The translations under genes and the position numbers were made by a program. Shown here piece after piece: positions 1-64,000 of a stretch of DNA of 64,000 nucleotides (the first letter of the stretch is position 1; each line of letters begins with the position of its first letter). This DNA comes from Streptomyces sp. 71268 (GTDB lineage Bacteria > Actinomycetota > Actinomycetes > Streptomycetales > Streptomycetaceae): assembly GCF_029392895.1 (NCBI RefSeq), contig NZ_CP114200.1, forward strand, positions 62,001-126,000. Direction: 5' to 3'. The notes under the pieces are model-generated. The model saw nothing but the letters and a program-made list of their open reading frames with translations. It did no database searches and was not told the DNA's origin.

Positions 1-174
1 GCAGACGCCGGCGGGGGCGTGCGGGTGGATGGTGGCGGGTTCGCCGCCCGCCCGCCAGACCGCCTCGACCAGCGCCCGGGCGTTGACCTCGGCGGCGTGG
101 CGCAGCGCGGAGGTGGTGGCGGCGAAGCGGGCGGGGACGGCGATCAGGGGGCGGCGGTCGCGGGCGCGGGTCAC
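1..174 (-). CDS. gamma-glutamyl-GABA hydrolase-like class I amidotransferase (PuuD type), partial
   Basis: Only the first 58 codons are in the window; the gene runs off the left edge. The GTG start is at 174 and overlaps the stop of the upstream aldehyde dehydrogenase in a GTGA junction, so the two are translationally coupled. The N-terminus (RPLIAVPARF near residue 8, then a helix ending GGEPATIHP) resembles the start of peptidase C26 / PuuD-type glutamine amidotransferases, which remove gamma-glutamyl groups from amide intermediates in putrescine-like amine catabolism. The catalytic Cys and His would lie outside the window and were not seen. The coupling to a PuuC-like dehydrogenase and a glutamine-synthetase-like ligase 8.5 kb away supports the assignment; a different class I amidotransferase remains possible. 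Confidence 0.6.
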   Translation of the reverse strand, partial: MTRARDRRPLIAVPARFAATTSALRHAAEVNARALVEAVWRAGGEPATIHPHAPAGVC

Positions 175-1655
175 AGCTGAATCCAGGTGGTCTTGAGTTC
201 GGTGTACTTCTCCAGCGCGTGGGCGGACTTGTCGCGTCCGTTGCCGGACTGCTTCATGCCGCCGAAGGGCACCGTGAGGTCGCCCTCCTCGTAGCAGTTG
301 ACCCAGACGGTGCCAGCGCGCAGGGCGCGCGAGACCTGGTGGGCCGTGGACAGGTCGGCGGTCCACACGCCCGCGGCCAGCCCGTAGTCGGTGGCGTTGG
401 CGAGGGCCACCGCCTCGTCGAGGTCGTCGAAGGTGAAGACGGACAGGACGGGCCCGAAGACCTCGTCGCGCGCCAGTGCGGAGCCCGGGTCCACGCGGTC
501 GAAGACGGTGGGTTGGAGGTAGGTGCCCCCGGTCTGGGTCAGGACACGCTCGCCACCGGTGCGCAGCCGGGCGCCGGTGTCGATGGCGGCGTGGACGTGG
601 CCCAGCACCCGGTCCAGGTGGTCGCCGCTGACCAGCGGGCCCATCGCGGTGGCGGGGTCGAGCGGGTCGCCGACGCGCAGGACGCGGGCCCGGTCGACGA
701 CGGCCTCGGTGACTCGGTCGGCGACGGAGGAGTGGACGAGCAGCCGGGAGGGGGCGGTGCACATCTCACCCTGGTTGAAGAAGATGCCCCAGGCAGCGGT
801 GGCGGCGGCCCGGTCGAGGTCGGGGGCGTCGGGGAGGATGATGTTGGGTGACTTGCCGCCCAGTTCGAGCCAGACGCGCTTGAGGTTGGAGTCGGCGGCG
901 TAACGCAGGAAGTGGCGGCCCACGGCGGTGGAGCCGGTGAAGGCGAGGACATCGACGTCGGGGTGGAGGCCGAGGGCGCGTCCGGCGACCGGGCCGCTGC
1001 CGCTGACCACGTTCAGGACGCCGGGCGGCAGGCCGGCGGCGCTGGCGATCCTGGCCAGCCGCAGGGCGGACAGGGGCGAGTTCTCCGCGGGCTTGAGGAC
1101 GACCGTGCAGCCGGCCGCGAGCGCGGGGGCGACCTTCCAGCCGGCCAGCGTGAGGGGGAAGTTCCACGGCACGACGGCTCCCACGACGCCGGCCGGCTCG
1201 CGGGTGACGAGGGCGAGGGCGTCGGGGGCGGTGTGCGGGGACTCGTCGGTGAGCTTGTCGGCCAGTTGGCCGTACCAGCGGAAGGTGTTGGTCAGGGCGC
1301 GCAGTTCGATGTCGTACGCGTCGGTGATGGGCTTGCCCATCTCCAGGCTCACGGTGAGGGCGAGGTCCGCCCGCTCGGCTTCGATGAGGTCGGCGACGCG
1401 CAGCAGGACGCGGCCGCGTTCGGCGGGTGCGAGGCGCGGCCACGGGCCGCTGTCGAAGGCCCGGCGGGCGGCGGCTACGGCCAGGTCCACCTCGGCCGCT
1501 CCCCCGTCGGCCACCTCGGCCAGCGGCCGGCCGTCCCGCGGCGACACCACGGTGAACGCGCCGCCTCCCGCGTGTGGGGAGCCGTCGATGTGGTGCGTAC
1601 CGGGCAGGTCGAGCGTCTGCGCGCGGCGTATCCAGTCGTCGTGGGTGGCGTCCAC
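171..1655 (-). CDS. NAD(P)-dependent aldehyde dehydrogenase (PuuC/betaine-aldehyde type)
   Basis: 494 residues, the normal ALDH length. Cytosolic oxidation of an aldehyde to its acid. Visible motifs are PWNFP (Asn165), FTGSTAVG (about 239-246), general base Glu265 in LELGGK, and nucleophile Cys299 in NQGEMCTAP. The start is GTG at 1655, preceded by a purine-rich GAGGA ribosome site. It overlaps the following PuuD-like gene by four bases. In Puu-type pathways this enzyme oxidises a gamma-glutamyl-aminoaldehyde, which fits the neighbour; this substrate is inferred. A 240-base gap with no recognisable gene separates it from the TetR gene upstream on the same strand, so it could be the tail of that operon or have its own promoter. 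Confidence 0.85.
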   Translation of the reverse strand: MDATHDDWIRRAQTLDLPGTHHIDGSPHAGGGAFTVVSPRDGRPLAEVADGGAAEVDLAVAAARRAFDSGPWPRLAPAERGRVLLRVADLIEAERADLALTVSLEMGKPITDAYDIELRALTNTFRWYGQLADKLTDESPHTAPDALALVTREPAGVVGAVVPWNFPLTLAGWKVAPALAAGCTVVLKPAENSPLSALRLARIASAAGLPPGVLNVVSGSGPVAGRALGLHPDVDVLAFTGSTAVGRHFLRYAADSNLKRVWLELGGKSPNIILPDAPDLDRAAATAAWGIFFNQGEMCTAPSRLLVHSSVADRVTEAVVDRARVLRVGDPLDPATAMGPLVSGDHLDRVLGHVHAAIDTGARLRTGGERVLTQTGGTYLQPTVFDRVDPGSALARDEVFGPVLSVFTFDDLDEAVALANATDYGLAAGVWTADLSTAHQVSRALRAGTVWVNCYEEGDLTVPFGGMKQSGNGRDKSAHALEKYTELKTTWIQL

Positions 1656-1896
1656 CGTGGGTCCTCGTTTCGTGGAGAGTGCGCGGGGTGGGGGCGGGCC
1701 GCACGGCGGGGTGGCTGGCGGCGTGGGTGTGCGCCGGCATGGGCGTGCGGCTGGGTGGTGCGTACGGCGCGCGCCGGCCGGGGCCTTGGCGTACGCGGGT
1801 GGGACCAGCGTGTGGGGGCGGGGCCGGGCGGCGGCTGGGTGGTGCGGGTCTCGGTTGTCCGGGCGCGATGTCCGGGGGTGGCCGTGGGCGGGTGGG

Positions 1897-2523
1897 TCAG
1901 CTTTCGGCTGGGTGGTCGGTGTCCTCGTCGCTGAGCCTGGCCAGCAGCGCTCGAAGCTCCGTCAGCGCCTCTTCGGTGACCTCTCGTTCGCCGAAGACGA
2001 GTTGGTGGAGTACGAGCCCTTCGAGCGCGGCGAAGACCAGTCGGGACAGCCCTCGGTCCACCGGGCGGGCCAGAACTCGGGAGAGTTCGCGCCGCGCGGC
2101 GTCGAAGTACTCCTCGTACAGGGCGCGCAACTGGGGCATCAGCTCCGGCCGCCGCCTGGCCTCCAGCAGCAGTTCGTACTGGAACGCCTGGACGTCCGGT
2201 CCCGAGGCCACCATCGCCCCGAGGTCGGCGGCGAAGTCCCGGGCCGTGCCGGTGCCGGTGTTGAGGGCGTTGACGCGCAGCGAGGAGCGGATGGCGTGGT
2301 TGACGGACTCCTCGATGAGCGCGTCGCGAGAGCCGAAGTGGTGGACGACGAGCCCGTGGGTGACGCCGGCCTCCTCGGCGACGGCCCGGTACGTCAGCTT
2401 GCGCAGACCGCCGCGCGCCACCACGCGTACGGCCGCGTCCAGCAGGGCGATCCGGCCCGTCCCGTAGTTCGTCACGCGCTTGCGGGGGCCGCAGTCGTCG
2501 GCGGGTCGGGCGGGGTCGCTCAT
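1897..2523 (-). CDS. TetR/AcrR-family transcriptional regulator
   Basis: 208 residues. An N-terminal helix-turn-helix spans roughly residues 25-65 (ALLDAAVRVVARGG, then YRAVAEEAGVTHGLVVHHFGS), as in BetI/AcrR-type repressors; the rest is a helical ligand-binding domain without further signatures. The ATG at 2523 is chosen because the helix-turn-helix starts just after it and AGGG lies upstream. It follows the FAH-family gene by 28 bases on the same strand, so it is probably co-transcribed with the ring-cleavage operon. It is a candidate binder of the GTTTG-N4-CAAAC operator found at both promoters near 8.3 kb and again at 45.1 kb; this pairing is inferred, and the second TetR at 13251 is the alternative. 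Confidence 0.85.
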   Translation of the reverse strand: MSDPARPADDCGPRKRVTNYGTGRIALLDAAVRVVARGGLRKLTYRAVAEEAGVTHGLVVHHFGSRDALIEESVNHAIRSSLRVNALNTGTGTARDFAADLGAMVASGPDVQAFQYELLLEARRRPELMPQLRALYEEYFDAARRELSRVLARPVDRGLSRLVFAALEGLVLHQLVFGEREVTEEALTELRALLARLSDEDTDHPAES

Positions 2524-2551
2524 GGCATCGACCCTACCCGCGGCCGGCTGG

Positions 2552-3397
2552 TCAGCGCCGTGGCGGCCTGATGCCACGGAACTCCCAGTCCCCGCCGAGC
2601 GCGGTGGACAGCACCTCCTCGGACTCGGTCGGCTGGGCTCCCACGTCGGTGCGCACGGCGGTGGGGCCGGTGACGATGTGGTTGGTGAGGCAGCCAAGTC
2701 CCTCGACCTCCACCTCGACGACGTCGCCGGGTCGCACCGGGCGGGAGTTGGCCGGGGTGCCGGAGAGCAGCACGTCACCGGGGTAGAGGGTGATGGTGCG
2801 GGCGATGTCGGCGACGAGGTAGTGCATGTCCCAGGTCATCTCGTCGGTGGAGCCGTCCTGGACGACCTCTCCGTTCACCCGGGTCCGCAGCCGCTTGCCG
2901 TGGAAGTCCCAGTCGGTGACCAGGCCGGGGCCCAGCGGGCACAGGGTGTCGGAACCCTTCACCCGCAGCATGGAGCCCGCGTCGGTGTCCCGGAAGTCGT
3001 GCAGGCCGTAGTCGTTGGCCACGGTGTAGCCGGCGATGTGGTCGCTCGCCTGCGCCGGCGCGATGTTGCGGGCGGTCTTCCCGATGACGATGGCGACCTC
3101 GCCCTCGTAGTTGAGCCAGGCGCAACCCTCGGGTCGCACGACCGCGCCCCGGTGGCTGTTGAGCGCCGAGGTGGGCTTGTGGAAGTAGGTGGGGGTGTCG
3201 GGCAGGTCGAGTTGGAACTCATCGACCCGGCTGCGGTGGTTGAGGTGGACCGCGATCACCTTGGAGGGGGTGACCGGCGGGAGGTGGTGGGCGTCCTCGA
3301 CGCTGACGCGGCGGCCGTCGCCGGCGACCAGTTCGTCGCCGTCGCGGACGGCCTGCACGGCTGCGCCGTCGAGGAGGATGCGGCGGTACTCGGGCAT
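2552..3397 (-). CDS. fumarylacetoacetate hydrolase-family protein (HpaG/HpcE-like isomerase/decarboxylase)
   Basis: 281 residues. FAH-fold enzymes of the HpaG branch isomerise or decarboxylate ring-cleavage products in meta-pathways. The FAH core begins at SKVIAVHLN (about residue 42). It continues through YFHKPTSAL, the metal-binding YEGEVAIVIGK segment (Glu-x-Glu), VANDYGLHDFRDTD, and GDVLLSGTPANS toward the C-terminus. The ATG at 3397 was chosen over an upstream extension that overlaps the dioxygenase gene. It sits 14 bases after the extradiol dioxygenase and before the TetR gene, a context that points to processing of the 5-carboxymethyl-2-hydroxymuconate type of product. It is an unfused relative of the FAH half of the protein at 37543-38979. 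Confidence 0.85.
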   Translation of the reverse strand: MPEYRRILLDGAAVQAVRDGDELVAGDGRRVSVEDAHHLPPVTPSKVIAVHLNHRSRVDEFQLDLPDTPTYFHKPTSALNSHRGAVVRPEGCAWLNYEGEVAIVIGKTARNIAPAQASDHIAGYTVANDYGLHDFRDTDAGSMLRVKGSDTLCPLGPGLVTDWDFHGKRLRTRVNGEVVQDGSTDEMTWDMHYLVADIARTITLYPGDVLLSGTPANSRPVRPGDVVEVEVEGLGCLTNHIVTGPTAVRTDVGAQPTESEEVLSTALGGDWEFRGIRPPRR

Positions 3398-3411
3398 GGT
3401 GGGTGGCCTCT

Positions 3412-4338
3412 CTAGGCGGGGCGGGGTGCGGCGGTTGAGGTGGGGCGGCCGGCGCCGGTCCAGCCGTCGGCGGGGCGGTCGAACCAGAGGTGTGCCTGTC
3501 CGGTGCCCACCGAGTTCTCGTACTCGCCGTACTGGCGTCCCCTGGCGGTGCACGCCCGTTCGCCGATGGCGCCGGCCATCATCAGGTAGTGGAAGAACTT
3601 CGCCTCCGGCTTGACCTGCCAGAACGCGTCCATGGTGTCGATGACCCGGTCGTGCCGGCCCTGGCTGAGCCAGTCGATGCGCTCCAGGTCGGCCGCCCGC
3701 GCCCGCGGCGAGAAGATGTGCGCCGGGTCGCTGGCCTCGTGGTCACGGAGTTCGCGCAGCGGCCAGAAGGTGTGGGAGAGGGCGCCGGAGGCGATCAGCA
3801 GGACGCGTCGGCCCGGGGTCGCGGCGATGCCGTCGGCCACCGCGCGGCCGAGGCGCAGGTGGTCCTCCATGTCGCCGGTCTGGCACACGCCGATGGACAG
3901 CCAGCGCTTGTGCGGCAACCCTTCGCCGAGGTACTTCCACAGGTTGATGGTGGCGTAGTAGATCGGCAGGTGCACGTCCTCGATCGGGGTGATCCAGGTG
4001 CCGTGCTTGTCGGCGAACGAGGCGATGTGGTGGGCGAGTTCGGGGTCGCCGGGGAAGTCGTACGGCATCCGGCACATGCCGCGCGGCAGCTCCTCGGAGG
4101 TGAACAGGCCGGCCCGACGGTGCTGGGCGGCCACCACGAACTCGACGGTGGTGGCCCAGTGCGAGTCCATCACCAGGACGGTGTCGTAGTCGTCCCGCTC
4201 GAAGACGTCCCGGCGAAGCTGCTGGAGCCCGGTGACGAGGGTGACCTCCTTGCCCTCGTTGAGTTCGAGCCGGGTCTTTCGGGGGAGCACGATGGTGGGC
4301 ACGTGGGCGAGCAGGCCCGCCCCGACGATCTCACCCAT
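3412..4338 (-). CDS. class III (LigB-type) extradiol ring-cleavage dioxygenase, 3,4-dihydroxyphenylacetate 2,3-dioxygenase-like
   Basis: 308 residues. Cleaves a catechol next to its hydroxyls with Fe(II) and O2. The N-terminus MGEIVGAGLLAHVPTI places His12, and VMDSHW places His60, where LigB-superfamily metal ligands lie. An acidic C-terminal half (AKFFHYLMMAGAIGE) follows. The resemblance is to HpcB/HpaD-like homoprotocatechuate dioxygenases of the LigB superfamily. The ATG at 4338 overlaps the end of the upstream HpaE-like gene by eight bases, so translation is coupled. The next gene is the FAH-family enzyme that would act on the product. The exact catechol (homoprotocatechuate or another substituted catechol) cannot be read from the sequence. 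Confidence 0.85.
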   Translation of the reverse strand: MGEIVGAGLLAHVPTIVLPRKTRLELNEGKEVTLVTGLQQLRRDVFERDDYDTVLVMDSHWATTVEFVVAAQHRRAGLFTSEELPRGMCRMPYDFPGDPELAHHIASFADKHGTWITPIEDVHLPIYYATINLWKYLGEGLPHKRWLSIGVCQTGDMEDHLRLGRAVADGIAATPGRRVLLIASGALSHTFWPLRELRDHEASDPAHIFSPRARAADLERIDWLSQGRHDRVIDTMDAFWQVKPEAKFFHYLMMAGAIGERACTARGRQYGEYENSVGTGQAHLWFDRPADGWTGAGRPTSTAAPRPA

Positions 4339-5794
4339 GGTGCCTCCAGCCCTTCGGCGCGGTGACCGTGTTCTTGAGGTCGCAGTAGAAGTCGAAGCTC
4401 CAGGTGCCACCCTCGCGGCCGATGCCGGAGTGGCGGGAGCCGCCGAAGGGCGCCTTGAGGTCGCGGACGAAGAAGCAGTTGACCCAGACGGTGCCGGCGA
4501 CCAGACGGGCGGTGACCCGTTCGGCGCGCTCGGGGTCGCCGGTGGCGAGCGTGGCGGCCAGGCCGAAGCGGGTGTCGTTGGCCAGGTGGACGGCCTCGTC
4601 CTCGCCGCTGAAGGTCTGCAGGGTCAGGACCGGGCCGAAGACCTCTTCCTGCACGATCTCGGAGTCCTGCCGCACGTCGGTCAGCAGCGTGGGCGCGTAG
4701 TACTGGCCCTCGCCCGGGTGCCCGCCGATGACGGCACGGGCGCCGGCCGCCAGGGCCCGCCGTACGAAGCCGTCGATCTTCGCGACCTGACGGGGGTGGA
4801 TGGTGGGCCCGATGTCGGTGGACTCCTCCCGGGGGTCGCCCTGCCTCAGCCGGGAGGCCCTGGCGACGAAGCGGCGGGTGAACTCCTCGGCCACGGCCTC
4901 CTCCACCAGGAGGCGGGTGGCCGCCAGGCACACCTGGCCGGCGTTGTCGTACTGCTCGACGGCGAGATCGACGGCCAGGTCCAGGTCCGCGTCGGCGAAG
5001 ACCAGCAGTGGGGACTTGCCGCCGAGTTCGAGGCTGAGCGGGGTGAGGTTCGCGGCGGCCGCGGCGGCGATGTGCCGGGCGGTGGGCACAGAGCCCGTGA
5101 AGCTGATGCGACGCACGTCCGGGTGGCTGGTCAGCGCGTCGCCGATCTCCGAGCCGTAACCCTGCACGATGTTGAGCACGCCCGCCGGCAGGCCGGCCTC
5201 GGCGGTGATGTCGGCGAGCAGCGAGGCGGTCAGCGGTGACCACTCGGCGGGCTTGAGCACGACCGTGTTGCCGGCGGCCAGGGCGGGGGCCACCTTCCAG
5301 GTCGCCAGCATCAGCGGCGCGTTCCAGGGGGTGATCAGCACGCACGGGCCCGCCGGGTCCCAGGTGACGTGGTTGGTGTGGCCACGGGTGGCGAAGTCCT
5401 CGTGCTCCAGGGTGAGCAGCCAGTCCGCGAAGAAGCGGAAGTTGTGGGCGACGCGTGGCATGACGCCGCGCCGGTGGGAGCGCAGCAGTGCGCCGTTGTC
5501 CACGGTTTCGACGTTGGCCAACTCTTCGAGGCGCTTCTCCACGCCGTCGGCGATGGCGTGCAGGATACGGGCGCGTTCGGCGCGCGATGTCGCGGCCCAG
5601 CCGGGGAAGGCCACCTTGGCGGCGGCCACGGCCGCGCCGGCCTCGGTGGCGGTGCCCCGGGAGATCTCCCCGATGGGGGCGCCGTCGATGGGTGAGGCGT
5701 CGGTGAAGGTACGGGGCGAGGCGACCCGCTGGCCGCCGATCCAGTGCCGGGTGTCGACGGTGACCCCGGCGACGGTGGTGCGGTGTTCGCTCAT
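4331..5794 (-). CDS. hpaE: 5-carboxymethyl-2-hydroxymuconate semialdehyde dehydrogenase-like aldehyde dehydrogenase
   Basis: 487 residues. The N-terminal RHWIGGQRV and SPIDGAPIGEI are characteristic of HpaE/HpcC enzymes, which oxidise the muconic semialdehyde made by extradiol cleavage of homoprotocatechuate. Catalytic parts seen are PWNAP, SFTGSVPTARHIA, LELGGKSPLLVFADADLD and the Cys motif AGQVCLAATR. ATG at 5794 is preceded by CAGGAG. It follows the acetoacetate-decarboxylase-family gene by 46 bases and overlaps the dioxygenase. A paralogue of the same class is at 35066-36562 in the second ring-cleavage operon. The symbol is by family resemblance; the substrate is inferred from the neighbours. 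Confidence 0.82.
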   Translation of the reverse strand: MSEHRTTVAGVTVDTRHWIGGQRVASPRTFTDASPIDGAPIGEISRGTATEAGAAVAAAKVAFPGWAATSRAERARILHAIADGVEKRLEELANVETVDNGALLRSHRRGVMPRVAHNFRFFADWLLTLEHEDFATRGHTNHVTWDPAGPCVLITPWNAPLMLATWKVAPALAAGNTVVLKPAEWSPLTASLLADITAEAGLPAGVLNIVQGYGSEIGDALTSHPDVRRISFTGSVPTARHIAAAAAANLTPLSLELGGKSPLLVFADADLDLAVDLAVEQYDNAGQVCLAATRLLVEEAVAEEFTRRFVARASRLRQGDPREESTDIGPTIHPRQVAKIDGFVRRALAAGARAVIGGHPGEGQYYAPTLLTDVRQDSEIVQEEVFGPVLTLQTFSGEDEAVHLANDTRFGLAATLATGDPERAERVTARLVAGTVWVNCFFVRDLKAPFGGSRHSGIGREGGTWSFDFYCDLKNTVTAPKGWRHHG

Positions 5795-5840
5795 GGCCTG
5801 TGGCTCCTGACGGTCAGGACGTGGGTGGGGCGGGGCGCGG

Positions 5841-6665
5841 TCACTGGGCGCCCGAGGTGTGGGAGGCCAGGAGTCGGCCGCCGTCCCAGACCACGCCGAC
5901 CTGCTGGTAGTAGGCGGCGATCGGCTCGTGGATCTCCAGGCGGGCCAGTTCCTCGGTGGGCGCGTCGAACAGCTCCAGTTCGGCCTCCCCCACCCAGGGT
6001 TGCCCGCCCTCGAAGGCGGCGGCGCCGGACTCGACCAACTCGTCCAGGGCCAGGCCGCCGCCCTTCTCGATGGAGGGCAGCCAGCGGTGGTGGGCCATCG
6101 GGTGGCCGTTGACGAACCCGTTCGTCGGGGAGGGTTCGCGCAGGGTGACGACGGCCTGGGCCAGGCGCCGGTCCGCGGCGGCCAGGGTGGCGCCGAACCG
6201 GGCGCCGGCCTCTATCCGCGGGGCGGGTCCGTAGGGGTGCGGGCGGGTCTGGTGGATGGAGCCGAGCTTCTTCGGGTAACCCTGGTGCAGCCCACGGGCG
6301 ATGGCGAAGTCCTTGTCGACCCAGATGTAGACGCAGCGGGTGTAGGTCCGCTCGCCGTACTTGCAGCGGACGACGGCGAACGCCTCCTTGTACTGGGCAA
6401 GCACCGGGTCGAGCAGCTCCCGCCCCGAGGCGGCGCAGGACTGCCAGTCGGCCCAGATCAGCGCCACCGCGCCGGGGTCGTCGTCGGCGAGCTCCAGCGG
6501 CTGGGGCAGCAGCTCGCGCACCCGGGCGGGGTCGGTGCGGTACTCGACGGTCAGCAGGTCACCCGAGTAGCGCCACGGCGGCGGGGGGATCAGCGACGCG
6601 TCGCCCGTCGCGGTCTTGGGGTGGAAGTATCCACGCACCCTGGTCACGGTCACTTGGCTCTCCAT
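5841..6665 (-). CDS. acetoacetate decarboxylase-family protein
   Basis: 274 residues, close to the family length. The segment GYPKKLG places two adjacent lysines (132 and 133). They match the Schiff-base lysine and its pKa-lowering neighbour (Lys115/Lys116) in Clostridium acetoacetate decarboxylase, so the active site looks intact. Other family features are an N-terminal PPPPWRYSGDLLTVEYRTDP and central EAFAVVRCKYGERTY. The ATG at 6665 lies four bases from the reductase stop, so it is within one operon. Decarboxylation or retro-aldol/aldol-type chemistry on a 2- or 3-oxo acid from the ring-cleavage pathway is plausible, because many members of this family do not act on acetoacetate. The role here is unassigned. 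Confidence 0.8.
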   Translation of the reverse strand: MESQVTVTRVRGYFHPKTATGDASLIPPPPWRYSGDLLTVEYRTDPARVRELLPQPLELADDDPGAVALIWADWQSCAASGRELLDPVLAQYKEAFAVVRCKYGERTYTRCVYIWVDKDFAIARGLHQGYPKKLGSIHQTRPHPYGPAPRIEAGARFGATLAAADRRLAQAVVTLREPSPTNGFVNGHPMAHHRWLPSIEKGGGLALDELVESGAAAFEGGQPWVGEAELELFDAPTEELARLEIHEPIAAYYQQVGVVWDGGRLLASHTSGAQ

Positions 6666-6669
6666 GGGG

Positions 6670-7965
6670 CTAGGTGGTCGGGGACTGCTGGAGGAGGGTG
6701 GCGCGGTGTCGGGCCGCGACCGCGACGGCCGCCTGACCCCCGAGGGCGACCACACCGACCAGTCGGCCACCCTGGTGGTAGCCGACGACGTCCCGGCTGG
6801 GTTCGCCGTACAGGACCCTGGCGTCCGCTGTGCCGAGGGCCGGGGCGCCGAAGGACTGCAGGCGGAAGTCGTGCTGGTCGCTCCAGAAGGTCGGCAGGGG
6901 CGCGAAGGGCGCCAACTCGCCGCCAACGGCGGTCCCCATGTCGGTTCTGGTCGCGAGGTCCGCTCCGGCACCGTTGTTGGCTCGGACGGGCCCGGCGCCG
7001 GCTGGGGCCCCGGCTTCGGCGTCGGCGAGGTGGGCGGCGAGCACCCTGGCGGCGTGCCTGGCGGTGTCGGTGGGGATCGACCAGTGCTCGACGCGGCGGG
7101 GCACGCCGTCGTAGCGCAGGCCCGGGAAGCGGGCGATGTCGCCGACGGCGACCACATCGGGCCGCCCGCCGACCCGCAGGTGCGTGTCGGTGAGCACGCC
7201 GTCGGTCAGGTCGAGCCCGTTGCCGGCCAGCCACTCGGTGTTGGCGAGCGAACCCACCGACTCCACCACCACGTCCGCGGCCAGCGTGCTGCCGTCGTCC
7301 AGGCGTACGCCGGTGACGCGATCCCGGCCCGCGAAGCCGGTCACGTGCCTGCCGAGGGCGAAGCGTACGCCGCGCCGCTCGTGGCGGTGGCGTAGCTCCG
7401 TGGCGAGCGACTCACCCAGGGGGCCGAGCATGGGCAGCGGCAGCGGGTCGACGACCGTGACGTCGGCCGCGCCGAGCGTGCTGACGGTGGCGGCGACCTC
7501 GCAGCCGATGAACCCGGCCCCCACTACGACGACGCGCGCGCCCGGCTCGGCCAGTGCGGCGCGCAGCCGCCGCGCGTCGGCGATGGTGCGCAGGGTGTGT
7601 CGGCCGACCGACGGACCGGGGCAGGTCAGCCGGCGTGGGCGGGTGCCGGTGGCGATGACCAGAGCGCGGTAGGGCAGCACCCGGCCGTCGGCCAGGTCGA
7701 CAGTGCGGCGGTCGAGGTCGGCCCGGACGGCTCGGGTGCCCAGCAGCCAGGTCGCGTCGGCCAGGCTGGCTCGCGGCCGCAGGGTGAGGGAGGCAGGAGA
7801 CGCCGTGCCGGCGAGGAACGCCTTGGACAACGGCGGTCGGTTGTACGGCGGGTGGGGCTCGTCCCCGACGAGGGTGATCGGCCCTTCCCAGCCGACGGCG
7901 CGCAGTTGCTCGGCGGCGCGCAGGCCGGCCAGGGACGCGCCGACCACGACGATGGGGGCGCGCAC
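6670..7965 (-). CDS. FAD-dependent ferredoxin reductase (rubredoxin/putidaredoxin reductase type)
   Basis: 431 residues. Transfers electrons from NAD(P)H to the adjacent ferredoxin. An FAD-binding beta-alpha-beta starts at residue 4 (IVVVGASLAGLRAAEQLR). NRPPLSKAFL is typical of putidaredoxin-reductase-like enzymes. A second dinucleotide fold is VVVVGAGFIGCEVAA, followed by GRPDVVAVGDIARFP, the C-terminal FAD motif. The start is GTG at 7965, three bases after the ferredoxin stop. With the ferredoxin and the divergent P450 it makes a complete three-component monooxygenase system; the two halves share an operator. Confidence 0.9.
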   Translation of the reverse strand: MRAPIVVVGASLAGLRAAEQLRAVGWEGPITLVGDEPHPPYNRPPLSKAFLAGTASPASLTLRPRASLADATWLLGTRAVRADLDRRTVDLADGRVLPYRALVIATGTRPRRLTCPGPSVGRHTLRTIADARRLRAALAEPGARVVVVGAGFIGCEVAATVSTLGAADVTVVDPLPLPMLGPLGESLATELRHRHERRGVRFALGRHVTGFAGRDRVTGVRLDDGSTLAADVVVESVGSLANTEWLAGNGLDLTDGVLTDTHLRVGGRPDVVAVGDIARFPGLRYDGVPRRVEHWSIPTDTARHAARVLAAHLADAEAGAPAGAGPVRANNGAGADLATRTDMGTAVGGELAPFAPLPTFWSDQHDFRLQSFGAPALGTADARVLYGEPSRDVVGYHQGGRLVGVVALGGQAAVAVAARHRATLLQQSPTT

Positions 7966-7968
7966 GGC

Positions 7969-8157
7969 TCAGTGCTCGATCCGGATGGCCTGCAACGGGC
8001 AGACGTCGGCCGCCTCTTCCACCGCGTCGCTCAACGCGTCGTCGGGGTTCGGAAGGTGGGTCAGGCGCCCGGCGTCATCGAAGCGGAAGACCTCGGGCGC
8101 GGCGAAGACGCACTGGCCGTGGTCCTGGCACTTGTTCATGTCGACGACGACCTTCAT
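7969..8157 (-). CDS. small [3Fe-4S]-type ferredoxin for cytochrome P450
   Basis: 62 residues. The cluster motif reads Cys10-x2-His-x2-Cys16, then a distal Cys-Pro (DVCPL). The second canonical Cys is replaced by His13, as in many actinobacterial P450 ferredoxins that carry a 3Fe cluster. The ATG at 8157 has a strong AGGAGG eight bases upstream. It is the first gene of the long minus-strand operon, about 110 bases downstream of a good sigma-70-like promoter with an operator. Likely electron carrier between the reductase at 6670-7965 and the P450 at 9891-11189. Confidence 0.9.
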   Translation of the reverse strand: MKVVVDMNKCQDHGQCVFAAPEVFRFDDAGRLTHLPNPDDALSDAVEEAADVCPLQAIRIEH

Positions 8158-8264
8158 GGCCGGTCCTCCTGTACGGGTACGTGAGGGGGCGTCGGAGGGG
8201 AGGTGAGGGGCCCGACCGGAGGGATCGGGCCCCGGCCAGCGGGACGGCGGGCACACCGTAACTC

Positions 8265-8307
8265 GTTTGGCTTCAAACAAGATAGGAAGCGGCCACCCCG
8301 GGGTCAA
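8265..8307 (-). promoter_or_regulatory. promoter plus operator for the ferredoxin/ring-cleavage operon
   Basis: On the minus strand TTGACC (8307-8302) is followed after exactly 17 bases by TATCTT (8284-8279). The inverted repeat GTTTGAAGCCAAAC (8278-8265) begins directly downstream, over the expected transcription start. The same GTTTG-N4-CAAAC design occurs at 8372 and 45116. An operator there would block RNA polymerase, so TetR-type repression is the natural reading; the binding protein is inferred. Confidence 0.7.
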
Positions 8308-8344
8308 TAGCTATCCGGATGGATAAATTTCTACCGCCAACCCC

Positions 8345-8385
8345 TTGCCGGCGGTCGGCGACCTCCCTACCGTTTGACGTCAAAC
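8345..8385 (+). promoter_or_regulatory. promoter plus operator for the glutamine-synthetase-like/P450 operon
   Basis: TTGCCG (8345-8350), 17 bases, then TACCGT (8368-8373). The perfect palindrome GTTTGACGTCAAAC (8372-8385) overlaps the -10 end and start site. The geometry mirrors the divergent promoter at 8265-8307, so both operons are probably induced together. The roughly 130-base leader that follows is C-rich and contains the short repeated block TCCCCCTGGCCC at 8435-8460, with no evident function. Confidence 0.7.
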
Positions 8386-8515
8386 AACAACGCCTCCCGC
8401 TATCGCGGTACGAGGCGCCGCCCCTGGCATTCCCTCCCCCTGGCCCCCTCCCCCTGGCCCTTCCTCTCGCGCCTCGCGGCCCTGGGAGGCGCCCCCTTCC
8501 CCAGAGGAGACACCG

Positions 8516-9871
8516 GTGAGCGCATCCGACACCTCACCCGTCCACCGGCGCGTGGAACAGTTGGCCGCCGCCGGCATCGACGTGGTCCGGGTGACCTATC
8601 CCGACCTCATCGGCACCGAGCGGGCCCGGGACGTCCTCCTGGACCACCTCCCCGCGGCCTGCGACCACGGCCTGGCCTTCTGCCGCGCCGTCTACCACAC
8701 CAGCCCCCAGGGCGACACGGTCGATGTCGCCGGCGGCCTCGACGCCGGCCTGCCCGACATCCGCGTCACCCCGGACCTGGACACCCTGACGGCGCTGCCG
8801 TGGGAGCCAGGGGTCGCCACCTGTCTGGGCGACGTCACCGACCCGGCCACCGGGCTGCCCGCGCCGGAGTCACCCCGCGACCTGCTGCGGGCCGTCCTCG
8901 ACCGGTGCGCCGAACACGGCCTCCAGCCCGTGGTGGGCCCGGAGTTGGAGTACTTCCTGTGTGACGCGGCGCCCGACCACCCGCAGGGTTGGCGCCGCTA
9001 CAGCGACGCCGACGGCGTCGTCTACACGGCCGGGCTGCGCGCGGACCGGGACAACCACCTGCTGCGCACCCTGCGCCTGCTGCGCGACCTGGACATCGGC
9101 GTCAGCGGCGGCAACCACGAGTACGACGGGTCCCAGTTCGAGATCAACCTGACCCACGGCGACGCCGCGCGCGCCGCCGACCGCGCCTTCCGCTTCAAGT
9201 CCGCCATCAAGGAGCTGGCCCGCGCGGAGGGGCGCCTGGCCACCTTCATGGCCAAGCCCTTCAACGACGCCGGCGGCTCCGGCTTCCACCTCCACCTGTC
9301 CTGCGTGGACGCGCGGGGCGCGAACGTCTTCGCCGACCCCGCCGCGCCGTACGGCCTCTCGGCCACCGCGCGGCACGCGCTGGCGGGCCTCCTCGCGCAC
9401 GCGCCGGCCCTCAGCGCCCTGGCCAACCCGACGGTCAACTCCTACAAGCGGATCGGACCCGACACCCTGGCACCCTGGCTGATCGACTGGGGATTGGACA
9501 ACCGCAGCGCCATGGTGCGCGTTCCGCCCGAGCGCGGCGCGGCCTCCCGCCTCGAACTGCGCCTCGGTGACGCGAGCGCCAACCCGTACCTGCTGATCGC
9601 CGCCACCCTGGCCGCCGCCCTGCTCGGCATCCTGGCCCGCGAGGAGCCGCCGGCCCCGCTGGAGGGTTACGGCTACGACGCCGCGCGGGCCGAGCCGCTA
9701 CCGGCGACCCTGTCCGCCGCCCTCGACGCGCTGGAGGCGGACACCGCGCTGACCGAGACGCTGGGCAAGGACTTCACCGCTTCCTACCTCGCCTACAAGC
9801 GCGACGAGGTCAACCGCTTCCAACGGCACGTGACCGACTGGGAGTTCACCGAGTACGCCTACCACCTGTGA
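8516..9871 (+). CDS. glutamine synthetase-like gamma-glutamyl ligase (PuuA/GlnA3-type)
   Basis: 451 residues. The class I glutamine synthetase catalytic fold is complete: GPELEYFLCD (first metal-binding Glu), GGNHEYDGSQFEINL, KPFNDAGGSGFHLHLS (the His/Asn loop), NPTVNSYKRI and RLELRLGDASANPYLL. The N-terminal beta-grasp is short and divergent, and the protein is not the housekeeping GlnA. Such paralogues ATP-dependently join glutamate to amines (putrescine, ethanolamine, isopropylamine, aniline). GTG at 8516 follows AGAGGAGA. The P450 gene starts 19 bases downstream. With PuuC- and PuuD-like genes at the other end of the divergent operon, gamma-glutamylation of an amine is the likely job; the amine is unknown. 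Confidence 0.85.
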   Translation: MSASDTSPVHRRVEQLAAAGIDVVRVTYPDLIGTERARDVLLDHLPAACDHGLAFCRAVYHTSPQGDTVDVAGGLDAGLPDIRVTPDLDTLTALPWEPGVATCLGDVTDPATGLPAPESPRDLLRAVLDRCAEHGLQPVVGPELEYFLCDAAPDHPQGWRRYSDADGVVYTAGLRADRDNHLLRTLRLLRDLDIGVSGGNHEYDGSQFEINLTHGDAARAADRAFRFKSAIKELARAEGRLATFMAKPFNDAGGSGFHLHLSCVDARGANVFADPAAPYGLSATARHALAGLLAHAPALSALANPTVNSYKRIGPDTLAPWLIDWGLDNRSAMVRVPPERGAASRLELRLGDASANPYLLIAATLAAALLGILAREEPPAPLEGYGYDAARAEPLPATLSAALDALEADTALTETLGKDFTASYLAYKRDEVNRFQRHVTDWEFTEYAYHL

Positions 9872-9890
9872 CGCCGAGGAGGCGACAGCC

Positions 9891-11189
9891 ATGAGCCGCG
9901 TGCCATCCCCGCCAGCCACCACCGAAGCCGCGCGCGAACCGATGCCCCTGGCCGAGGTGGACCTCGCCGACCTGGACCGGTTCACCGACGGCGTCACACC
10001 CTGGCGGATGTTCCACACCCTGCGCCACCAGGACCCCGTCCACTGGCAGCCGGAGGACGCGCCGAACTCCGGCTTCTGGGCGGTGACCCGGCACGCCGAC
10101 ATCGCCCGCGTGGACCGCGATCCCGAGACGTTCACCTCCACCAGGTTCGTCAACCTGGAGGAGGTCGACGACGACCAGATCAGGCGGCGCGCCTCCCTGC
10201 TCGAACTCGACGGCCTGCGCCACCGGGCCCTGCGCGGACTGCTGCAGCGCCAGTTCGGCGCGCGCGTCATCAGCGGCTACGTCGACTTCCTGCGCGGCCT
10301 GACCGCCACCACCCTGGACGCGGCCCTGGCCAGGGGCACCTTCGACTTCGTCGAGGAGGTGGCAGCCGACTTCCCCATCAACGTCCTCGCCCGCCTGCTC
10401 GACGTACCGCCCGAGGACAACCAGCGGCTCATCGGCTGGGGCAACCGCATCATCGGCCACACCGACCCCGACTACGCCGACGTCCTCCTGGACAGCGCGG
10501 AGAGCGAGCGGTACCGCGACCTCCCCTTCCGCTCCCCCGCGTCGCTCGAAGTCTTCGCGTACGGCAGGGAGCTGGCCCGCCAGCGGCGTGGCGGCGCGGG
10601 CACCGACCTGGTCTCCCGGCTGGTCAACGAGGTGCCACGGGACGGGGTGCCGGTCTCCGACCGGGACTTCGACAACTACTTCCTGCTGCTGGTCGTCGCC
10701 GGCAACGAGACCACCCGGCACACCATCAGCCACTCGATGCTGGCCCTCCTCCAGCACCCCGACCAACTCGCCCGGCTGCGCGACGATCCCTCCCTCATCC
10801 CGACGGCGGTCGAGGAGTTCCTGCGCTGGGCCTCGCCCGTCTACCACTTCCGCCGCACCGCCACCCGCGACACCGAGCTGGGTGGCAAGCGGGTTAGGGC
10901 CGGGGAGAAGGTCGTCATGTGGTTCGCCTCCGGCAACCGCGACGAGGAGGTCTTCGGCGACCCGTACGCCTTCGACGTGGCCCGCCGGGACAACGACCAC
11001 CTCACCTTCGGCAAGGGCGGCCCGCACCTGTGCCTGGGCAACCAGTTGGCCCGCACCGAGATCCGCATCCTGTTCGAGGAGCTGATCCCGCGCCTGGCGG
11101 ACGTGCGACTGGCCGGCGAGGTCCCCCGGGTGCGCTCCAACTTCGTCAACGGCATCAAGCGCCTGCCCATCGACGTCACCCTGGCCTGA
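9891..11189 (+). CDS. cytochrome P450
   Basis: 432 residues, a soluble bacterial class I P450. The I-helix oxygen motif is AGNETT. The K-helix ExxR is EEFLR, and the haem loop is FGKGGPHLCLG with the cysteine ligand, one residue looser than the textbook FGxGxHxCxG. The N-terminus has no membrane anchor. ATG at 9891 follows GAGGAGGCGAC. It is co-transcribed with the glutamine-synthetase-like ligase and served in all likelihood by the ferredoxin and reductase encoded divergently. Hydroxylation or dealkylation of the pathway substrate before ring cleavage is inferred. A strong hairpin just downstream ends the operon. Confidence 0.92.
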   Translation: MSRVPSPPATTEAAREPMPLAEVDLADLDRFTDGVTPWRMFHTLRHQDPVHWQPEDAPNSGFWAVTRHADIARVDRDPETFTSTRFVNLEEVDDDQIRRRASLLELDGLRHRALRGLLQRQFGARVISGYVDFLRGLTATTLDAALARGTFDFVEEVAADFPINVLARLLDVPPEDNQRLIGWGNRIIGHTDPDYADVLLDSAESERYRDLPFRSPASLEVFAYGRELARQRRGGAGTDLVSRLVNEVPRDGVPVSDRDFDNYFLLLVVAGNETTRHTISHSMLALLQHPDQLARLRDDPSLIPTAVEEFLRWASPVYHFRRTATRDTELGGKRVRAGEKVVMWFASGNRDEEVFGDPYAFDVARRDNDHLTFGKGGPHLCLGNQLARTEIRILFEELIPRLADVRLAGEVPRVRSNFVNGIKRLPIDVTLA

Positions 11190-11209
11190 TCAGCGACACG
11201 AACGACGTT

Positions 11210-11237
11210 CGGCCCCGCGGGCGTGCCCGCGGGGCCG
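11210..11237. terminator. bidirectional hairpin terminator
   Basis: CGGCCCCGCGGGC (11210-11222), two-base loop, then its exact complement (11225-11237): a 13-bp stem between the converging P450 gene and NTF2-like gene. No T-run follows, which is common in GC-rich actinomycetes. Confidence 0.75.
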
Positions 11238-11257
11238 ACTGTGTGGGCGGGGGCGCC

Positions 11258-11701
11258 TCAGCGTGACGACTGGCCACCGGGCCCGGCATCGGGGCGCGCC
11301 GCTCCAGCCGAGGCCGCTCGCTCCGGGTCGCGGCGGAAGAACGTCTTGCTGGCGATCAGCCACGCGCCGTCCTGGCGCACCAGCGAGAAGTGGTTGGTGA
11401 AGTCGTGGCCCTGGTAGCCGTACTCGTCGAGCACGGCCACCGCCACGTCGCCGCTGACCTCCACCGCGCGGATGCTGTACGTGTAGTCGCGGGACCACCT
11501 GGGGGCGTCCTCGTCGGCCGCGACGACCTCGCTGAACGCCTCGATCGGCGCGGAGACGAACTGCTCGCCGAGGTAGCCCCACATGTGCGCGTCCGCGCGG
11601 AAGGCGGCCCGCACGGCCTTCGGGTCGGCGGCGCGCACCGCCGACACGTACGCCTCCACCGCGGCCCGCACGTCGTCGTGGGCTGTCCTGCGCTGACTCA
11701 T
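11258..11701 (-). CDS. NTF2-like / SnoaL-like family protein
   Basis: 147 residues. The pattern DDVRAAVEAYVSAVRAADPKAVRAAFRADAHMWGYLG, then a beta-rich stretch ending DGAWLIASKTFF, fits the cone-shaped NTF2-like fold. Members include small isomerases, hydratases and ligand-binding proteins, often lumazine-binding-like in annotations. The last about 20 residues are low-complexity. ATG at 11701 is preceded by GAGGAGAG. It is the last gene of a minus-strand run beginning at the ABC importer, 43 bases after an aldehyde dehydrogenase. A specific reaction cannot be assigned. Confidence 0.75.
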   Translation of the reverse strand: MSQRRTAHDDVRAAVEAYVSAVRAADPKAVRAAFRADAHMWGYLGEQFVSAPIEAFSEVVAADEDAPRWSRDYTYSIRAVEVSGDVAVAVLDEYGYQGHDFTNHFSLVRQDGAWLIASKTFFRRDPERAASAGAARPDAGPGGQSSR

Positions 11702-11744
11702 CTGACTCTCCTCATGGGGGTGACGGGTTGGCGGGTTGGCGGGA

Positions 11745-13193
11745 TCAGCCGTGGTGCATCCACACGCCCTTGGTCTCGGTGAACACGTCCAGCGCCTGCG
11801 CGCCCATCTCCCGCCCCCACCCGCTGGCCCCGAAGCCGCCCCAGGGCGCGGCGGGGTCGGGGACCGGCGGCATGTTGACGAACACGGCGCCGGCGCGGAT
11901 GTCCGCCGCGAGCCGGTGGGCCGTGGACAGGTCCCTGGACCAGATCGCCGCCGCCAGCCCGTACCGGGTGTCGTTGGCCCGCGCCGCCAACTCGTCCTCG
12001 TCCTCGTAGCTGAGCACCGGCAGCACGGGGCCGAAGACCTCCTGCCGGGCGACGGTCATCTCGTCGCGTACGCCGGCGAAGACGGTGGGCCGGTAGAAGT
12101 GGCCGCTCTCCAGGTCACCGTCGGCGCGCGCCCCGCCGGTGACCAGTTCGGCCCCCTCGGCCACGCCTTCCTTGACCATGGCGTCCACCCGACGCAGGTG
12201 CTCGTCGCTCACCAGCGGACCCAGCTCGGTCTCCGGGGCCATGCCGGGCCCCAGGCGCAGGGCGGCGACGGCCGCCGCGAGCTTCTCGGTGAACTCCTCG
12301 ACCCGCCGCCGGTCCACGTAGAAGCGCGCGTAGGCGGCGCAGACCTGTCCGCTGTTGAGCAGGGCGCCCTGCACGTTGCCCCGTACGGCGGCGTCGATGT
12401 CGGCGTCCCTGGCGATGATGCTGGGCGCCTTGCCACCCAGTTCCAGGGTGACCCGCTTGAGGTCGTTGGCCGAGGCCCGGACGATGCCCTGGCCCACCTC
12501 GGTGGAGCCGGTGAAGGAGACCTTGTCCACCCGCGGGTGTTCCACCAGGGCTCGGCCGGTGGCGGGGCCGCCGGTGAGCACGTTCACCACACCCGGCGGG
12601 AACCCGGCCTCGTCGCACAGCCGCGCCAGGTGCAGGCTGGTCAGCGGCGTCTGCTCGGCCGGCTTGAGGATCACGGTGTTCCCACAGGCCAGCGCCGGTG
12701 CCAGCTTCCACGCCGCGATCATGAGCGGGAAGTTCCAGGGGGTGATCAGCGCGCATACCCCGACCGGCTCGCGCCGCGTGAAGTGCGTGGTGTCCGGGAA
12801 GGAGACGGGGCTGACCGCTCCCTCGATCTTGGTGACCCAGCCCGCGTAGTAGCGGAAGTGCTCCGCGGCCCCCGCGACGCTGACCGTACGGGCCACCCCC
12901 AGCGGCTGGCCCTGGTCGCGGGTCTCCAGCTCCGCGAGCAGCGTCGCGTCACGGTCGATCAACTCGGCGACCCGCCAGAGCAGCTTGGCGCGTTCGGCGG
13001 CGGGCAGCCTGGCCCACGCGGGGTCCGCCAGCGCCTGCCGTGCGGCCCCCACCGCCGCGTCCACGTCCGCCTCGGTGGCCTCGGCGCAGGTTCCGATGAC
13101 CGATCCGGTGGCGGGGTCCAGAGTGGTGAACTCCGCCCCGTCGGCGGCGGCCGTCCACTCGCCCGCTATGAAGAGCCGGCCTCGCACATCCAT
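11745..13193 (-). CDS. NAD(P)-dependent aldehyde dehydrogenase
   Basis: 482 residues, full length. Motifs: RREPVGVCALITPWNFPL, SFTGSTEVGQ, LELGGKAPSII with the general-base Glu, NSGQVCAAYAR with the catalytic Cys, and EVFGPVLPV. It resembles the phenylacetaldehyde/betaine-aldehyde group rather than HpaE. ATG at 13193 follows AAAAGGA. The TetR gene lies 57 bases upstream with a hairpin between. Placement downstream of an importer and its regulator suggests it oxidises an aldehyde derived from the imported compound; the substrate is unknown. Confidence 0.85.
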   Translation of the reverse strand: MDVRGRLFIAGEWTAAADGAEFTTLDPATGSVIGTCAEATEADVDAAVGAARQALADPAWARLPAAERAKLLWRVAELIDRDATLLAELETRDQGQPLGVARTVSVAGAAEHFRYYAGWVTKIEGAVSPVSFPDTTHFTRREPVGVCALITPWNFPLMIAAWKLAPALACGNTVILKPAEQTPLTSLHLARLCDEAGFPPGVVNVLTGGPATGRALVEHPRVDKVSFTGSTEVGQGIVRASANDLKRVTLELGGKAPSIIARDADIDAAVRGNVQGALLNSGQVCAAYARFYVDRRRVEEFTEKLAAAVAALRLGPGMAPETELGPLVSDEHLRRVDAMVKEGVAEGAELVTGGARADGDLESGHFYRPTVFAGVRDEMTVARQEVFGPVLPVLSYEDEDELAARANDTRYGLAAAIWSRDLSTAHRLAADIRAGAVFVNMPPVPDPAAPWGGFGASGWGREMGAQALDVFTETKGVWMHHG

Positions 13194-13215
13194 AAGAGAT
13201 CCTTTTCTTGACCTG

Positions 13216-13238
13216 GGGCGCGCCCCACAGGCGCGCCC
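13216..13238 (-). terminator. GC hairpin between TetR and aldehyde dehydrogenase genes
   Basis: GGGCGCGCC, five-base loop, GGCGCGCCC. It could end or attenuate the importer-tetR transcript before the aldehyde dehydrogenase, or stabilise a processed mRNA. No T-run follows on the minus strand. Confidence 0.4.
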
Positions 13239-13250
13239 GCGGGAGGTGGA

Positions 13251-13841
13251 TCAGTCGATGATGTTCCGCATCAGGCGGTCGACATGGGCGCGGTGTTCGG
13301 GGATCAGCTCGCCGCTGGGGAACATCAGGCAGGTGACGTTGGCCCCGATGGACATGCTGATGACCTCGCCGGCCAGCGCCGTCACGGCCGGCGCCTCGGG
13401 CGACTCGCCCCTGCCTCGTGCCTCGGCGATCCGTACGGCGAGCCGCCTGCGCCACTCCGTGAGGTGCTCGCGGTAGAGGGTGGCGAGTTCCGCGTTGGCC
13501 ACCGAGTGCTCCCACAGGGAGAGCAGCACACGGGCGGAGTCGATGCGGTACGTGTCCAGCGGCAGCGTCACCTCGATGTCGTGCCGCAGCGCCTCCTTCG
13601 GGTCGAGCGAGGGATCTCCGTCGTTGATCCGCTCGTTCATCTCCGCGAGCACGCTCTGGAACGTGGCGGCCACGATGCTGTCCTTGCTGGGGAAGTAGCG
13701 CTTGAGCGCCCCGTTGGCGAATCCCGCCTCAGCGACGATGCTCCTCATGGTCGCGGCCTCGAAGCCGCCCTGGATGATGAGCTTCTTCGCGACGGCGACG
13801 ATCTCTCGCCGTCGCTGATCGTGGTCGATAATCTTCGGCAT
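13251..13841 (-). CDS. TetR/AcrR-family transcriptional regulator
   Basis: 196 residues. The helix-turn-helix is in the first about 55 residues (RRREIVAVAKKLIIQGGFEAATMRSIVAEAGFANGALKRYFPSK), followed by a ligand-binding domain with a BetI-like C-terminal region (LPLDTYRIDSARVLLSLWEHS). ATG at 13841 is only eight bases from the stop of the ABC ATPase, so it is part of the importer operon and is likely to control it in response to the transported compound. Its operator was not identified with confidence. Confidence 0.88.
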   Translation of the reverse strand: MPKIIDHDQRRREIVAVAKKLIIQGGFEAATMRSIVAEAGFANGALKRYFPSKDSIVAATFQSVLAEMNERINDGDPSLDPKEALRHDIEVTLPLDTYRIDSARVLLSLWEHSVANAELATLYREHLTEWRRRLAVRIAEARGRGESPEAPAVTALAGEVISMSIGANVTCLMFPSGELIPEHRAHVDRLMRNIID

Positions 13842-13849
13842 AGTTGTCC

Positions 13850-14700
<851 letters not shown>

Positions 14701-14704
<4 letters not shown>

Positions 14705-16497
14705 GCGCGCACCGTCCGTCCGGCCTTGTTCCAGGCCGCGTCCAGTTCGGCGCGGCTCTCGGTGTCGTCCTGCGAGGCTTTGATCAGCTCGGCGGTGTAC
14801 GGGTCGCCGGGGTGGGCGAAGATCTGCTCGACCGTGCCGGTCTCGATGACCCGGCCGTCCTTCATGACGGCGACCCGGTCGCAGATGTCGGCGACCACGC
14901 CGAAGTTGTGGGTGACGATGACGAGTGCCATTCCGTACTCCCGCTGTAGCTCGCGGAGGAGTTCGAGCACCTCGGCCTGGACCGTGACGTCGAGCGCCGT
15001 GGTGGGTTCGTCGGCGACCAGCAGGCTGGGGTTGCCCGCGACGGCTCCCGCGATCAGCACGCGCTGGGCCATGCCGCCGGAGATCTGGTGCGGGTGGCAG
15101 GCCAGTACGCGGTCGGGGTCGGTGATGCCGACCCGCAGCAGCACCTCGCGGGCCCGTTCCCGGGCCTGTGCCCTGGTCAGCTTGTGCACCGCCCGCAGGG
15201 GCTCCGTGAGTTGGTGGCCGACGGTGTAGCAGGGGTCGAGGTTGCTCATCGGCTCCTGGGGCACGTAGCCGATCCGGGTGCCGAGCAGCGCGTGTCGGCC
15301 GGCCCGTGACAGGTCGCCGACCGGCTGACCGCCGATCCACATGCCGTCGGCCACGGCCCGGCCGTCGGCCGGGAGCAGGTCGAGGGCGGAGAAGACGGTC
15401 TGTGACTTGCCCGAACCCGACTCGCCGACGATGCCGAGCACCTCTCCGGGGGCGACGTCCAGGCAGACGCCGCGTACGACCCGCTTGTCGCCGTGTGGTG
15501 TGCGGTAGCTGACCCGGAGGTTGTCGATGCGCAGCGCGCTGGCCTCGATGGGGTGCACCAGTTCGCCGGTCTTGTCGGTGGTCTCCTCGGGCGTCTGCTC
15601 GGCCGGGCGCCGGCGGCGGGGTGCCGGTTCGCCGCGTACGCTCACCAGGTCGGCGAGGGTCGAGCCCATGAAGGCGAGGGCGGCGATCGTGATGCCCAGC
15701 GCCGCCGACGGCCACAGCAGGATGAGCGGGTGGGTCAGCATGGTGCGGAACCCGTCGTTCATCATCTGGCCCCAGTTGGCCTCCGACGCGGTGCCGATGC
15801 CGAGGAACTGCAGGCCGGTCTGCATGCCCATGGCGATGCCGGCGGTCAGGGCGGACTGGATGATCACCGGCGCGTGCACGGCCCGCAGCACGTGGGCATG
15901 GAGGATCTTGACGTGGGTGAGCCCGGCGACCCGGGCGGCGTCGATGTAGGGCTCCTTGCGCACGGCCAGGGCCCTGGAGCGGGAGATGCGGTAGTAGCCG
16001 GGCGCCATGAACGCGCCGACCGTCACCATCAGCACCGTGAAGTCAGCTCCCGTGCCGGCGGCGACGATGAGCAGCACGATCATGCCGGGTACGGACTGCA
16101 CGCCGTCGCTGATCCAGGAGAAGACCCGGTCGGCCAGGCCGCCGAAGTAGCCGGCCGCCACTCCGGCCGGCACCCCGAGCGCGATCCCCGTCAGGCAGGC
16201 CACGGCCGCCCCGTACAGGGTCGTGCGTGCCCCGAACAGCAGTCGGCTGAGGATGTCCCGGCCGGCCGAGTCGCCGCCCATCCAGTGGCTGGAGTCGGGC
16301 GGTGCCTGGGTGAGGGCGAAGTCGACGAAGTTGGGGTCGTGCGGGGCCAGCAGCGGGGCCAGCAGTCCGGCGAGGACGACCAGGAGGAAGACCGCCAGCG
16401 CGGCGACCCCGACGGGGCGGCGCAGGTAGCGCGACCACAGTCCCCGCCCGGCCGGGGTGGGCGCGGTCCCCTCGGTGGGGGTTACGGCATCGATCAT
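14701..16497 (-). CDS. fused ABC permease and ATPase (DppC-DppD) of oligopeptide-type importer
   Basis: 598 residues. Residues about 1-300 are a DppC-type permease: several membrane helices starting at VGVAALAVFLLVVLAGLLAPLLA, and the EAA loop RKEPYIDAARVAGLTHVKILHAHVL. After a charged linker (RRRRPAEQTPEETTDK) comes a DppD ATPase with Walker A GESGSGKSQ (Gln where Ser/Thr is followed by Thr in most), signature SGGMAQR, Walker B LLVADEPTTALD and His in VTHNFGVV. ATG at 16497 overlaps the DppB stop in ATGA. Such DppC-DppD fusions occur in actinomycetes. Confidence 0.92.
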
Positions 16498-17435
16498 TTC
16501 TCGCGCACCTTCGGGTTGACCCACCCGAGCACGAGGTCGAGTAGGAAGTTGACGACGACGACGAACACGACCGTCACGACGGTCAGCCCGAGCAGGACCG
16601 GTATGTCACCGATCTGGGAGGCCGACTGGGTGAGGCTGCCGATGCCCGGCAGGTTGAAGATGATCTCGACGACGATGGCGCCGCCGAGCAGTCCCACGAA
16701 CATCACCGCGAGCACGGTGAGCGCCGCGGGCGAGGCGTTGCGCAGTACGTGCACGGTCACGCGCCGGGCGGAGAGGCCGCGGGCCCGCAGCGTGCGGACG
16801 AAGTCCTGGTTGTTGACCTCCTGGAAGCCGTTGCGGAGCTGTTCGGCGATCATCACGATCGCGCCGAGCGCCAGGGCGATCGAGGGCAGGGTGATGGAGC
16901 GCAGCCACTGGGTGCCGGAGTGGGACAGTGGCACGTAGCCGACGGCGGGGAACCACTGGAGCTTGATCGCGAAGGCCATGACGAGCATGAGGCTCACCCA
17001 GAAGCCGGGGAGGGCGAACAGGACCACCGAGGCGAGCTTGAGGACGCGGGCGAGGACGCCGCCGGGGTTGAGCCCGGTGGCCACACCCACGACGAGCCCG
17101 ACGACGGCCGCGAGCAGGGTGGCGGCGACCACGATCGACAGGGTGACGGGCACGCGCAGTTCGATCTGGTCCGAGACGGGTTGGAAGTTGCGCCACGAGG
17201 TCCCGAAGTCGCCGCGCACCGCGTGCGAGAGCCAGTCCCAGAACTGTGTCATGAGCGGGCGGTCCAGGCCGAGTTGCTCGCGCAGCGCCGCCCGCTGGGC
17301 GGGGGTGGCGCTGTCGCCGAGCAGGCCGGGGGTGGGATCGCCGATGGCCAGGTGGGCCAGGAAGAAGGAGGCGGACGTGACGACCACCAGGAGGACGGCC
17401 CCTGACAGCAGGCGCCGAAGCGTGAATCTGATCAT
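16494..17435 (-). CDS. ABC transporter permease (DppB type)
   Basis: 313 residues. The N-terminal helix (LRRLLSGAVLLVVVTSASFFLAHL) and the conserved segment LGLDRPLMTQFWDWL are typical of DppB/OppB. Five further membrane helices follow, with an EAA loop (NNQDFVRTLRARGLSARRVTVHVLRNA). It lies 61 bases after the lipoprotein gene and overlaps the fused permease-ATPase. It forms the membrane channel with the DppC half of the next protein. Confidence 0.93.
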   Translation of the reverse strand: MIRFTLRRLLSGAVLLVVVTSASFFLAHLAIGDPTPGLLGDSATPAQRAALREQLGLDRPLMTQFWDWLSHAVRGDFGTSWRNFQPVSDQIELRVPVTLSIVVAATLLAAVVGLVVGVATGLNPGGVLARVLKLASVVLFALPGFWVSLMLVMAFAIKLQWFPAVGYVPLSHSGTQWLRSITLPSIALALGAIVMIAEQLRNGFQEVNNQDFVRTLRARGLSARRVTVHVLRNASPAALTVLAVMFVGLLGGAIVVEIIFNLPGIGSLTQSASQIGDIPVLLGLTVVTVVFVVVVNFLLDLVLGWVNPKVREK

Positions 17436-17496
17436 GTGAAGACCCCTCTGGGGGCGGCGTCGCCCGCGCGCCGGGCGTCCGCCGCCGGAACGGGAA

Positions 17497-19008
17497 CTAG
17501 CCGCGCTGGAGGAACCGCAGGGTCGGGAACATCATCCCGGTGATGGGGGTCACCGTGATGCCCTTCTTGCTGAAGTAGGTGTTGTCCGCCTGGTACCAGA
17601 CGTCCTGCCATGCCTGGTCGGTGACTTCCGCGTTGAGCCGGCGGATCGCCGCGAGCTGCTCCTTGCCGGTGGTGTCGCCGATCTCGCCGAGCAGCCCGTG
17701 GAGCCTCGGGAACGCCTCGGTCGAGGGGTTGGGGTTGAACCACTGCTGGGAGGCGATCCGGCCGTCGACCGAGGCCGCGGCGTTGGAGTCCAGGGCCACG
17801 ACCGCGACGAACATCGGGTAGGTGGCGGCGTTCTTCTGGTAGTCGGCGGGTGACAGGTTCTTCCAGGTCACCTTGATGCCGATCTGGCCGAGGATCTGCT
17901 GGACGGCGGGCTGCCAGGGTTGGAAGATCGACGACATCGGCATGGTGACGCGGAAGCCGTCGGCGTAGCCCGCCTCGGCCATGAGTTGTTTGGCCTTGTC
18001 CAGGTCGAAGGCGTACCGGTCGTTGAGCGAGGCGTCGTAGGCCGGGTCGCCGGCGGGGAAGACCTGGTTGGTGGCCACCCCCGCGCCCTGGCCCACTGAC
18101 TTGAGGATGGCCGCGCCGTCGAAGGCGTGGTTGATGGCGCGCCGCACCCGCACGTCACCCAGCGGCTTGAGCTGTTTGCCCGTGCGGTCGGTGAACTGGA
18201 TGCCCACCCAGGTGGCGACCTTGGAGGCGATGTTCCAGCCGTTGCGCTTGGCGTGCGGGGTGTCCGCGGCGTTGGCGTAGGCGACGTCCAGTTGTCCCGA
18301 GAGCATGGCGTTGAAGCTGGCGGTCGGGTCGGCGATGGGCAGGACGCGCACGGACTCGAACGGGTAGGTGCGGCGGTCCCAGTGTCGCGGCTTGCGGGTG
18401 AAGGTGTACTGCGATCCGGGGGTCGAGTCGCCCTGGTCGTAGGTGTACGGGCCCGATCCGACGGGCCGGGCGACGAGCGACTTGGCCTTGATCGCGGCCG
18501 GGGACGCCATCCAACTGCGTCCCAGGCCCATGTTGTACAGCAGGGCGTCGTCCTTCTTCTTCAGGCGAAGGGCGATGGTGTCCGCGTTGACCTGGCGTAC
18601 GGCGGCGACGTTGGCGTAGGTCTGACCGGAGCGGACGCCGGCCTTGAGGTGGTTGAGGTTGGCCACCGCGGCCGCGGCGTCGAAGGGTTGGCCGTCGGAG
18701 AAGGTGACTTCGGAGCGTAGCCGCATGGTGAGCGTCAGGCGGTCCGGGGAGTACGTCCAGGAGGTGGCGAGCGCCGGGATGGGCTGGGACTTCTCGTCCA
18801 GGGCGACCAGCGGGTCGTAGACGGCTGACAGGTAGGGACCGTCGAAGCCGATGTCGGCCTGTGCCGGGTCCCAGGAGGTGACGTCGAGGAGGGTGCCGAT
18901 CCTGATCTTCTCGACGGGTCCGTCGCCGGAGCTGGCTCCGGCGTTCGTACAGGCGGCCAGCGCGAGGGCGACGACCGCGACAAGTGTGGCTCTCCAGATC
19001 CTCTGCAT
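17497..19008 (-). CDS. extracellular solute-binding lipoprotein, family 5 (oligopeptide-type)
   Basis: 503 residues. A signal peptide ends in the lipobox LAAC, giving a lipid-anchored Cys20. The mature part has the SBP family 5 pattern: GTLLDVTSWDPAQ, the ligand-cradle VYDPLVALDEKSQPIPALATSWTYSPDRLTLTMRLR, and VRRAINHAFD. ATG at 19008 is preceded by GAGAAG. It is the first gene of the importer operon. Family 5 proteins bind peptides but also opines, nickel and aromatic or sugar conjugates, so the ligand is open; the catabolic surroundings favour an amide or conjugate of an aromatic compound. Confidence 0.92.
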   Translation of the reverse strand: MQRIWRATLVAVVALALAACTNAGASSGDGPVEKIRIGTLLDVTSWDPAQADIGFDGPYLSAVYDPLVALDEKSQPIPALATSWTYSPDRLTLTMRLRSEVTFSDGQPFDAAAAVANLNHLKAGVRSGQTYANVAAVRQVNADTIALRLKKKDDALLYNMGLGRSWMASPAAIKAKSLVARPVGSGPYTYDQGDSTPGSQYTFTRKPRHWDRRTYPFESVRVLPIADPTASFNAMLSGQLDVAYANAADTPHAKRNGWNIASKVATWVGIQFTDRTGKQLKPLGDVRVRRAINHAFDGAAILKSVGQGAGVATNQVFPAGDPAYDASLNDRYAFDLDKAKQLMAEAGYADGFRVTMPMSSIFQPWQPAVQQILGQIGIKVTWKNLSPADYQKNAATYPMFVAVVALDSNAAASVDGRIASQQWFNPNPSTEAFPRLHGLLGEIGDTTGKEQLAAIRRLNAEVTDQAWQDVWYQADNTYFSKKGITVTPITGMMFPTLRFLQRG

Positions 19009-19157
19009 GGAATCTTCTCTCGAGTAAGAGGGGCGCTGATGCCAGATCGAGCCGGGAGAGGAAACCGCGGGTCCTCTTGGCCGTCGCAACGCTCGGCCCA
19101 AAGACGGGGGCGGGTGCGTGAAGGAGTTCCCCTGCCCGCCATCTCACGTGTCGTGGC

Positions 19158-19170
19158 CGTTAGTCTACGG
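19158..19170 (-). promoter_or_regulatory. 13-base promoter element shared with 29134
   Basis: On the minus strand CCGTAGACTAACG, identical to 29134-29146 upstream of the alcohol dehydrogenase and in the same orientation relative to its gene. TAGACT can serve as a -10 box, with TTGCCT 16 bases upstream. It would drive the importer operon from about 150 bases upstream of its start. Alternatively it is a regulator site. Confidence 0.5.
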
Positions 19171-19178
19171 TCGTCGGC

Positions 19179-19225
19179 AAAAAAGGCAATGGCCCCGCCA
19201 CAGCCAATTTGGCAGGGGCGGGGCC
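19179..19225 (-). terminator. rho-independent terminator of the aldo/keto reductase-methyltransferase operon
   Basis: On the minus strand GGCCCCGCC pairs with GGCGGGGCC (outer arms 19225-19217 and 19199-19191) around an inner GCCAA/TTGGC dyad. A T6 tract follows (19184-19179). It ends transcription 40 bases after the methyltransferase stop. Confidence 0.85.
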
Positions 19226-19265
19226 GCTGTTCGGCCAGGTGCCGAGGACGGTGGAAAGGGGCCGG

Positions 19266-20255
19266 TCAGACGGCCTCGGCGACGATGACGCGGGGGCTTC
19301 CGGGCAGGGCCAGCACCTCGCGCTGACGCCAGCCGGCCGCCGTGAGCCAGGCCGTGACCTCGGACTCCGGGTAGACGACCGTACCGTCGATGACCAGGTA
19401 CTCCCCCGCGTGCAGCGCGTCGATCGGGCGCTGGCGGTCGTCGTCGTCCAGCAGGAAGTCGAGCAGCAGCAGGGTGGCACCGGTGCGAGCGGCGGCCCGG
19501 GCGTTGGCCAGGATGGCGCGGTTCTGCTCGGCGGTGAAGCGGTGGATCACGTGGTTGACCATGACCAGGTCGTGCTCCCCGCCCGGGTCGGCCTCGGCGG
19601 TGGCTGCGGGATCGATTCGGGCCCGGTCGGTCAGGCCGGCCGTCGCCAGCGCCTCGGCGATGGCCTGCGACGACTGCGGGTCGAAGACGAAGCGCGCCGA
19701 AAGCTCCGGGTTGGCCTGGAGGGCGCCGATGGCGAAGGCCGGGGAGAGCCCGCCGAGGTCGAGCAGGTCGCGGTAGGGGCCGAAGTCGAAGGACCTGGCG
19801 AGCATGGCGGCGTGCAGCGCGTTGTAGCGCATCACGCCCGCCATGAACGACTTCCAACGGTCCTCGTCCATCGCCAACTCGCCGGGCTTGGTCGTATCGA
19901 CGGTGGTGTCGAACTGGAGCCAGTGGCCGTAGCTGATCTCGTTCAGGAAGGCGAGGAAGGGGTGGAGGTCGAGGTCACCCTCGCCGGTCAGATGGGCGGC
20001 GGCGTCCGGCGCCAGGGCGTAGCGGCCCGCCCGGCGCTCAAGCAGTCCGAGACCGTTCATGGCGTCGGCGAGTATCCGCGCCATGCGCTCGCTGACACCG
20101 GTCGCCGAGGCCAGTTCGGCCACGTCGCGCTCGCCCTCGGCCAGGGCCCGGAAGAGTCCGACGCGCGCGGCGGCGAAGAGCTGCTTGGCGCCCATGTAGC
20201 CGGTGGCGATCTCCACGATGCGGTCGGGCGAGGCGGGCGTGCTGGGTGTGGTCAT
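19266..20255 (-). CDS. SAM-dependent O-methyltransferase (family 2, plant/HIOMT type)
   Basis: 329 residues. The N-terminal dimerisation/winged-helix part (GYMGAKQLFAAARVGLFRAL, then VSERMARILADAMNGLGLLERRAGRYAL) and the SAM loop DLGGLSPAFAIGAL (about residue 168 on) mark the acetylserotonin/hydroxyneurosporene O-methyltransferase family. A catalytic His is plausible in VMVNHVIHRF. ATG at 20255 follows AGGAGG. It trails the aldo/keto reductase by 70 bases on the same strand. Methylation of a phenolic or enolic hydroxyl is inferred; the substrate is unknown. Confidence 0.85.
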   Translation of the reverse strand: MTTPSTPASPDRIVEIATGYMGAKQLFAAARVGLFRALAEGERDVAELASATGVSERMARILADAMNGLGLLERRAGRYALAPDAAAHLTGEGDLDLHPFLAFLNEISYGHWLQFDTTVDTTKPGELAMDEDRWKSFMAGVMRYNALHAAMLARSFDFGPYRDLLDLGGLSPAFAIGALQANPELSARFVFDPQSSQAIAEALATAGLTDRARIDPAATAEADPGGEHDLVMVNHVIHRFTAEQNRAILANARAAARTGATLLLLDFLLDDDDRQRPIDALHAGEYLVIDGTVVYPESEVTAWLTAAGWRQREVLALPGSPRVIVAEAV

Positions 20256-20325
20256 GGTGTCCTCCTGAGGGGTTGTCGTACGACTGTTGAACGGGTGCGC
20301 GCCCGCCCGGGGGCGGTGCCGCGCC

Positions 20326-21294
20326 TCACCAGGTGCCGTCCGCGGCCACGTCGCGATCGACCCACAGGTCGGCCACCGCCGCGCGCAGGGTCGCCGATCC
20401 CACCCGGTCGAGCAGGGCGATCGCGCTGAGGTTGTCCTCCCACTGCGCCCGCCGGCTCACGCCGACCAGCACGTTCGCGGTGCCGGGGTTGGCCAGGCAG
20501 AAGGCGATACCCAACTGGGCGGGCGTGGCGCCCAACTCCTCGGCGGCGCGGCGCACTTGGTCGTACGAGGCGGCGATGCGCTCACGGATGCCGCCGACGT
20601 CGGCGCCGATCTTGCGGTTCGGGCGGAGGTTGCCGACCAGCAGGCCGCCCTCGAAGACGTCGGACGCCTGGAGGGCCAGCTCCCCGGAGTCGAACAGGGG
20701 CGCGTAGTAGCGGCCCTCGGCCATGGACCTGCGTGCCAGGCCGTACTTGAGCTGCGCGAACGAGGGCGGTACGAGGTTCCGCTCGCGGGCGATGTCGAGC
20801 GCTGCGCGCAGGTCCGCGTACCGCCAGTTGTTCACACCCCAGGTGGCGAACCGGCCGGCGTCGATCTGCTCGGCGACGTCGGTGACGACGCGCTCGACGT
20901 CCAGGTCGCCGAGGTAGTCACCCACGACCACCATGTCGGCCCGCTCGACACCCACCCGCTCCAGGGACGTCTCCATCTGCTGGGTGAACCCGGTGTCGGG
21001 GTAGTCCCAGAGCCAGAGCTTGCCGCAGAACTGCCAGTCGGAGCGGGCGAGTCCGGCCTCGCGCACGGCGCGGCCGAAGATCAGGTCGGTGCGCGCGTTC
21101 TCCGCGTGCGGTCCCATGTTGTAGTGCGCGACGTCGAAGAAGGCGCAGTCGAGCTCCGCGGCCCGGGCGATCAGCGACACCGCGTCATCGAATTCCATTC
21201 GGTCCCAGGTGTTCCAGGACCCCAGTGCCAGCACCGGTACGTCGGGACCACCAGGCCCCAACCGACGGCGGGGCACGGACTGCGTAGTGCTCAA
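20326..21294 (-). CDS. divergent aldo/keto reductase-family protein
   Basis: 322 residues with a TIM-barrel aldo/keto reductase outline: GSWNTWDRM, Asp54 and Tyr58 in FFDVAHYN, Lys92 in CGKLWLW, WGVNNW, and a C-terminal cofactor-binding NVLVGVSRRAQWEDNL. The tetrad His, normally in a HRxD motif, is absent: the equivalent strand reads VVVGDYLGD with Gly125. The start is TTG at 21294 with GGAGG just upstream. A paralogue with the same oddity is at 30383-31345. It may be a reductase with altered chemistry or a dehydratase/isomerase-like barrel. It is divergent from a short-chain dehydrogenase, with a GTATAC-type dyad between. Confidence 0.78.
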   Translation of the reverse strand: MSTTQSVPRRRLGPGGPDVPVLALGSWNTWDRMEFDDAVSLIARAAELDCAFFDVAHYNMGPHAENARTDLIFGRAVREAGLARSDWQFCGKLWLWDYPDTGFTQQMETSLERVGVERADMVVVGDYLGDLDVERVVTDVAEQIDAGRFATWGVNNWRYADLRAALDIARERNLVPPSFAQLKYGLARRSMAEGRYYAPLFDSGELALQASDVFEGGLLVGNLRPNRKIGADVGGIRERIAASYDQVRRAAEELGATPAQLGIAFCLANPGTANVLVGVSRRAQWEDNLSAIALLDRVGSATLRAAVADLWVDRDVAADGTW

Positions 21295-21331
21295 AGCTCC
21301 TCCCGGAAGCCTCGGCTTTTCGTCTACGCTT

Positions 21332-21342
21332 GTATACTATAC
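21332..21342. promoter_or_regulatory. GTATA-N-TATAC dyad in divergent promoter
   Basis: GTATACTATAC lies 38 bases from the aldo/keto reductase start and 44 from the short-chain dehydrogenase start. It includes good -10-like hexamers on both strands (TATACT on plus, TATAGT on minus). The half site matches the GTATAC core of the palindromes at 39119 and 41782, so the GntR protein at 40074 is a candidate binder. Confidence 0.5.
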
Positions 21343-21385
21343 GGCCACGCCGCGGCACAGGGGTCTCGGCGTGAGGGGAGTGAAG

Positions 21386-22126
21386 ATGAGTCGCACACGT
21401 ACCGTCCTCGTCACCGGCGGAGCCGGGGGAATCGGTCGAGCGGTGGCCGCGGCGTTCGCCGCCGCGGGCGACACCGTGGCGATCGTCGACCGGGACGCCG
21501 AGCGCGTCACGCGGACGGCCCGGGCCCTGAACGTGCGCGGCGGGGTCCTCGACATCACCGACGAGGCGTCCATCGAGCGCGAACTCGACGCCCTCCAGGC
21601 CGAGTTGGGCCCCGTCGAGGTGCTGGTGAACAACGCCGGCCTGCTCACCGTGCACGGCACGCTGATGGAGCTGCCCGGCAGCGATCTGGACACCATCCTG
21701 CGCACCAACGTGGTGGGCACCTTCCTGATGACCCAGCACGTCGCGCGCCGCATGGTCGCGGCCCAGGTCGCCGGCACGATCGTGAACATCTCCTCGATCG
21801 GCGGCAGGCAACCCACGCCGGGCATGGGCGGCTACGAGAGCAGCAAGGCGGCCGTGGACGCGGTCACCCGCTGGGCCGCGATCGAACTCGCCGAGCACGG
21901 CATACGCGTCAACGCCGTCGCGCCCGGCCCCGTCCTCACCGAGATGCTGGCCGCCGGCATGCCCGAGGGCTCACCGCAACGACAGGCGTGGCAGGAACGC
22001 ATCCCGCTGCGCAGGCTGGCCGCCGTGGACGACGTCGCCGCGGCGACCGTCTTCCTCGCCAGCGGCGCGGCGGCACACATCACCGGTACCAGCCTGCCGG
22101 TGGACGGCGGGCAACTGCTGACCTAG
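21386..22126 (+). CDS. short-chain dehydrogenase/reductase
   Basis: 246 residues, a classical SDR. The NAD(P) loop is TGGAGGIG (10-17), NNAG is at 82-85, and the active site is Ser136/Ser137 with Tyr150-x3-Lys154. The C-terminal PVDGGQLLT is typical. Asp35 after the second beta strand (VAIVDRD) favours NAD(H). ATG at 21386 follows GAGGGGAG. Oxidation of a secondary alcohol or reduction of a ketone in the aromatic pathway is likely. It stands alone on this strand, opposite the aldo/keto reductase-methyltransferase operon. Confidence 0.88.
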   Translation: MSRTRTVLVTGGAGGIGRAVAAAFAAAGDTVAIVDRDAERVTRTARALNVRGGVLDITDEASIERELDALQAELGPVEVLVNNAGLLTVHGTLMELPGSDLDTILRTNVVGTFLMTQHVARRMVAAQVAGTIVNISSIGGRQPTPGMGGYESSKAAVDAVTRWAAIELAEHGIRVNAVAPGPVLTEMLAAGMPEGSPQRQAWQERIPLRRLAAVDDVAAATVFLASGAAAHITGTSLPVDGGQLLT

Positions 22127-22902
22127 CCACGTGGGCGCGTCGTCCCCGTACGGAAGGGCGGCGCGCCCGGCAGGCCCACGTCACCCCAGGATCGGGCCAG
22201 GAGACCGGCACATGCCGGGGCCGTCGGCCCCGGCCGGGCGTCCGCCGAGGTAACTCAGCCTGCGAGTCGGCCTGTTGGGAACCCCTTCCGGGCTTCCGGC
22301 TCCAGGGCACCGGGCCCCGGCCCCACGCCGCCCCCGTCACTCGGGCCCGCTCGGGCACGTTCCGCTCCCACTCGGACACGGAACCTCCCGCTCCAGGCTC
22401 GTCGCACTCTTTCCACCTGCACACGTGGGGCGCCAAAACCGCATCGCTCGGGCCGCCAGAGAGCGGCAACGGGCGCGCCCCAGGGAGATTTGACGGATAA
22501 GTCGGAGTTGGCACGTCGATAGTCCGAACCAGTGTGCCAAGCTTGTGCACGTACCTCGGAAACGGAATTGGTGGCTGAAGTCCGGAAACATACGGCTATG
22601 GCCAGCCACAGCACACGGACGCCCGAGAGCCCTTGGCGGGCATCCGAAACGGTCACGGTGCGGCCGGTCATCGACGCACCACCCGCTCCACGCTGGACAC
22701 CCACGCCGACGGGCACGAGAGGCACCCGACTTCGCCGCACGGATTCCACGCGCGGAACAACATGTGGATTCGCCATGTGACTTCGACACACGAGATCGGC
22801 GCGCGTGTTCGGCGTGTGGGTCAACCGTACGGAAAGCGACGCACAGAACCTGGCGCGCGATATCCGATGCGCGACAACTCGACGAGAGAAAGGCATGACG
22901 TC
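22127..22902. other. 776-base non-coding stretch
   Basis: No convincing gene on either strand. ACGTGGGC and GCCCACGT flank about 40 bases immediately after the dehydrogenase stop and may form a weak terminator. The right part is less GC-rich than its surroundings and holds the leader of the secreted-protein gene; TTGACG at 22490-22495 is a possible -35 without a clear -10. Confidence 0.5.
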
Positions 22903-23265
22903 ATGAAGAAGTCCCTTGTCGCCGGCGCCGTGGCGGCGACCTGTATGGCCGCTACCACCGTCCTCGCCGGAGCCACCCAGGCCAGCGCCAACCCCAACGA
23001 CTGCCCCGGCGGTTACGTGTGCGTGTGGGGTGACAGTAACTACGAAGGGCGCTTCCTGTTCGTACCCGGCACCTCCCGGTCGAACGTGGGCGACCACATG
23101 AACGACCTGACCACCGCCCTGTGGAACCGCACTGGTTCGCGGGTGTGCTTCTACGACCACTCCAACTACGGCGGCTCCGTGTTAGCCATCGTGAGCCCCG
23201 GGGAGTCACGGCCCAACATCGGCCCGACGGCCAACGACCGAATCTCCTCGTGGCGGGCCTGCTGA
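22903..23265 (+). CDS. secreted peptidase inhibitor family I36-like (beta/gamma-crystallin-type) protein
   Basis: 120 residues with a signal peptide (MKKSLVAGAVAATCMAAT..) cut after ASA at residue 29. The mature about 91 residues carry four Cys (34, 40, 82, 120) and two repeats of the Greek-key type: VCVWGDSNYEGRFLFV and VCFYDHSNYGGSVLAI. This is the layout of SMPI-like metalloprotease inhibitors of Streptomyces. ATG at 22903 follows GAGAAAGG. Leu94 is encoded by the rare TTA codon (23182-23184), so translation probably depends on the bldA tRNA and is tied to development. Not evidently linked to the catabolic genes. Confidence 0.85.
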   Translation: MKKSLVAGAVAATCMAATTVLAGATQASANPNDCPGGYVCVWGDSNYEGRFLFVPGTSRSNVGDHMNDLTTALWNRTGSRVCFYDHSNYGGSVLAIVSPGESRPNIGPTANDRISSWRAC

Positions 23266-23551
23266 CCCTCGCGCTCACAGCGCCGACCGCGTCGACGCCG
23301 GCTCCGGCAGTCTGAACGGCCTGCCACGGGCTCGCCTCCCGTGACGTGCCTGGACGCGGTGCGCGGTGTGCGCCGCGCCCACGCACGTGGGGCGCGCCAT
23401 GGAGGGTGTGACGGCGGGGGTTTGGGCGAGTCACCCGGGCGACTGACCGGAGGGGTCCCGGCCGCACGTACTGGGCCGGGGCCCTGCTCCGCGTACGGCT
23501 GAGCCTCCTGGCCCGCGGCCACCCCGGCCCGGTGGCCCGTGGTGGGCGGGG

Positions 23552-24232
23552 TCAGGTGCGCAGGAACTCAAGGACCGCCATCACCCGGCGGTGGGTCTCA
23601 GCGGCCGGTGGCAGGTCCAGCTTCATCAGGATGTTGCCGACGTGCTTGCCCACCGCGGCCTCCGAGACCACCAGCGCGCGGCAGATCGCCGCGTTGGAGC
23701 GTCCCTCGGCCATCAGCGCCAACACCTCGCGCTCGCGCGGGGTCAGCCGCTCCAGCGGGTCGCGGCGGCGGCGCAGCAACTGGCGTACCACCTCCGGGTC
23801 GACCACCGTGCCGCCGGCCGCCACGGCGTCGACCGCCGCGACGAAGTCGTCGACCTGGCCGATCCGGTCCTTGAGCAGGTAGCCGACGCCCGAGCCGTCC
23901 CCGGAGTCCAGCATGTCCGCGGCGTAGGAGCGCTGCACGTACTGGCTGAGGACCAGCACCGGTAGGCCGGGGCGCTCCTCGCGCAGCGCGACGGCGGCCC
24001 GCAGCCCCTCGTCCGTCTGACCCGGTGGCATCCGTACGTCGGTGATGACGATGTCCGGCGCGTGTGCGGCGACGGCGGCGTGCAGGGCCTCGGCGTCCCC
24101 CACCGCGGCCACCACCTGGTGGCCGAAGCGGGCGAGCAGGCCGATCAGCCCCTCGCGCAGCAGCACGCTGTCCTCGGCCAGGACTATGCGCAGCGGTTCG
24201 GTCTTGGTGGGGTCGGGCTCAGCGGGGTGCAA
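23552..24232 (-). CDS. NarL/LuxR-family response regulator
   Basis: 226 residues from a TTG at 24232. A receiver domain (RIVLAEDSVLLREGL, phospho-acceptor Asp in DIVITDVRMPP, Lys in YLLKDR) is followed by a LuxR helix-turn-helix (LTPREREVLALMAEGRSNAAICRALVVSEAAVGKHVGNILMKL). The start is uncertain. TTG at 24232 has GGAG five bases upstream and overlaps the kinase gene by 49 bases; no ATG/GTG precedes the receiver fold in frame. Partner of the histidine kinase immediately upstream. Confidence 0.85.
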   Translation of the reverse strand: MHPAEPDPTKTEPLRIVLAEDSVLLREGLIGLLARFGHQVVAAVGDAEALHAAVAAHAPDIVITDVRMPPGQTDEGLRAAVALREERPGLPVLVLSQYVQRSYAADMLDSGDGSGVGYLLKDRIGQVDDFVAAVDAVAAGGTVVDPEVVRQLLRRRRDPLERLTPREREVLALMAEGRSNAAICRALVVSEAAVGKHVGNILMKLDLPPAAETHRRVMAVLEFLRT

Positions 24233-25485
24233 GGGATCTCCACGCGCAACAGGGTCGGGCCGCCGGGTGGGCTGTTCAGCGTCAGGGCGCCGTCCACCAC
24301 CGAGACCCGGTCGGCCAGCCCGGTCAGGCCGGTGCCGCCCGCCGGATCGGCGCCGCCGCCCCCGTCGTCCCACACGTCGATGGTCAACAGCCCGTCAGCG
24401 TAGCGTCCCTCGATCCGGGCGGACTCGGCGCCACTGTGCCGGGCGATGTTGGCCAGCGCCTCACAGACGGCGAAGTAGCCTGCCGACTCGACCGCGGGCG
24501 CGAACCGTCCCGGCAGGTCGAGGCGGACCTCGACGGGTACGGGTGAGCGGTCGGCGGCGTCCGCGCAGGCGTCGGGCAGGCCGCGGTCGGTCAGCACCTG
24601 GGGGTGGATGCCGTTGATCAACTCGCGCAGCTCGGCGAGGGCCGCCCCCGCCTCGCGCTGCGCCGCGGCCAGTTGGGTGGCGAGCGCGCTGCCGGCCGGG
24701 GCGTCCAGGCGGGCCAGCCCGAGCGCCATCGACAGGGCCACCAGGCGCTGCTGGGCGCCGTCGTGCAGGTCGCGCTCGATCCGGCGCCGCTCGGCCTCGA
24801 AGGCGTCCACGAGGCGGGCCCGGGAGCTGACCAGTTCACCGATCCGTACCTCCTGGCCGGTCGGTGACAGCAGCAGCCTGGCCAGCGCGGCGCGGCCGGC
24901 CGCCACCGCGGTCAGCGGATACGCGCACAGCGCCGCCGCCGCGAGGCCCGCGACGCCCAGCGCGCCGGCCACGGCCGGCGAGTGGACCACCCACACCTTG
25001 AGGACGTTGACCTGCTCGCCGTCGGCCAGCAGCAGCGGCAGCGCGCCCAGCAGGTAGGCCGGCACCACCAGCGCGCCACCCACCACGATCAGGTCCACCG
25101 GCCACAGCAGGAAGGCGGCCAGCACGGTGAAGCCCAGCTCCCGCCAAGTCGCCTGTTCCCGGTAGCGCAGCCGCAGCCAGGCGGGCAGGCCGGGGCGGGC
25201 CGGGACCTGGTGCGGGTTGGCCACCCGCGCGCCGTCGAGCAGCCGCAGCAACCCGCGCTCCCAGGGCGCGTACGCCACCCCCACCAGCCCCAACGCCGCC
25301 AGCAGTGGCAACCCCACGAGCACCACGGCCAGCGCTCCGAAGACCACCACGGCCACCAGCAACCCCGCGCACAGCAGGGCCCCCGTCACCCCGCTCACCA
25401 GCAGGTAGCCGGCCGCCCGCCACGGCAGCGCCGAACACGCGAACCCCGGACGCAGCATCGCGCGCCACACGCCGCCCCCCCCCAT
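24184..25485 (-). CDS. NarL-type sensor histidine kinase
   Basis: 433 residues. Four to six membrane helices lie in the first about 210 residues (for example LLVAVVVFGALAVVLVGLPLLAALGLVGVAY). A HisKA_3 dimerisation helix carries the phospho-His in ERRRIERDLHDGAQQRL. An HATPase domain follows, with EALANIARHSGA, DDGGGGADPAGGTGLTGLADRV. No extracellular sensing domain is visible, so it may sense membrane stress or an adjacent transporter. ATG at 25485 is chosen, though ATG at 25458 is possible. Divergent from the FtsX-like permease at 25664 across a dyad that is a candidate response-regulator site. Confidence 0.88.
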   Translation of the reverse strand: MGGGGVWRAMLRPGFACSALPWRAAGYLLVSGVTGALLCAGLLVAVVVFGALAVVLVGLPLLAALGLVGVAYAPWERGLLRLLDGARVANPHQVPARPGLPAWLRLRYREQATWRELGFTVLAAFLLWPVDLIVVGGALVVPAYLLGALPLLLADGEQVNVLKVWVVHSPAVAGALGVAGLAAAALCAYPLTAVAAGRAALARLLLSPTGQEVRIGELVSSRARLVDAFEAERRRIERDLHDGAQQRLVALSMALGLARLDAPAGSALATQLAAAQREAGAALAELRELINGIHPQVLTDRGLPDACADAADRSPVPVEVRLDLPGRFAPAVESAGYFAVCEALANIARHSGAESARIEGRYADGLLTIDVWDDGGGGADPAGGTGLTGLADRVSVVDGALTLNSPPGGPTLLRVEIPCTPLSPTPPRPNRCA

Positions 25486-25589
25486 CCGCCCAGCCCTCTC
25501 GCCCCGCTCGTCCAACCCGACCCGACCCAGCCAGCCAGCCACCGAGTCAGCCAGCCGACCCACCCTAGGCGCCGTTCCCGCCGGGCGCG

Positions 25590-25605
25590 GTAGGGCGGGC
25601 CCTAC
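25590..25605. promoter_or_regulatory. GTAGGG-N4-CCCTAC dyad, candidate response-regulator site
   Basis: A perfect 6-bp inverted repeat, GTAGGGCGGGCCCTAC, between the divergent kinase operon and permease gene, about 105 and 59 bases from their starts. Position and symmetry suit binding by the LuxR-type response regulator encoded next door. Confidence 0.5.
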
Positions 25606-25663
25606 CCCACACGGTGACCCGTGCCCCACTGATCGGGCGCGCTCCGGCCGGTTGGCTTGCGGC

Positions 25664-27556
25664 ATGAGGATGTTGCCGATTGCTTGGAAGTCCCTACGGG
25701 CCCGCTGGGTTGGTCTCATCGGGGCGTTCACGGCCCTGGCGCTCGGCGTCGCGATGACGACCGTGATGCTGCTCGGGCTGGCCACCGCCCTGGCGTTGCC
25801 CGGCGGGGAGGCCGTGGTGTCGCTGGTGGCGGCGCTCGGCACGGCGGGCGGGGTGAGCGCCTTCGTGTCGGCGTTCGTCGTCGCCTCCACCTTCTCGTAC
25901 GCGGTGGCGCAGCGCCGGCGCGAGCTGGGCCTGCTGCGCCTCGCCGGGGCCACCCGGGCGCAGGTGCGCCGGGCCGTTCTGGCCGAGGCCCTGATCCTGG
26001 GCGTCGCGGCCTCGGCCGTGGGGTGCCTGCTCGGCCGGCTCGCGGCGCCCTCGATGGTGCGCTGGCTCGGTGACGTCGACATGGCGCCGCGCGACCTCGC
26101 GCTCGGTTCGCAGCACTGGCCCCTTTACGCCGCCTTCTGGACCGGCCTGTTGGTGGCCCTGGGCGGGGTGGCGGTGGCCGCCCGGCGGGCGGGGCGGCTG
26201 GGTCCGCTGGACGCGCTGCGCGGTGCCGAGGTGGACACCGGGGTGATGACCGCCGGTCGTTGGCTGTGGGGCCTTGGGTTGCTCACCGCCGCGGCCGTCC
26301 TGGTAGGCGCGGCCCTGTGCACCGACCCCGCGGAACTGCTGCGCCGCAAGGCGTACACCGTGCGCCCGATGGTGCTGATCTCCGCCTGCGGGCTGCTGGC
26401 GCCCGTTCTGGTGCCGCCCCTGCTGCGCGCCCTGACCTGGTGGCCGGCCCGGCGTACCGGGTACGCCGGGCGTCTGGTGCGGGCGAACGCGTCGGCCGCG
26501 GTGCGCCGCACGGGAGCCGTGGCCGCGCCCGTGCTGGTGGCGGTGGCGCTGGCGGGCTCGCTGGCCGGGGCGCTGGAGACGGTGAGCGCGGCCCGTACCG
26601 CCGAGGCCCGCTCCCGGACCGCCGCCGACTTTGTCGTCGTGCCCCGCGCCGCCTCCTCCGAGGCCCTGGTCGACGCGCTGCGCGCGGTGCCGGGGGTCAC
26701 CGTCTCGGCGACGGCGCCGACCCCGCTGTCGCTGGTCGAGCCGGACGGCACGGTGGTGGACTCCGAGGCCAGGACCGCCGAGCCGGCCGCCCTGGCGGCG
26801 CTGGCGCGGCTGCCGGTGCGCGCGGGGTCGGTGTCGGTGCTGGACGACGGCGGCATCGTGTTGCCCGAGGAGTGGGGGCGCACCAGCGTCGGGGACCCGG
26901 TGCCGGTGATCCGCGCGGACGGCAGCCGGGTGACGCTGCGGGTGGCCGCCGTGCTGCGCGACGGCCTGGGCGACAACGGCCTGTACGTCACGCCGCCCAA
27001 CGGTCCAGGCGCCCGCGTCGACCGCGTCGAGATCAGGCTGACCGGCGCGGCCGACGCCACCACGGTGCGGCGGCTGGACGCCGCGGCCGCCCGGTTCGAG
27101 GTGCGCGTCGACACCCGCGAGGAGTGGTTGGCGGCCACCGCCCCCGCCGCCAGCCGCGTGGCCTGGCTGCGCACCGTGTTGGTCCTGGGCCTGGCCCTGG
27201 TGTACACGGGGATCGCGCTGGCCAACACCCTTGCGATGGCGACCGTCGACCGGCGTCGCGAACTGGCCCAGCTGCGGCTGGCCGGCGCCACCCGGGCGCA
27301 GGTGATCCGCCTGGTGACCGCCGAGTCGGTGCTGGTGGTGGCGGTGGGCGCGGTGCTGGGTTGCGCGGTGGCCGGCGTCCAACTCGGCACCATGCACGCC
27401 GGCTTGGCGATGCTCGCGGTGGACGCGCCGCTGATCGTGCCCTGGCGTCCTGTCGCCCTGGTCACGGGCGCGTGCGTGCTGGTCGCGGCGCCGTGCGCGG
27501 CGCTCAGCGCGGCCTGGGCGCTGCGGCGGCGGCCGGTGACGGTGGCGGCGGGGTAG
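25664..27556 (+). CDS. FtsX-like ABC transporter permease, no ATPase partner nearby
   Basis: 630 residues. The architecture is of the MacB/FtsX class with two FtsX units: an N-terminal helix (LIGAFTALALGVAMTTVMLLGLA), a first FtsX domain (YAVAQRRRELGLLRLAGATRAQVRRAVLAEALILG), a large extracytoplasmic region about residues 310-500 beginning TADFVVVPRAAS, and a second FtsX unit (TVDRRRELAQLRLAGATRAQVIRLVTAES). ATG at 25664 is chosen over an in-frame TTG four codons earlier. The usual ATP-binding gene is not adjacent, and the kinase genes lie divergently. A bacitracin/lantibiotic-resistance or lipoprotein-export type function is possible. Confidence 0.85.
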   Translation: MRMLPIAWKSLRARWVGLIGAFTALALGVAMTTVMLLGLATALALPGGEAVVSLVAALGTAGGVSAFVSAFVVASTFSYAVAQRRRELGLLRLAGATRAQVRRAVLAEALILGVAASAVGCLLGRLAAPSMVRWLGDVDMAPRDLALGSQHWPLYAAFWTGLLVALGGVAVAARRAGRLGPLDALRGAEVDTGVMTAGRWLWGLGLLTAAAVLVGAALCTDPAELLRRKAYTVRPMVLISACGLLAPVLVPPLLRALTWWPARRTGYAGRLVRANASAAVRRTGAVAAPVLVAVALAGSLAGALETVSAARTAEARSRTAADFVVVPRAASSEALVDALRAVPGVTVSATAPTPLSLVEPDGTVVDSEARTAEPAALAALARLPVRAGSVSVLDDGGIVLPEEWGRTSVGDPVPVIRADGSRVTLRVAAVLRDGLGDNGLYVTPPNGPGARVDRVEIRLTGAADATTVRRLDAAAARFEVRVDTREEWLAATAPAASRVAWLRTVLVLGLALVYTGIALANTLAMATVDRRRELAQLRLAGATRAQVIRLVTAESVLVVAVGAVLGCAVAGVQLGTMHAGLAMLAVDAPLIVPWRPVALVTGACVLVAAPCAALSAAWALRRRPVTVAAG

Positions 27557-27640
27557 CCGGGTCCAGGCCACGGGTGTGCGTCACCGAGGGCCTGGCCGTA
27601 CGCCGTGGGCCGGTTCGCTCCGGTGACCCGTGCCCGTGGT

Positions 27641-27674
27641 CGGTCCGCCTCGGCCGGTGCGCGTTGGCGGACCG
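27641..27674. terminator. hairpin between convergent genes
   Basis: CGGTCCGCC (27641-27649) pairs with GGCGGACCG (27666-27674), a 9-bp stem lying between the permease gene and the converging amidohydrolase gene. Confidence 0.55.
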
Positions 27675-27690
27675 GGTGGGTTCGGTTACC

Positions 27691-29088
27691 TCAGGCCGTC
27701 TCCGCGACCGCGCGCCGCGCGTCGCGGTCGTAGACGATCTCGCCGTCGACCACGGTGAGGTCCACGTTGACGTCCGGCAGTTCGGCCGGGGTCACGGCCA
27801 GCGGATCGGCTTCGAGCACGCACAGGTCGGCGACCATGCCCGGGGCGAGGGTGCCCTTCCAGGCCAGGGCGTGGTCCTGGCGGGCGGGCTCGACCGTGTA
27901 GCAGCGCAGCAGGCGGCCCATCCGGCGGCGCGGGTCGGGCGCGGGTCCCATCCACTCGTCGGCGGCCGCGATCTGGCGGCGCCAGTCCGGGGAGAGCACG
28001 GGCGCGTCGGAGGTCAGGCACAGGGGCACGCCCTCGTCGAGCGCCGCCTGCAGGGGCCACGCCGCTGCCGCCGATCCCGGGCCGAGGGCGTCGTCCACCA
28101 GGGTGCGGGTGCGGACCGCGATCTCCGGCTGGGTGTCCAGGCCCACTCCGAGGGCGGCCATCCGACGCAGTTGCGGCCGGGTCACCAGGTCGCCGTGGAT
28201 GACGTAGTGGCCCAGGTCGGTGTCGTGCTCGGCGCGGGCGCGTTCGACGGCGTCGAGCGTGATGTCGATGGACCGGTCGCCGGTGGCGTGTACGCCGACC
28301 TGGTGGCCCGCGCGGTGCGCGGCGATGATCATCTGGGTGAGGTTCGCCTCGCGCTCGGCGTCGTCGGCGCCGGCCACCAGGAGGGATGGGCTGACGCCGT
28401 CGGCGTAGCAGTGGTGTGTGTAGGCCGAGCGCATCGGCGGGATGCCGTCGGCGAATATCTTGACGCCGGCGAAGCGGAGCCAGCGCGGGTCGCTGGTCGT
28501 GCCGTCGGTGGCGGCGAGGCCGGTGAGGAAGCTCTCCAGGTCGCTCGGCCCGTCCAGTTCGCCGAACAGCCACAGGGCGGTGACCCTGGCTCTGAGCAGC
28601 CCTTCGGCGGCCAGTGCGCGGTACTGCTCGGCGACCGAGGTACCGAAGGCGCCGGTCGCGCCGTGGTCCTCGCCGGGGCCGAGGCCCGGTTCGGTGTAGC
28701 TGGTGATGCCGAGCGAGGCGACGAGTTCGCCGGCGCGCAGGATCGCGCGGCGGCGCTCGGTGGCGTCGAGCAGCGGGCGTTGCGGCGCGGGGCCGGGGGC
28801 GGCCTGGCCGCCGAAGAGCGTGTCGGGCCACATGGCGCCGAGCCAGGTGGCGTGCAGGTGGGCGTCGTTGATGCCCGGCAGGACGGCGCGTCCGGCGAGG
28901 TCGAGGACGCGGGTCGCGGGTCCGGCCAGTGCCATCACCTCGCGCTCGTCGCCGATGCGGGCGACGTGTCCGGCGCGCAGCGCGATCGCGGTCACTCCCC
29001 CGCCTCCCGGGCACAGGGCGTGGACCACACCGCCTCGCAGGATCAGGTCGGCCGATGCGTTGCGGGCGTCGCCGTCGACTGTGCGCAC
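27691..29088 (-). CDS. YtcJ-like metal-dependent amidohydrolase (Amidohydro_3)
   Basis: 465 residues. The start is GTG at 29088 behind GAGGAG. Metal motifs: HxH in INDAHLHATW, the Lys of GVKIFADGIPP, His in GVHATGD, His in YVIHGDL and Asp in LTSDAPV. A C-terminal beta-sandwich return carries KGTLAPGMVADLCVLEADP. Such enzymes hydrolyse amides, carbamates or formamides. It is about 100 residues shorter than its relative at 45206-46915, the loss being in the middle before TEPGLGPG. Divergent from the alcohol dehydrogenase, sharing the 29.1-kb promoter region. Confidence 0.82.
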   Translation of the reverse strand: MRTVDGDARNASADLILRGGVVHALCPGGGGVTAIALRAGHVARIGDEREVMALAGPATRVLDLAGRAVLPGINDAHLHATWLGAMWPDTLFGGQAAPGPAPQRPLLDATERRRAILRAGELVASLGITSYTEPGLGPGEDHGATGAFGTSVAEQYRALAAEGLLRARVTALWLFGELDGPSDLESFLTGLAATDGTTSDPRWLRFAGVKIFADGIPPMRSAYTHHCYADGVSPSLLVAGADDAEREANLTQMIIAAHRAGHQVGVHATGDRSIDITLDAVERARAEHDTDLGHYVIHGDLVTRPQLRRMAALGVGLDTQPEIAVRTRTLVDDALGPGSAAAAWPLQAALDEGVPLCLTSDAPVLSPDWRRQIAAADEWMGPAPDPRRRMGRLLRCYTVEPARQDHALAWKGTLAPGMVADLCVLEADPLAVTPAELPDVNVDLTVVDGEIVYDRDARRAVAETA

Positions 29089-29133
29089 GGGTGCTCCTCG
29101 TCGCTCTCAGGGTCTCGACATTTGAGTCAACGT

Positions 29134-29146
29134 CCGTAGACTAACG
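29134..29146 (+). promoter_or_regulatory. 13-base promoter element shared with 19158
   Basis: CCGTAGACTAACG, 41 bases before the alcohol dehydrogenase start. TAGACT may be the -10, with TCGACA 16 bases upstream as a weak -35. The identical 13-mer in the same gene-relative orientation precedes the ABC importer operon, suggesting common control. Confidence 0.5.
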
Positions 29147-29187
29147 CATCATCGAGCCCCCGTTGAGCTCGAATCGAAGGAGCTTCG

Positions 29188-30297
29188 ATGGACTTCCCCT
29201 CCTCGACCCGCGCCGCCGTCCTCAGCACCCACGGCGCCGGACTTGACCTCACTGACCTGCCGCTTCCGGCGAAAGCCGAGCCGGGCGCGGCCGTGGTGCG
29301 CATCGTGTGCACGACGCTGTGTGGCACCGACATCGAGATCTGGTCGGGCAAGATGACCTTTCCCGGCATGCTGCCGATGGTGCTCGGCCACGAGATGATC
29401 GGCGAGATCGTCGCCATCGGCGAGGGCACCCGTGACGCCCTCGGACGCGAGCTGTCCGTCGGCGACCGCATCGGCTGGTCCGAGTCGACGTGCGGTGCCT
29501 GCCACGGCTGCACGGTGCTGCGCGAGCCGGTCGCCTGCTCCACCCGTGGCTACGGCTTCCTGCAGCGCGCGGACGTGCCCCCGTACGCCACGGCGGGTCT
29601 GTGCGAGTACGCCTACGTGGTCCCGGGCGCGGCCAAACTCCTGCTGCCCGAGGCCGTCCCCGACACCTGGGCCGCGATGGCCGGCTGCGCGGCCAAGACC
29701 GTCCTGCGGGCGTTCTCCCGCGTCGGCGGCGTACGCCCCGGCTCGCGCGTGGTCGTACAGGGCTCGGGGGCGCTCGGCCTCTTCGCGACCGCGGTCGCCC
29801 ACCTCAGCGGCGCGGGCTCGGTGATCACCGTCGGCGCTCCGCCGGCGCGCCTGGAGCTGGCCCACGCCTTCGGCGCCACGGAGACGGTGGACATCGCCCA
29901 CGGGTCCGAGGCCACCGTCGCCCGGGTCCGCGAGCTGACCGCAGGTCAGGGTGCCGACCTGGTACTCGACTTCGCCGGCGCCCCCTCGGTCGGCCGGGAG
30001 GCCGTGGAGATGGCCGCGCAGCGCGGGCGCGTCGTCGTCGTGGGCTCCACCGGGCCGACGGCCGAACCGCTGGCGCTCGGCACGGTGATGGGCAAGGAGC
30101 TGACCATCGTCGGCTCGCTCAACGGCGACATCGCCGACTACCACGACGCGATCGGCTTCTTCACCTCCTTCGCCGACCGCATGCCCTGGGACCGCCTCTT
30201 CGGCACGCCCGTCGGGCTCTCGTCGGCCTCCGCGCGCATCGCCGCGATGAGCCGGCACGAGGAGATCAAGGCCGTCATCGACCCCCGGCTCGCCTGA
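29188..30297 (+). CDS. zinc-dependent alcohol dehydrogenase (MDR family)
   Basis: 369 residues. The catalytic zinc site is Cys45 in LCGTD, and His68-Glu69 in LGHEM. A structural-zinc cluster of cysteines is at 102, 105, 108 and about 117. The Rossmann part is VVVQGSGALGLFATAVA (about 194-210), and an acidic or neutral residue after the second strand is not decisive for the cofactor. ATG at 29188 follows GAAGGAGC. It starts a plus-strand run with an aldo/keto reductase, an HSL hydrolase and an MFS exporter. Oxidation of an alcohol from the degraded compound is likely; the substrate is unknown. Confidence 0.88.
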   Translation: MDFPSSTRAAVLSTHGAGLDLTDLPLPAKAEPGAAVVRIVCTTLCGTDIEIWSGKMTFPGMLPMVLGHEMIGEIVAIGEGTRDALGRELSVGDRIGWSESTCGACHGCTVLREPVACSTRGYGFLQRADVPPYATAGLCEYAYVVPGAAKLLLPEAVPDTWAAMAGCAAKTVLRAFSRVGGVRPGSRVVVQGSGALGLFATAVAHLSGAGSVITVGAPPARLELAHAFGATETVDIAHGSEATVARVRELTAGQGADLVLDFAGAPSVGREAVEMAAQRGRVVVVGSTGPTAEPLALGTVMGKELTIVGSLNGDIADYHDAIGFFTSFADRMPWDRLFGTPVGLSSASARIAAMSRHEEIKAVIDPRLA

Positions 30298-30382
30298 GCG
30301 ACCGGGCACATCCGTGGGCACCGCGTGATACCCGGTGACATCCGGAGACACCCGGACAGACCCAGAGATTGAGGAACGACAC

Positions 30383-31345
30383 GTGACCACCACACTGCTC
30401 CCCCGGCACCCCATCGGCACCAGCGACCTCGCGGCGTCGGCGCTGTCCCTCGGCTCGTGGCACACCTTCGACCGGATGGACTTCGCCGACGCGGTGGACC
30501 TGGTCCGCTACGCGCTCGACCGTGGCCTCAACCTGTTCGACGTGGGCGTCTACGGCCTGCCGGGCCAACCCCCCGTCTTCACCGACGTGCTGTGGGGCGC
30601 CGTCATGCGCGCGGTCGGGGTTCCCCGGGACGCCTACCTGGCCTCGGTGAAGCTGTGGATCGAGGGCTTCGACGCGCGGGGCTTCACGCCCCAGTTGGAG
30701 AACGCGTTCCTGCGCACCGGCCTCGACCACGCGGACCTGGTGATCCTCGGCGACCTGCGACGCGACGACGTACGCCTGGAGGACCTGGTCGGCGACCTCG
30801 CGGCGCTCACCGAGGCCGGGCTGATCCGCGCCTGGGGCGTCAACAACTGGTCGGCGTCCACCATCCACGCCCTGCGCCGCATCGCCGCCGAGCGCGGCGT
30901 GCCCGGGCCACAGATCGCGCAGCTCAAGTACAGCCTCGCGCGCCGGTCCATCCCCGACGGGGCGCCCTTCGCCGAACTGTTCGACTCCGGGCTGAGCATG
31001 CAGTCGTCGGACGTCCTGGAGGGCGGCATCCTGGCCGGCCGGACCTCACCCGACCGGGAGATCGGCCGCGACCCCGGCGCGATCCGCGAGGCCATCGTGG
31101 CGACCGTACCGGCCGTCACCGAACTGGCCGAGAAGCTGGGCGCCACGCCGGCCCAGCTCGCGATCGCGTTCACGCTCAGCCACCCGGCCAACGCCACGAC
31201 GCTGGTCGGCGCCACCAAGCTGGCGCAGGTGCGGCAGAACATCGAGGCCCTGGACCTGCTGGAGCGGGTCGGCGCCGACGAACTGCGCTCCCTGGTCGAG
31301 CCGTTCTGGGTGGACCGCGGCATCGTCGACCCGGAAGGCCCCTGA
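30383..31345 (+). CDS. divergent aldo/keto reductase-family protein (paralogue of 20326-21294)
   Basis: 320 residues. It shares the odd features of the first copy: GSWHTFDRMDF near the N-terminus, Asp53 and Tyr57 in LFDVGVYG, Lys90 in ASVKLW, a strand reading LVILGDLRRD with Gly123 where the tetrad His is expected, WGVNNW, QLKYSLARRSIPDG, and TLVGATKLAQVRQN. The start is GTG at 30383 after GAGGAA. The conserved QxxDVxEGGxLxG and WVDR tail motifs shared by both copies suggest one subfamily with its own substrate. Between the alcohol dehydrogenase and the HSL hydrolase on the same strand. Confidence 0.78.
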   Translation: MTTTLLPRHPIGTSDLAASALSLGSWHTFDRMDFADAVDLVRYALDRGLNLFDVGVYGLPGQPPVFTDVLWGAVMRAVGVPRDAYLASVKLWIEGFDARGFTPQLENAFLRTGLDHADLVILGDLRRDDVRLEDLVGDLAALTEAGLIRAWGVNNWSASTIHALRRIAAERGVPGPQIAQLKYSLARRSIPDGAPFAELFDSGLSMQSSDVLEGGILAGRTSPDREIGRDPGAIREAIVATVPAVTELAEKLGATPAQLAIAFTLSHPANATTLVGATKLAQVRQNIEALDLLERVGADELRSLVEPFWVDRGIVDPEGP

Positions 31346-31524
31346 CCGATGACGGCCCCGCCCCGCAGACCGAACCAGGAGCGACCGGTGACCCGCATAA
31401 CCGACCCGCGCGGCGGACCCGTTGCCCGTGGCGCGGGTGCCGGCACCGCCGCGTCCGCCGACGGCCGGCCCGTACGCGCGCGGCGGCTCACGCGCCCGCG
31501 TCCGGGCCCGTGGTGGTGACCGGC

Positions 31525-32511
31525 ATGCCACATCCGAGCCCCGTCCCCTACGACCCGAGCCTGGAACCTGGCCTGGCCGCGTGCCGGCAGCTCATCGAGG
31601 GCATCCCGTTGCGGTCCCACACCATCCACGCCAACCGCGCCCACTTCGCCACGCTCGTGCCGCCGCTGGAGACGGCGATCGGCGCCAGCCCGGTGGACTT
31701 CGAACACGTCACCGTGGCCGGCCCGGCGGGCGCGCCGGAGGTGGAGCTGACCGTCCTGCGGCCCCGGGGCGGGGTGCGCGGGGCGCCCGGGATCTACGCC
31801 ATCCACGGGGGCGGCATGATCCTGGGCAACCGGTTCTTCGGCGCGGCCGGGTTGGTCGACGACGTGGTGCGCTACGGCGCCGTCGTCGCGACCGTCGAGT
31901 ACCGGCTCGCGCCCGAACACCCCGCGCCCGCCGCCGCCGAGGACTGCTACGCCGGGTTGGTCTGGTTCGCCGAACACGCCCGCGACCTGGGCGTCGACCC
32001 GTCCCGCGTCCTGGTCGGCGGCGCGAGCGCGGGCGGTGGCCTGAGCGCCGCGGTCGCGCTGATGGCCCGCGACCGCGGCGGCCCCGCCCTGGCCGGGCAG
32101 CTCCTGGACTGCCCGATGCTGGACGACCGCAACGAGTCGGTCTCCAGCCGGCAGTACGACGGCATCGGCATCTGGGACCGGCACAACAACGACACCGCCT
32201 GGAACGCCGTGCTGGGCGCGGACCGGGGCACCGACGGCGTCTCACCCTACGCGGCGCCCGCGCGCGCGGCCGACCTGTCCGGGCTGCCGCCCGCCTTCGT
32301 CACGGTCGGCGCGGCCGAGGTCTTCCGCGACGAGGCCATCGAGTACGCCACCCGCGTCTGGGCCACCGGCGGCCAGGCCGAACTGCACGTGTGGGCCGGC
32401 GCGTACCACGGCTTCACGGGCTTCTCGCCGGACGCCGAGGTCTCCCGGGCCGCGGCGGCCGCCCGCGCGTCGTGGATGCGGCGCGTCCTGGGCGCCGGCC
32501 GGTCGCGGTGA
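31525..32511 (+). CDS. alpha/beta hydrolase, hormone-sensitive-lipase (HSL) family
   Basis: 328 residues. Oxyanion-hole motif HGGGM, nucleophile elbow GASAGGG, and YRLAPEHPAPAAAED are HSL-family marks. The acid is probably in the GAAEVFRDE region and the His in AYHGF near the C-terminus. The ATG at 31525 is used, although three in-frame GTG codons stand just before it. Its stop overlaps the MFS start in GTGA. The closely similar hydrolase at 44051-45028 shares CPMLDDRN, VSS-QYDG and SPYAAPARA blocks, pointing to a recent duplication. Ester hydrolysis of a pathway intermediate is likely. Confidence 0.86.
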   Translation: MPHPSPVPYDPSLEPGLAACRQLIEGIPLRSHTIHANRAHFATLVPPLETAIGASPVDFEHVTVAGPAGAPEVELTVLRPRGGVRGAPGIYAIHGGGMILGNRFFGAAGLVDDVVRYGAVVATVEYRLAPEHPAPAAAEDCYAGLVWFAEHARDLGVDPSRVLVGGASAGGGLSAAVALMARDRGGPALAGQLLDCPMLDDRNESVSSRQYDGIGIWDRHNNDTAWNAVLGADRGTDGVSPYAAPARAADLSGLPPAFVTVGAAEVFRDEAIEYATRVWATGGQAELHVWAGAYHGFTGFSPDAEVSRAAAAARASWMRRVLGAGRSR

Positions 32512-33785
32512 CGGCGGCCGCGCCGCGCGGCGCGCGGGTGATGAGCGCGCGCCGCGCCGCGTTCGTGCTGGGCTCGCTCGAGGTGTTCGGGCCGCTGTCG
32601 ATGGACCTGTCCATGCCGCTGCTGCCGCACCTCGCCAGGGACCTGGACACCAGCGACAGCCTCGCCCAGGCGTCCATGTCGGTGTGCATGCTCGGGCTGG
32701 CGCTCGGGCAGCTCGTGACGGGCCCGCTCAGCGACCGGTTCGGCAGGCGGCGGCCCCTGCTGTGGGGCGTCGCGCTGTTCACGGTGTTCTCGCTGCTGTG
32801 CGCGTTCGCGCCGACCATCGAGATCCTGCTCGTCCTGCGGTTCCTGCAGGGCGTCGCCGGGTCGGCCGGCGTCGTCATCGCGCTCGCCGCGGCCCGGGAC
32901 ATCGCCTCCGGCGCCGAGCTGGCGCGGCTGCTCAGCCTGCTCGGCCTGGTCGGGGCGCTGGCCCCGATCCTGGCCCCGGTGGCCGGCGGACAGCTCGCGG
33001 CCTTCCTCGACTGGCGGGGCCTGTTCGTGGTGCTGGCCGGCGTGGGCGTGGCCCTGCTGGTCATCTCGGCCACGCTGCTGCCCGAGACCCTGCCGCCCAC
33101 GCTGCGGCACGCGGGCGGGTTCGCCGAGACGGGCCGCCGCTTCGGCGTGGTCCTGCGCGACCGGCTGTTCGTCTGCTACCTGCTGGTGGGGGCGTGCACC
33201 GGTACGGCGTTCTTCACCTACCTGGCGTCCATCAGCTTCGTCCTGCAGGACGGCTTCCACCTCAGCCCGCAGGCGTTCGGCCTGGTCTTCGCGATGAACG
33301 CGATCGTCGCGGTGTTCGGGTCGCTGTCCAACCGCGCCGTCGTACGCCGGGCCGGCCCCGCGCGCATGTACGTGCTGGGCACGACGGCGACGGCGGTCGC
33401 CGCCCTGGCCCTGCTCGGCACGGTCCTCCTCGGGCTCGGCCTCGGCCCGCTGCTCGTCGTCCTCGCGCTGGTGTTGTTCTGCTACGGCGTGATCAGCCCG
33501 AACAGTTCGACCCTCGCGCTCACGGGCCACGGGGAGCGGGCCGGGACCGCGGCGGCCCTGCTCGGCATGTCGAGCTTCGCCGTCGGTCCGGTCGTCGCCC
33601 CGCTCGTCGCGCTCGGCGGCGATCCGGAGCTGACCATGGCCTGCACCATGGCCGTCGCCACCACCCTCGCCTGCGTCCTGGTGTGGGCCACGGTCCGCCC
33701 CCGCCTGCGGCGCTCCCAGGAGGCCCCCGCCACCGGCGAGCACCGGGCCGACGACGCCGGGGCGGCCCACGGCGCCCTGCGCTGA
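32508..33785 (+). CDS. MFS transporter, Bcr/CflA (DHA1) type
   Basis: 425 residues with 12 predicted membrane helices. Near the N-terminus comes SLEVFGPLSMDLSMPLLPHLA, a Bcr/CflA hallmark. The loop 2-3 motif is GPLSDRFGRRRPLL, and VVIALAAARDIASG follows helix 4. The GTG at 32508 overlapping the hydrolase stop is chosen; an ATG at 32541 is the alternative. Such proteins export drugs or metabolites; here it may remove a toxic intermediate or secrete a product. A strong hairpin follows 60 bases after its stop. Confidence 0.87.
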   Translation: MTAAAPRGARVMSARRAAFVLGSLEVFGPLSMDLSMPLLPHLARDLDTSDSLAQASMSVCMLGLALGQLVTGPLSDRFGRRRPLLWGVALFTVFSLLCAFAPTIEILLVLRFLQGVAGSAGVVIALAAARDIASGAELARLLSLLGLVGALAPILAPVAGGQLAAFLDWRGLFVVLAGVGVALLVISATLLPETLPPTLRHAGGFAETGRRFGVVLRDRLFVCYLLVGACTGTAFFTYLASISFVLQDGFHLSPQAFGLVFAMNAIVAVFGSLSNRAVVRRAGPARMYVLGTTATAVAALALLGTVLLGLGLGPLLVVLALVLFCYGVISPNSSTLALTGHGERAGTAAALLGMSSFAVGPVVAPLVALGGDPELTMACTMAVATTLACVLVWATVRPRLRRSQEAPATGEHRADDAGAAHGALR

Positions 33786-33845
33786 GCACCCCGCGCTGAT
33801 CGCCTCGCGCTGATTCACCCCCGCGTACGCCCCCTCGTACGTGCC

Positions 33846-33880
33846 AGAGCCGCCGCCAGCACCTCGCCGGCGGCGGCTCT
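33846..33880 (+). terminator. terminator hairpin of the ADH-AKR-hydrolase-MFS operon
   Basis: AGAGCCGCCGCC pairs exactly with GGCGGCGGCTCT around an 11-base loop, a 12-bp stem. Confidence 0.75.
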
Positions 33881-33967
33881 CGTGTGTCGCGGCCCGGGCC
33901 CTGGGCGGCGACCGGCCGCTACCCGGACCGGACCGGGAGGCGCTCCGTCGACGGGGAACGGACGAAA

Positions 33968-33995
33968 CCGGGTGACGGCCGAAGCCGTCACCCGG
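33968..33995 (-). terminator. terminator of the second ring-cleavage operon (UUCG tetraloop)
   Basis: On the minus strand CCGGGTGACGGC, TTCG, GCCGTCACCCGG: a 12-bp stem capped by the very stable UUCG tetraloop. TTTCG follows, 22 bases after the dioxygenase stop. Confidence 0.85.
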
Positions 33996-34016
33996 TGGTG
34001 GGTCAGCCGGTGCTCG

Positions 34017-35045
34017 TCAGTCGTCCTGCGGGGCCGGCTCGACGATCCCGAGGCCGTCGGCGCCGACCTGGACGGCGGACTCGTCCAGGACGGACTCGGT
34101 GACGGGCACCGGGCGGCCGTCCAGGTCGAGGACCGGGGACGCCTCCTTGTACCAGGACTCGATCACCGCGTTGCCCCAGAAGTCCCGGCGGCGGTCGTCG
34201 CGGACGTTCCACCGGTAGGTCTCGTGGTCCGGGTCGCCGGTGTAGTAGTCGGAGGTGTAGATCTCCACCCGGTGGCCGTCCGGGTCGCGCAGGTAGAGGT
34301 AGAAGGCGTTGGAGACGCCGTGCCGGCCCGGACCCCGCTCGATGTGGTGCTCCTGGCGCAGCGAGCCGAAGAGGTCGGCGGTGCGCAGCACCTGGTGCGA
34401 CTCGTGGGTGGCCACGCCCACGTGGTGCAGGCGCGGGCCGGCGCCCCCGGTGAAGGCCACGTCGTGGACGGTCTGCTTGCGGTACATCCAGGCCGCGTAC
34501 AGCTCGTGCTCGTCGCCCTCGATCGTCTCCGAGCAGCCGAAGCCGAGCGCCTCGTAGTGGGCGTAGGCGGCGGGGATGTCGGGGGTGCAGATGTTGAAGT
34601 GGTCCAGGCGGGCTATCTCGGCGCCGCGGCGCAGGTCGTAGCGCTGGATGAGGCGCTCGGCGCGCTCGATGTCGTGGAAGAACTCCACCGGGAAGCCGAG
34701 CGGGTCGATGACGCGCACGGCGTCGCCGACCCCCGGCGTGCCCGCTCCCTTGGGCACGCGACGCACGGGCCGGCCGAGCGCGGTGAAGTACGCCTCGGCG
34801 CGGTCGACGTCCTCGCTGGTGCGCACCCGGTAGGAGATGTGGTCCAGGGCCGCCGTCTCACCCTTGCGCAGCACCAGGGAGTGGTGGGTGAGTTCGTCGG
34901 TGCCGCGCAGGCACAGCAGGGACTCGTCCTCGTACTGGGAGTGGAAGCCGAGCATGTCGACCCAGAACCAGCGGGCCCTGGCCAGGTCGGTGACGGCGAG
35001 CTGGGCGTACGCGGAGCGGACGACGTCAGGAGGTGTGAGGGTCAT
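34017..35045 (-). CDS. hpaD: homoprotocatechuate 2,3-dioxygenase (class I, vicinal-oxygen-chelate extradiol dioxygenase)
   Basis: 342 residues. Fe(II) or Mn(II) ligands His149 (LDHFNI), His208 (LHHVG) and Glu261 (RVEIY), with acid-base His194 (TVHDVAF) and Tyr251. They keep the exact spacing of the Brevibacterium fuscum / Arthrobacter enzymes (155, 214, 267, 200, 257). This is the fold and subfamily that opens 3,4-dihydroxyphenylacetate. ATG at 35045 has AAGGAG eight bases upstream; an earlier GTG is less likely. Last gene of the operon, 20 bases after the HpaE-like gene. It is unrelated in fold to the extradiol enzyme at 3412-4338. A related catechol as true substrate is possible. Confidence 0.9.
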   Translation of the reverse strand: MTLTPPDVVRSAYAQLAVTDLARARWFWVDMLGFHSQYEDESLLCLRGTDELTHHSLVLRKGETAALDHISYRVRTSEDVDRAEAYFTALGRPVRRVPKGAGTPGVGDAVRVIDPLGFPVEFFHDIERAERLIQRYDLRRGAEIARLDHFNICTPDIPAAYAHYEALGFGCSETIEGDEHELYAAWMYRKQTVHDVAFTGGAGPRLHHVGVATHESHQVLRTADLFGSLRQEHHIERGPGRHGVSNAFYLYLRDPDGHRVEIYTSDYYTGDPDHETYRWNVRDDRRRDFWGNAVIESWYKEASPVLDLDGRPVPVTESVLDESAVQVGADGLGIVEPAPQDD

Positions 35046-35065
35046 GGCAGGTCGCTCCTTGACGG

Positions 35066-36562
35066 TCACGCGCCGAAGCGGGGGGTGTGGGCCTGGTCGA
35101 GCATGACGTGCACGATCTTCGACTCGGTGTAGAAGTCGATACTATGCGCACCGCCCTCGCGGCCAAGGCCGGATGACTTGACCCCGCCGAAGGGAGTGCG
35201 CAGGTCACGGACGTTGTGGGAGTTGATCCACACCATGCCGGACTCGACGGCGTGGGCGACGCGGTGCCCGCGCTTGAGGTCGGAGGTCCACACGTAGGCG
35301 GCGAGCCCGTACTCGGTGGCGTTGGCCAGCTCCACGGCCTCGGCCTCGTCGTCGAAGGGGGCCACGGCCACGACCGGGCCGAAGATCTCCTCCTGGAAGA
35401 TGCGGGCGTCGCGCGGGACGTCGGCGAAGACGGTGGGCTGGAGGTAGTTGCCCTCCGGCAGGTGCGCGGGGCGTCCGCCGCCGGCCACCAGCTTCGCCTC
35501 CTGCTGCCCGATCTCGACGTAGCCGAGGACGCGCGCGTAGTGCTCGGCGTGGACCAGGGCGCCGACCTCGGTGGCCGGGTCCGCCGGGAGGCCGACCTTC
35601 ACGCGCTCGGCGCGCTCGGCCAGCCGGCGGGTGAACTCCTCGTAGATCGGGCGCTCCACCAGGACGCGGGAGCCGGCGGTGCAGCGCTCCCCGTTGAGCG
35701 AGAAGACGCCGAAGACGACCGAGTCCAGCGCCGCGTCCAGGTCGGCGTCGGCGAAGAGGACGACCGGGGACTTGCCGCCCAGCTCCATCGACGTGGTCTT
35801 CAGGTGCGTCGCGGAGCTGCGGACGATGTGCCGGCCGGTGTCGGTTGAGCCGGTGAAGGAGATCAGCGGGACCCCGGGGTGGTCCACCAGCGCCTGGCCG
35901 GCCTCCTCGCCGATGCCGTGCACGATGTTGACCACGCCGGAGGGCACGCCGGCCTCGTCCAGGATCTCCGGCCACAGGCTCGCGGACAGCGGGGTCCACT
36001 CGGCGGGCTTGAGGACCAGGGTGCAGCCGGAGGCCAGCGCCGGGGCCAGCTTCCAGCTCTCCAGCATGAACGGGGTGTTCCAGGGGGTGATCAGGCCGGC
36101 GACGCCGACGGGGGTGCGCACGACGTAGTTGATCTGCTGGTCACCGGCCCGGAACGCCTCCTCGCCGATGGCGACGATGACGTCGGCGAAGTAGCGGAAG
36201 TTCTCCGCCGCCCGCCGGGCCTGGCCGCGGGCCTGGGTGATGGGCAGCCCGGAGTCGAAGGTCTCGAAGGCGGCGAGGCGCTCCTCGCGCGCCTCGACGC
36301 CGTCGGCGATCCGGTACAGGAGGCGGGCGCGCTCCCGGTTGCCCAGCTTCGACCAGGCGGGGAAGGCGGCCGAGGCGGCGGCGACGGCGCGGTCCACGTC
36401 GTCGCTGGCGCCGGCCGCGGCGGTGGCGTAGGGGGCGTTGGAGACGGGGTCGCTGACGGGGAACGTGCGGCCGTCGGCGCTGTCGGTGAGTTCGCCGCCG
36501 ATCCAGTGGCGGATCCGGGTGGGCAGGTCGGCCGGGCGGCTCGGGGTGGTGTTCGTGGACAT
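35066..36562 (-). CDS. hpaE: 5-carboxymethyl-2-hydroxymuconate semialdehyde dehydrogenase
   Basis: 498 residues. HpaE-type N-terminus IRHWIGGELTDSADGRTFPVSDP. PWNTPFMLESWKLAPAL, SFTGSTDTGRHIV, MELGGKSPVVLFADADLD and the catalytic Cys in NGERCTAGSR are all present. It is directly upstream of the homoprotocatechuate dioxygenase (20-base gap), as in hpa/hpc operons, and downstream of the DapA-like gene (25-base gap). It oxidises the ring-cleavage semialdehyde with NAD. ATG at 36562 behind AAGAGA. More similar in context to classical HpaE than the copy at 4331-5794. Confidence 0.9.
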   Translation of the reverse strand: MSTNTTPSRPADLPTRIRHWIGGELTDSADGRTFPVSDPVSNAPYATAAAGASDDVDRAVAAASAAFPAWSKLGNRERARLLYRIADGVEAREERLAAFETFDSGLPITQARGQARRAAENFRYFADVIVAIGEEAFRAGDQQINYVVRTPVGVAGLITPWNTPFMLESWKLAPALASGCTLVLKPAEWTPLSASLWPEILDEAGVPSGVVNIVHGIGEEAGQALVDHPGVPLISFTGSTDTGRHIVRSSATHLKTTSMELGGKSPVVLFADADLDAALDSVVFGVFSLNGERCTAGSRVLVERPIYEEFTRRLAERAERVKVGLPADPATEVGALVHAEHYARVLGYVEIGQQEAKLVAGGGRPAHLPEGNYLQPTVFADVPRDARIFQEEIFGPVVAVAPFDDEAEAVELANATEYGLAAYVWTSDLKRGHRVAHAVESGMVWINSHNVRDLRTPFGGVKSSGLGREGGAHSIDFYTESKIVHVMLDQAHTPRFGA

Positions 36563-36587
36563 GGGTGTCTCTTCCCGTAGCGGAGGG

Positions 36588-37508
36588 TCAGAGCTGCTGG
36601 GTGAGGTCGCCGCCCTCGGCGAGCAGGGCGCGGATGCGGGCGAGGCCGCCCTCGGTGGGCGGGGTGAGCGGGGGACGTACGTGGTGTGAGGCGATGCGGC
36701 CCTGCTGCTCCAGTACCCACTTGGCCGGGGCCGGGTTGGTCTCGACGAACAGCAGGTCGACCAGGGGGTGCAGGCGGTAGTGCAGCTCCCGCGCGGCCTC
36801 GTGGTCGCCGGCCTCCCACAGCTCGTACATCCGGGCCACGGCGGTGGGCGCCAGGTTGGCGACGGCGGAGACGAAGCCGGCCCCGCCGAGCGCGAGCAGC
36901 GGCAGGCACAGCAACTCGATGCCGGACCACACGAGCAGTTCGCGGCCGCAGGCGTGCAGGACGCGGGAGAAGTGCTCGAAGTCCTTGGTGGTCTCCTTGA
37001 CGCCGACGAAGTTGTCGAAGTCGGTGAACAGCCGCCGCACCGTGTCCGGCGCGATGTCCACGGCGGTGCGCGAGGGCACGTTGTAGGCGACCAGCGGCAG
37101 GTCGGGGAACTCGCGGGCCACGGTGGCGTACCACTGGTACAGCGCCTCCTGGGTGGGGCGCGCGTAGTACGGGGTGATGACCAGGGCGGCGTCGGCGCCC
37201 AGTTCCCTGGCCGCCGCGGTGATCTCCAGCGTCTCGTCCAGCTTGTGCGAGCCGGTGCCGGGCAGGAACGGCACCCGGTCGCCGATCTCGGCGGCGGCGG
37301 TGCGCATGGCGGCGATGCGCTCGGCGGCGCTCTGCGCGGAGGGTTCGCCGGTCGAACCGCCCAGCGAGATGCCGTGTGAGCCGGACTCCAACTGCCAGCG
37401 GACCAGGCCCCGCAGGCTGTCGTGGTCCACCGCGCCGTCCGCGGTGAACGGCGTGACCAGGGGGGCGATGGACCCGCGGATGGTGGCGGGGTCGGTGCGG
37501 AACTTCAT
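36588..37508 (-). CDS. DapA/NAL-family aldolase or lyase (dihydrodipicolinate synthase-like)
   Basis: 306 residues, a TIM barrel of the class I pyruvate-dependent aldolase family. GSTGEPSAQSAAER carries the carboxylate-binding GSTGE loop. Tyr is in YNVPSRTAVDI, and the Schiff-base Lys in VGVKETTKDF. In an hpa operon the expected step is retro-aldol cleavage of 2,4-dihydroxyhept-2-ene-dioate to pyruvate and succinate semialdehyde, and DapA-like proteins substitute for HpaI in some actinomycetes. True DapA for lysine is not expected here. ATG at 37508; 34 bases downstream of the FAH-RraA gene. Confidence 0.85.
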   Translation of the reverse strand: MKFRTDPATIRGSIAPLVTPFTADGAVDHDSLRGLVRWQLESGSHGISLGGSTGEPSAQSAAERIAAMRTAAAEIGDRVPFLPGTGSHKLDETLEITAAARELGADAALVITPYYARPTQEALYQWYATVAREFPDLPLVAYNVPSRTAVDIAPDTVRRLFTDFDNFVGVKETTKDFEHFSRVLHACGRELLVWSGIELLCLPLLALGGAGFVSAVANLAPTAVARMYELWEAGDHEAARELHYRLHPLVDLLFVETNPAPAKWVLEQQGRIASHHVRPPLTPPTEGGLARIRALLAEGGDLTQQL

Positions 37509-37542
37509 GGGGTGCTCCGTGGGTGGGTGGGTGCGGGCGGTT

Positions 37543-38979
37543 TCACGGTCGGGTGTCGCGCCACTGCTGGTAGGCCGCCTGCCAGGTGGGGCCGAGCGGG
37601 TACAGGCCCTCGATGGCCTCGCCCGCCGCCACCCGCTCGGCGATGAACCGCTCCCGCGCTTCCTGTTCGACGCTGTCGGCGACGAGTTCGCCGGCCAGGT
37701 CGGGCGGGACGACGACGACGCCGTCGGCGTCGCCGACGAGGATGTCGCCGGGCTGTACGAGCGCCCCGCCGCAGGCGATGGGCACGCCGGTGTCCCAGGG
37801 GACGTGCCGGCGCCCGAGGACGGCGGGGTGCTCGGCGGCGTAGTACGTGGGAAGGTCCAGGTCGGCCACCGCGGCGCTGTCGCGCAGGCCGCCGTCGGTG
37901 ACGATGCCGGCCGCGCCGCGCACCTGGGCCCGCAGCGCCAGGATGTCGCCGATGGTGCCGGAGGTGGGGTCGCGGCGCGCGTCCATCACCAGCACCTGGC
38001 CCGGGCGCAGTTCCTCGACGGCGCGTTTCTGCGCGTTCATGCCGTTGCCGTACCGCGCGAACAGGTCCTCGCGCAGCGGCAGGTAGCGCAGGGTGTGTGC
38101 GGTGCCGACGAGCTTGCCGCCCGGCTTGGTGGCGCGCAGTCCGTCGATCGTCATGTGCTGGAAGCCGCGCTTGCGCAACTGGGAGCTGAGGGTGGCGGTG
38201 GCCAGGCCGCGCAGCGCGTCGGCGATCGCCTTGTCGAGAGTGGCCTCCTCACGGTGGGCCGGGCCCCAGGCGTCGGCCCGCAGCGCGGCGTCCACGCGCG
38301 GCATGGCGCCCCATTCCGCCAACGGGTGTTCCGCGTCGGTGACCTGGTTGCGCAACCGGCCGCTGGTCAGTCCCTGGTCCGGGGCGCTGACCTCGACCTC
38401 GACGGTGTCGCCGGGCGATACCACGGAGGCGCCGGCCGGGGTGCCGGTGAGGATCACGTCCCCGGGCTCCAGGGTGACCAGCCGCGACAGGTCGGCTATC
38501 AGGGTGCCGAACGGGAAGAGCAGGGTCGCGGTGTCGGCGTCCTGCACCAGTTCGCCGCCCACCCAGGTGCGCAGTCGCAGGGCGGCGGGGTCGAGCGCGG
38601 TGGCGTCCAGGAGCCGGGGGCCGATGGGGGTGAAGCCGTCGGCGCCCTTGGAGCGGAGGTTGGAGCCGCGGTCGGCGTAGCGCAGGTCGTACGCGCCGGC
38701 GTCGTTGGCCGCCGTCACCCAGGCGACGTGGCTCCACCCCAGCTCCGGGCTGACGCGGTGCGCGCGGCGGCCGATGACCAGGGCGATCTCGCCCTCGAAG
38801 GACATCAGTTCACAGCCGCTGGGCCGCGCGATGGCGTCGCCCGTGCCGGCCAGCGAGGAGGGGGGCTTGAGGAAGTAGGACGGCTGGTCGGGGACGCGTC
38901 CGCGTTCCCTGGCCCGGCAGGGGTAGTTGAGGTGGACGGCGATGATCTTCGAGGGCTGGGTTCCCAGCGGATGCGGCAT
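37543..38979 (-). CDS. fusion of FAH-family isomerase/decarboxylase and RraA-like aldolase
   Basis: 478 residues. Residues about 10-215 are an FAH domain: SKIIAVHLNYP, YFLKPPSSLAG, FEGEIALVIGR, NDAGAYDLRYADRG, GDVILTGTPAGAS. Residues about 250-475 are an RraA/4-hydroxy-4-methyl-2-oxoglutarate aldolase-like domain: GTIGDILALRAQVRGAAGIVTDGGLRD with the Asp/Arg-Asp active-site signature, and GDILVGDADGVVVVP. FAH would isomerise or decarboxylate the muconate product; the RraA half could cleave the resulting hydroxy-oxo acid to pyruvate. ATG at 38979 behind AGGAGA. First gene of the operon, 139 bases from the GTATAC palindrome. Confidence 0.85.
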   Translation of the reverse strand: MPHPLGTQPSKIIAVHLNYPCRARERGRVPDQPSYFLKPPSSLAGTGDAIARPSGCELMSFEGEIALVIGRRAHRVSPELGWSHVAWVTAANDAGAYDLRYADRGSNLRSKGADGFTPIGPRLLDATALDPAALRLRTWVGGELVQDADTATLLFPFGTLIADLSRLVTLEPGDVILTGTPAGASVVSPGDTVEVEVSAPDQGLTSGRLRNQVTDAEHPLAEWGAMPRVDAALRADAWGPAHREEATLDKAIADALRGLATATLSSQLRKRGFQHMTIDGLRATKPGGKLVGTAHTLRYLPLREDLFARYGNGMNAQKRAVEELRPGQVLVMDARRDPTSGTIGDILALRAQVRGAAGIVTDGGLRDSAAVADLDLPTYYAAEHPAVLGRRHVPWDTGVPIACGGALVQPGDILVGDADGVVVVPPDLAGELVADSVEQEARERFIAERVAAGEAIEGLYPLGPTWQAAYQQWRDTRP

Positions 38980-39118
38980 GGGAGTTCTCCTGGGCGTGTG
39001 CGGCGCGAGGCGCTGGTCGAGGAGGAGGGGCGGCTGTCCGCGCGGGCGGTGGCGAGGAGGCCCGGCACGGACCGCGGCGGCCTTGCTGAGACGACCGGGC
39101 AGGTACCACGGTGGAATA

Positions 39119-39130
39119 ATCGTATACGAT
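39119..39130. promoter_or_regulatory. ATCGTATACGAT palindrome, candidate GntR operator
   Basis: A perfect 12-bp palindrome between the divergent FAH-RraA operon (start 38979) and the alpha/beta hydrolase (start 39272). The identical 12-mer recurs inside the 14-bp palindrome at 41782. FCD-type GntR regulators favour GTATAC-like cores, and such a gene lies at 40074. Confidence 0.65.
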
Positions 39131-39271
39131 ATCATGCATGGCGGGTCTGGGAAGATGGTGCGCACCGCCAGCGGCGAGGGCGCGACCCGCCCGGCCGCGC
39201 GCCAGCGGACCACTGGTTCGCGTACAGGATCGAAGTTCACCGCCGACACCCGAAGTGAGGATGTGCGACCG

Positions 39272-40012
39272 ATGCAGAGTCGAACCGGTCTGACGGTCCG
39301 AACGTTCGCCCCCGCCCAGACCGCCGGTCAGCCGCCCGTGCTCCTCGTGCACGGCTTCGGCTCGGACAGCGGCCGGGACTGGATCGACACCGGCATCGCC
39401 CGGGCGCTGACCGCGGCCGGGCGCGTGGTGATCGCGCCCGACCTGCGCGGCCACGGGGAGAGCCCGGCCCCCGCGACCGTCGCCGAGGTCGCCGTGCCGG
39501 CCCTGGTCGCCGACCTGGTCACCGTGGTGGACGAGGCGGGCGCGGAGGCGTTCGACGTGGTCGGGTACTCACTGGGCGCCCGGCTCGCCTGGGAGTTGCC
39601 CTCGGCGGCGCCCGGCCGGCTGGGCCGGGCGGTGCTCGGCGGGCTGAGCCCCGCCGAGCCGTTCGCGGCGGTGGACGTGACGGCGCTGCGCCGCGCGGTC
39701 GCCGACGGCATCGAGCCCGCCGACCCGTTCACCGCGATGATCGCCGGCATGGTGCGCGCCCACGGGCCCCGGGCCACCGGCCTGGCCCGCTGCGTGGAAG
39801 GGCTGCGCGCCACGCCCTTCGCTCCCCGGTCCTGGGCCGGCGCCACGCCACCGGTCTTCGTCGCCGGGACGGACGACGTGATGACCCGTGGCATAGAGCA
39901 GGTCGCCCGGTCGGTGGACGGGGCGCGACTGGTCTCGGTCCCGGGCGACCACCAGGGGGTTCTCGCCGGGGACGCGTTCCGCCGTACAGTCCTGGAAGTG
40001 CTCGCGGGGTGA
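39272..40012 (+). CDS. alpha/beta hydrolase
   Basis: 246 residues. HGFGSD oxyanion region, nucleophile Ser100 in GYSLG, Asp in FVAGTDD and His in VPGDHQGV complete a likely triad. The cap is short. It resembles pimeloyl-ACP-esterase/MhpC-like hydrolases, which can hydrolyse C-C bonds of meta-cleavage products or esters. ATG at 39272 is chosen, with GAGG about 11 bases upstream. The gene faces the ring-cleavage operon across the GTATAC palindrome and precedes gntR by 61 bases, so it is probably in the same regulon. Confidence 0.82.
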   Translation: MQSRTGLTVRTFAPAQTAGQPPVLLVHGFGSDSGRDWIDTGIARALTAAGRVVIAPDLRGHGESPAPATVAEVAVPALVADLVTVVDEAGAEAFDVVGYSLGARLAWELPSAAPGRLGRAVLGGLSPAEPFAAVDVTALRRAVADGIEPADPFTAMIAGMVRAHGPRATGLARCVEGLRATPFAPRSWAGATPPVFVAGTDDVMTRGIEQVARSVDGARLVSVPGDHQGVLAGDAFRRTVLEVLAG

Positions 40013-40073
40013 ACGTGGGAGTGGACAGCCGGGGTCGCGGTGCGACCGACCGGCCCGGGGTAGGGAAGCAGCC

Positions 40074-40748
40074 ATGAGTACGACGGAGAAGCGGTCGGGC
40101 GGTACGGGGTCGAAGGCCGAGCTGAGCTACGACCTGCTGCGCTCGCGCATCCTCGACGGCACCTACGGGCCCGGCTACCGGCTGGTCCTCAGCCAGCTCG
40201 CGCGGGAGGCCGGGGTCAGCACGATCCCGCTGCGCGAGGCGTTGCGCAGGCTCCAGTCCGACGGGCTGGTGGAGGTCGTGCGCAACATCGGCGCCCGGGT
40301 GGCGGTCTTCGACGCCACGCAGGTCGAGCACTCGCTCCAGGTCCTGGCCCGCCTGGAGGGGTACGCCACCGCGATCTCCGCCGCCCACATGTCGGCCCCG
40401 GACGTGGAGCGGTCCCGGCAGGTCAACGCCCGTATGACCAAGGCGTTGGAGGACTTCGACCCCACCGCCTTCACCGCGCTCAACCGGGAGTTCCACTTCT
40501 CCCTCTACGCGCACTGTCCCGACGCGCACCTGGTCGCCCTGCTGGAGGCCGAGTGGGCCCGCCTTGACCACATGCGTCGCTCGACCTTCAGCTACGTCCC
40601 CGGGCGGGCCCGGCGCTCCGTCGCGGAGCACGAGCGGATGCTGGAGCTGATCGAGGCGGGCGCGCGGCCCGAGGAGATCGAGCGAGTCGCCTGCGCCCAC
40701 AAGATCGCCACGGCCGACGCGCTGCGCCAGGCACAGACCGCGCCCTGA
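40074..40748 (+). CDS. GntR-family regulator, FCD (VanR/FadR-like) subfamily
   Basis: 224 residues. A winged helix in residues about 15-75 (YDLLRSRILDGTYGPGYRLVLSQLAREAGVSTIPLREALRRLQSDGLVEV) precedes an FCD effector domain (residues about 85-215). The latter has the metal-ligand pattern with His in FNREFHFSLYAHCP-like and SVAEHERMLE segments. It sits between the palindromes at 39119 and 41782, so it is the leading candidate for their binder, likely repressing until a carboxylate effector from aromatic breakdown is bound. ATG at 40074. A strong terminator hairpin follows. Confidence 0.9.
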   Translation: MSTTEKRSGGTGSKAELSYDLLRSRILDGTYGPGYRLVLSQLAREAGVSTIPLREALRRLQSDGLVEVVRNIGARVAVFDATQVEHSLQVLARLEGYATAISAAHMSAPDVERSRQVNARMTKALEDFDPTAFTALNREFHFSLYAHCPDAHLVALLEAEWARLDHMRRSTFSYVPGRARRSVAEHERMLELIEAGARPEEIERVACAHKIATADALRQAQTAP

Positions 40749-40750
40749 GA

Positions 40751-40804
40751 CGCGCCCCGGCCCGGCAGGACCCTACGGCGCCCTGCCGGGCCCGGGGGCG
40801 CGCG
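40751..40804 (+). terminator. strong hairpin terminator after gntR
   Basis: GGCCCGGCAGG-type left arm pairs with CCTGCCGGGCC (inner arms 40761-40769 and 40782-40790). A bulge and a further CGCGCCCC/GGGGCGCG stem extend it outward. Confidence 0.7.
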
Positions 40805-40862
40805 CTCGCCCGGGGGCGGATAACCGGTAGTGGGCAAGACGTTGGCTTGGCAGGCTTGCGCC

Positions 40863-41720
40863 ATGGACTCGCAGCCCCACGACGTGCCCGGCCTCTCCTG
40901 GCTCGGCGACCCGATCGACGCCCGCCCGCTGTTCGCCCCGGAACAGGCCGCGCTGATGGCCACGTTGCGCGGGCTCGCGCCCGCCGACTGGGACCGGGAG
41001 GCGGTGCCGGGGTGGACCGTGCGCGATCTCGCCGCGCACGTCCTGGGTGACTTCTACGGGCGCCTCGCCCGCGACCGCGACGGCCACCGGGAGGGGCCCG
41101 CCCCCGCGCCGGGCGAGACGTTGGAGACCTTCATCCACCGCGTCAACCGGGAGTGGGTGACCGCCTTCTCGCGGGTGAGCCCCGCAGCGCTCACCGACAC
41201 CCTCGACCTGATCGGCCCGCAGATCGTGCGCCTCTTCGCCACCAGCGACCCGCACGCACCGTCGCTCGGCGTGTCCTGGGCCGGCGTGGACCCGGCCCCG
41301 ACGTGGCTGGACAGCGCCCGCGACCTCACCGAGTTCTGGACCCACCGCCAGCAGATCCGCCGCGCCGTCGGCCAGGCCGTGGACCCCGACCCCGCCTCGC
41401 TCGCCGTGGTCCTGGACACCTTCCTACGGGCCCTGCCGCACACCCTGCGCGAGGTCGCGGCCCCGGTGGGCACGCAGGTCCGGGTGCGGGTCAACGGCCC
41501 CGCCGGGGGCACCTGGACCGCTACGGCCACCGGCCCGCGCTGGTCGCTCGCCGAGCCGGACGCGGGACGCCCCGCCTCGGTCGTACGCCTGGACGCGGAC
41601 ACCGCCTGGCGCCTGTGCGTCCGTGACATCCAACCCGAGGCCGCCCTGGCCCGGGCCGATGTCGAGGGCGACCGCGAGCTGGCCGAAGCGGTCTGCCAGA
41701 TCGTGTCGATCGTCTACTGA
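40863..41720 (+). CDS. maleylpyruvate isomerase-family mycothiol-dependent (DinB-like) protein
   Basis: 285 residues. The N-terminal MDMPI/DinB four-helix domain has a metal-site His59 (DLAAHVLGD) and Glu157-x3-His161 (LTEFWTHRQQI). It reproduces the His/Glu/His zinc site of Corynebacterium maleylpyruvate isomerase. The C-terminal domain is SCP2-like. ATG at 40863 is chosen over an upstream start in the hairpin-rich region. The family uses mycothiol and includes isomerases and uncharacterised transferases. No gentisate dioxygenase was found in the window, so true maleylpyruvate isomerisation is doubtful; isomerisation of another ring-cleavage product is possible. Confidence 0.8.
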   Translation: MDSQPHDVPGLSWLGDPIDARPLFAPEQAALMATLRGLAPADWDREAVPGWTVRDLAAHVLGDFYGRLARDRDGHREGPAPAPGETLETFIHRVNREWVTAFSRVSPAALTDTLDLIGPQIVRLFATSDPHAPSLGVSWAGVDPAPTWLDSARDLTEFWTHRQQIRRAVGQAVDPDPASLAVVLDTFLRALPHTLREVAAPVGTQVRVRVNGPAGGTWTATATGPRWSLAEPDAGRPASVVRLDADTAWRLCVRDIQPEAALARADVEGDRELAEAVCQIVSIVY

Positions 41721-41781
41721 CCGCGTCCACGCCCGGTCGCCCCTTCTCACCGTGCTCAGTCGTCCGGAATCCCTGGCGCGC

Positions 41782-41795
41782 GATCGTATACGATC
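41782..41795. promoter_or_regulatory. GATCGTATACGATC palindrome, candidate GntR operator
   Basis: A perfect 14-bp palindrome ending 28 bases before the first phosphotriesterase-family start. It contains the 12-mer of 39119. Its place near the expected promoter fits repression by the GntR protein encoded about 1 kb upstream. Confidence 0.65.
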
Positions 41796-41823
41796 AGGTA
41801 TCTCACCTGTTAGGTTGAGTCGC

Positions 41824-42939
41824 ATGTCCACCACCGACTCGACTGCGGGTGCGGTCGGCGCGGCCGAGGCCGCGCGGGAATCCGGGGGCACCGTCGTCAC
41901 CGTCACCGGCGAGGTCTCGCCGGCCGCGCTCGGCGCGGTCCTCCCCCACGAACACCTTCTGAGCGACTACGCCACGCCGCACGACACGGCGGAGTCCTGG
42001 GCGGCCGTCGGGCGCTCCCGTCCCACGGCCGCGAGCTGGCAGCCCTACCAGGCGCCGCTGACGATGGAGTTGCTCGGCGACGTCGGCCTGGGCGCCGCCA
42101 ACCGGGACAACTGGCGGCTCGACGACGAGGAGTTGGCCACGGCGGAGGCCGCCGCGCTGCGGCGCGCCGGCGGCGGCACCCTGGTGGACGCCACGGCGCC
42201 GGGCCTGGGGCGGCGGCCGGCGGCGCTGCGCCGCATCGCCGAGGCGAGCGGCCTGCACCTGGTCATGGGCTCGGGCCGCTACCACCCGGCGTGGCCCGCG
42301 GGACCGGCCGACCTGAGCGCCGAGCGCCTGACCGAGGAGATCGTCTGTGATCTCACCGAGGGGGTGCGCGGGGTCCGGGCGGGCGTCATCGGTCACCTGG
42401 CCGCGCTCGACCCCACCGCCCCCGCCGAGCGCGCCGTCCTGGTCGCGGCGGCACGGGCGTCGGCGGCCACGGGCGCCGCGATCTCGCTCAGCCGCTCCGC
42501 CGACGCCACCACCCAGCAACGGGTGCTCGACGTGCTCGCGGCCGAGGGCGCGGACCTCGCGCGGGTCGCCGTCGGACGCTGCGACGGGCTCGCGCCGCGC
42601 CCGGACGACCTCGAACCCCTGCTGGAACGCGGGGTGTTCGCGCAGTTCGACCAGCTCGGCCGGCTGCCGTCGGTGCACAGCGTCAGTGACGACCAGGACG
42701 TCGCCGCGGCCGTGCTCGAACTCGCCCGGCGAGGTCACGCCGAGCGCGTCCTGCTCTCCCAGGACGTGAGCACCAAGGCGCAGTTGCTCGCCTACGGCGG
42801 GGGCGGTTACGGCTTCGTCCTGACGCAGTTCGTGCCGTACCTGAGAATGCTCGGCGCCGACGACGCGCTCGTCACCACGCTCACCGTGGACAACCCCCGG
42901 CGCCTGCTCACCCTCACCCACCGGAGGGCCGCGTCGTGA
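41824..42939 (+). CDS. phosphotriesterase-family protein with degenerate metal site
   Basis: 371 residues, a TIM barrel of the phosphotriesterase-like lactonase family. The first-strand HxH (His42, His44 in LPHEHLL) and the last Asp (Asp314 in LLSQDVSTK) are kept. Aligned with the next gene, the bridging carboxylate is His191 (GVIGH instead of GVIGE), and two metal histidines are replaced by Ser223 and Arg252. It probably cannot bind the usual binuclear metal centre. It may be a regulatory partner of the intact enzyme or have new chemistry. ATG at 41824; its stop overlaps the next gene in GTGA. Confidence 0.8.
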   Translation: MSTTDSTAGAVGAAEAARESGGTVVTVTGEVSPAALGAVLPHEHLLSDYATPHDTAESWAAVGRSRPTAASWQPYQAPLTMELLGDVGLGAANRDNWRLDDEELATAEAAALRRAGGGTLVDATAPGLGRRPAALRRIAEASGLHLVMGSGRYHPAWPAGPADLSAERLTEEIVCDLTEGVRGVRAGVIGHLAALDPTAPAERAVLVAAARASAATGAAISLSRSADATTQQRVLDVLAAEGADLARVAVGRCDGLAPRPDDLEPLLERGVFAQFDQLGRLPSVHSVSDDQDVAAAVLELARRGHAERVLLSQDVSTKAQLLAYGGGGYGFVLTQFVPYLRMLGADDALVTTLTVDNPRRLLTLTHRRAAS

Positions 42940-44006
42940 GCCGCTACCCGTTCGAGATCCCGGACATCGCCGGCAAGGTGCTCACCGTCGCGGGGCCCGT
43001 GGACCCGTCGGTCCTCGGCCAGACGCTGATGCACGAGCACATCTTCGTGGACCTGCGACGGCCGCCCGGCTTCCACCGACCCGGCGAGGACTCGTCCGAG
43101 GCCGCCGAGCCGCTCACCCTCGCCAACCTGGCCCGCACCCGGCACGGCCACCCCAACGCCGACAACGACCGGTTGGCCGACTTCGACGAGATGCTGGCGG
43201 AGGTGAGCGCCTTCGCCCACGCCGGGGGCGGCACGGTGGTCGAGGTCTCCCCCATGGGGTTGGGCCGGGACCCCGAGTCGCTGCTGCGGCTGTCCCGGGC
43301 CAGCGGGCTGCACATCGTCATGGGGGGCGGCTGGTACACCCCCACCTTCCACCCGGCGGACATGGCCGAGCGCGGTGTCGACGCGTTGGCCGACACCATC
43401 GTGCGCGACATCGTCGTCGGGGTCGGCGACACCGGCATCCGCTCGGGCGTCATCGGCGAAGTGGGCGCGGAGAGCGCGCCGTTGACGGAGAACGAACTCA
43501 AGAGCGTGCGCGCGAGCGGCCGGGCGAGCAGGGTGACTGGGGCGCCGGTCACCTTTCACGTCGGCGGCGTCGGCGAGGACAAGCTCCGGGTGCTCGACAT
43601 CCTCGCCGAGGAGGGTGTGGCCGCGTCCAACGTCATCCTGGGCCACGCCATGGAGGTCATCACCAACCCGTCGCTGGGCGAACGCGTGTTGGCGCGCGGC
43701 GTGTTCGTGGAGTTCGACTTCCTCGCCTCACCCGGCAGCCCGTGGGGGCACCTCGTCCTGACCAGCGACCACAAGGTGGCCCGGGGCATCGCCGAACTCG
43801 TCGAGCGCGGGTTCGCGCGCCAACTCCTGCTCGGCCACGACGTGTGCCAGAAGATCCAGCTCAAGCGGTACGGCGGGCAGGGTTACGACTACATCCCACG
43901 CCACTTCCTGCCCGCCCTGCGCCGGCTGGGCGTCAGCGAGCACACGCTGCACACGATCATGGTCGAGAACCCGGCGCGCGCCCTCGCGTTCGCCAAGCCT
44001 CGGTGA
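42936..44006 (+). CDS. phosphotriesterase-family metal-dependent hydrolase (lactonase-like)
   Basis: 356 residues. All six expected ligands of the family are visible: His33 and His35 (LMHEH), Glu175 (GVIGE), His208 (VTFHVG), His237 (ILGHA) and Asp302 (LLGHDV). Relatives hydrolyse lactones or phosphotriesters; the catabolic setting suggests a lactone or ester of an aromatic pathway. The start is GTG at 42936, overlapping the upstream degenerate paralogue, so the two are made together. The HSL hydrolase follows after 44 bases. Confidence 0.87.
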   Translation: MSRYPFEIPDIAGKVLTVAGPVDPSVLGQTLMHEHIFVDLRRPPGFHRPGEDSSEAAEPLTLANLARTRHGHPNADNDRLADFDEMLAEVSAFAHAGGGTVVEVSPMGLGRDPESLLRLSRASGLHIVMGGGWYTPTFHPADMAERGVDALADTIVRDIVVGVGDTGIRSGVIGEVGAESAPLTENELKSVRASGRASRVTGAPVTFHVGGVGEDKLRVLDILAEEGVAASNVILGHAMEVITNPSLGERVLARGVFVEFDFLASPGSPWGHLVLTSDHKVARGIAELVERGFARQLLLGHDVCQKIQLKRYGGQGYDYIPRHFLPALRRLGVSEHTLHTIMVENPARALAFAKPR

Positions 44007-44050
44007 CTGGCCACCCTCGCCACCCAACCGACCACCCGTGAGGGAGCACC

Positions 44051-45028
44051 ATGCGCGTTTTCCCCGTCCCCTTCGACCCCACGCTGAGCGCGGTGCTCGA
44101 CGCGCTGCCCCGTCCCGCTGGCCCGGAGTTGTCCCTGGCGGACGTTCCGAAGCTGCGCGAGGCCGCGACGGCCTTCCCCACGCCGCCGATCGCCGAGGTC
44201 ATCGGCGACCGGGACATCGACGCCGAGGAGCTGACGGTTCCCGGCCCCGGCGGCGCGCCCGACCTCGCCGTCACCGTGCTGCGCCCGCGCCGCCAGGTGG
44301 TGCCGGCCCCGGGCCTGTACAACATGCACGGCGGCGGCATGATCAGCGGCCATCGCCACCAGGACGCGGCCCGCCTGGCCGACCTGGTGGAGGAGTTGGG
44401 GGCGGTCGCCGTCAGCGTCGAGTACCGGCTCGCGCCGGAGCACCCGGACCCAGCGCCGGTGGAGGACTGCTACGCGGGCCTGGTGTGGATGGCGCGCGGC
44501 GCCGCGGAGCTGGGCGTCGACCCGGGCCGCGTCGTCGTCATGGGCGGCAGCGCCGGCGGCGGCCTGGCGGCCGGGGTCGCGCTGCTCGCCCGGGACCGCG
44601 GCGGGCCGCCCCTGGCGGGGCAGTTGCTGCTGTGCCCGATGCTCGACGACCGCAACACGACGGTCTCCAGCCACCAGTACGACGGCAGCGGCACCTGGCA
44701 GCGGTCGATGAACCTGCTGGGGTGGCGGGCCCTGCTCGGCGACCGGACGGGCGGCACGGCGGCGCGGGTGTCGCCCTACGCCGCCCCGGCCCGGGCCCGC
44801 GACCTGTCGAACCTGCCGCCGGCCTTCGTCGAGGCCGGCAGCGCCGAGCTGTTCCGGGACGAGGACGTGGCGTACGCGTCCCGGATCTGGGCGGCGGGCG
44901 GCCAGGCGGAGCTGCACATCTGGCAGGGCGCTTTCCACGGCTTCGACGTCTTCGCCCCGGACCACGAGGTGACACGGGCCGCGCTGGCCACCCGCCTGTC
45001 CTGGCTACGCCGCGTGCTCGACCGCTGA
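44051..45028 (+). CDS. alpha/beta hydrolase, HSL family (paralogue of 31525-32511)
   Basis: 325 residues. MHGGGMISG oxyanion motif, nucleophile elbow GGSAGGG, YRLAPEHPDPAPVED, and C-terminal His in AFHGFDVF. It is similar over the whole core to the hydrolase at 31525 (shared CPMLDDRN, SPYAAPARA, LPPAFV and GGQAELH blocks). ATG at 44051 behind GAGGGAGC. It ends the phosphotriesterase operon and may hydrolyse the ester or lactone in the step before or after. Confidence 0.86.
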   Translation: MRVFPVPFDPTLSAVLDALPRPAGPELSLADVPKLREAATAFPTPPIAEVIGDRDIDAEELTVPGPGGAPDLAVTVLRPRRQVVPAPGLYNMHGGGMISGHRHQDAARLADLVEELGAVAVSVEYRLAPEHPDPAPVEDCYAGLVWMARGAAELGVDPGRVVVMGGSAGGGLAAGVALLARDRGGPPLAGQLLLCPMLDDRNTTVSSHQYDGSGTWQRSMNLLGWRALLGDRTGGTAARVSPYAAPARARDLSNLPPAFVEAGSAELFRDEDVAYASRIWAAGGQAELHIWQGAFHGFDVFAPDHEVTRAALATRLSWLRRVLDR

Positions 45029-45087
45029 GGCGCGGCGTCGCTCCGGCGCCCTGGCACGGGCGGCGACCGCACCCCACCACGGAGCCC

Positions 45088-45129
45088 TTGTCGGGCCCGC
45101 ACGCCGAAACATAAGGTTTGGCCTCAAAC
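45088..45129 (+). promoter_or_regulatory. promoter plus GTTTG-N4-CAAAC operator upstream of the amidohydrolase
   Basis: TTGTCG (45088-45093), 18 bases, TAAGGT (45112-45117), overlapped by GTTTGGCCTCAAAC (45116-45129). The same architecture as the two promoters at 8.3 kb ties this gene to the P450/ring-cleavage operons 37 kb away. Confidence 0.65.
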
Positions 45130-45205
45130 GAGATACGCCGGCCCGCCCTCGCACACTCCCCCCCGCGAACCCCACCCCACCGACCACCAGCCAGAAAGGC
45201 CATCG

Positions 45206-46915
45206 ATGCCGGAGACAGCGGACCTCATCCTGACCGGCGGCTCCGTGCTGACCATGGACGACGCGTTCACCGTCGCCCAGGCGGTCGCCGTCACGGCCGA
45301 TCGCGTCGTCGCCGTCGGCACCGACGCGGAGATCACCGCGCTCGCCGGGCCCGGCACGCGGGTCATCGACCTGGCCGGCCGGACCGTGCTGCCGGGTATC
45401 AACGACTCCCATCTGCACGCCGCGGCGTGGGCGCTGACCAGGCCGCCGTTCGCGCTGGACGTGGGCCACCCCACCGTGCGCTCGATCCACGACGTCACCG
45501 GGGCGGTCCGGGAGGCCGCGGCCCGCACCCCCCGCGGCGAGTGGATCACCGGCCTCGGCTGGGACGTCGGCTACCTGGCGGAGTGCCTGGCCGACCAGGC
45601 CCGCCGACCGCACCGGAGCGACCTGGACGAGGCCGCCCCCGAGCACCCTGTCTGCCTGACCGACTTCTCCGGCCACATGGTCTGGGTGAACTCAGCGGCG
45701 CTCGAACTCGCCGGGATCGCCCGCGAGACCCGGTCACCCTCGGGCGGGGTGATCGAGACCGACGCCGTGGGGGAGCCCACCGGCATCCTGAAGGAAACAG
45801 CGCAGGCGCTCGTACAGCGGCTGGTGCCACCCGCGACGGTGGCCCAGCGCAAGGAGGCGATCCGGTCGGCCGTCGCGGCGCTGCACGCCGAGGGCATCAC
45901 CAGCTTCACGGAGCCCGGCCTCGGGCCTGGCGGCGCCGAGATCCTCGGCGGCGGACTCGACACCGGCACCCTGCACGCCTACGTGGAGCTGGCCCGGGCC
46001 GGCCAACTGGCCGCGCGGGTACGGGTGTTGTTGCTGCCCGCGCCCATGGGCGGCTCGGCGGCCGACGTGACCGCCGGCCTGCGCGGGCTCGCGCTGCCAC
46101 AGGACGTGGACGAGCGGCGGCTGGCCGCCATCGGGGTCAAGGTGTTCGCCGACGGGGTGCCGCCGAACGAGACGGCCTGGATGCACGAGCCCTACCCGGG
46201 GGGTGGCCACGGGGCGCTGTGCGTACACGGCGCCGACGCCGGCCTCAAGCAGGCCGAACTCGCCGAGATGATCCGGGTGGCGCACACGGCCGGGTACCAA
46301 CTGGGGGTGCACGTCACCGGCGACCGGGCGATCGACGCCGTGGTCGACGCCTTCGTGGCCGCCCAGCGGGCGCATCCGCGCCCGGACGCGCGGCACTACG
46401 TCATCCACGGCGACTTCGCCTCGCCCGGGAGCCTGGCCAAGCTCGCCGCGCACGGCTACGGCATCAACATGAACCCCGCCATCAAGTGGACCATCGCGGA
46501 CCTGATGGACGACGTCGTCGGCCGCGAGCGGTCGGACTACCAGTGGCCGGTGCGCTCGGCGGCCGAGGCGGGGATCGCCGTGTGCGTGGGCTCCGACGCG
46601 CCGATCACGATGCCCAACTGGCGGCAGGGCGTCGCCGCGATGCTGCTCCGCGAGTCCAAGGCCACCGGCCGGGTGAGCGGCCCCGACCAGCGGGTCTCGC
46701 TGGAGACGGCGCTACGCGCCTACACCGTCAACCCGGCCAGGCAGGACTTCGCCGAGGAGTGGAAGGGCACGATCGAGCCGGGCAAGGTCGCCGACCTGTG
46801 CGTCGTGGGCGGCGACCTGCGCGCCACCGACCCGCACGACATCGTCGACCTGCCCATCGACCTGACCGTCCTCGACGGGGAGATCGTCTTCGCGCGCGAG
46901 TCCGCCGACAGGTGA
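45206..46915 (+). CDS. YtcJ-like metal-dependent amidohydrolase (Amidohydro_3)
   Basis: 569 residues, full length for the family. HxH in INDSHLHAAA, Lys in GVKVFADGVPP, His in GVHVTGD, His in YVIHGDF and Asp in VGSDAPI form the metal and catalytic set. The C-terminal KGTIEPGKVADLCVVGGD returns to the beta-sandwich. ATG at 45206 follows AGAAAGG. Family members release amines from amides or formamides. It is a longer relative of 27691-29088. The operator upstream suggests it feeds the amine/P450 pathway, for example by freeing an amine that the glutamine-synthetase-like ligase then captures; this is inferred. Confidence 0.85.
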   Translation: MPETADLILTGGSVLTMDDAFTVAQAVAVTADRVVAVGTDAEITALAGPGTRVIDLAGRTVLPGINDSHLHAAAWALTRPPFALDVGHPTVRSIHDVTGAVREAAARTPRGEWITGLGWDVGYLAECLADQARRPHRSDLDEAAPEHPVCLTDFSGHMVWVNSAALELAGIARETRSPSGGVIETDAVGEPTGILKETAQALVQRLVPPATVAQRKEAIRSAVAALHAEGITSFTEPGLGPGGAEILGGGLDTGTLHAYVELARAGQLAARVRVLLLPAPMGGSAADVTAGLRGLALPQDVDERRLAAIGVKVFADGVPPNETAWMHEPYPGGGHGALCVHGADAGLKQAELAEMIRVAHTAGYQLGVHVTGDRAIDAVVDAFVAAQRAHPRPDARHYVIHGDFASPGSLAKLAAHGYGINMNPAIKWTIADLMDDVVGRERSDYQWPVRSAAEAGIAVCVGSDAPITMPNWRQGVAAMLLRESKATGRVSGPDQRVSLETALRAYTVNPARQDFAEEWKGTIEPGKVADLCVVGGDLRATDPHDIVDLPIDLTVLDGEIVFARESADR

Positions 46916-47226
46916 CCGCGTGGCCCGCGTGCACCACACCGCGGAGGCCGACCGTCCGCCCCACGGAAACCAGAGATTCCGCATAGCAGAACACATGCCT
47001 TCAACCATTCCGCTCTACAGATCACTTGCCTACATTGAGGCTCCTGGCCCCGCGGAGGCGGCCGAGGTCACGGTGGGCGCGCGTACCGCCGTACGGAACG
47101 GACCGCGGGGCACGAGCCCCACGGCGCTTCGGCGAGCACCGTACGCGCGGGGCGGCACGGCCGGGCCCGAGCGCCCCGAGCATCGCGCACGCGGCCGTGG
47201 CCCGCCCCTTGAGCCAAGGAGATCCC
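46916..47226. other. 311-base gap between amidohydrolase and MFS transporter
   Basis: No gene seen. The part around 46970-47040 is markedly AT-richer. It holds a possible promoter, TTCCGC, 17 bases, TACATT (about 47010-47038), for the transporter-decarboxylase-dehydrogenase genes downstream. Confidence 0.35.
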
Positions 47227-48705
47227 ATGAAGGCTGTACCGGACGAGGCCCCGGGCCCGGTGGTGGGTGCGGGGGCCGAGCCGGATACGGAGGTGACGCG
47301 GGGGCGGCTGCGGCCCTGGCACACCCTGTGGTTCCTGTTGCTGCTGGGTTGGACCGTCAGCGCGGCCGACCGCGCCGTCACCGGGCCCGTGGTCTCCTGG
47401 ATGATCGACAACGGTGTGGGCTTCCTCGCCGAGGCGGACAACCCGCACGCCCTGGGCGGGCTCATCGGCGGTCTCTTCTTCGCGGGTTACATGCTCACCC
47501 AGTTCCCCGGCGGCTACCTCGGCGACCGCTACGGACACCGCACGCTGATCGTGGTGAGCCTGCTGTGGGCCGGCGTCGCCACCATCCTGACCGGCTTCCT
47601 CGGCGGGCTGATCGCGTTCATCGTCGTGCGCGTGGTGACCGGGCTCGGCGAGGGCGCGTTCTACTCCAACGACCGCACCCTGATCACCGCCGCGACGCCG
47701 GAGCGGGACCGCAGCCTGGGCATGGGCGTGGTCATCACCGGGCTCGCCTTCGGCATCACCATCGCCATCGTCGGCACTCCGCACTTCATCGACGTGGGCA
47801 AGGTGTTCCTGCCCGACGTCGACGCCTGGCGGATGGCCTTCTGGATCCTCGGGGTCGCGACACTGCTCGTCGGCATCGCCACCACCTGGTACTTCCGTGC
47901 CCACCTCCAGTGGCGCACCGTGTGCCGGGCGACCGCGCACCTGGGCGCGTACGCGTCGGTGTCCCTGGTGCTGATCATGGCCGTCTACCTGATCGGCGAC
48001 CGCTCCGGCCTGTCGGACCTGTGGATCGCGCTGCTTGAGGTCGTACTCGCCGCCGGACTCGTCCTGTTCGCACTGACCCGCAAGGGCGCGGAACTCGGCC
48101 CGGTACTCAGGGACCGCGACCTGTTCCTCATCTACCTCGCCAACATCGCGATCCTGTGGAACCTGTGGTTCTTCAGCTTCTGGTCCGTGTCGATCGTCGC
48201 GGGCGCCGCGCACTCCTCGTTCGCGAGCGCCGCGCTCACCGCGGGGTTCAACGCGGGCGCCGGCATCCTCGGCTTCCCCGCGGGCGGCTGGCTCTCGGAC
48301 CACGGCGTGCGGCGCGGCTGGAGCCGGAAGTCGATCATGCTCACGTTCACCGGCGTCCAAGCGCTGCTCACCGTCGCGTTCGCCTGGTACCTCAGCGCGA
48401 CCGACCGGCCCTCGCTGTGGGTGATGGGCGTGCTGCTCTTCTTCGCCAGCCTGTTCTTCAACGCCCTGCAACCGGTGGGCCACGCGCTCACCGCCGACCT
48501 GGCGCCGCCGGAGCTGCGCGGCTCCGCCTTCGGCATGCAGAACCTCATCGGCGAGACGGGCGCCGTGCTCTCGCCGGCCGTGGGCGGCGTGCTGCGTGAC
48601 TCCACCGGGAGTTGGACCGCGGCCGTGTGGCTCGACGCGGCGATCGTCGCCGTCGGGTTCTGCCTGCTGGTCGGCGTCCGCTCCCGGCGCCCCACACCCC
48701 CGTAA
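47227..48705 (+). CDS. MFS transporter, anion:cation symporter (aromatic acid) type
   Basis: 492 residues, 12 membrane helices. After helix 2 comes the signature FPGGYLGDRYGHRT, and helix 4-5 contains GLGEGAFYSNDRTLI, a pattern of the ACS family that imports aromatic and sugar acids by proton symport. A second GYLGDR-like loop is GGWLSDHGVRRGW. ATG at 47227 follows AAGGAGAT. It precedes the benzoylformate-decarboxylase-like gene by 130 bases on the same strand, so an arylglyoxylate, mandelate-like or benzoate-type acid is the likely cargo. Confidence 0.87.
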   Translation: MKAVPDEAPGPVVGAGAEPDTEVTRGRLRPWHTLWFLLLLGWTVSAADRAVTGPVVSWMIDNGVGFLAEADNPHALGGLIGGLFFAGYMLTQFPGGYLGDRYGHRTLIVVSLLWAGVATILTGFLGGLIAFIVVRVVTGLGEGAFYSNDRTLITAATPERDRSLGMGVVITGLAFGITIAIVGTPHFIDVGKVFLPDVDAWRMAFWILGVATLLVGIATTWYFRAHLQWRTVCRATAHLGAYASVSLVLIMAVYLIGDRSGLSDLWIALLEVVLAAGLVLFALTRKGAELGPVLRDRDLFLIYLANIAILWNLWFFSFWSVSIVAGAAHSSFASAALTAGFNAGAGILGFPAGGWLSDHGVRRGWSRKSIMLTFTGVQALLTVAFAWYLSATDRPSLWVMGVLLFFASLFFNALQPVGHALTADLAPPELRGSAFGMQNLIGETGAVLSPAVGGVLRDSTGSWTAAVWLDAAIVAVGFCLLVGVRSRRPTPP

Positions 48706-48835
48706 CCCCGCTCCCCCGCCGGGCCGCCCGCCTCGCCCCGCCCGAAACGCCCCGCCTCCGCGAGCGACAACCCGGCGCCGGGCACCGGCGGGCGACGCCC
48801 GCGAACCACCCTCACAGAACGAAGGAACCCTCACG

Positions 48836-50434
48836 ATGCGCACCGTCCGCGACGCCGCCTTCGACGTCATGCGTCAGCACGGCCTGACGACCCTCTTCGC
48901 CAACCCGGGCTCGACCGAGGTGGCCCTGCTCGCCGACCTCCCCGACGACCTCGCGTTCGTCCTCGCCCTCCACGAGGGCTCGGTGGTCGGCGCCGCCACC
49001 GGCTGGGCGATCGCGCGCGAGCGGCCCGCGCTGGTCCTGCTGCACACCACCGCCGGGCTCGGCAACGCCGTGGGGGCCCTGGCCACCGCGCGGGTCAACC
49101 GCGCGCCTCTGGTGGTGCTGGTAGGCCAGCAGGACCGCCGCCACCTGGCCCAGGAACCCTTTCTCGCCGGCAACCTGGCGGGGCTGTGCGGCGAGTATCC
49201 GGTGCGCGTGGAGACCCCGATCCGGGCCCAGGACGTGCCGGGCGCCATCGGCCGGGCCGCGCACGCCGCGACCACCCGGCGCGGTCCGGCCCTGGTGATC
49301 GTGCCCATGAACGACTGGGCCGAGCCGGCCGAGGACCTCCCGGTGCCCGCGCCGGCCACCCTCCGGCAGGCCACCGGAGCCGACCCGGAGGCGGTGGCGC
49401 ACCTGGCCGACCTGCTGGCGGAGGCGCGCTCCCCCGCGTTGATCGCCGGGTCCGCCGCCGACACCGAGGCGGGCTGGGCCGCGCTCACCGCGCTGGCCGA
49501 GCGGCTGAACTGCCCGGTGTGGCAGGAGTCCTTCGGCGCGCGCGCCGGCTTCCCCCAGGACCACCGGCTGTTCGCCGGCCACCTGCCCGGCGACCGCGCC
49601 CGGCTGCGGGAGACCCTCGCGCCGTACGACCTGGTGCTCGCGGTGGGCGCCCCGGTGCTGCGCCAGTACGCCTACATGGAGGGGCCGTTGGCGCCGGCCG
49701 GAACCCGGCTGGCGCTGCTGACCGACGACACCGACGAGGCCCACCGCGCGCCGGTCGAACTGGCGGTCCTGGGCCCGCTGCCGGCGTTCTGCGCGGCCCT
49801 TGCCGAGCGGGTCCCGGCCCGCGCGCAGGCCCCGGCCATTCCCGCGCGGGTCGAGCGGCCCGCGCCGCCGCGGCCGGACGAGGCACTGCGGGCCGCGCAC
49901 GTGCTCTCCGCCCTCGCCGAGCGCCTGCCCGCCGACGCGGTGGTGGTCGAGGAGACCCCGTCGAGCCGCCCGGAGCTGCACGCGCTGGTGCCGGCCCGGC
50001 AGCCGCTCGACTTCGTCAGCGCCGCCATGGGGGGCCTGGGGTTCGCGCTGCCCGCCGCCATCGGCATCCGGATGGCCGCGCCGAAGCGCCCGGTGGTGGC
50101 CGTCGTCGGCGACGGCTCCTCGCTCTACCAGATTCAGGCGCTGTGGACGGCCGTGCACTACGAGGTCGGCGCCGTCTTCGTCGTGCTGGCCAACGGCCGG
50201 TACGCGGTGATGGACAGGCTTGCCGAAAAGCATGGTGGCAAGGCACCCTGGCCCGCGTTCGACCAGGTCAGCGTCTGCTCGCTCGCCGAGTCCCTGGGCT
50301 GCCCCGCTCGCCGGATCACCCGTTACGACGAGTTGGTCAGCGAGCTGGGCTCCCTGGTCACCACGTTCGAGACGCGCACGGAGCCGCTCGTCCTGGAGGT
50401 CGCCGTCGAAGCCGAGACGGCCTTCCAGCCGTGA
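48836..50434 (+). CDS. mdlC: thiamine diphosphate-dependent benzoylformate decarboxylase-like enzyme
   Basis: 532 residues. Numbering coincides with Pseudomonas putida benzoylformate decarboxylase at Ser26 (NPGST), cofactor Glu47 (HEGSV) and His70 (LHTTAG). The ThDP motif is GDGSS followed by LANGRYAVMD. The second catalytic His of that enzyme (His281, RYHQY) appears as Tyr278 in RQYAY, so activity or substrate range may differ. It decarboxylates an arylglyoxylate to an aromatic aldehyde. The aldehyde dehydrogenase 49 bases downstream would complete conversion to benzoate or 4-hydroxybenzoate, which pobA and the pca genes can use. ATG at 48836 behind GAAGGAA. Confidence 0.83.
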   Translation: MRTVRDAAFDVMRQHGLTTLFANPGSTEVALLADLPDDLAFVLALHEGSVVGAATGWAIARERPALVLLHTTAGLGNAVGALATARVNRAPLVVLVGQQDRRHLAQEPFLAGNLAGLCGEYPVRVETPIRAQDVPGAIGRAAHAATTRRGPALVIVPMNDWAEPAEDLPVPAPATLRQATGADPEAVAHLADLLAEARSPALIAGSAADTEAGWAALTALAERLNCPVWQESFGARAGFPQDHRLFAGHLPGDRARLRETLAPYDLVLAVGAPVLRQYAYMEGPLAPAGTRLALLTDDTDEAHRAPVELAVLGPLPAFCAALAERVPARAQAPAIPARVERPAPPRPDEALRAAHVLSALAERLPADAVVVEETPSSRPELHALVPARQPLDFVSAAMGGLGFALPAAIGIRMAAPKRPVVAVVGDGSSLYQIQALWTAVHYEVGAVFVVLANGRYAVMDRLAEKHGGKAPWPAFDQVSVCSLAESLGCPARRITRYDELVSELGSLVTTFETRTEPLVLEVAVEAETAFQP

Positions 50435-50483
50435 GGCCCACCTGTCCCACCCCCGCACTCGACCGCTCAGCTTGGAGACTGTG

Positions 50484-51941
50484 ATGTCCCTTCTCGACCC
50501 GTCCCTCTGGTCCGGCAAGGTCGGCATCGGCGGCTGGAGCCCAGCCGCCGGCGGCCAGACCTCCGTCGTCGAGCCGGCCACCGGCGAAACCCTGGAGCGC
50601 GTCGGCTCCGCCAGCCCCGAGGACGTCGCGCGCGCGAGTGAGCGCGCCGCCGCGGCCCAGCGCCAGTGGGCCCGGACGCCCTACACCGAGCGGGCCGCGG
50701 TGCTGCGCCGGGCGGGCGACCTGTTCACCCGGCACGCCGACGAGATCCACCACTGGCTGATCCGCGAGGCGGGTTGCGTACCGGGAAAGGCCTCGTTCGA
50801 GACCAACCTCGCGGCCCAGGAGTGCTACGAGGCGGCCGCGCTCGCCTCCCGTCCGCTCGGTGAGCTGCTGCCCTCGGCCGAGCCACGGCTGAGCATGGCC
50901 CGGCGCCTGCCGGCCGGGGTGGTGGGCGTCATCGCGCCGTTCAACGCACCCCTGGTGCTGGCCACCCGCTCGGTGGCGCCGGCACTGGCCCTCGGAAACG
51001 CCGTGGTCCTCAAGCCGGACCCGCGCACGGCGGTGTGTGGCGGCGTGGCGGTGATGCGGGTCTTCGAGGAGGCCGGGCTGCCCGAGGGCGTGTTGGCGCT
51101 GGTGCCCGGTGGCGCCGACGCCGGCCACCAACTCGTCGTCGACCCGCACACCCAGGTCGTCTCGTTCACCGGCTCGACCGCGGCCGGCCGCAAGGTCGGG
51201 GCGACGGCGGCGGAGCACCTCAAGCGGGTGCACCTGGAGCTGGGCGGCAACTCCGCCATGATCGTGCTGCCCGACGCCGACCTGGAGCGGGCGGTGTCCA
51301 CCGCCGCCTTCGGCTCCTACTTCCACCAGGGCCAGATCTGCATGACCACCGGGCGCCACCTGGTGCACGCCTCGATCGCCGACGAGTACGCCGAGCGCCT
51401 GGCGCACAAGGCGGAGCAACTCACCGTCGGCGACCCGGCCCGGGAGGAGGTGGCCCTCGGGCCGATCATCGACGCCCCGCAGCGCGACAAGATCCACGCC
51501 CTGGTGACGGCGAGCGTGCGGGGCGGCGCCCGGCTGGCCGCCGGCGGCACCCACGAGGAGCTGTTCTACCGGCCCACGGTCCTCACCGAGGTCACCGACG
51601 CCTCCCCCGCGTACACCGAGGAGGTCTTCGGCCCGGTCGCCCCGATCCGCGCGTTCTCCGACGTGGACGAGGCGGTGGCGCTGGCCACGGCGAGCACGTA
51701 CGGGCTCGCGCTGAGCGTCCTGACCCGGGACGTGATGCGGGGGTTGGAGGTGGCCGAACGCGTCCCGGCCGGTCTGGTGCACATCAACGACCAGACGGTC
51801 AACGACGAGGCGCTCGCCCCCATGGGCGGCGTCGGCGCCTCCGGCACCGGCGTCCGGTTCGGCGGCACGGCCAGCCTTGCGGCGTTCACCGAGACGCGCT
51901 GGATCACGGTGCGCGCGCAGGAGGCCACCTACCCGATCTAA
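50484..51941 (+). CDS. benzaldehyde dehydrogenase-type aldehyde dehydrogenase
   Basis: 485 residues. The N-terminal LLDPSLWSGKVGIGGW and the core GVIAPFNAPLVLATRSVAPALALGNAVVLKPDP are those of XylC/vanillin-dehydrogenase-like enzymes. SFTGSTAAGRKVG, HLELGGNSAMIVL and catalytic Cys in HQGQICMTTGR follow. ATG at 50484 with GGAG upstream. It shares the transcription unit with the benzoylformate-decarboxylase-like gene and would oxidise its aldehyde product. A hairpin terminator follows. Confidence 0.87.
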   Translation: MSLLDPSLWSGKVGIGGWSPAAGGQTSVVEPATGETLERVGSASPEDVARASERAAAAQRQWARTPYTERAAVLRRAGDLFTRHADEIHHWLIREAGCVPGKASFETNLAAQECYEAAALASRPLGELLPSAEPRLSMARRLPAGVVGVIAPFNAPLVLATRSVAPALALGNAVVLKPDPRTAVCGGVAVMRVFEEAGLPEGVLALVPGGADAGHQLVVDPHTQVVSFTGSTAAGRKVGATAAEHLKRVHLELGGNSAMIVLPDADLERAVSTAAFGSYFHQGQICMTTGRHLVHASIADEYAERLAHKAEQLTVGDPAREEVALGPIIDAPQRDKIHALVTASVRGGARLAAGGTHEELFYRPTVLTEVTDASPAYTEEVFGPVAPIRAFSDVDEAVALATASTYGLALSVLTRDVMRGLEVAERVPAGLVHINDQTVNDEALAPMGGVGASGTGVRFGGTASLAAFTETRWITVRAQEATYPI

Positions 51942-51954
51942 GGTGTGCGAACGA

Positions 51955-51990
51955 GCGCGGGCGGTCCCATGCCGGTGGGGCCGCCCGCGC
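51955..51990. terminator. hairpin between convergent dehydrogenase and IclR genes
   Basis: GCGCGGGCGG (51955-51964) pairs exactly with CCGCCCGCGC (51981-51990) around a 16-base loop. Confidence 0.7.
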
Positions 51991-52050
51991 GCCGCTTCGG
52001 TGGGGCCGCCCGCACGCCGCGCCCCCGGCCGGTGGCGCGGCGGGGGTGGC

Positions 52051-53724
52051 TCACAGCGCGGGGACGCGGACGAAGCGCTCGGCGACGTGCAGGTCGGCCT
52101 CGATGGCGTGCGCCGTCGCGCGCAGCGCGGGCAGGACCTCCTCCAGGCAGGCGTCCGGGGTGCGACGGCTGGTGTGCATGCCGACGTTGACCGCGGCCAC
52201 CGCCCGGCCGGCCCGATCGCGCACCGGCACGGCCAGCGAGCGCAGCCCCTCCTCCAACTCCTCGCTGACCAGCGCGTACCCCACGCGCGCCACCTGTTCC
52301 AGGCACGCGGCCAGGTCGGCCGGATCGGTGAGGGTGTGCGGGGTCAGGGCCCGGGGACGGGCGCGGGCGAGGTGGCCGTGGCGCTCGTCGGCCGGCAGGT
52401 CGGCGAGCAGCACGCGCCCCATGGAGGTGGCGTACGCCGGGAACCGGGTGCCCAGGGTGATGTTCACGCTCATCACGCGGCCGGTGGCGACCCGGGCCGT
52501 GTAGCGGATGTCGTCGCCGTCGAGGACGGCCAGCGACGTCGAGTCGTGCACGCGCCGTACGAGGGTCTTCAGGTGCGGCGCGGCGATCTCGGCGAGGGTG
52601 GTGCGCGAGAGCGGCGGGTAGCCGAGGGCCAGCACGCGGGGGGTGGGGCGGAACCGGCCGGCCTCCGAGGCGACGTAGCCCAGGTGTTCCAGGGTGATCA
52701 GCGCGCGCCGGGCGGTGGCGCGCGCGAGGCCGGTGGCGCCCGCGATGGCGGCCAGCGTCAACTCGTCCCGGCCCTGGTCGAAGGCGGTGAGGACGGTCAG
52801 CCCGCGGGCCAGGGACTCGACGAACCCGGCGCCGAGTTCCTGCTTGGACGCGTGCGTCCAGTCGGCGAGGCCGGCGGCCGGGGCGGCCGGGGTGTGCGGC
52901 GCCTCGCGGAGCGCCCGCTCCATGGCCCGGGCCGTGGCGCGGGCGCGCGGCAGCACCGCGCGGCGCAGCGAGGCGACGCTGTGCCGGCTGGTGTGGCTGA
53001 CGACGCTGAGCGCGCAGGCGGGCCGCCCGTCCGGGGCGCGTACCAGCAGGCCGAGCGCGATCAGGCCGGGCTCGATGCGCTGGTCGTCCTCGGCCCAGCC
53101 GCACCGGCCGGCGTGGGCGGCGCGCTCCTCGAACGTCGGGTGCTCGTCCTGGTCCCCGGCCCGGGGCGGGAGCACCGCGGGGAAGTCGGCGCCGTGGTCG
53201 CCGGCCGCCCGGGCCGCTCGCCAGTCGGCCCAGCGCTCGGCGGACCACTCGGCGGCGAACAGCGGCCCGGGCGCGGTGCGCTCGACCGGCAGCAGGTCGC
53301 CGATGCGGAAGGTGAGCGACATGGCGCGGCGGCGGGTGGTCTGGTGCACGAAGCGGATGCCGTCACCGTCGGGCACGGCGAGCGAGACCGACTCGTCCAG
53401 CTCCTCGGCCAGTCGCTCGGCCAGCGGGCCGAGCGGTCCCGGCAGCCCGGTGGCGGCCAGGTAGGCGTTGCCGAGTTCCATCAGGCGCGGGGCGAGGGCG
53501 GCCGCGTACTGGTCCAGGCGCAGGTAGCCCATGCGGGCCAGGGTGGCCGCGACGCGGTCGACGGTGGAGCGGGCGAGGCCGGTGACGCGGGCCAGTTCGC
53601 CAAGGCTCAGCCGGCCGCCCGCGTCGCTGACGGCGCGCAACACGGCGATGCCCCGCAGCAGCGGTCCGACCGCCTCGGCTGGCGGCGCGGGGTCGGTCGG
53701 GCCGGTGGGGTGCTGGGCTGGCAT
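52051..53724 (-). CDS. double-length IclR-family regulator of the pca operon
   Basis: 557 residues, twice the family length. Unit 1 (about residues 20-270) has a helix-turn-helix LSLGELARVTGLARSTVDRVAATL and an IclR effector domain. Unit 2 (about 300-557) has LTLAAIAGATGLARATARRALITLEHLGYV and a PcaR/PobR-like effector domain with TSLAVLDGDDIRYTARV, GRVLLADLP and GLRSLAVPVRDRAGRAVAAVNVGMHTSR. One chain may act as a built-in dimer. ATG at 53724 behind GGAGAA. Divergent from pcaI with an ATGAAC-N4-GTTCAT dyad between; likely activates or represses in response to protocatechuate or beta-ketoadipate. Confidence 0.88.
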   Translation of the reverse strand: MPAQHPTGPTDPAPPAEAVGPLLRGIAVLRAVSDAGGRLSLGELARVTGLARSTVDRVAATLARMGYLRLDQYAAALAPRLMELGNAYLAATGLPGPLGPLAERLAEELDESVSLAVPDGDGIRFVHQTTRRRAMSLTFRIGDLLPVERTAPGPLFAAEWSAERWADWRAARAAGDHGADFPAVLPPRAGDQDEHPTFEERAAHAGRCGWAEDDQRIEPGLIALGLLVRAPDGRPACALSVVSHTSRHSVASLRRAVLPRARATARAMERALREAPHTPAAPAAGLADWTHASKQELGAGFVESLARGLTVLTAFDQGRDELTLAAIAGATGLARATARRALITLEHLGYVASEAGRFRPTPRVLALGYPPLSRTTLAEIAAPHLKTLVRRVHDSTSLAVLDGDDIRYTARVATGRVMSVNITLGTRFPAYATSMGRVLLADLPADERHGHLARARPRALTPHTLTDPADLAACLEQVARVGYALVSEELEEGLRSLAVPVRDRAGRAVAAVNVGMHTSRRTPDACLEEVLPALRATAHAIEADLHVAERFVRVPAL

Positions 53725-53841
53725 CGGGTTCTCCGGGCGGATCGGGGTGGTGGTCGCGCGCCCGCGCGGGGCGGGCGCCGGGGTGGCGGGTGCGGTAGCG
53801 GAGCGTAGCCGCGTCCGGGGCGATCGGGGGTGGCGGGGGCG

Positions 53842-53898
53842 TTGACAGGCGTGGCGGGGGGATGCAAGCTGTCGCCACATCAATGAACTTTAGTTCAT
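53842..53898 (+). promoter_or_regulatory. pca promoter and IclR-type operator
   Basis: Consensus TTGACA (53842-53847), 17 bases, weak CAAGCT (53865-53870). The inverted repeat ATGAAC-TTTA-GTTCAT (53883-53898) follows downstream, about 80 bases before pcaI. The divergent IclR gene makes it the probable binder. The good -35 and poor -10 would suit regulated transcription. Confidence 0.6.
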
Positions 53899-53976
53899 CT
53901 GGCGAACGCGAGCGAGACCGAGGCCCGGAGCCCGGTGTTCCCGTCGTGGCGCCAGCTCGGGACAAGGAAGCCCTGT

Positions 53977-54783
53977 ATGGACAAAGTCAGCGCGACCGCC
54001 GCCGACGCGGTCGCGGACATCGCGGACAACGCCTCCCTGGCGGTGGGCGGCTTCGGGCTCAGCGGCGTGCCGAACGTGCTGATCGAGGCGGTGCACGCGC
54101 GCGGCGTCGGCGGCCTCAGCGTGGTCTCCAACAACTGCGGCGTGGACGGCGGCGGACTCGGCGTCCTGCTCGCCGCGGGCCGCATCGCCCGGGTCACCGG
54201 CTCCTACATCGGTGACAACCGCGAGTTCGCCCGCCAGTACCTCGGCGGCGAGCTGGAGGTGGAGTTGGTACCGCAGGGCACGCTCGCGGAGCGGCTGCGC
54301 GCCGGCGGCTGCGGCATCCCCGCCTTCTACACGCCGGCCGGCGTCGGCACCCAGGTCGCCGACGGCGGCCTGCCGTGGCGGTACGCGCCGCCGGCCGACC
54401 CCGGCGCGCCCGAGGCCGGCTCCCGCGCGGTGGCGCTGCCCTCGCCGGCCAAGGAGGTGCGCGCCTTCGACGGACGGGACTACGTGCTCGAACGCGGCAT
54501 CCAGACGGACTTCGCGCTGGTACGGGCCGCCCGTGGGGACCGGCACGGCAACCTGGTCTTCCGCCGCGCGGCCCGTAACTTCAACCCGCTGGCGGCGATG
54601 GCCGGCCGGATCACCATCGCCGAGGTGGAGGAGCTGGTCGAGCCCGGCGTGCTGGACCCGGACGCGGTGCACGTGCCCGGCGTGTTCGTCCAGCGCGTGC
54701 TGGAGCTGACGCCCGAACAGGCGGCGGCCAAGGGGATCGAGCGGCGCACCACCTCCGCGCCGGTGACGCGAGGGACGGTGTGA
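53977..54783 (+). CDS. pcaI: 3-oxoadipate CoA-transferase subunit A
   Basis: 268 residues. CoA transferase family I alpha subunit: [15 protein letters not shown] and [17 protein letters not shown] near the N-terminus, then [15 protein letters not shown] and [16 protein letters not shown]. With PcaJ it moves CoA from succinyl-CoA to beta-ketoadipate. The ATG at 53977 has AAGGAAG six bases upstream; an earlier in-frame start is unlikely. First gene of the pca operon, followed by pcaJ. Confidence 0.92.
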
Positions 54784-54788
54784 GGCGC

Positions 54789-55433
54789 ATGGCCTGGACG
54801 CGCGAACAGATGGCGGCGCGGGCCGCCGCCGAGCTGAGTGACGGGGCGTACGTCAACCTCGGGATCGGGCTGCCCACGCTCATCCCCGGCCTGTTGCCGG
54901 CCGGCGTGGACGTGGTGATCCACTCGGAGAACGGCATCCTGGGCGTGGGCCCCTACCCCGCCCCCGACGACGTCGACCCCGACCTGGTCAACGCGGGCAA
55001 GGAGACGGTGACGGTGTTGCCGGGCGCCGCCTTCTTCGACTCCGCGCTCTCCTTCGGCATGATCCGGGGCGGGCACATCGACGTGGCCGTGCTCGGCGCC
55101 ATGCAGGTCTCGGCCGCGGGCGACCTGGCCAACTGGTCGGTCCCCGGCAAGCTGGTCAAGGGCATGGGCGGGGCGATGGACCTGGTGCACGGCGCCCGCC
55201 GGGTCATCGCGCTGACCGACCACCTCGCCAAGGACGGCAGCCCGAAGATCGTCGAGCGCTGCACCCTGCCGCTGACCGGCGCGCGGTGCGTGCACCGCGT
55301 CATCACCGACCTCGGCGTGCTCGACGTGACCGACGCGGGCCTGGTCCTGGTGGAGACCGCGCCCGGCGTCACCACGGCGGAGATCGTGCGCCACACGGCC
55401 GCGCCCGTGCATGTACCCGCCACCGCACCGTGA
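54789..55433 (+). CDS. pcaJ: 3-oxoadipate CoA-transferase subunit B
   Basis: 214 residues. [16 protein letters not shown] then [12 protein letters not shown], and the catalytic Glu in [11 protein letters not shown], are diagnostic of the beta subunit. [26 protein letters not shown] follows. ATG at 54789 matches the family N-terminus; a GTG at 54780 overlapping the pcaI stop would add three residues and is the alternative. Works as a complex with PcaI. Confidence 0.92.
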
Positions 55434-55490
55434 CCACCCGCCCGCCGCGCCGGCGCCCGTGCCCGCCGGCCGTTCGTACCAGGAGCTGAC

Positions 55491-56681
55491 ATGACCGACC
55501 GCCTGCGCGACGTGTACGTCGTCGACGCCGTGCGCACCCCGATCGGCAAGTACGGCGGCGCCCTGTCCGGCGTACGCCCTGACGACCTCGCCGCGACGGT
55601 GCTGCGGGCCCTCGTCGACCGCGCGCCCGACCTGGACCCGGCCCGCATCGACGACGTGTTCCTCGGCAACGCCAACGGCGCCGGCGAGGAGAACCGCGAC
55701 GTGGCCCGCATGGCCGTACTGCTGGCCGGGTTGCCGGTCACCGTGCCGGGCACGACGGTCAACCGGCTGTGTGGCTCGGGCATGGAGGCCGTCATCCAGG
55801 CGGCCCGCGCCGTGGCGGTCGGCGACGCGTCGATCGCGGTGGCCGGCGGCGTCGAGTCGATGAGCCGCGCCCCCTGGGTGCTGCCCAAGCCCTCCCGTGC
55901 CTTCCCCGCCGGCCACCAGGAGCTGTACTCCACGACGCTGGGCTGGCGGATGGTCAACCCGCGGATGCCCAAGGAGTGGACGGTCGCGCTGGGCGAGGGC
56001 GCCGAGCTGGTCGCCGACCGGTACGGCGTCGACCGCGCCGCGCAGGACGCGTTCGCGCTGGCCAGCCACGAGAAGGCGGCGCGCGCCTGGCAACAGGGGC
56101 ACTACGACGCCGAGGTCGTCCCGGTGGCCGGCGTCGAACTCGACCGTGACGAGACCATCCGCCCCGACACCAGCGCCGCCGCGTTGGCACGGCTCAAGCC
56201 CGCCTTCCGTACGGACGGCACCGTGACGGCCGGCAACTCCTCGCCGCTCAACGACGGCGCGGCGGCGCTGCTGCTCACCGACGAGGCGGGGCTACGGGCC
56301 ACCGGGCGCCAGCCGCTGGCCCGGATCGCCGCCTCGGCCGTCACGGGCGTGGAGCCGCAGTACTTCGGCATCGGCCCCGTCACGGCGGTGGAGCGGGCCC
56401 TTGACCGGGCCGGCCGCGACCTGGCCGGGCTGCGCACCGTCGAGCTCAACGAGGCGTTCGCCGCCCAGGCGTTGGCCTGTCTCGGCCAGTGGCCGGACCT
56501 GGACCCGGCCGTGGTCAACCCGTACGGCGGCGCCATCGCCATCGGGCACCCGCTCGGTGCCTCCGGTGCCCGCGTCGCCGGAGCCGTCGCCCACCAGCTC
56601 GCCGCCGCGGGCTCCGGAACCGGCCTGGCCGCGCTGTGCATCGGCGTCGGTCAGGGCCTGGCCCTCGTCCTGGAGAGGTAA
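55491..56681 (+). CDS. pcaF: beta-ketoadipyl-CoA thiolase
   Basis: 396 residues. Nucleophile Cys94 in NRLCGSGMEA, His in NEAFAAQ, GGAIAIGHPLGASGAR, and the second Cys in LCIGVGQG. It cleaves beta-ketoadipyl-CoA to succinyl-CoA and acetyl-CoA, the last step of the pathway. ATG at 55491 follows AGGAGCTGAC. It lies 57 bases after pcaJ and 8 bases before pcaH. Confidence 0.93.
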   Translation: MTDRLRDVYVVDAVRTPIGKYGGALSGVRPDDLAATVLRALVDRAPDLDPARIDDVFLGNANGAGEENRDVARMAVLLAGLPVTVPGTTVNRLCGSGMEAVIQAARAVAVGDASIAVAGGVESMSRAPWVLPKPSRAFPAGHQELYSTTLGWRMVNPRMPKEWTVALGEGAELVADRYGVDRAAQDAFALASHEKAARAWQQGHYDAEVVPVAGVELDRDETIRPDTSAAALARLKPAFRTDGTVTAGNSSPLNDGAAALLLTDEAGLRATGRQPLARIAASAVTGVEPQYFGIGPVTAVERALDRAGRDLAGLRTVELNEAFAAQALACLGQWPDLDPAVVNPYGGAIAIGHPLGASGARVAGAVAHQLAAAGSGTGLAALCIGVGQGLALVLER

Positions 56682-56689
56682 TCCGTCCC

Positions 56690-57544
56690 ATGTCCCCCGC
56701 GTCCCTACCGTCCCAGCGCACCGGCGACGCCGCCCCGAACCCGCGGCCGGCCGGCCCCGGCACGGCGCCGGCGGCCCCGCCCACCCAGCGGGACATCAGC
56801 GCGGAGATCGCCGCCGCGCACGCCCGCGCCGCCGCGGCCGTGGCCGCCGGCGCGGCCCCGCCCGACCATCCCCCGCGCGACTTCGCCCCGTACCGCAGCA
56901 GCGTCTGGCGCCACCCGCGCCACCCGCTGGTGAGCGTCGGCGACCCGGAGGCCGCCGAGTTGCGCGGCCCGGTCTTCGGCGTCACCGACGTCACCGAGAC
57001 CGACGCCGACCTCACCCGGCAACACCTGGGCGAGCCGCTCGGTGAGCGCATCACCGTCAGCGGCCGGGTCACCGACCGGGCCGGCCGGCCGGTGCGCGGC
57101 CAACTGGTGGAGATCTGGCAGGCCAACGCCTCCGGCCGGTACGCGCACCAGCGCGACCAGCACCCGGCGCCGCTCGACCCGCACTTCACCGGCGTCGGCC
57201 GGTGCCTGACCGACGACCTGGGCCGGTACCGCTTCACCACCATCAAGCCGGGCGCCTACCCCTGGCGCAACCACGACAACGCCTGGCGGCCCGCGCACAT
57301 CCACTTCTCGCTGTTCGGCACGGCCTTCACGCAGCGCCTGGTGACCCAGATGTACTTCCCCGGCGACCCGCTCTTCCCGTACGACCCGATCCTCCAGTCG
57401 GTCACCGACCAGGCCGCGCGCGAGCGACTGGTCGCCGCGTACGACCACGCGCTGTCGGTGCCCGAGTGGTCGCTGGGCTACCGCTGGGACATCGTGCTCG
57501 ACGGCCCGGCCGCCACGCTCCCCGACCCCGAGGAGGGCTCCTGA
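56690..57544 (+). CDS. pcaH: protocatechuate 3,4-dioxygenase beta subunit
   Basis: 284 residues. An intradiol dioxygenase fold carries the Fe(III) ligands: Tyr in GRYAHQ, Tyr in GAYPWRNH, and the two His of RPAHIHFSLFG. The N-terminal about 45 residues are a low-complexity Pro/Ala/Gly extension before the conserved RDFAPYRSSV. It opens protocatechuate to beta-carboxy-cis,cis-muconate together with PcaG. ATG at 56690. Its stop overlaps the pcaG start by one base. Confidence 0.93.
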   Translation: MSPASLPSQRTGDAAPNPRPAGPGTAPAAPPTQRDISAEIAAAHARAAAAVAAGAAPPDHPPRDFAPYRSSVWRHPRHPLVSVGDPEAAELRGPVFGVTDVTETDADLTRQHLGEPLGERITVSGRVTDRAGRPVRGQLVEIWQANASGRYAHQRDQHPAPLDPHFTGVGRCLTDDLGRYRFTTIKPGAYPWRNHDNAWRPAHIHFSLFGTAFTQRLVTQMYFPGDPLFPYDPILQSVTDQAARERLVAAYDHALSVPEWSLGYRWDIVLDGPAATLPDPEEGS

Positions 57545-58101
57545 TGCCGCGCCCCACCCCCTCGCAGACCGTCGGCCCCTTCTACGGCTACGCGCTGCCC
57601 TTCACCGACGGCGCGCGCCCCGCGCCCCCCGGCCACCCGCACGCGCTCACGCTGCACGGCGTGGTGCGCGACGGGGCGGGTCAGCCCATACCCGACGCGC
57701 TGCTGGAGTTGTGGCAGGCCGCCCCGGACGGCTCGCTCGACGGCCACCCCGGCTCGCTGCGCCGCGACCCGGTCACCGGCGGCTTCCTGGGCCGCGACGG
57801 CGTGCACTTCACCGGCTTCGCGCGGGTGCCCACCGACGCGGACGGCCACTGGCGCGTGCACACCCTGCGGCCGCCGGCCAGCGCGCCGTACCTGTCGGTG
57901 TGCGTGTTCGCCCGCGGGCTGATGCACCATCTGTACACCCGCGCCTACCTGGCCGAGCCGGCCGCCGACGCGCTGCTCGACGCGCTGCCGGCGGAGCGCA
58001 GGGCGACGCTGGTCGCCCGCGACGAGGGCGCGGGCGTGCACCGGTTCGACATCCACCTCCAGGGGGAGAAGGAGACGGTCTTCCTTGACTTCGCCCGCTG
58101 A
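57544..58101 (+). CDS. pcaG: protocatechuate 3,4-dioxygenase alpha subunit
   Basis: 185 residues. TPSQTVGPFYGYALPF at the N-terminus and LLELWQAAPDG, VHFTGFARVPTD, SVCVFARGLMHHLYTRAYL are PcaG features. As usual for the alpha subunit the iron ligands are not complete. The ATG at 57544 shares a base with the pcaH stop, ensuring 1:1 production. The following pcaB overlaps its end by 17 bases. Confidence 0.93.
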   Translation: MPRPTPSQTVGPFYGYALPFTDGARPAPPGHPHALTLHGVVRDGAGQPIPDALLELWQAAPDGSLDGHPGSLRRDPVTGGFLGRDGVHFTGFARVPTDADGHWRVHTLRPPASAPYLSVCVFARGLMHHLYTRAYLAEPAADALLDALPAERRATLVARDEGAGVHRFDIHLQGEKETVFLDFAR

Positions 58102-59605
58102 CCCCGGCCGGCCCCACCCCGCCCCCGCCTCCCAGCCGCGCACCGAGCCGGCCCCCGGCCCCGATCCGGCGACCGCGAGCGGCCCGTACCCCGCGCACCA
58201 GCGCGACGTCGGCCTGTTGGCCCCGGTGCGGGCGGCGAGCCCCGTCGACGAGGTCACCAGCGACCACGCCTTCACGCAGGCGATGCTCGACGCCGAGGCC
58301 GCCGTGACCCGGGCCCAGGCCGCCGTGGGGCTCGCACCACCGGAGGCCGCGGCCACCGTCACGGCCGTGGCCCGCGCGGACCGGTTCGACCTGGCATCGC
58401 TTGCCGACCGCGCCCGCGCGGGCGGCAACCCGGTCATCCCGCTGGTCGCCGACCTCACCCGGGCGGTGGCGGGCGCCCACGCCGAGCACGCGGCGTACGT
58501 CCACCGCGGGCCCACCAGCCAGGACATCATGGACACGGCCTGCATGCTGGTTACCGCCGCGAGCCTGGACCTGATCGCCGCCGACCTCGGGCGGACGGCC
58601 GACGCGTTCGGCGCGCTGGCCGCCCGGCACCGCGACACGCCGCTGGCCGGCCGCACGCTGACCCAGCACGCGGTGCCCACCACCGTGGGGCTCAAGGTGG
58701 CCGGATGGCGCGCGCTGGTGCTGGACGCGTACGAGCGGATCACCCGCGTGCGCGCCGCGCTGCCGGTGCAACTCGGCGGCGCGGCCGGCACGCTGGCCGC
58801 CTTCCACGCCTACGCCGATGCGCCGAGCGCCACGCCGGAGCCCGCAGGCGGCGATCCGGGCCTGGCCCTGGTCGCCGCGTACGCCGACGAACTGGGCCTG
58901 GCCGCGCCCGAGTTGCCCTGGCACACGCTGCGCACCCCGATCGCCGACACCGGCGCCGCGCTCGCCTTCGGCGCGGGCGCCCTCGGCAAGGTCGCCGGCG
59001 ACGTGCTGGTGCTGGCCCGTACCGAGATCGGCGAGGTGACCGAGGGCTCGGGCGGCGGCTCGTCGGCCATGCCGCACAAGGCCAACCCGGTGCGGGCCAC
59101 GCTCGTCGCGGCGGCGGCCCGACAGGTGCCGGCGCTCGCCGGCGTACTGCTGGGCGCGCTGGCCGCGCCGGACGAGCGGGCGGCCGGGCCCTGGCACGCC
59201 GAGTGGCAGCCGCTGCGCGACGCCCTGCGCCTGCTGGGCGGGGCCGCGCACACGGCGGCCGAACTCGGCGCGTCGCTGACGGTCAACGCCGACCGGATGC
59301 GCGCCAACCTCGGGCTGACCGGCGGCGCGCTGCTCAGCGAACGGCTGGCCGCCGAGCTGGCCCCGTACCTGGGCCGTGGCCCGGCCAAGGCGGCGCTCAC
59401 CCGGGCCGCGCGGCGGGCCACCGAGGAGGGCACCGACCTGTTCGAGGCGCTGCGCGCCGAGCCCGAGGTGACCGGCGCGCTCCCGGCGGCCCGGCTGCGC
59501 GAACTCGCCGAACCCACCGACTACCTGGGCTCGGCCGGCGCCCTCACCGACCGCGCGCTCCGGCGCACCCCCCGCTCCCCGCACCCTGGGCAGGACCCCC
59601 GATGA
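58085..59605 (+). CDS. pcaB: 3-carboxy-cis,cis-muconate cycloisomerase
   Basis: 506 residues. Fumarase/aspartase superfamily: DVGLLAPVRAASPVDEVTSDHAFTQAMLDAEAAVTRAQ at the front of the fold, GPTSQDIMDTA, and signature loop GSSAMPHKANPVR with the catalytic Ser. It converts carboxymuconate to gamma-carboxymuconolactone. The start is taken as TTG at 58085 inside the pcaG end; the first about 35 residues are Pro-rich, so a later start is possible. It overlaps pcaL in ATGA. Confidence 0.92.
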   Translation: MTSPADPGRPHPAPASQPRTEPAPGPDPATASGPYPAHQRDVGLLAPVRAASPVDEVTSDHAFTQAMLDAEAAVTRAQAAVGLAPPEAAATVTAVARADRFDLASLADRARAGGNPVIPLVADLTRAVAGAHAEHAAYVHRGPTSQDIMDTACMLVTAASLDLIAADLGRTADAFGALAARHRDTPLAGRTLTQHAVPTTVGLKVAGWRALVLDAYERITRVRAALPVQLGGAAGTLAAFHAYADAPSATPEPAGGDPGLALVAAYADELGLAAPELPWHTLRTPIADTGAALAFGAGALGKVAGDVLVLARTEIGEVTEGSGGGSSAMPHKANPVRATLVAAAARQVPALAGVLLGALAAPDERAAGPWHAEWQPLRDALRLLGGAAHTAAELGASLTVNADRMRANLGLTGGALLSERLAAELAPYLGRGPAKAALTRAARRATEEGTDLFEALRAEPEVTGALPAARLRELAEPTDYLGSAGALTDRALRRTPRSPHPGQDPR

Positions 59606-60864
59606 CCCTCCTCCACCACCGCGTCGAAGGCCCGGCGCACGCCCCCGCCCTCCTCCTCGGCCCCTCGCTCGGCACCTCCCTGTCCGTCTGGGACCGGCAG
59701 GCCGCCGCGCTGGCCCACGACCACCGGGTGGTCCGCTGGGACCTGCCGGGCCACGGCGGTTCGCCCGCCGACGCGCTGCCCGCCGAACCGACCGTGGCCG
59801 ACCTGGCCGAACAGGTCATCGCCCTCGCCGACGCGCTCGCCATCGACACGTTCGCCTACGCCGGCGTCTCGCTCGGCGGCGCGGTCGGCGCCTGGCTCGC
59901 CGCCCACCACCCGCGCCGCGTCAGCGCGCTGGCCCTGCTGTGCACCTCGGCCCGGTTCGGCCCGCCCGAGGCGTGGCACGAGCGGGCCGACACGGTGCGC
60001 GCCCGCGGCGTCGGCCCGCTGGCCGACGGCGCCCCGGGCCGCTGGTTCGCGCCCGGCTTCGCCGCCGGCCACGCCGAGACCGTGGCCGCGCTGGTGGCCG
60101 ACCACCGCGCGGTCAACCCGGCGGCGTACGCGGCGTGTTGCGAGCTGATCGCCCGCCTCGACCTGCGGGCCGAGCTGGCCCGGATCACCGCACCCACCCT
60201 CGTCATCGGCGGCCGGGACGACGCCGCGACCCCGCCGGCGCACGCCCGCGCGCTCGCGGACGGCATCCCCGACGCGCACCTGGTCGAGATCGCCCGCGCC
60301 GGCCACCTGGCCTGCGTCGAGCGGCCCCGAGCGGTGCTCGCCGCCCTGCGGGCCCACCTGGCCGCCGACCCGGGCGAGCCACCCCCGGCCCGAGAACGGG
60401 CCGGCGACAGCTCGGGGGCGTTCTCGCGCGCCGAGGCCATGGCCGTACGCCGCGCCGTGCTCGGCGACGCGCACGTGGACCGCGCCATCGCGCACACCAC
60501 CGCCTTCACCGCCCGCTTCCAGGACTTCATCACCCGCTACGCCTGGGGCGAGATCTGGACCAGCGACGCGCTGGACCGCCGCACCCGAAGCTGCGTCACG
60601 CTCACCGCACTGGTGGCCGGCGGCCACGACGAGGAGCTGGCCATGCACGTCCGCGCCGCGCTGCGCAACGGCCTCAGCCCCGAGGAGATCGGCGCGGTGC
60701 TGTTGCAGACGGCCGTCTACTGCGGCGTGCCCGCCGCCAACTCGGCCTTCAAGGTGGCCGACCGCGTGCTGGCCGAGGAGTGGGCCGGCACGCCCACCCC
60801 ACGCCCCGCGCCACCCGCGGGCCCGGAGGCCAGGGCCTTCGGCGACGACGAGGAGACCCCCTGA
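59602..60864 (+). CDS. pcaL: fused 3-oxoadipate enol-lactonase / 4-carboxymuconolactone decarboxylase
   Basis: 420 residues. Residues about 1-260 are an alpha/beta hydrolase (PcaD) with GVSLGG nucleophile elbow, GGRDDAATPP acid and GHLACVERP His. Residues about 285-400 are a carboxymuconolactone decarboxylase (PcaC) with TRYAWGEIWTSDALDRRTRSCVTLTALVAGG and HVRAALRNGLSPEEI. Such PcaL fusions are known in actinomycetes such as Rhodococcus and Streptomyces. ATG at 59602 overlaps pcaB; the stop overlaps pobA. Confidence 0.94.
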   Translation: MTLLHHRVEGPAHAPALLLGPSLGTSLSVWDRQAAALAHDHRVVRWDLPGHGGSPADALPAEPTVADLAEQVIALADALAIDTFAYAGVSLGGAVGAWLAAHHPRRVSALALLCTSARFGPPEAWHERADTVRARGVGPLADGAPGRWFAPGFAAGHAETVAALVADHRAVNPAAYAACCELIARLDLRAELARITAPTLVIGGRDDAATPPAHARALADGIPDAHLVEIARAGHLACVERPRAVLAALRAHLAADPGEPPPARERAGDSSGAFSRAEAMAVRRAVLGDAHVDRAIAHTTAFTARFQDFITRYAWGEIWTSDALDRRTRSCVTLTALVAGGHDEELAMHVRAALRNGLSPEEIGAVLLQTAVYCGVPAANSAFKVADRVLAEEWAGTPTPRPAPPAGPEARAFGDDEETP

Positions 60865-62048
60865 TGCGTACCACCGTCGGCATCATCGGCGGCGGCCCGG
60901 CAGGACTGCTGCTGGGGCGGCTGCTAGACAACGCGGGCATCGACAACGTGGTGCTTGAGCGCCGCGACCGCGCGTACGTCGAGCAGCGCCAGCGGGCGGG
61001 CATCCTGGAGCAGCAGACCGCGGACACGCTGCGCGCGGCGGGCGCGGGCGCGCGCATGGACCGCGAGGGGCTGGTGCACCACGGCATCGAGCTGCGCTTC
61101 GACCGGGGCGCCCACCGCGTCGACTTCCCCTCGCTCACCGGCGGCCGGGGGGTGGTGGTGTACGCGCAGACCGAGGTGGTCAAGGACCTGATCGCGCTGC
61201 GGCTCGCCGACGGCGGCCCGCTGTGCTTCGACGCCGAGGTACGCGCCGTCGAGGGCGTCACCACCGACCGGCCGGTCATCCACTACCGGCACGGCGCCGA
61301 GGACCGGAGCCTGACCTGCGACTACGTGGTGGGCTGCGACGGCTTCCACGGCGTGGCGCGCGGGACCATACCGGCGAGCGTGCGTACCACCTACGAGCGC
61401 GACTACCCGTACTCCTGGCTCGGCATCCTGGCCCAGGCCGCGCCGGTGTACGAGGAGCTGATCTACGCCCACTCGGCGCGCGGCTTCGCCCTGGCGAGCG
61501 TGCGCTCCCCCACCGTCAGCAGGCTCTACCTCCAGGTGCCCAACGGCACCGATCCGGCCGCGTGGCCCGACGAGCGCGTCTGGGACGAGTTGGACGCCCG
61601 GTTCGCCGTGGACGACGACCCCGGCTGGAGGCTGGAGCGCGGTCCGGTCACCGCCAAGGCGGTGTTGCCGATGCGCAGCCACGTGACGGAGCCCATGCGC
61701 CACGGCCGCCTCTTCCTGGCCGGGGACGCGGCGCACATCGTCCCGCCGACGGGCGCCAAGGGCCTCAACCTCGCGGCGGCCGACGTGACCGTCCTGGCCC
61801 GGGCGTTGATCCACCAGCGCGAGACCGGCTCCACCGACCTGTTGGACGCCTACTCCGACACGTGCCTGCGTCGGGTGTGGAGGGCCGAGCACTTCTCGTA
61901 CCTCATGACCACCACGCTGCACACCGACCCGGCCCACTCGCCCTTCGACACCCGTCTGCAACTCGCGCAGTTGGCACGGATGGTCACCTCGCCGCACGCC
62001 GCGGCCGACCTCGCGGACAACTACACGGGGCTGCCCCTGCCGCGTTAG
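60864..62048 (+). CDS. pobA: 4-hydroxybenzoate 3-monooxygenase
   Basis: 394 residues. FAD motif GIIGGGPAGLLLGRLL at residue 5 on, VLERRDRAYVEQRQRAGILEQ and CDGFHGVAR (the DG motif), LFLAGDAAHIVPPTGAKGLNLAAADV (GD motif), all as in PobA. It hydroxylates 4-hydroxybenzoate to protocatechuate using NAD(P)H. ATG at 60864 overlaps the pcaL stop, so it is the last gene of a continuous eight-gene operon. A 9-bp hairpin follows immediately. Confidence 0.94.
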   Translation: MRTTVGIIGGGPAGLLLGRLLDNAGIDNVVLERRDRAYVEQRQRAGILEQQTADTLRAAGAGARMDREGLVHHGIELRFDRGAHRVDFPSLTGGRGVVVYAQTEVVKDLIALRLADGGPLCFDAEVRAVEGVTTDRPVIHYRHGAEDRSLTCDYVVGCDGFHGVARGTIPASVRTTYERDYPYSWLGILAQAAPVYEELIYAHSARGFALASVRSPTVSRLYLQVPNGTDPAAWPDERVWDELDARFAVDDDPGWRLERGPVTAKAVLPMRSHVTEPMRHGRLFLAGDAAHIVPPTGAKGLNLAAADVTVLARALIHQRETGSTDLLDAYSDTCLRRVWRAEHFSYLMTTTLHTDPAHSPFDTRLQLAQLARMVTSPHAAADLADNYTGLPLPR

Positions 62049-62054
62049 CGCCGT

Positions 62055-62076
62055 GCCCCGCCGGACGCGGCGGGGC
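62055..62076. terminator. hairpin between pobA and the convergent argJ-like gene
   Basis: GCCCCGCCG, GACG loop, CGGCGGGGC: a 9-bp stem seven bases after the pobA stop and usable in both directions. Confidence 0.75.
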
Positions 62077-62081
62077 GCGCG

Positions 62082-63236
62082 TCAGGTGGTGTAGTCGGCG
62101 TTGATCCTGATGTAGCCGTCGGTGAGGTCGCAGCCGTAGACGGTGAAGGTCCCGGAGGCGATGCCGAGGTCGACGGCGATCACGACCTCGTCGCCTTCCA
62201 GGTGGGTGGTGGCGGCGGCCAGCGTCTCGTCGGTGACGGGGGCCGGGTAGGTCTCCACGTCCCCGAAGTGGATCGCCACCCTGGCCGGGTCGATGTCCAG
62301 GTCGTCCTCGCACTTGCCGATCGCCATCGCGACCCGGCCCCAGTTGGGATCGGCGCCGTGCACGGCGGTCTTCACCAGGGGCGAGTTGACGACGGTCTTG
62401 CCGACCCGCTTGGCCTGCGCGTCGTCGCGGGCGCCGGTCACCCGCACCTCGATCAGCTTGCCGGCGCCCTCGCCGTCGGCGGCGATCGAGCGCACCAGGT
62501 GCAGGGCCGCCTGGTTCAGCACGGCCTCGAACTCGGCTTCGGCCACCGGCCCCGCCAGGCCGTTGGCGAAGATCGCCGCGCTGTCACTGGTCGAGGTGTC
62601 GGTGTCGATGCTCAGCGCGTTGAACGTCCGGTCGACCACCCGGCGGAACACCCGGTCCAACACCGGCTGTTCCACCTCGGCGTCGGTGAAGAAGAAGACC
62701 AACAGTGTCGCCATGTTCGGCTCGATCATGCCCACGCCCTTGGCGATGGCGGCGATGGTCGCGTCGCCGCACGGGAGCGCCACGTGCTTGGCGACGGTGT
62801 CGGTGGTCATGATCGCCCGCGCGGCGGCCTCCAGGTCCGCCTCCGGCAGCGGCCAGCCGAGCCGCGCGAGCCCGGACCTGACCCTGTCCATCGGGTACTG
62901 CCGACCGATGACCCCCGTGGAGGCGATCAGCAGTTCCTCGGGCGCGAACCCGGCCGCCTCGGCCACCAGGGCGCGCACCTCGCGCGCGTTGGCCATGCCC
63001 TGGGCCCCGGTGGCGACGTTGGCGTTCCGGGCGATGGTCACGATCCCGCGGGCCCGACCCGTCGCCGCCGACTCACGGCTGAGCGTGACGCTGGGCCCGA
63101 CGAACCGGGACCGCGTGAAGACCGCCGACACGGCGGCGGGCACGTCGGAGACGACGACGGCGAAGTCGTCCGCCTCGTCCTTGATCCCCAGTGCCGCTGT
63201 ACGACTACGAAAACCCCGTGGGCTGGGTGACGACAT
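62082..63236 (-). CDS. argJ: ornithine acetyltransferase (ArgJ family)
   Basis: 384 residues. Self-cleaving ArgJ fold: GVGMIEPNMATLLVF holds the autoproteolysis Ala-Thr pair with nucleophile Thr177, and STSDS, GDGEGAGK and HGADPNWGR are conserved active-site blocks. It moves acetyl from acetylornithine to glutamate. ATG at 63236 with GAGAGGA upstream is chosen over a GTG ten codons earlier. No other arginine genes are in the window, so it may be a second copy like the oat genes of clavulanate clusters rather than the housekeeping argJ. Confidence 0.9.
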   Translation of the reverse strand: MSSPSPRGFRSRTAALGIKDEADDFAVVVSDVPAAVSAVFTRSRFVGPSVTLSRESAATGRARGIVTIARNANVATGAQGMANAREVRALVAEAAGFAPEELLIASTGVIGRQYPMDRVRSGLARLGWPLPEADLEAAARAIMTTDTVAKHVALPCGDATIAAIAKGVGMIEPNMATLLVFFFTDAEVEQPVLDRVFRRVVDRTFNALSIDTDTSTSDSAAIFANGLAGPVAEAEFEAVLNQAALHLVRSIAADGEGAGKLIEVRVTGARDDAQAKRVGKTVVNSPLVKTAVHGADPNWGRVAMAIGKCEDDLDIDPARVAIHFGDVETYPAPVTDETLAAATTHLEGDEVVIAVDLGIASGTFTVYGCDLTDGYIRINADYTT

Positions 63237-63276
63237 GGCTTCGCGTCCTCTCGTCCGAGTGTGCACGGCGGGTCGA

Positions 63277-63300
63277 CCGAGTTACATCTTATGCACTCGG
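63277..63300. promoter_or_regulatory. CCGAGT-N12-ACTCGG dyad in divergent promoter
   Basis: Inside the 342-base gap (63237-63578) between argJ and the divergent transferase gene. The dyad is 41 bases from argJ and includes TAAGAT on the minus strand, a possible -10. An arginine-repressor-type box is conceivable but not recognised. The rest of the gap holds no gene. Confidence 0.35.
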
Positions 63301-63578
63301 ACGCATGAACATGCCTCCAGTCGAGTTCTTTTCCCGAACCAAGAGAAGACCAGGAGCCGTACGCGTGGTCGCTGTTCCATACAATCCTCGCCGTCTCGCG
63401 CGCCCACCGCCGAGCGCCCCTCCGCATACTCATGCATCAGCGGTGGCTGGAGGGCAGCCTGTCCGTCGATCCGGCCCGCGCTCTCCCACCGGCCACGGCC
63501 GCCCCGCCGCCGGTCGGCGGTCAGGCGCCGGCTTCCGGGGCCTACCTCGCCGGGTGGCGTCTTGCGTAGGCTGGCCCG

Positions 63579-64000
63579 ATGATCGGCGACATCGTGCCGG
63601 CGGGGGTGGCCGTGGCGGACTCCTTCGGCGACCTCCCGGACGCCCGACTGCTTCCTGAGGAGGAGGCGGGGGTGCGCAGCGCCATCGACAGGCGGCGTCG
63701 CGAGTACACCACCGTTCGCCACCTCGCCCGGCGGGCCATGAGGGACCTGGGGATACCTGTCGTCCCCATCCTGTCCGGCGCTCGGCGTGAACCGCTGTGG
63801 CCGTCCGGGGTCGTGGGCAGCATGACGCACTGCGCGGGCTATCGGGCCGCCGCGCTGGGCTTCGACGCCCATCACGCCTCGATCGGCATCGACGCCGAGC
63901 CGCACGCTCCCCTCCCCGAAGGGTTGCTCACGAAGGTCGCCCACCCCGACGAGGTGCCACACCTGGCGCGGCTGGCGGCCGCGCGCCCCGAGGTCCACTG
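63579..64000 (+). CDS. 4'-phosphopantetheinyl transferase (EntD/Npt type), partial
   Basis: The first 140 codons; the gene leaves the right edge. GSMTHCAGYRAAALG places the conserved His84, and SIGIDAEPHAPLPEG gives the Mg-binding Asp105-x-Glu107 pair of the Sfp/EntD family. The C-terminal WxxKE motif would be outside the window. The enzyme attaches the phosphopantetheine arm to carrier proteins of polyketide or peptide synthases. ATG at 63579; no strong ribosome site. It is divergent from argJ and does not obviously belong to the catabolic block. Confidence 0.85.
   Translation, partial: MIGDIVPAGVAVADSFGDLPDARLLPEEEAGVRSAIDRRRREYTTVRHLARRAMRDLGIPVVPILSGARREPLWPSGVVGSMTHCAGYRAAALGFDAHHASIGIDAEPHAPLPEGLLTKVAHPDEVPHLARLAAARPEVH

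Follow-up and report, generated by a model that had tools for sequence, protein, structure and literature searches.

The question raised by this locus is which protein reads GTTTG-N4-CAAAC, a 14-base inverted repeat present at three promoters of Streptomyces sp. 71268, and which genes this operator places under common control. The window, that is, the whole stretch of 64,000 nucleotides analysed here, contains three copies with no mismatches, at the positions given by the initial annotation (8265, 8372 and 45116), the second being the perfect palindrome described there. Each is accompanied by a promoter-like sequence, and a different palindrome, which the initial annotation does not mention, lies between the first two:

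8265-8278, no strand: operator 1, GTTTGGCTTCAAAC, putative MarR-type, abutting the -10 box of the ferredoxin operon promoter; kept in relatives
8279-8307, minus strand: ferredoxin operon promoter, TTGACC-17-TATCTT, from promoter scan and register test; abuts operator 1
8312-8325, no strand: second palindrome, TATCCGGATGGATA, between operators 1 and 2; proposed TetR-1897 site
8345-8373, plus strand: promoter of the glutamine-synthetase-like (GS-like)/P450 operon, TTGCCG-17-TACCGT, from the register test; a stricter promoter scanner did not list it
8372-8385, no strand: operator 2, GTTTGACGTCAAAC, perfect palindrome, putative MarR-type, overlapping the GS-like/P450 -10 box by two bases
45088-45117, plus strand: amidohydrolase promoter-like sequence, TTGTCG-18-TAAGGT, found by eye, in the same register as at the other operators
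45116-45129, no strand: operator 3, GTTTGGCCTCAAAC, putative MarR-type, at the amidohydrolase promoter; relatives examined too

In the genome-wide scan advised by the initial annotation, the exact motif is found at only three places in the genome (one contig, 8,379,354 bases), all of them in the window. The pattern read backwards has no exact occurrence in the whole genome, and this reversed control adds up to 16 exact places over 36 related genomes (0.44 per genome). A longer form of 20 bases, GTTTGNNNTCAAACNAGATA, matches exactly at just two of the three places, 8265 and 45116. Elsewhere in the genome there are eight places with one mismatch, against 14 in the reversed control, which is noise level; they were discarded as further regulon members on account of this lower number, and no related genes were recognised beside them, judging from their open reading frames.

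The contact of each copy with the -10 box of a promoter with 17-18 base spacing is likewise borne out, with the promoter at copy 3 recognised by eye; the promoter scanner found none in the region upstream of the amidohydrolase. At operator 2 (8372-8385), the first two bases are shared with the -10 box of the promoter at 8345-8373. Hexamers in register appear at 58 of 58 operators preceding the GS-like gene, a register expected by chance at 2.9% of positions on one strand, and the -35 box of this promoter matches the consensus in three or four of its six letters in most loci.

The genes around these promoters, together with a regulatory gene located 0.6 kb to the left of the window, are the following:

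1-174, minus strand: N-terminal part of a peptidase-C26 (resembling gamma-glutamyl hydrolases), whose gene runs on to genome position 61437
171-1655, minus strand: aldehyde dehydrogenase ALDH1, PuuC-like (Pfam; NCBIfam below cut-off)
1897-2523, minus strand: TetR-family regulator TetR-1897 (TetR_C_31), within the left operon (Pfam)
2552-3553, minus strand: FAA hydrolase, HpaG-like (Pfam; NCBIfam below cut-off)
3412-4410, minus strand: LigB-type ring-cleavage dioxygenase, HpaD-like (Pfam; NCBIfam below cut-off)
4331-5794, minus strand: aldehyde dehydrogenase, HpaE-like (Pfam; NCBIfam below cut-off)
5841-6630, approximate start, minus strand: acetoacetate-decarboxylase-like protein (Pfam; best NCBIfam match MppR, below cut-off)
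6670-7965, minus strand: ferredoxin reductase (Pfam)
7969-8157, minus strand: ferredoxin, with which the left operon begins (Pfam, run on the longer reading frame 7969-8307)
8516-9871, plus strand: GS-like ligase (Pfam, NCBIfam)
9891-11189, plus strand: cytochrome P450 (Pfam)
45206-46915, plus strand: amidohydrolase (Amidohydro_3; with solved-structure matches)
genome 60755-61420, outside the window: MarR-family gene

The peptidase-C26, named by similarity to the Pfam-tested C26 of locus L064, and the MarR gene are arranged tail to tail. It is this MarR-family protein which very probably reads GTTTG-N4-CAAAC, presumably as a repressor, judging from its distribution. Its winged-helix domain was scored on the copies from loci L063 and L072, which reach 49.7 and 44.2 bits over a Pfam cut-off of 24.6, the protein of the source genome being 74% identical to that of L063. 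One copy of MarR is present in 36 of the 37 genomes holding the GS-like gene, and the operator precedes this gene with at most one mismatch in 36 of the 37 (exactly in 30), although genomes are related and these counts overstate their independence. The sole MarR-less genome, G144, lacks the operator too and matches the GS-like gene only in part; such a joint absence was met only this once.

As is typical of an autoregulated MarR-type regulon, the palindrome lies over transcription starts and also occurs at the promoter of the regulator itself. A site of the type TACAATTTG-N4-CGAAC, by a strict pattern, precedes MarR in 18 of 30 family loci and is missing from the other 12; the corresponding site in the source genome is weak, with three mismatches. 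In G575, from another family (loci L159 and L193), an exact operator is found directly upstream of MarR.

The same association extends to other families. Among 23 MarR homologues found there (44-70% identical), 21 have a GS-like gene alongside (43-63%), and 17 of the 23 stretches contain a site with at most one mismatch, although those of L201 are only inside genes. At this threshold, these distant stretches hold 27 operator-like sites versus two in the reversed control and three to eight (one-mismatch sites) in doublet shuffles, a background above that of the reversed control. The form GTTHGGNNCCDAAC was counted 41 times in them versus none in the control; the GTTHGG, MarR-promoter and TATCC patterns were all picked after inspection. 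The cluster, mostly with an operator-like site, is also found in small-genome members of other families.

Further genes may belong to the regulon. A permease is preceded by a site with at most one mismatch in 24 of 26 distinct loci (30 rows; copies below 60% identity excluded), and ALDH1 in 11 of 22 loci, three of which were fetched because of the site (27 rows representing 23 loci, with L072 dropped as an artefact and copies below 70% identity excluded). Decarboxylase loci L097, L102 and L103 carry no denominator, because they were found through the operator; a fourth gene of this kind, adjacent to MarR in G003 (L222), lacks a site. The inclusion of the amidohydrolase in the regulon, already suggested by the initial annotation, gains support from 10 of the 16 relatives having the gene, in which an operator-like site is exact in one and has one mismatch in nine. 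The other six (G264, G144, G202, G201, G213 and G131) hold other amidohydrolase copies, 58-64% identical, and no operator within two mismatches in the 400 bases inspected in each; the start of the G131 gene was unreadable, and in G264 8.5 kb were additionally scanned at one mismatch. The two best solved-structure matches of this protein are named only as uncharacterised metal-dependent hydrolases.

The MarR reading coexists with several alternatives, of which the strongest concerns not the operator but the action of TetR-1897. This protein, in which the Pfam TetR_N and TetR_C_31 domains score above cut-off, is with almost as much confidence the reader of the second palindrome, TATCC-N4-GGATA. 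The palindrome occurs once in the source genome, and its start lies 47 bases past operator 1 and 60 short of operator 2. It has been found in 27 of 27 loci with TetR-1897 and in one of 10 without (Fisher 8e-8, a value that overstates independence as the genomes are related); G131, a fragmented draft, carries the site with no TetR found. In another family the site also accompanies the TetR gene, in one case, G572, whose only TATCC site is located 43 bases ahead of the aligned start of the TetR homologue.

The distance from the TATCC site to operator 1 is 47 bases in 27 of 28 loci, and to operator 2 it is 58-61 bases in 20 of 20. Since the palindrome has its centre some 46 bases ahead of one start and 61 ahead of the other, its position suits an activator, and TetR-1897 would, on balance, be expected to act as one. 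It is possible, though rather less likely, that MarR reads the operator while TetR-1897 also represses, blocking both polymerases between the -35 boxes as a second lock. The TATCC site does begin five bases from the ferredoxin -35 box; however, the fixed spacing and the poor GS -35 box fit activation better, without being decisive.

That the operator belongs instead to another, unseen regulator travelling with MarR is improbable. Eight genomes of the family sample have MarR without a full GS-like gene, and in seven of them no site with at most one mismatch is found within 18-19 kb around MarR, as this alternative would have it. Against it, the operator or a variant is found at the promoter of MarR itself and near MarR in other families, and no other window regulator searched for is as constant in the 36 family and 23 distant stretches. 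Six of those seven genomes have a single exact site, located away from MarR. The recurrent GTTTGGCTACAAAC is found both with and without MarR, so that an exact match is not always a MarR site, and it was set aside as such; the neighbour of one copy gave only TPR matches, all below cut-off.

The comparison supports the one operator and the split regulon proposed by the initial annotation, but not its assignment of the repressor, preferably to TetR-1897. TetR-1897 lies inside the regulated operon, has homologues in 25 of the 36 family stretches and, wherever present in them, has an operator with at most one mismatch nearby. Nevertheless, the operator is kept in nine of 10 genomes without TetR-1897 (E 1e-20; the fragmented G131 among the nine), and the protein is absent from 22 of the 23 distant stretches (tblastn 1e-12), most of which have the palindrome; its presence tracks TATCC-N4-GGATA instead. 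It is therefore highly doubtful that the three promoters are all repressed by TetR-1897 acting through GTTTG-N4-CAAAC. The second TetR proposed, TetR-13251 (BetI-type C-terminus), is 5 kb from two operator copies but adjoins an oligopeptide-transport operon and has no homologue in the fetched 36 family and 23 distant stretches (tblastn 1e-12), which makes it a negligible candidate. The GntR at 40074 was discarded as a reader, its homologues being absent from the same stretches at the same threshold.

Returning to MarR as the probable reader, its best NCBIfam match is HpaR, the MarR-domain regulator of the homoprotocatechuate (hpa-meta) pathway, which likewise regulates HpaD/HpaE/HpaG-type enzymes. 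The L063 copy scores 52 bits against the 121.2 of the HpaR equivalog TIGR02337, and HpaD, HpaE and HpaG C-terminal models also stay below their equivalog cut-offs (114/316, 528/638 and 203/276 bits), while nonetheless being the first or second best match of each protein. In extracts of PMC7180172, HpaR palindromes have arms of 4-5 bases and a 4-base gap, with one site centred at -8; the HpaR operator is TTAA-N4-TTAA, which has the gap length of GTTTG-N4-CAAAC but other letters. Unlike that of HpaR, the regulon described here includes a GS-like ligase, a P450, a permease and an amidohydrolase, together with a TetR that has a separate site.

A second likeness is to the Puu pathway, a gamma-glutamylation route for amines, and to the GlnA2/GlnA3/GlnA4 routes of Streptomyces coelicolor, with which the cluster has in common a GS-like ligase, a PuuC-like dehydrogenase, a C26 hydrolase and a permease. 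In contrast to those routes, the gamma-glutamylation genes are joined here to ring-cleavage genes, and the GS-like ligase reaches 269 bits against the 650 of the gamma-glutamylputrescine synthetase model NF045547. The regulators of the S. coelicolor routes are, in extracts of PMC11356490, GlnR, EpuRI and EpuRII. The words tyramine, dopamine and aromatic do not occur in the main text of PMC8998196, and literature searches, mostly at title level, returned no account of this MarR regulator or its operator. Where TetR-1897 would depart from other TetR_C_31 regulators is in its site, which lies ahead of a divergent promoter pair instead of covering the transcription start.

According to these comparisons, a MarR dimer would sit over the transcription start of the ferredoxin-to-aldehyde-dehydrogenase operon, of the GS-like/P450 operon and of the amidohydrolase, repressing them, and also on its own promoter through a weaker variant site, until a compound of the pathway releases it. 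TetR-1897, itself encoded in the ferredoxin operon, would bind TATCC-N4-GGATA and activate the divergent pair. The predicted substrate of the pathway is a tyramine-like aromatic amine, which would be gamma-glutamylated and have its ring opened by homoprotocatechuate-type enzymes.

A broader proposal, put forward tentatively, is that this may be a widespread, undescribed actinomycete pathway in which an aromatic amine is gamma-glutamylated, oxidised by the P450 and ring-opened, with a dedicated MarR repressor over the transcription starts, in one lineage also a TetR activator placed at a rigid distance between the two divergent promoters, and a remote amidohydrolase supplying the amine. The case illustrates how an operator can be credited to the wrong regulator when a single window is read: here the more convincing candidate was encoded 0.6 kb past the edge. 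It also suggests that two regulators and two palindromes may share one divergent promoter. For a catabolic cluster conserved in several families of actinomycetes, it provides a candidate regulator together with an operator and a regulon that can be tested.

The operator, an inverted repeat of the form GTTTG-N4-CAAAC, is real, rare and conserved. It is found exactly at the three places where the initial annotation had located it, and a scan of the genome set as a check beforehand (a single contig of 8,379,354 bases, with the window at 62001-126000) returned these three only, with no exact match to the reversed pattern used as a control. Eight one-mismatch places lie elsewhere in the genome, which are noise, since the reversed control gives 14; no related genes were recognised around them. 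The claim that the sites touch promoters was confirmed at 8265 and 8372, and at 45116 for a sequence read by eye, where the promoter scanner found none. The features are as follows.

8265-8278, 8372-8385 and 45116-45129: operator GTTTGNNNNCAAAC, exact, by pattern search
8279, minus strand: end of the ferredoxin-side promoter TTGACC-17-TATCTT (promoter scan), adjoining 8278
8372: operator start, sharing two bases with the promoter TTGCCG-17-TACCGT of the glutamine-synthetase-like (GS-like) side
45116: operator start, overlapped by two bases by the amidohydrolase promoter-like sequence TTGTCG-18-TAAGGT
Leftward from 8265, in order: ferredoxin, ferredoxin reductase, acetoacetate-decarboxylase-like protein (ADC), aldehyde dehydrogenase, LigB dioxygenase, FAA hydrolase, TetR-1897, the aldehyde dehydrogenase ALDH1, then a C26 peptidase gene running out of the window
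Rightward from 8372: GS-like ligase, then P450
From 45116: amidohydrolase unit
8312-8325, between the first two operators: second palindrome TATCCGGATGGATA, the only TATCCN4GGATA in the genome
Genome 60755-61420: MarR gene, convergent (tail to tail) with the C26 peptidase gene and 0.6 kb beyond the left edge of the window

Strong relatives of the GS-like gene (at least 69% identity) occur in 36 further genomes among the 297 family genomes searched; the DNA around all of them was fetched, up to 20 kb each, and most of these stretches repeat the gene order of the window cluster. With this genome included, the operator lies upstream of the GS-like gene within one mismatch in 36/37 and exactly in 30/37. 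Twenty-two genomes hold a pair there, spaced by 107 bases in 14 and by 105-108 in 21. All 58 operators in this position have a -10 hexamer in register, paired with a -35 hexamer that matches in at least 3/6 letters; by comparison, 2.9% of positions along a single strand of this DNA qualify.

Regarding the regulator, the patterns of co-occurrence indicate that the operator is most likely bound by the MarR protein, in place of TetR-1897 or TetR-13251, which had been the candidates. The MarR gene could not be seen initially because it sits outside the window, and the 20-kb stretches around the GS-like gene fall short of it in most genomes. One MarR copy is present in each of 36 of the 37 genomes searched, and the sole exception (G144) has a partial GS match only and no operator. 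TetR-1897 has homologues in 25 of the 36 family stretches; when 15 whole genomes were searched for it (E 1e-20), 10 lacked it, of which 7 have a MarR-family protein near the cluster. Neither TetR candidate was upheld, given that 9 of these 10 genomes keep the operator and that TetR-13251 has no homologue in the 36 stretches. TetR-13251 and the GntR at 40074 were both rejected, having no homologue in any stretch examined. TetR-13251, with a BetI-type C-terminus, adjoins an oligopeptide-type ABC transporter operon (13251-19101), of which it is probably the local regulator. A second homoprotocatechuate-like set at 34017-40748 (glyoxalase-type dioxygenase, aldehyde dehydrogenase, DHDPS-like protein and FAA/RraA fusion, with a divergent GntR-FCD regulator) holds no exact operator in the window scan.

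MarR homologues occur in 32 of 394 genomes of the class, 23 of them in other families, whose surroundings were all fetched (367,275 bases). These contain a GS-like gene (43-63% identical) in 21/23, P450 in 19, ADC in 18, LigB in 16, FAA hydrolase in 16 and TetR-1897 in 1. An operator with at most one mismatch is present in 17/23, in one case (L201) inside genes only. Overall, 27 operator-like sites were counted vs 2 for the reversed pattern and 3-8 in crude doublet shuffles; a refined pattern, GTTHGGNNCCDAAC, picked after looking, gave 41 vs 0. Other actinomycete families (L194-L214) keep the greater part of the cluster, in many cases together with an operator-like site; several of the carriers have genomes of only 1.3-3 Mb, where such a catabolic luxury is unusual. 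At MarR's own promoter, TACAATTTG-N4-CGAAC or a close form appears in 18 of 30 family loci, the other 12 showing some near forms and some nothing clear; Streptomyces sp. 71268 has a weaker form, TACAATCTGGTCCCGAAC, and G575, from another family, has an exact operator immediately 5' of MarR.

The operator also accompanies genes standing apart from the cluster. The proposed membership of the amidohydrolase in the regulon is supported by operator-like sites at 10 of the 16 relatives found in 36 family genomes: exact in G001, with one mismatch in G029, G004 and G031, and heading the stretch that leads into the gene, also with one mismatch, in G170, G228, G139, G158, G083 and G009 (three of these six stretches bear a putative ABC-ATPase-like motif). 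The remaining six relatives have no operator site. In G009 the gene adjoins MarR, and by contig coordinates the GS-like gene is 6.9 Mb away. Likewise, of 26 distinct loci for an amino-acid permease (copies at 60% identity or above), 24 have an operator with at most one mismatch ahead of the gene; for ALDH1 this holds in 11/22, or 8/19 without three loci fetched because of the site. Three operators lie directly upstream of tyrosine-decarboxylase-like genes (L097, L102 and L103, in G023, G004 and G031), found by pattern and hence without a denominator, hinting that an aromatic amino acid is the source of the amine; G003 has a fourth gene of this type (L222), next to MarR, with no operator site. 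As the main evidence for MarR is independent of the decarboxylase and ALDH1 counts, its likelihood is unchanged by them. In L101 and L104, from two relatives, an operator lies between an aldehyde dehydrogenase gene and an FAD-oxidase-like gene (PuuB-like by eye), possibly the missing oxidase step.

Evidence against MarR comes from eight genomes in the family sample that carry its gene but lack a complete GS-like gene. Seven show no site within one mismatch in the 18-19 kb searched around MarR, and the eighth, G020 (outside the 36), keeps a GS fragment and has two one-mismatch sites at its amidohydrolase; therefore, sites near MarR accompany pathway genes rather than MarR alone. Six of the eight carry a single exact operator, in no case near MarR; 5 of 20 genomes without MarR also have one. 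A different conserved element mimicking the operator, GTTTGGCTACAAAC, recurs in many relatives (L092, L109, L181, L183, L186), whether or not they have MarR; the one neighbour examined, in L092, is a downstream gene with TPR matches below cut-off only.

TetR-1897 can be reassigned, very probably, to the TATCC palindrome as its putative binding site. Allowing one mismatch, this palindrome occurs in every one of the 25 stretches that contain TetR-1897, in the window and in G284 (TetR on another contig), and among ten genomes without TetR-1897 only in G131, a fragmented assembly (Fisher 8e-8, a value that ignores kinship of genomes). It starts 47 bases past the first operator in 27/28 pairs and 58-61 ahead of the second in 20/20. 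In G572, from another family, a homologue 50% identical, with a very similar helix-turn-helix, has the genome's only TATCC site 43 bases ahead of its aligned start. Several genomes, some with TetR and some lacking it, have lone sites at other places. The TetR regulon may be larger in G083, G089 and G290, with extra sites 6-17 kb from the cluster; these relatives (contigs C4, C1 and C2, respectively) also hold an additional ferredoxin/P450-like pair. Assuming transcription starts about 7 bases 3' of each -10, the centre of the palindrome falls near -46 relative to one start and near -61 relative to the other, where activators commonly bind. TetR-1897 bound there would activate the divergent promoters, a role judged somewhat likelier than that of a second repressor, which is possible but doubtful.

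NCBIfam names, first or second best and all below cut-off, include PuuC for ALDH1, HpaD for LigB, HpaE for the other dehydrogenase and HpaG for the FAA hydrolase. The GS-like ligase scores highest as a type III ligase, with GlnA second and gamma-glutamylputrescine synthetase (below cut-off) third. These names suggest a pathway in which an aromatic amine would be gamma-glutamylated before ring cleavage. Gamma-glutamylation of amines has been described in Streptomyces under other regulators (PMC11356490, PMC8998196). HpaR, the MarR repressor of homoprotocatechuate degradation, is described with arms of 4-5 bases, a gap of 4 bases and one site centred at -8 (PMC7180172); the MarR reported here shares its family but falls outside HpaR by score. 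The initial reading finds support for the operator and for the place of the amidohydrolase in the regulon, but not for that enzyme's proposed reaction, nor for TetR as regulator, given the co-occurrence of MarR and operator. The layout would represent an unusually clear two-regulator arrangement, MarR with the operator and TetR with the second palindrome.
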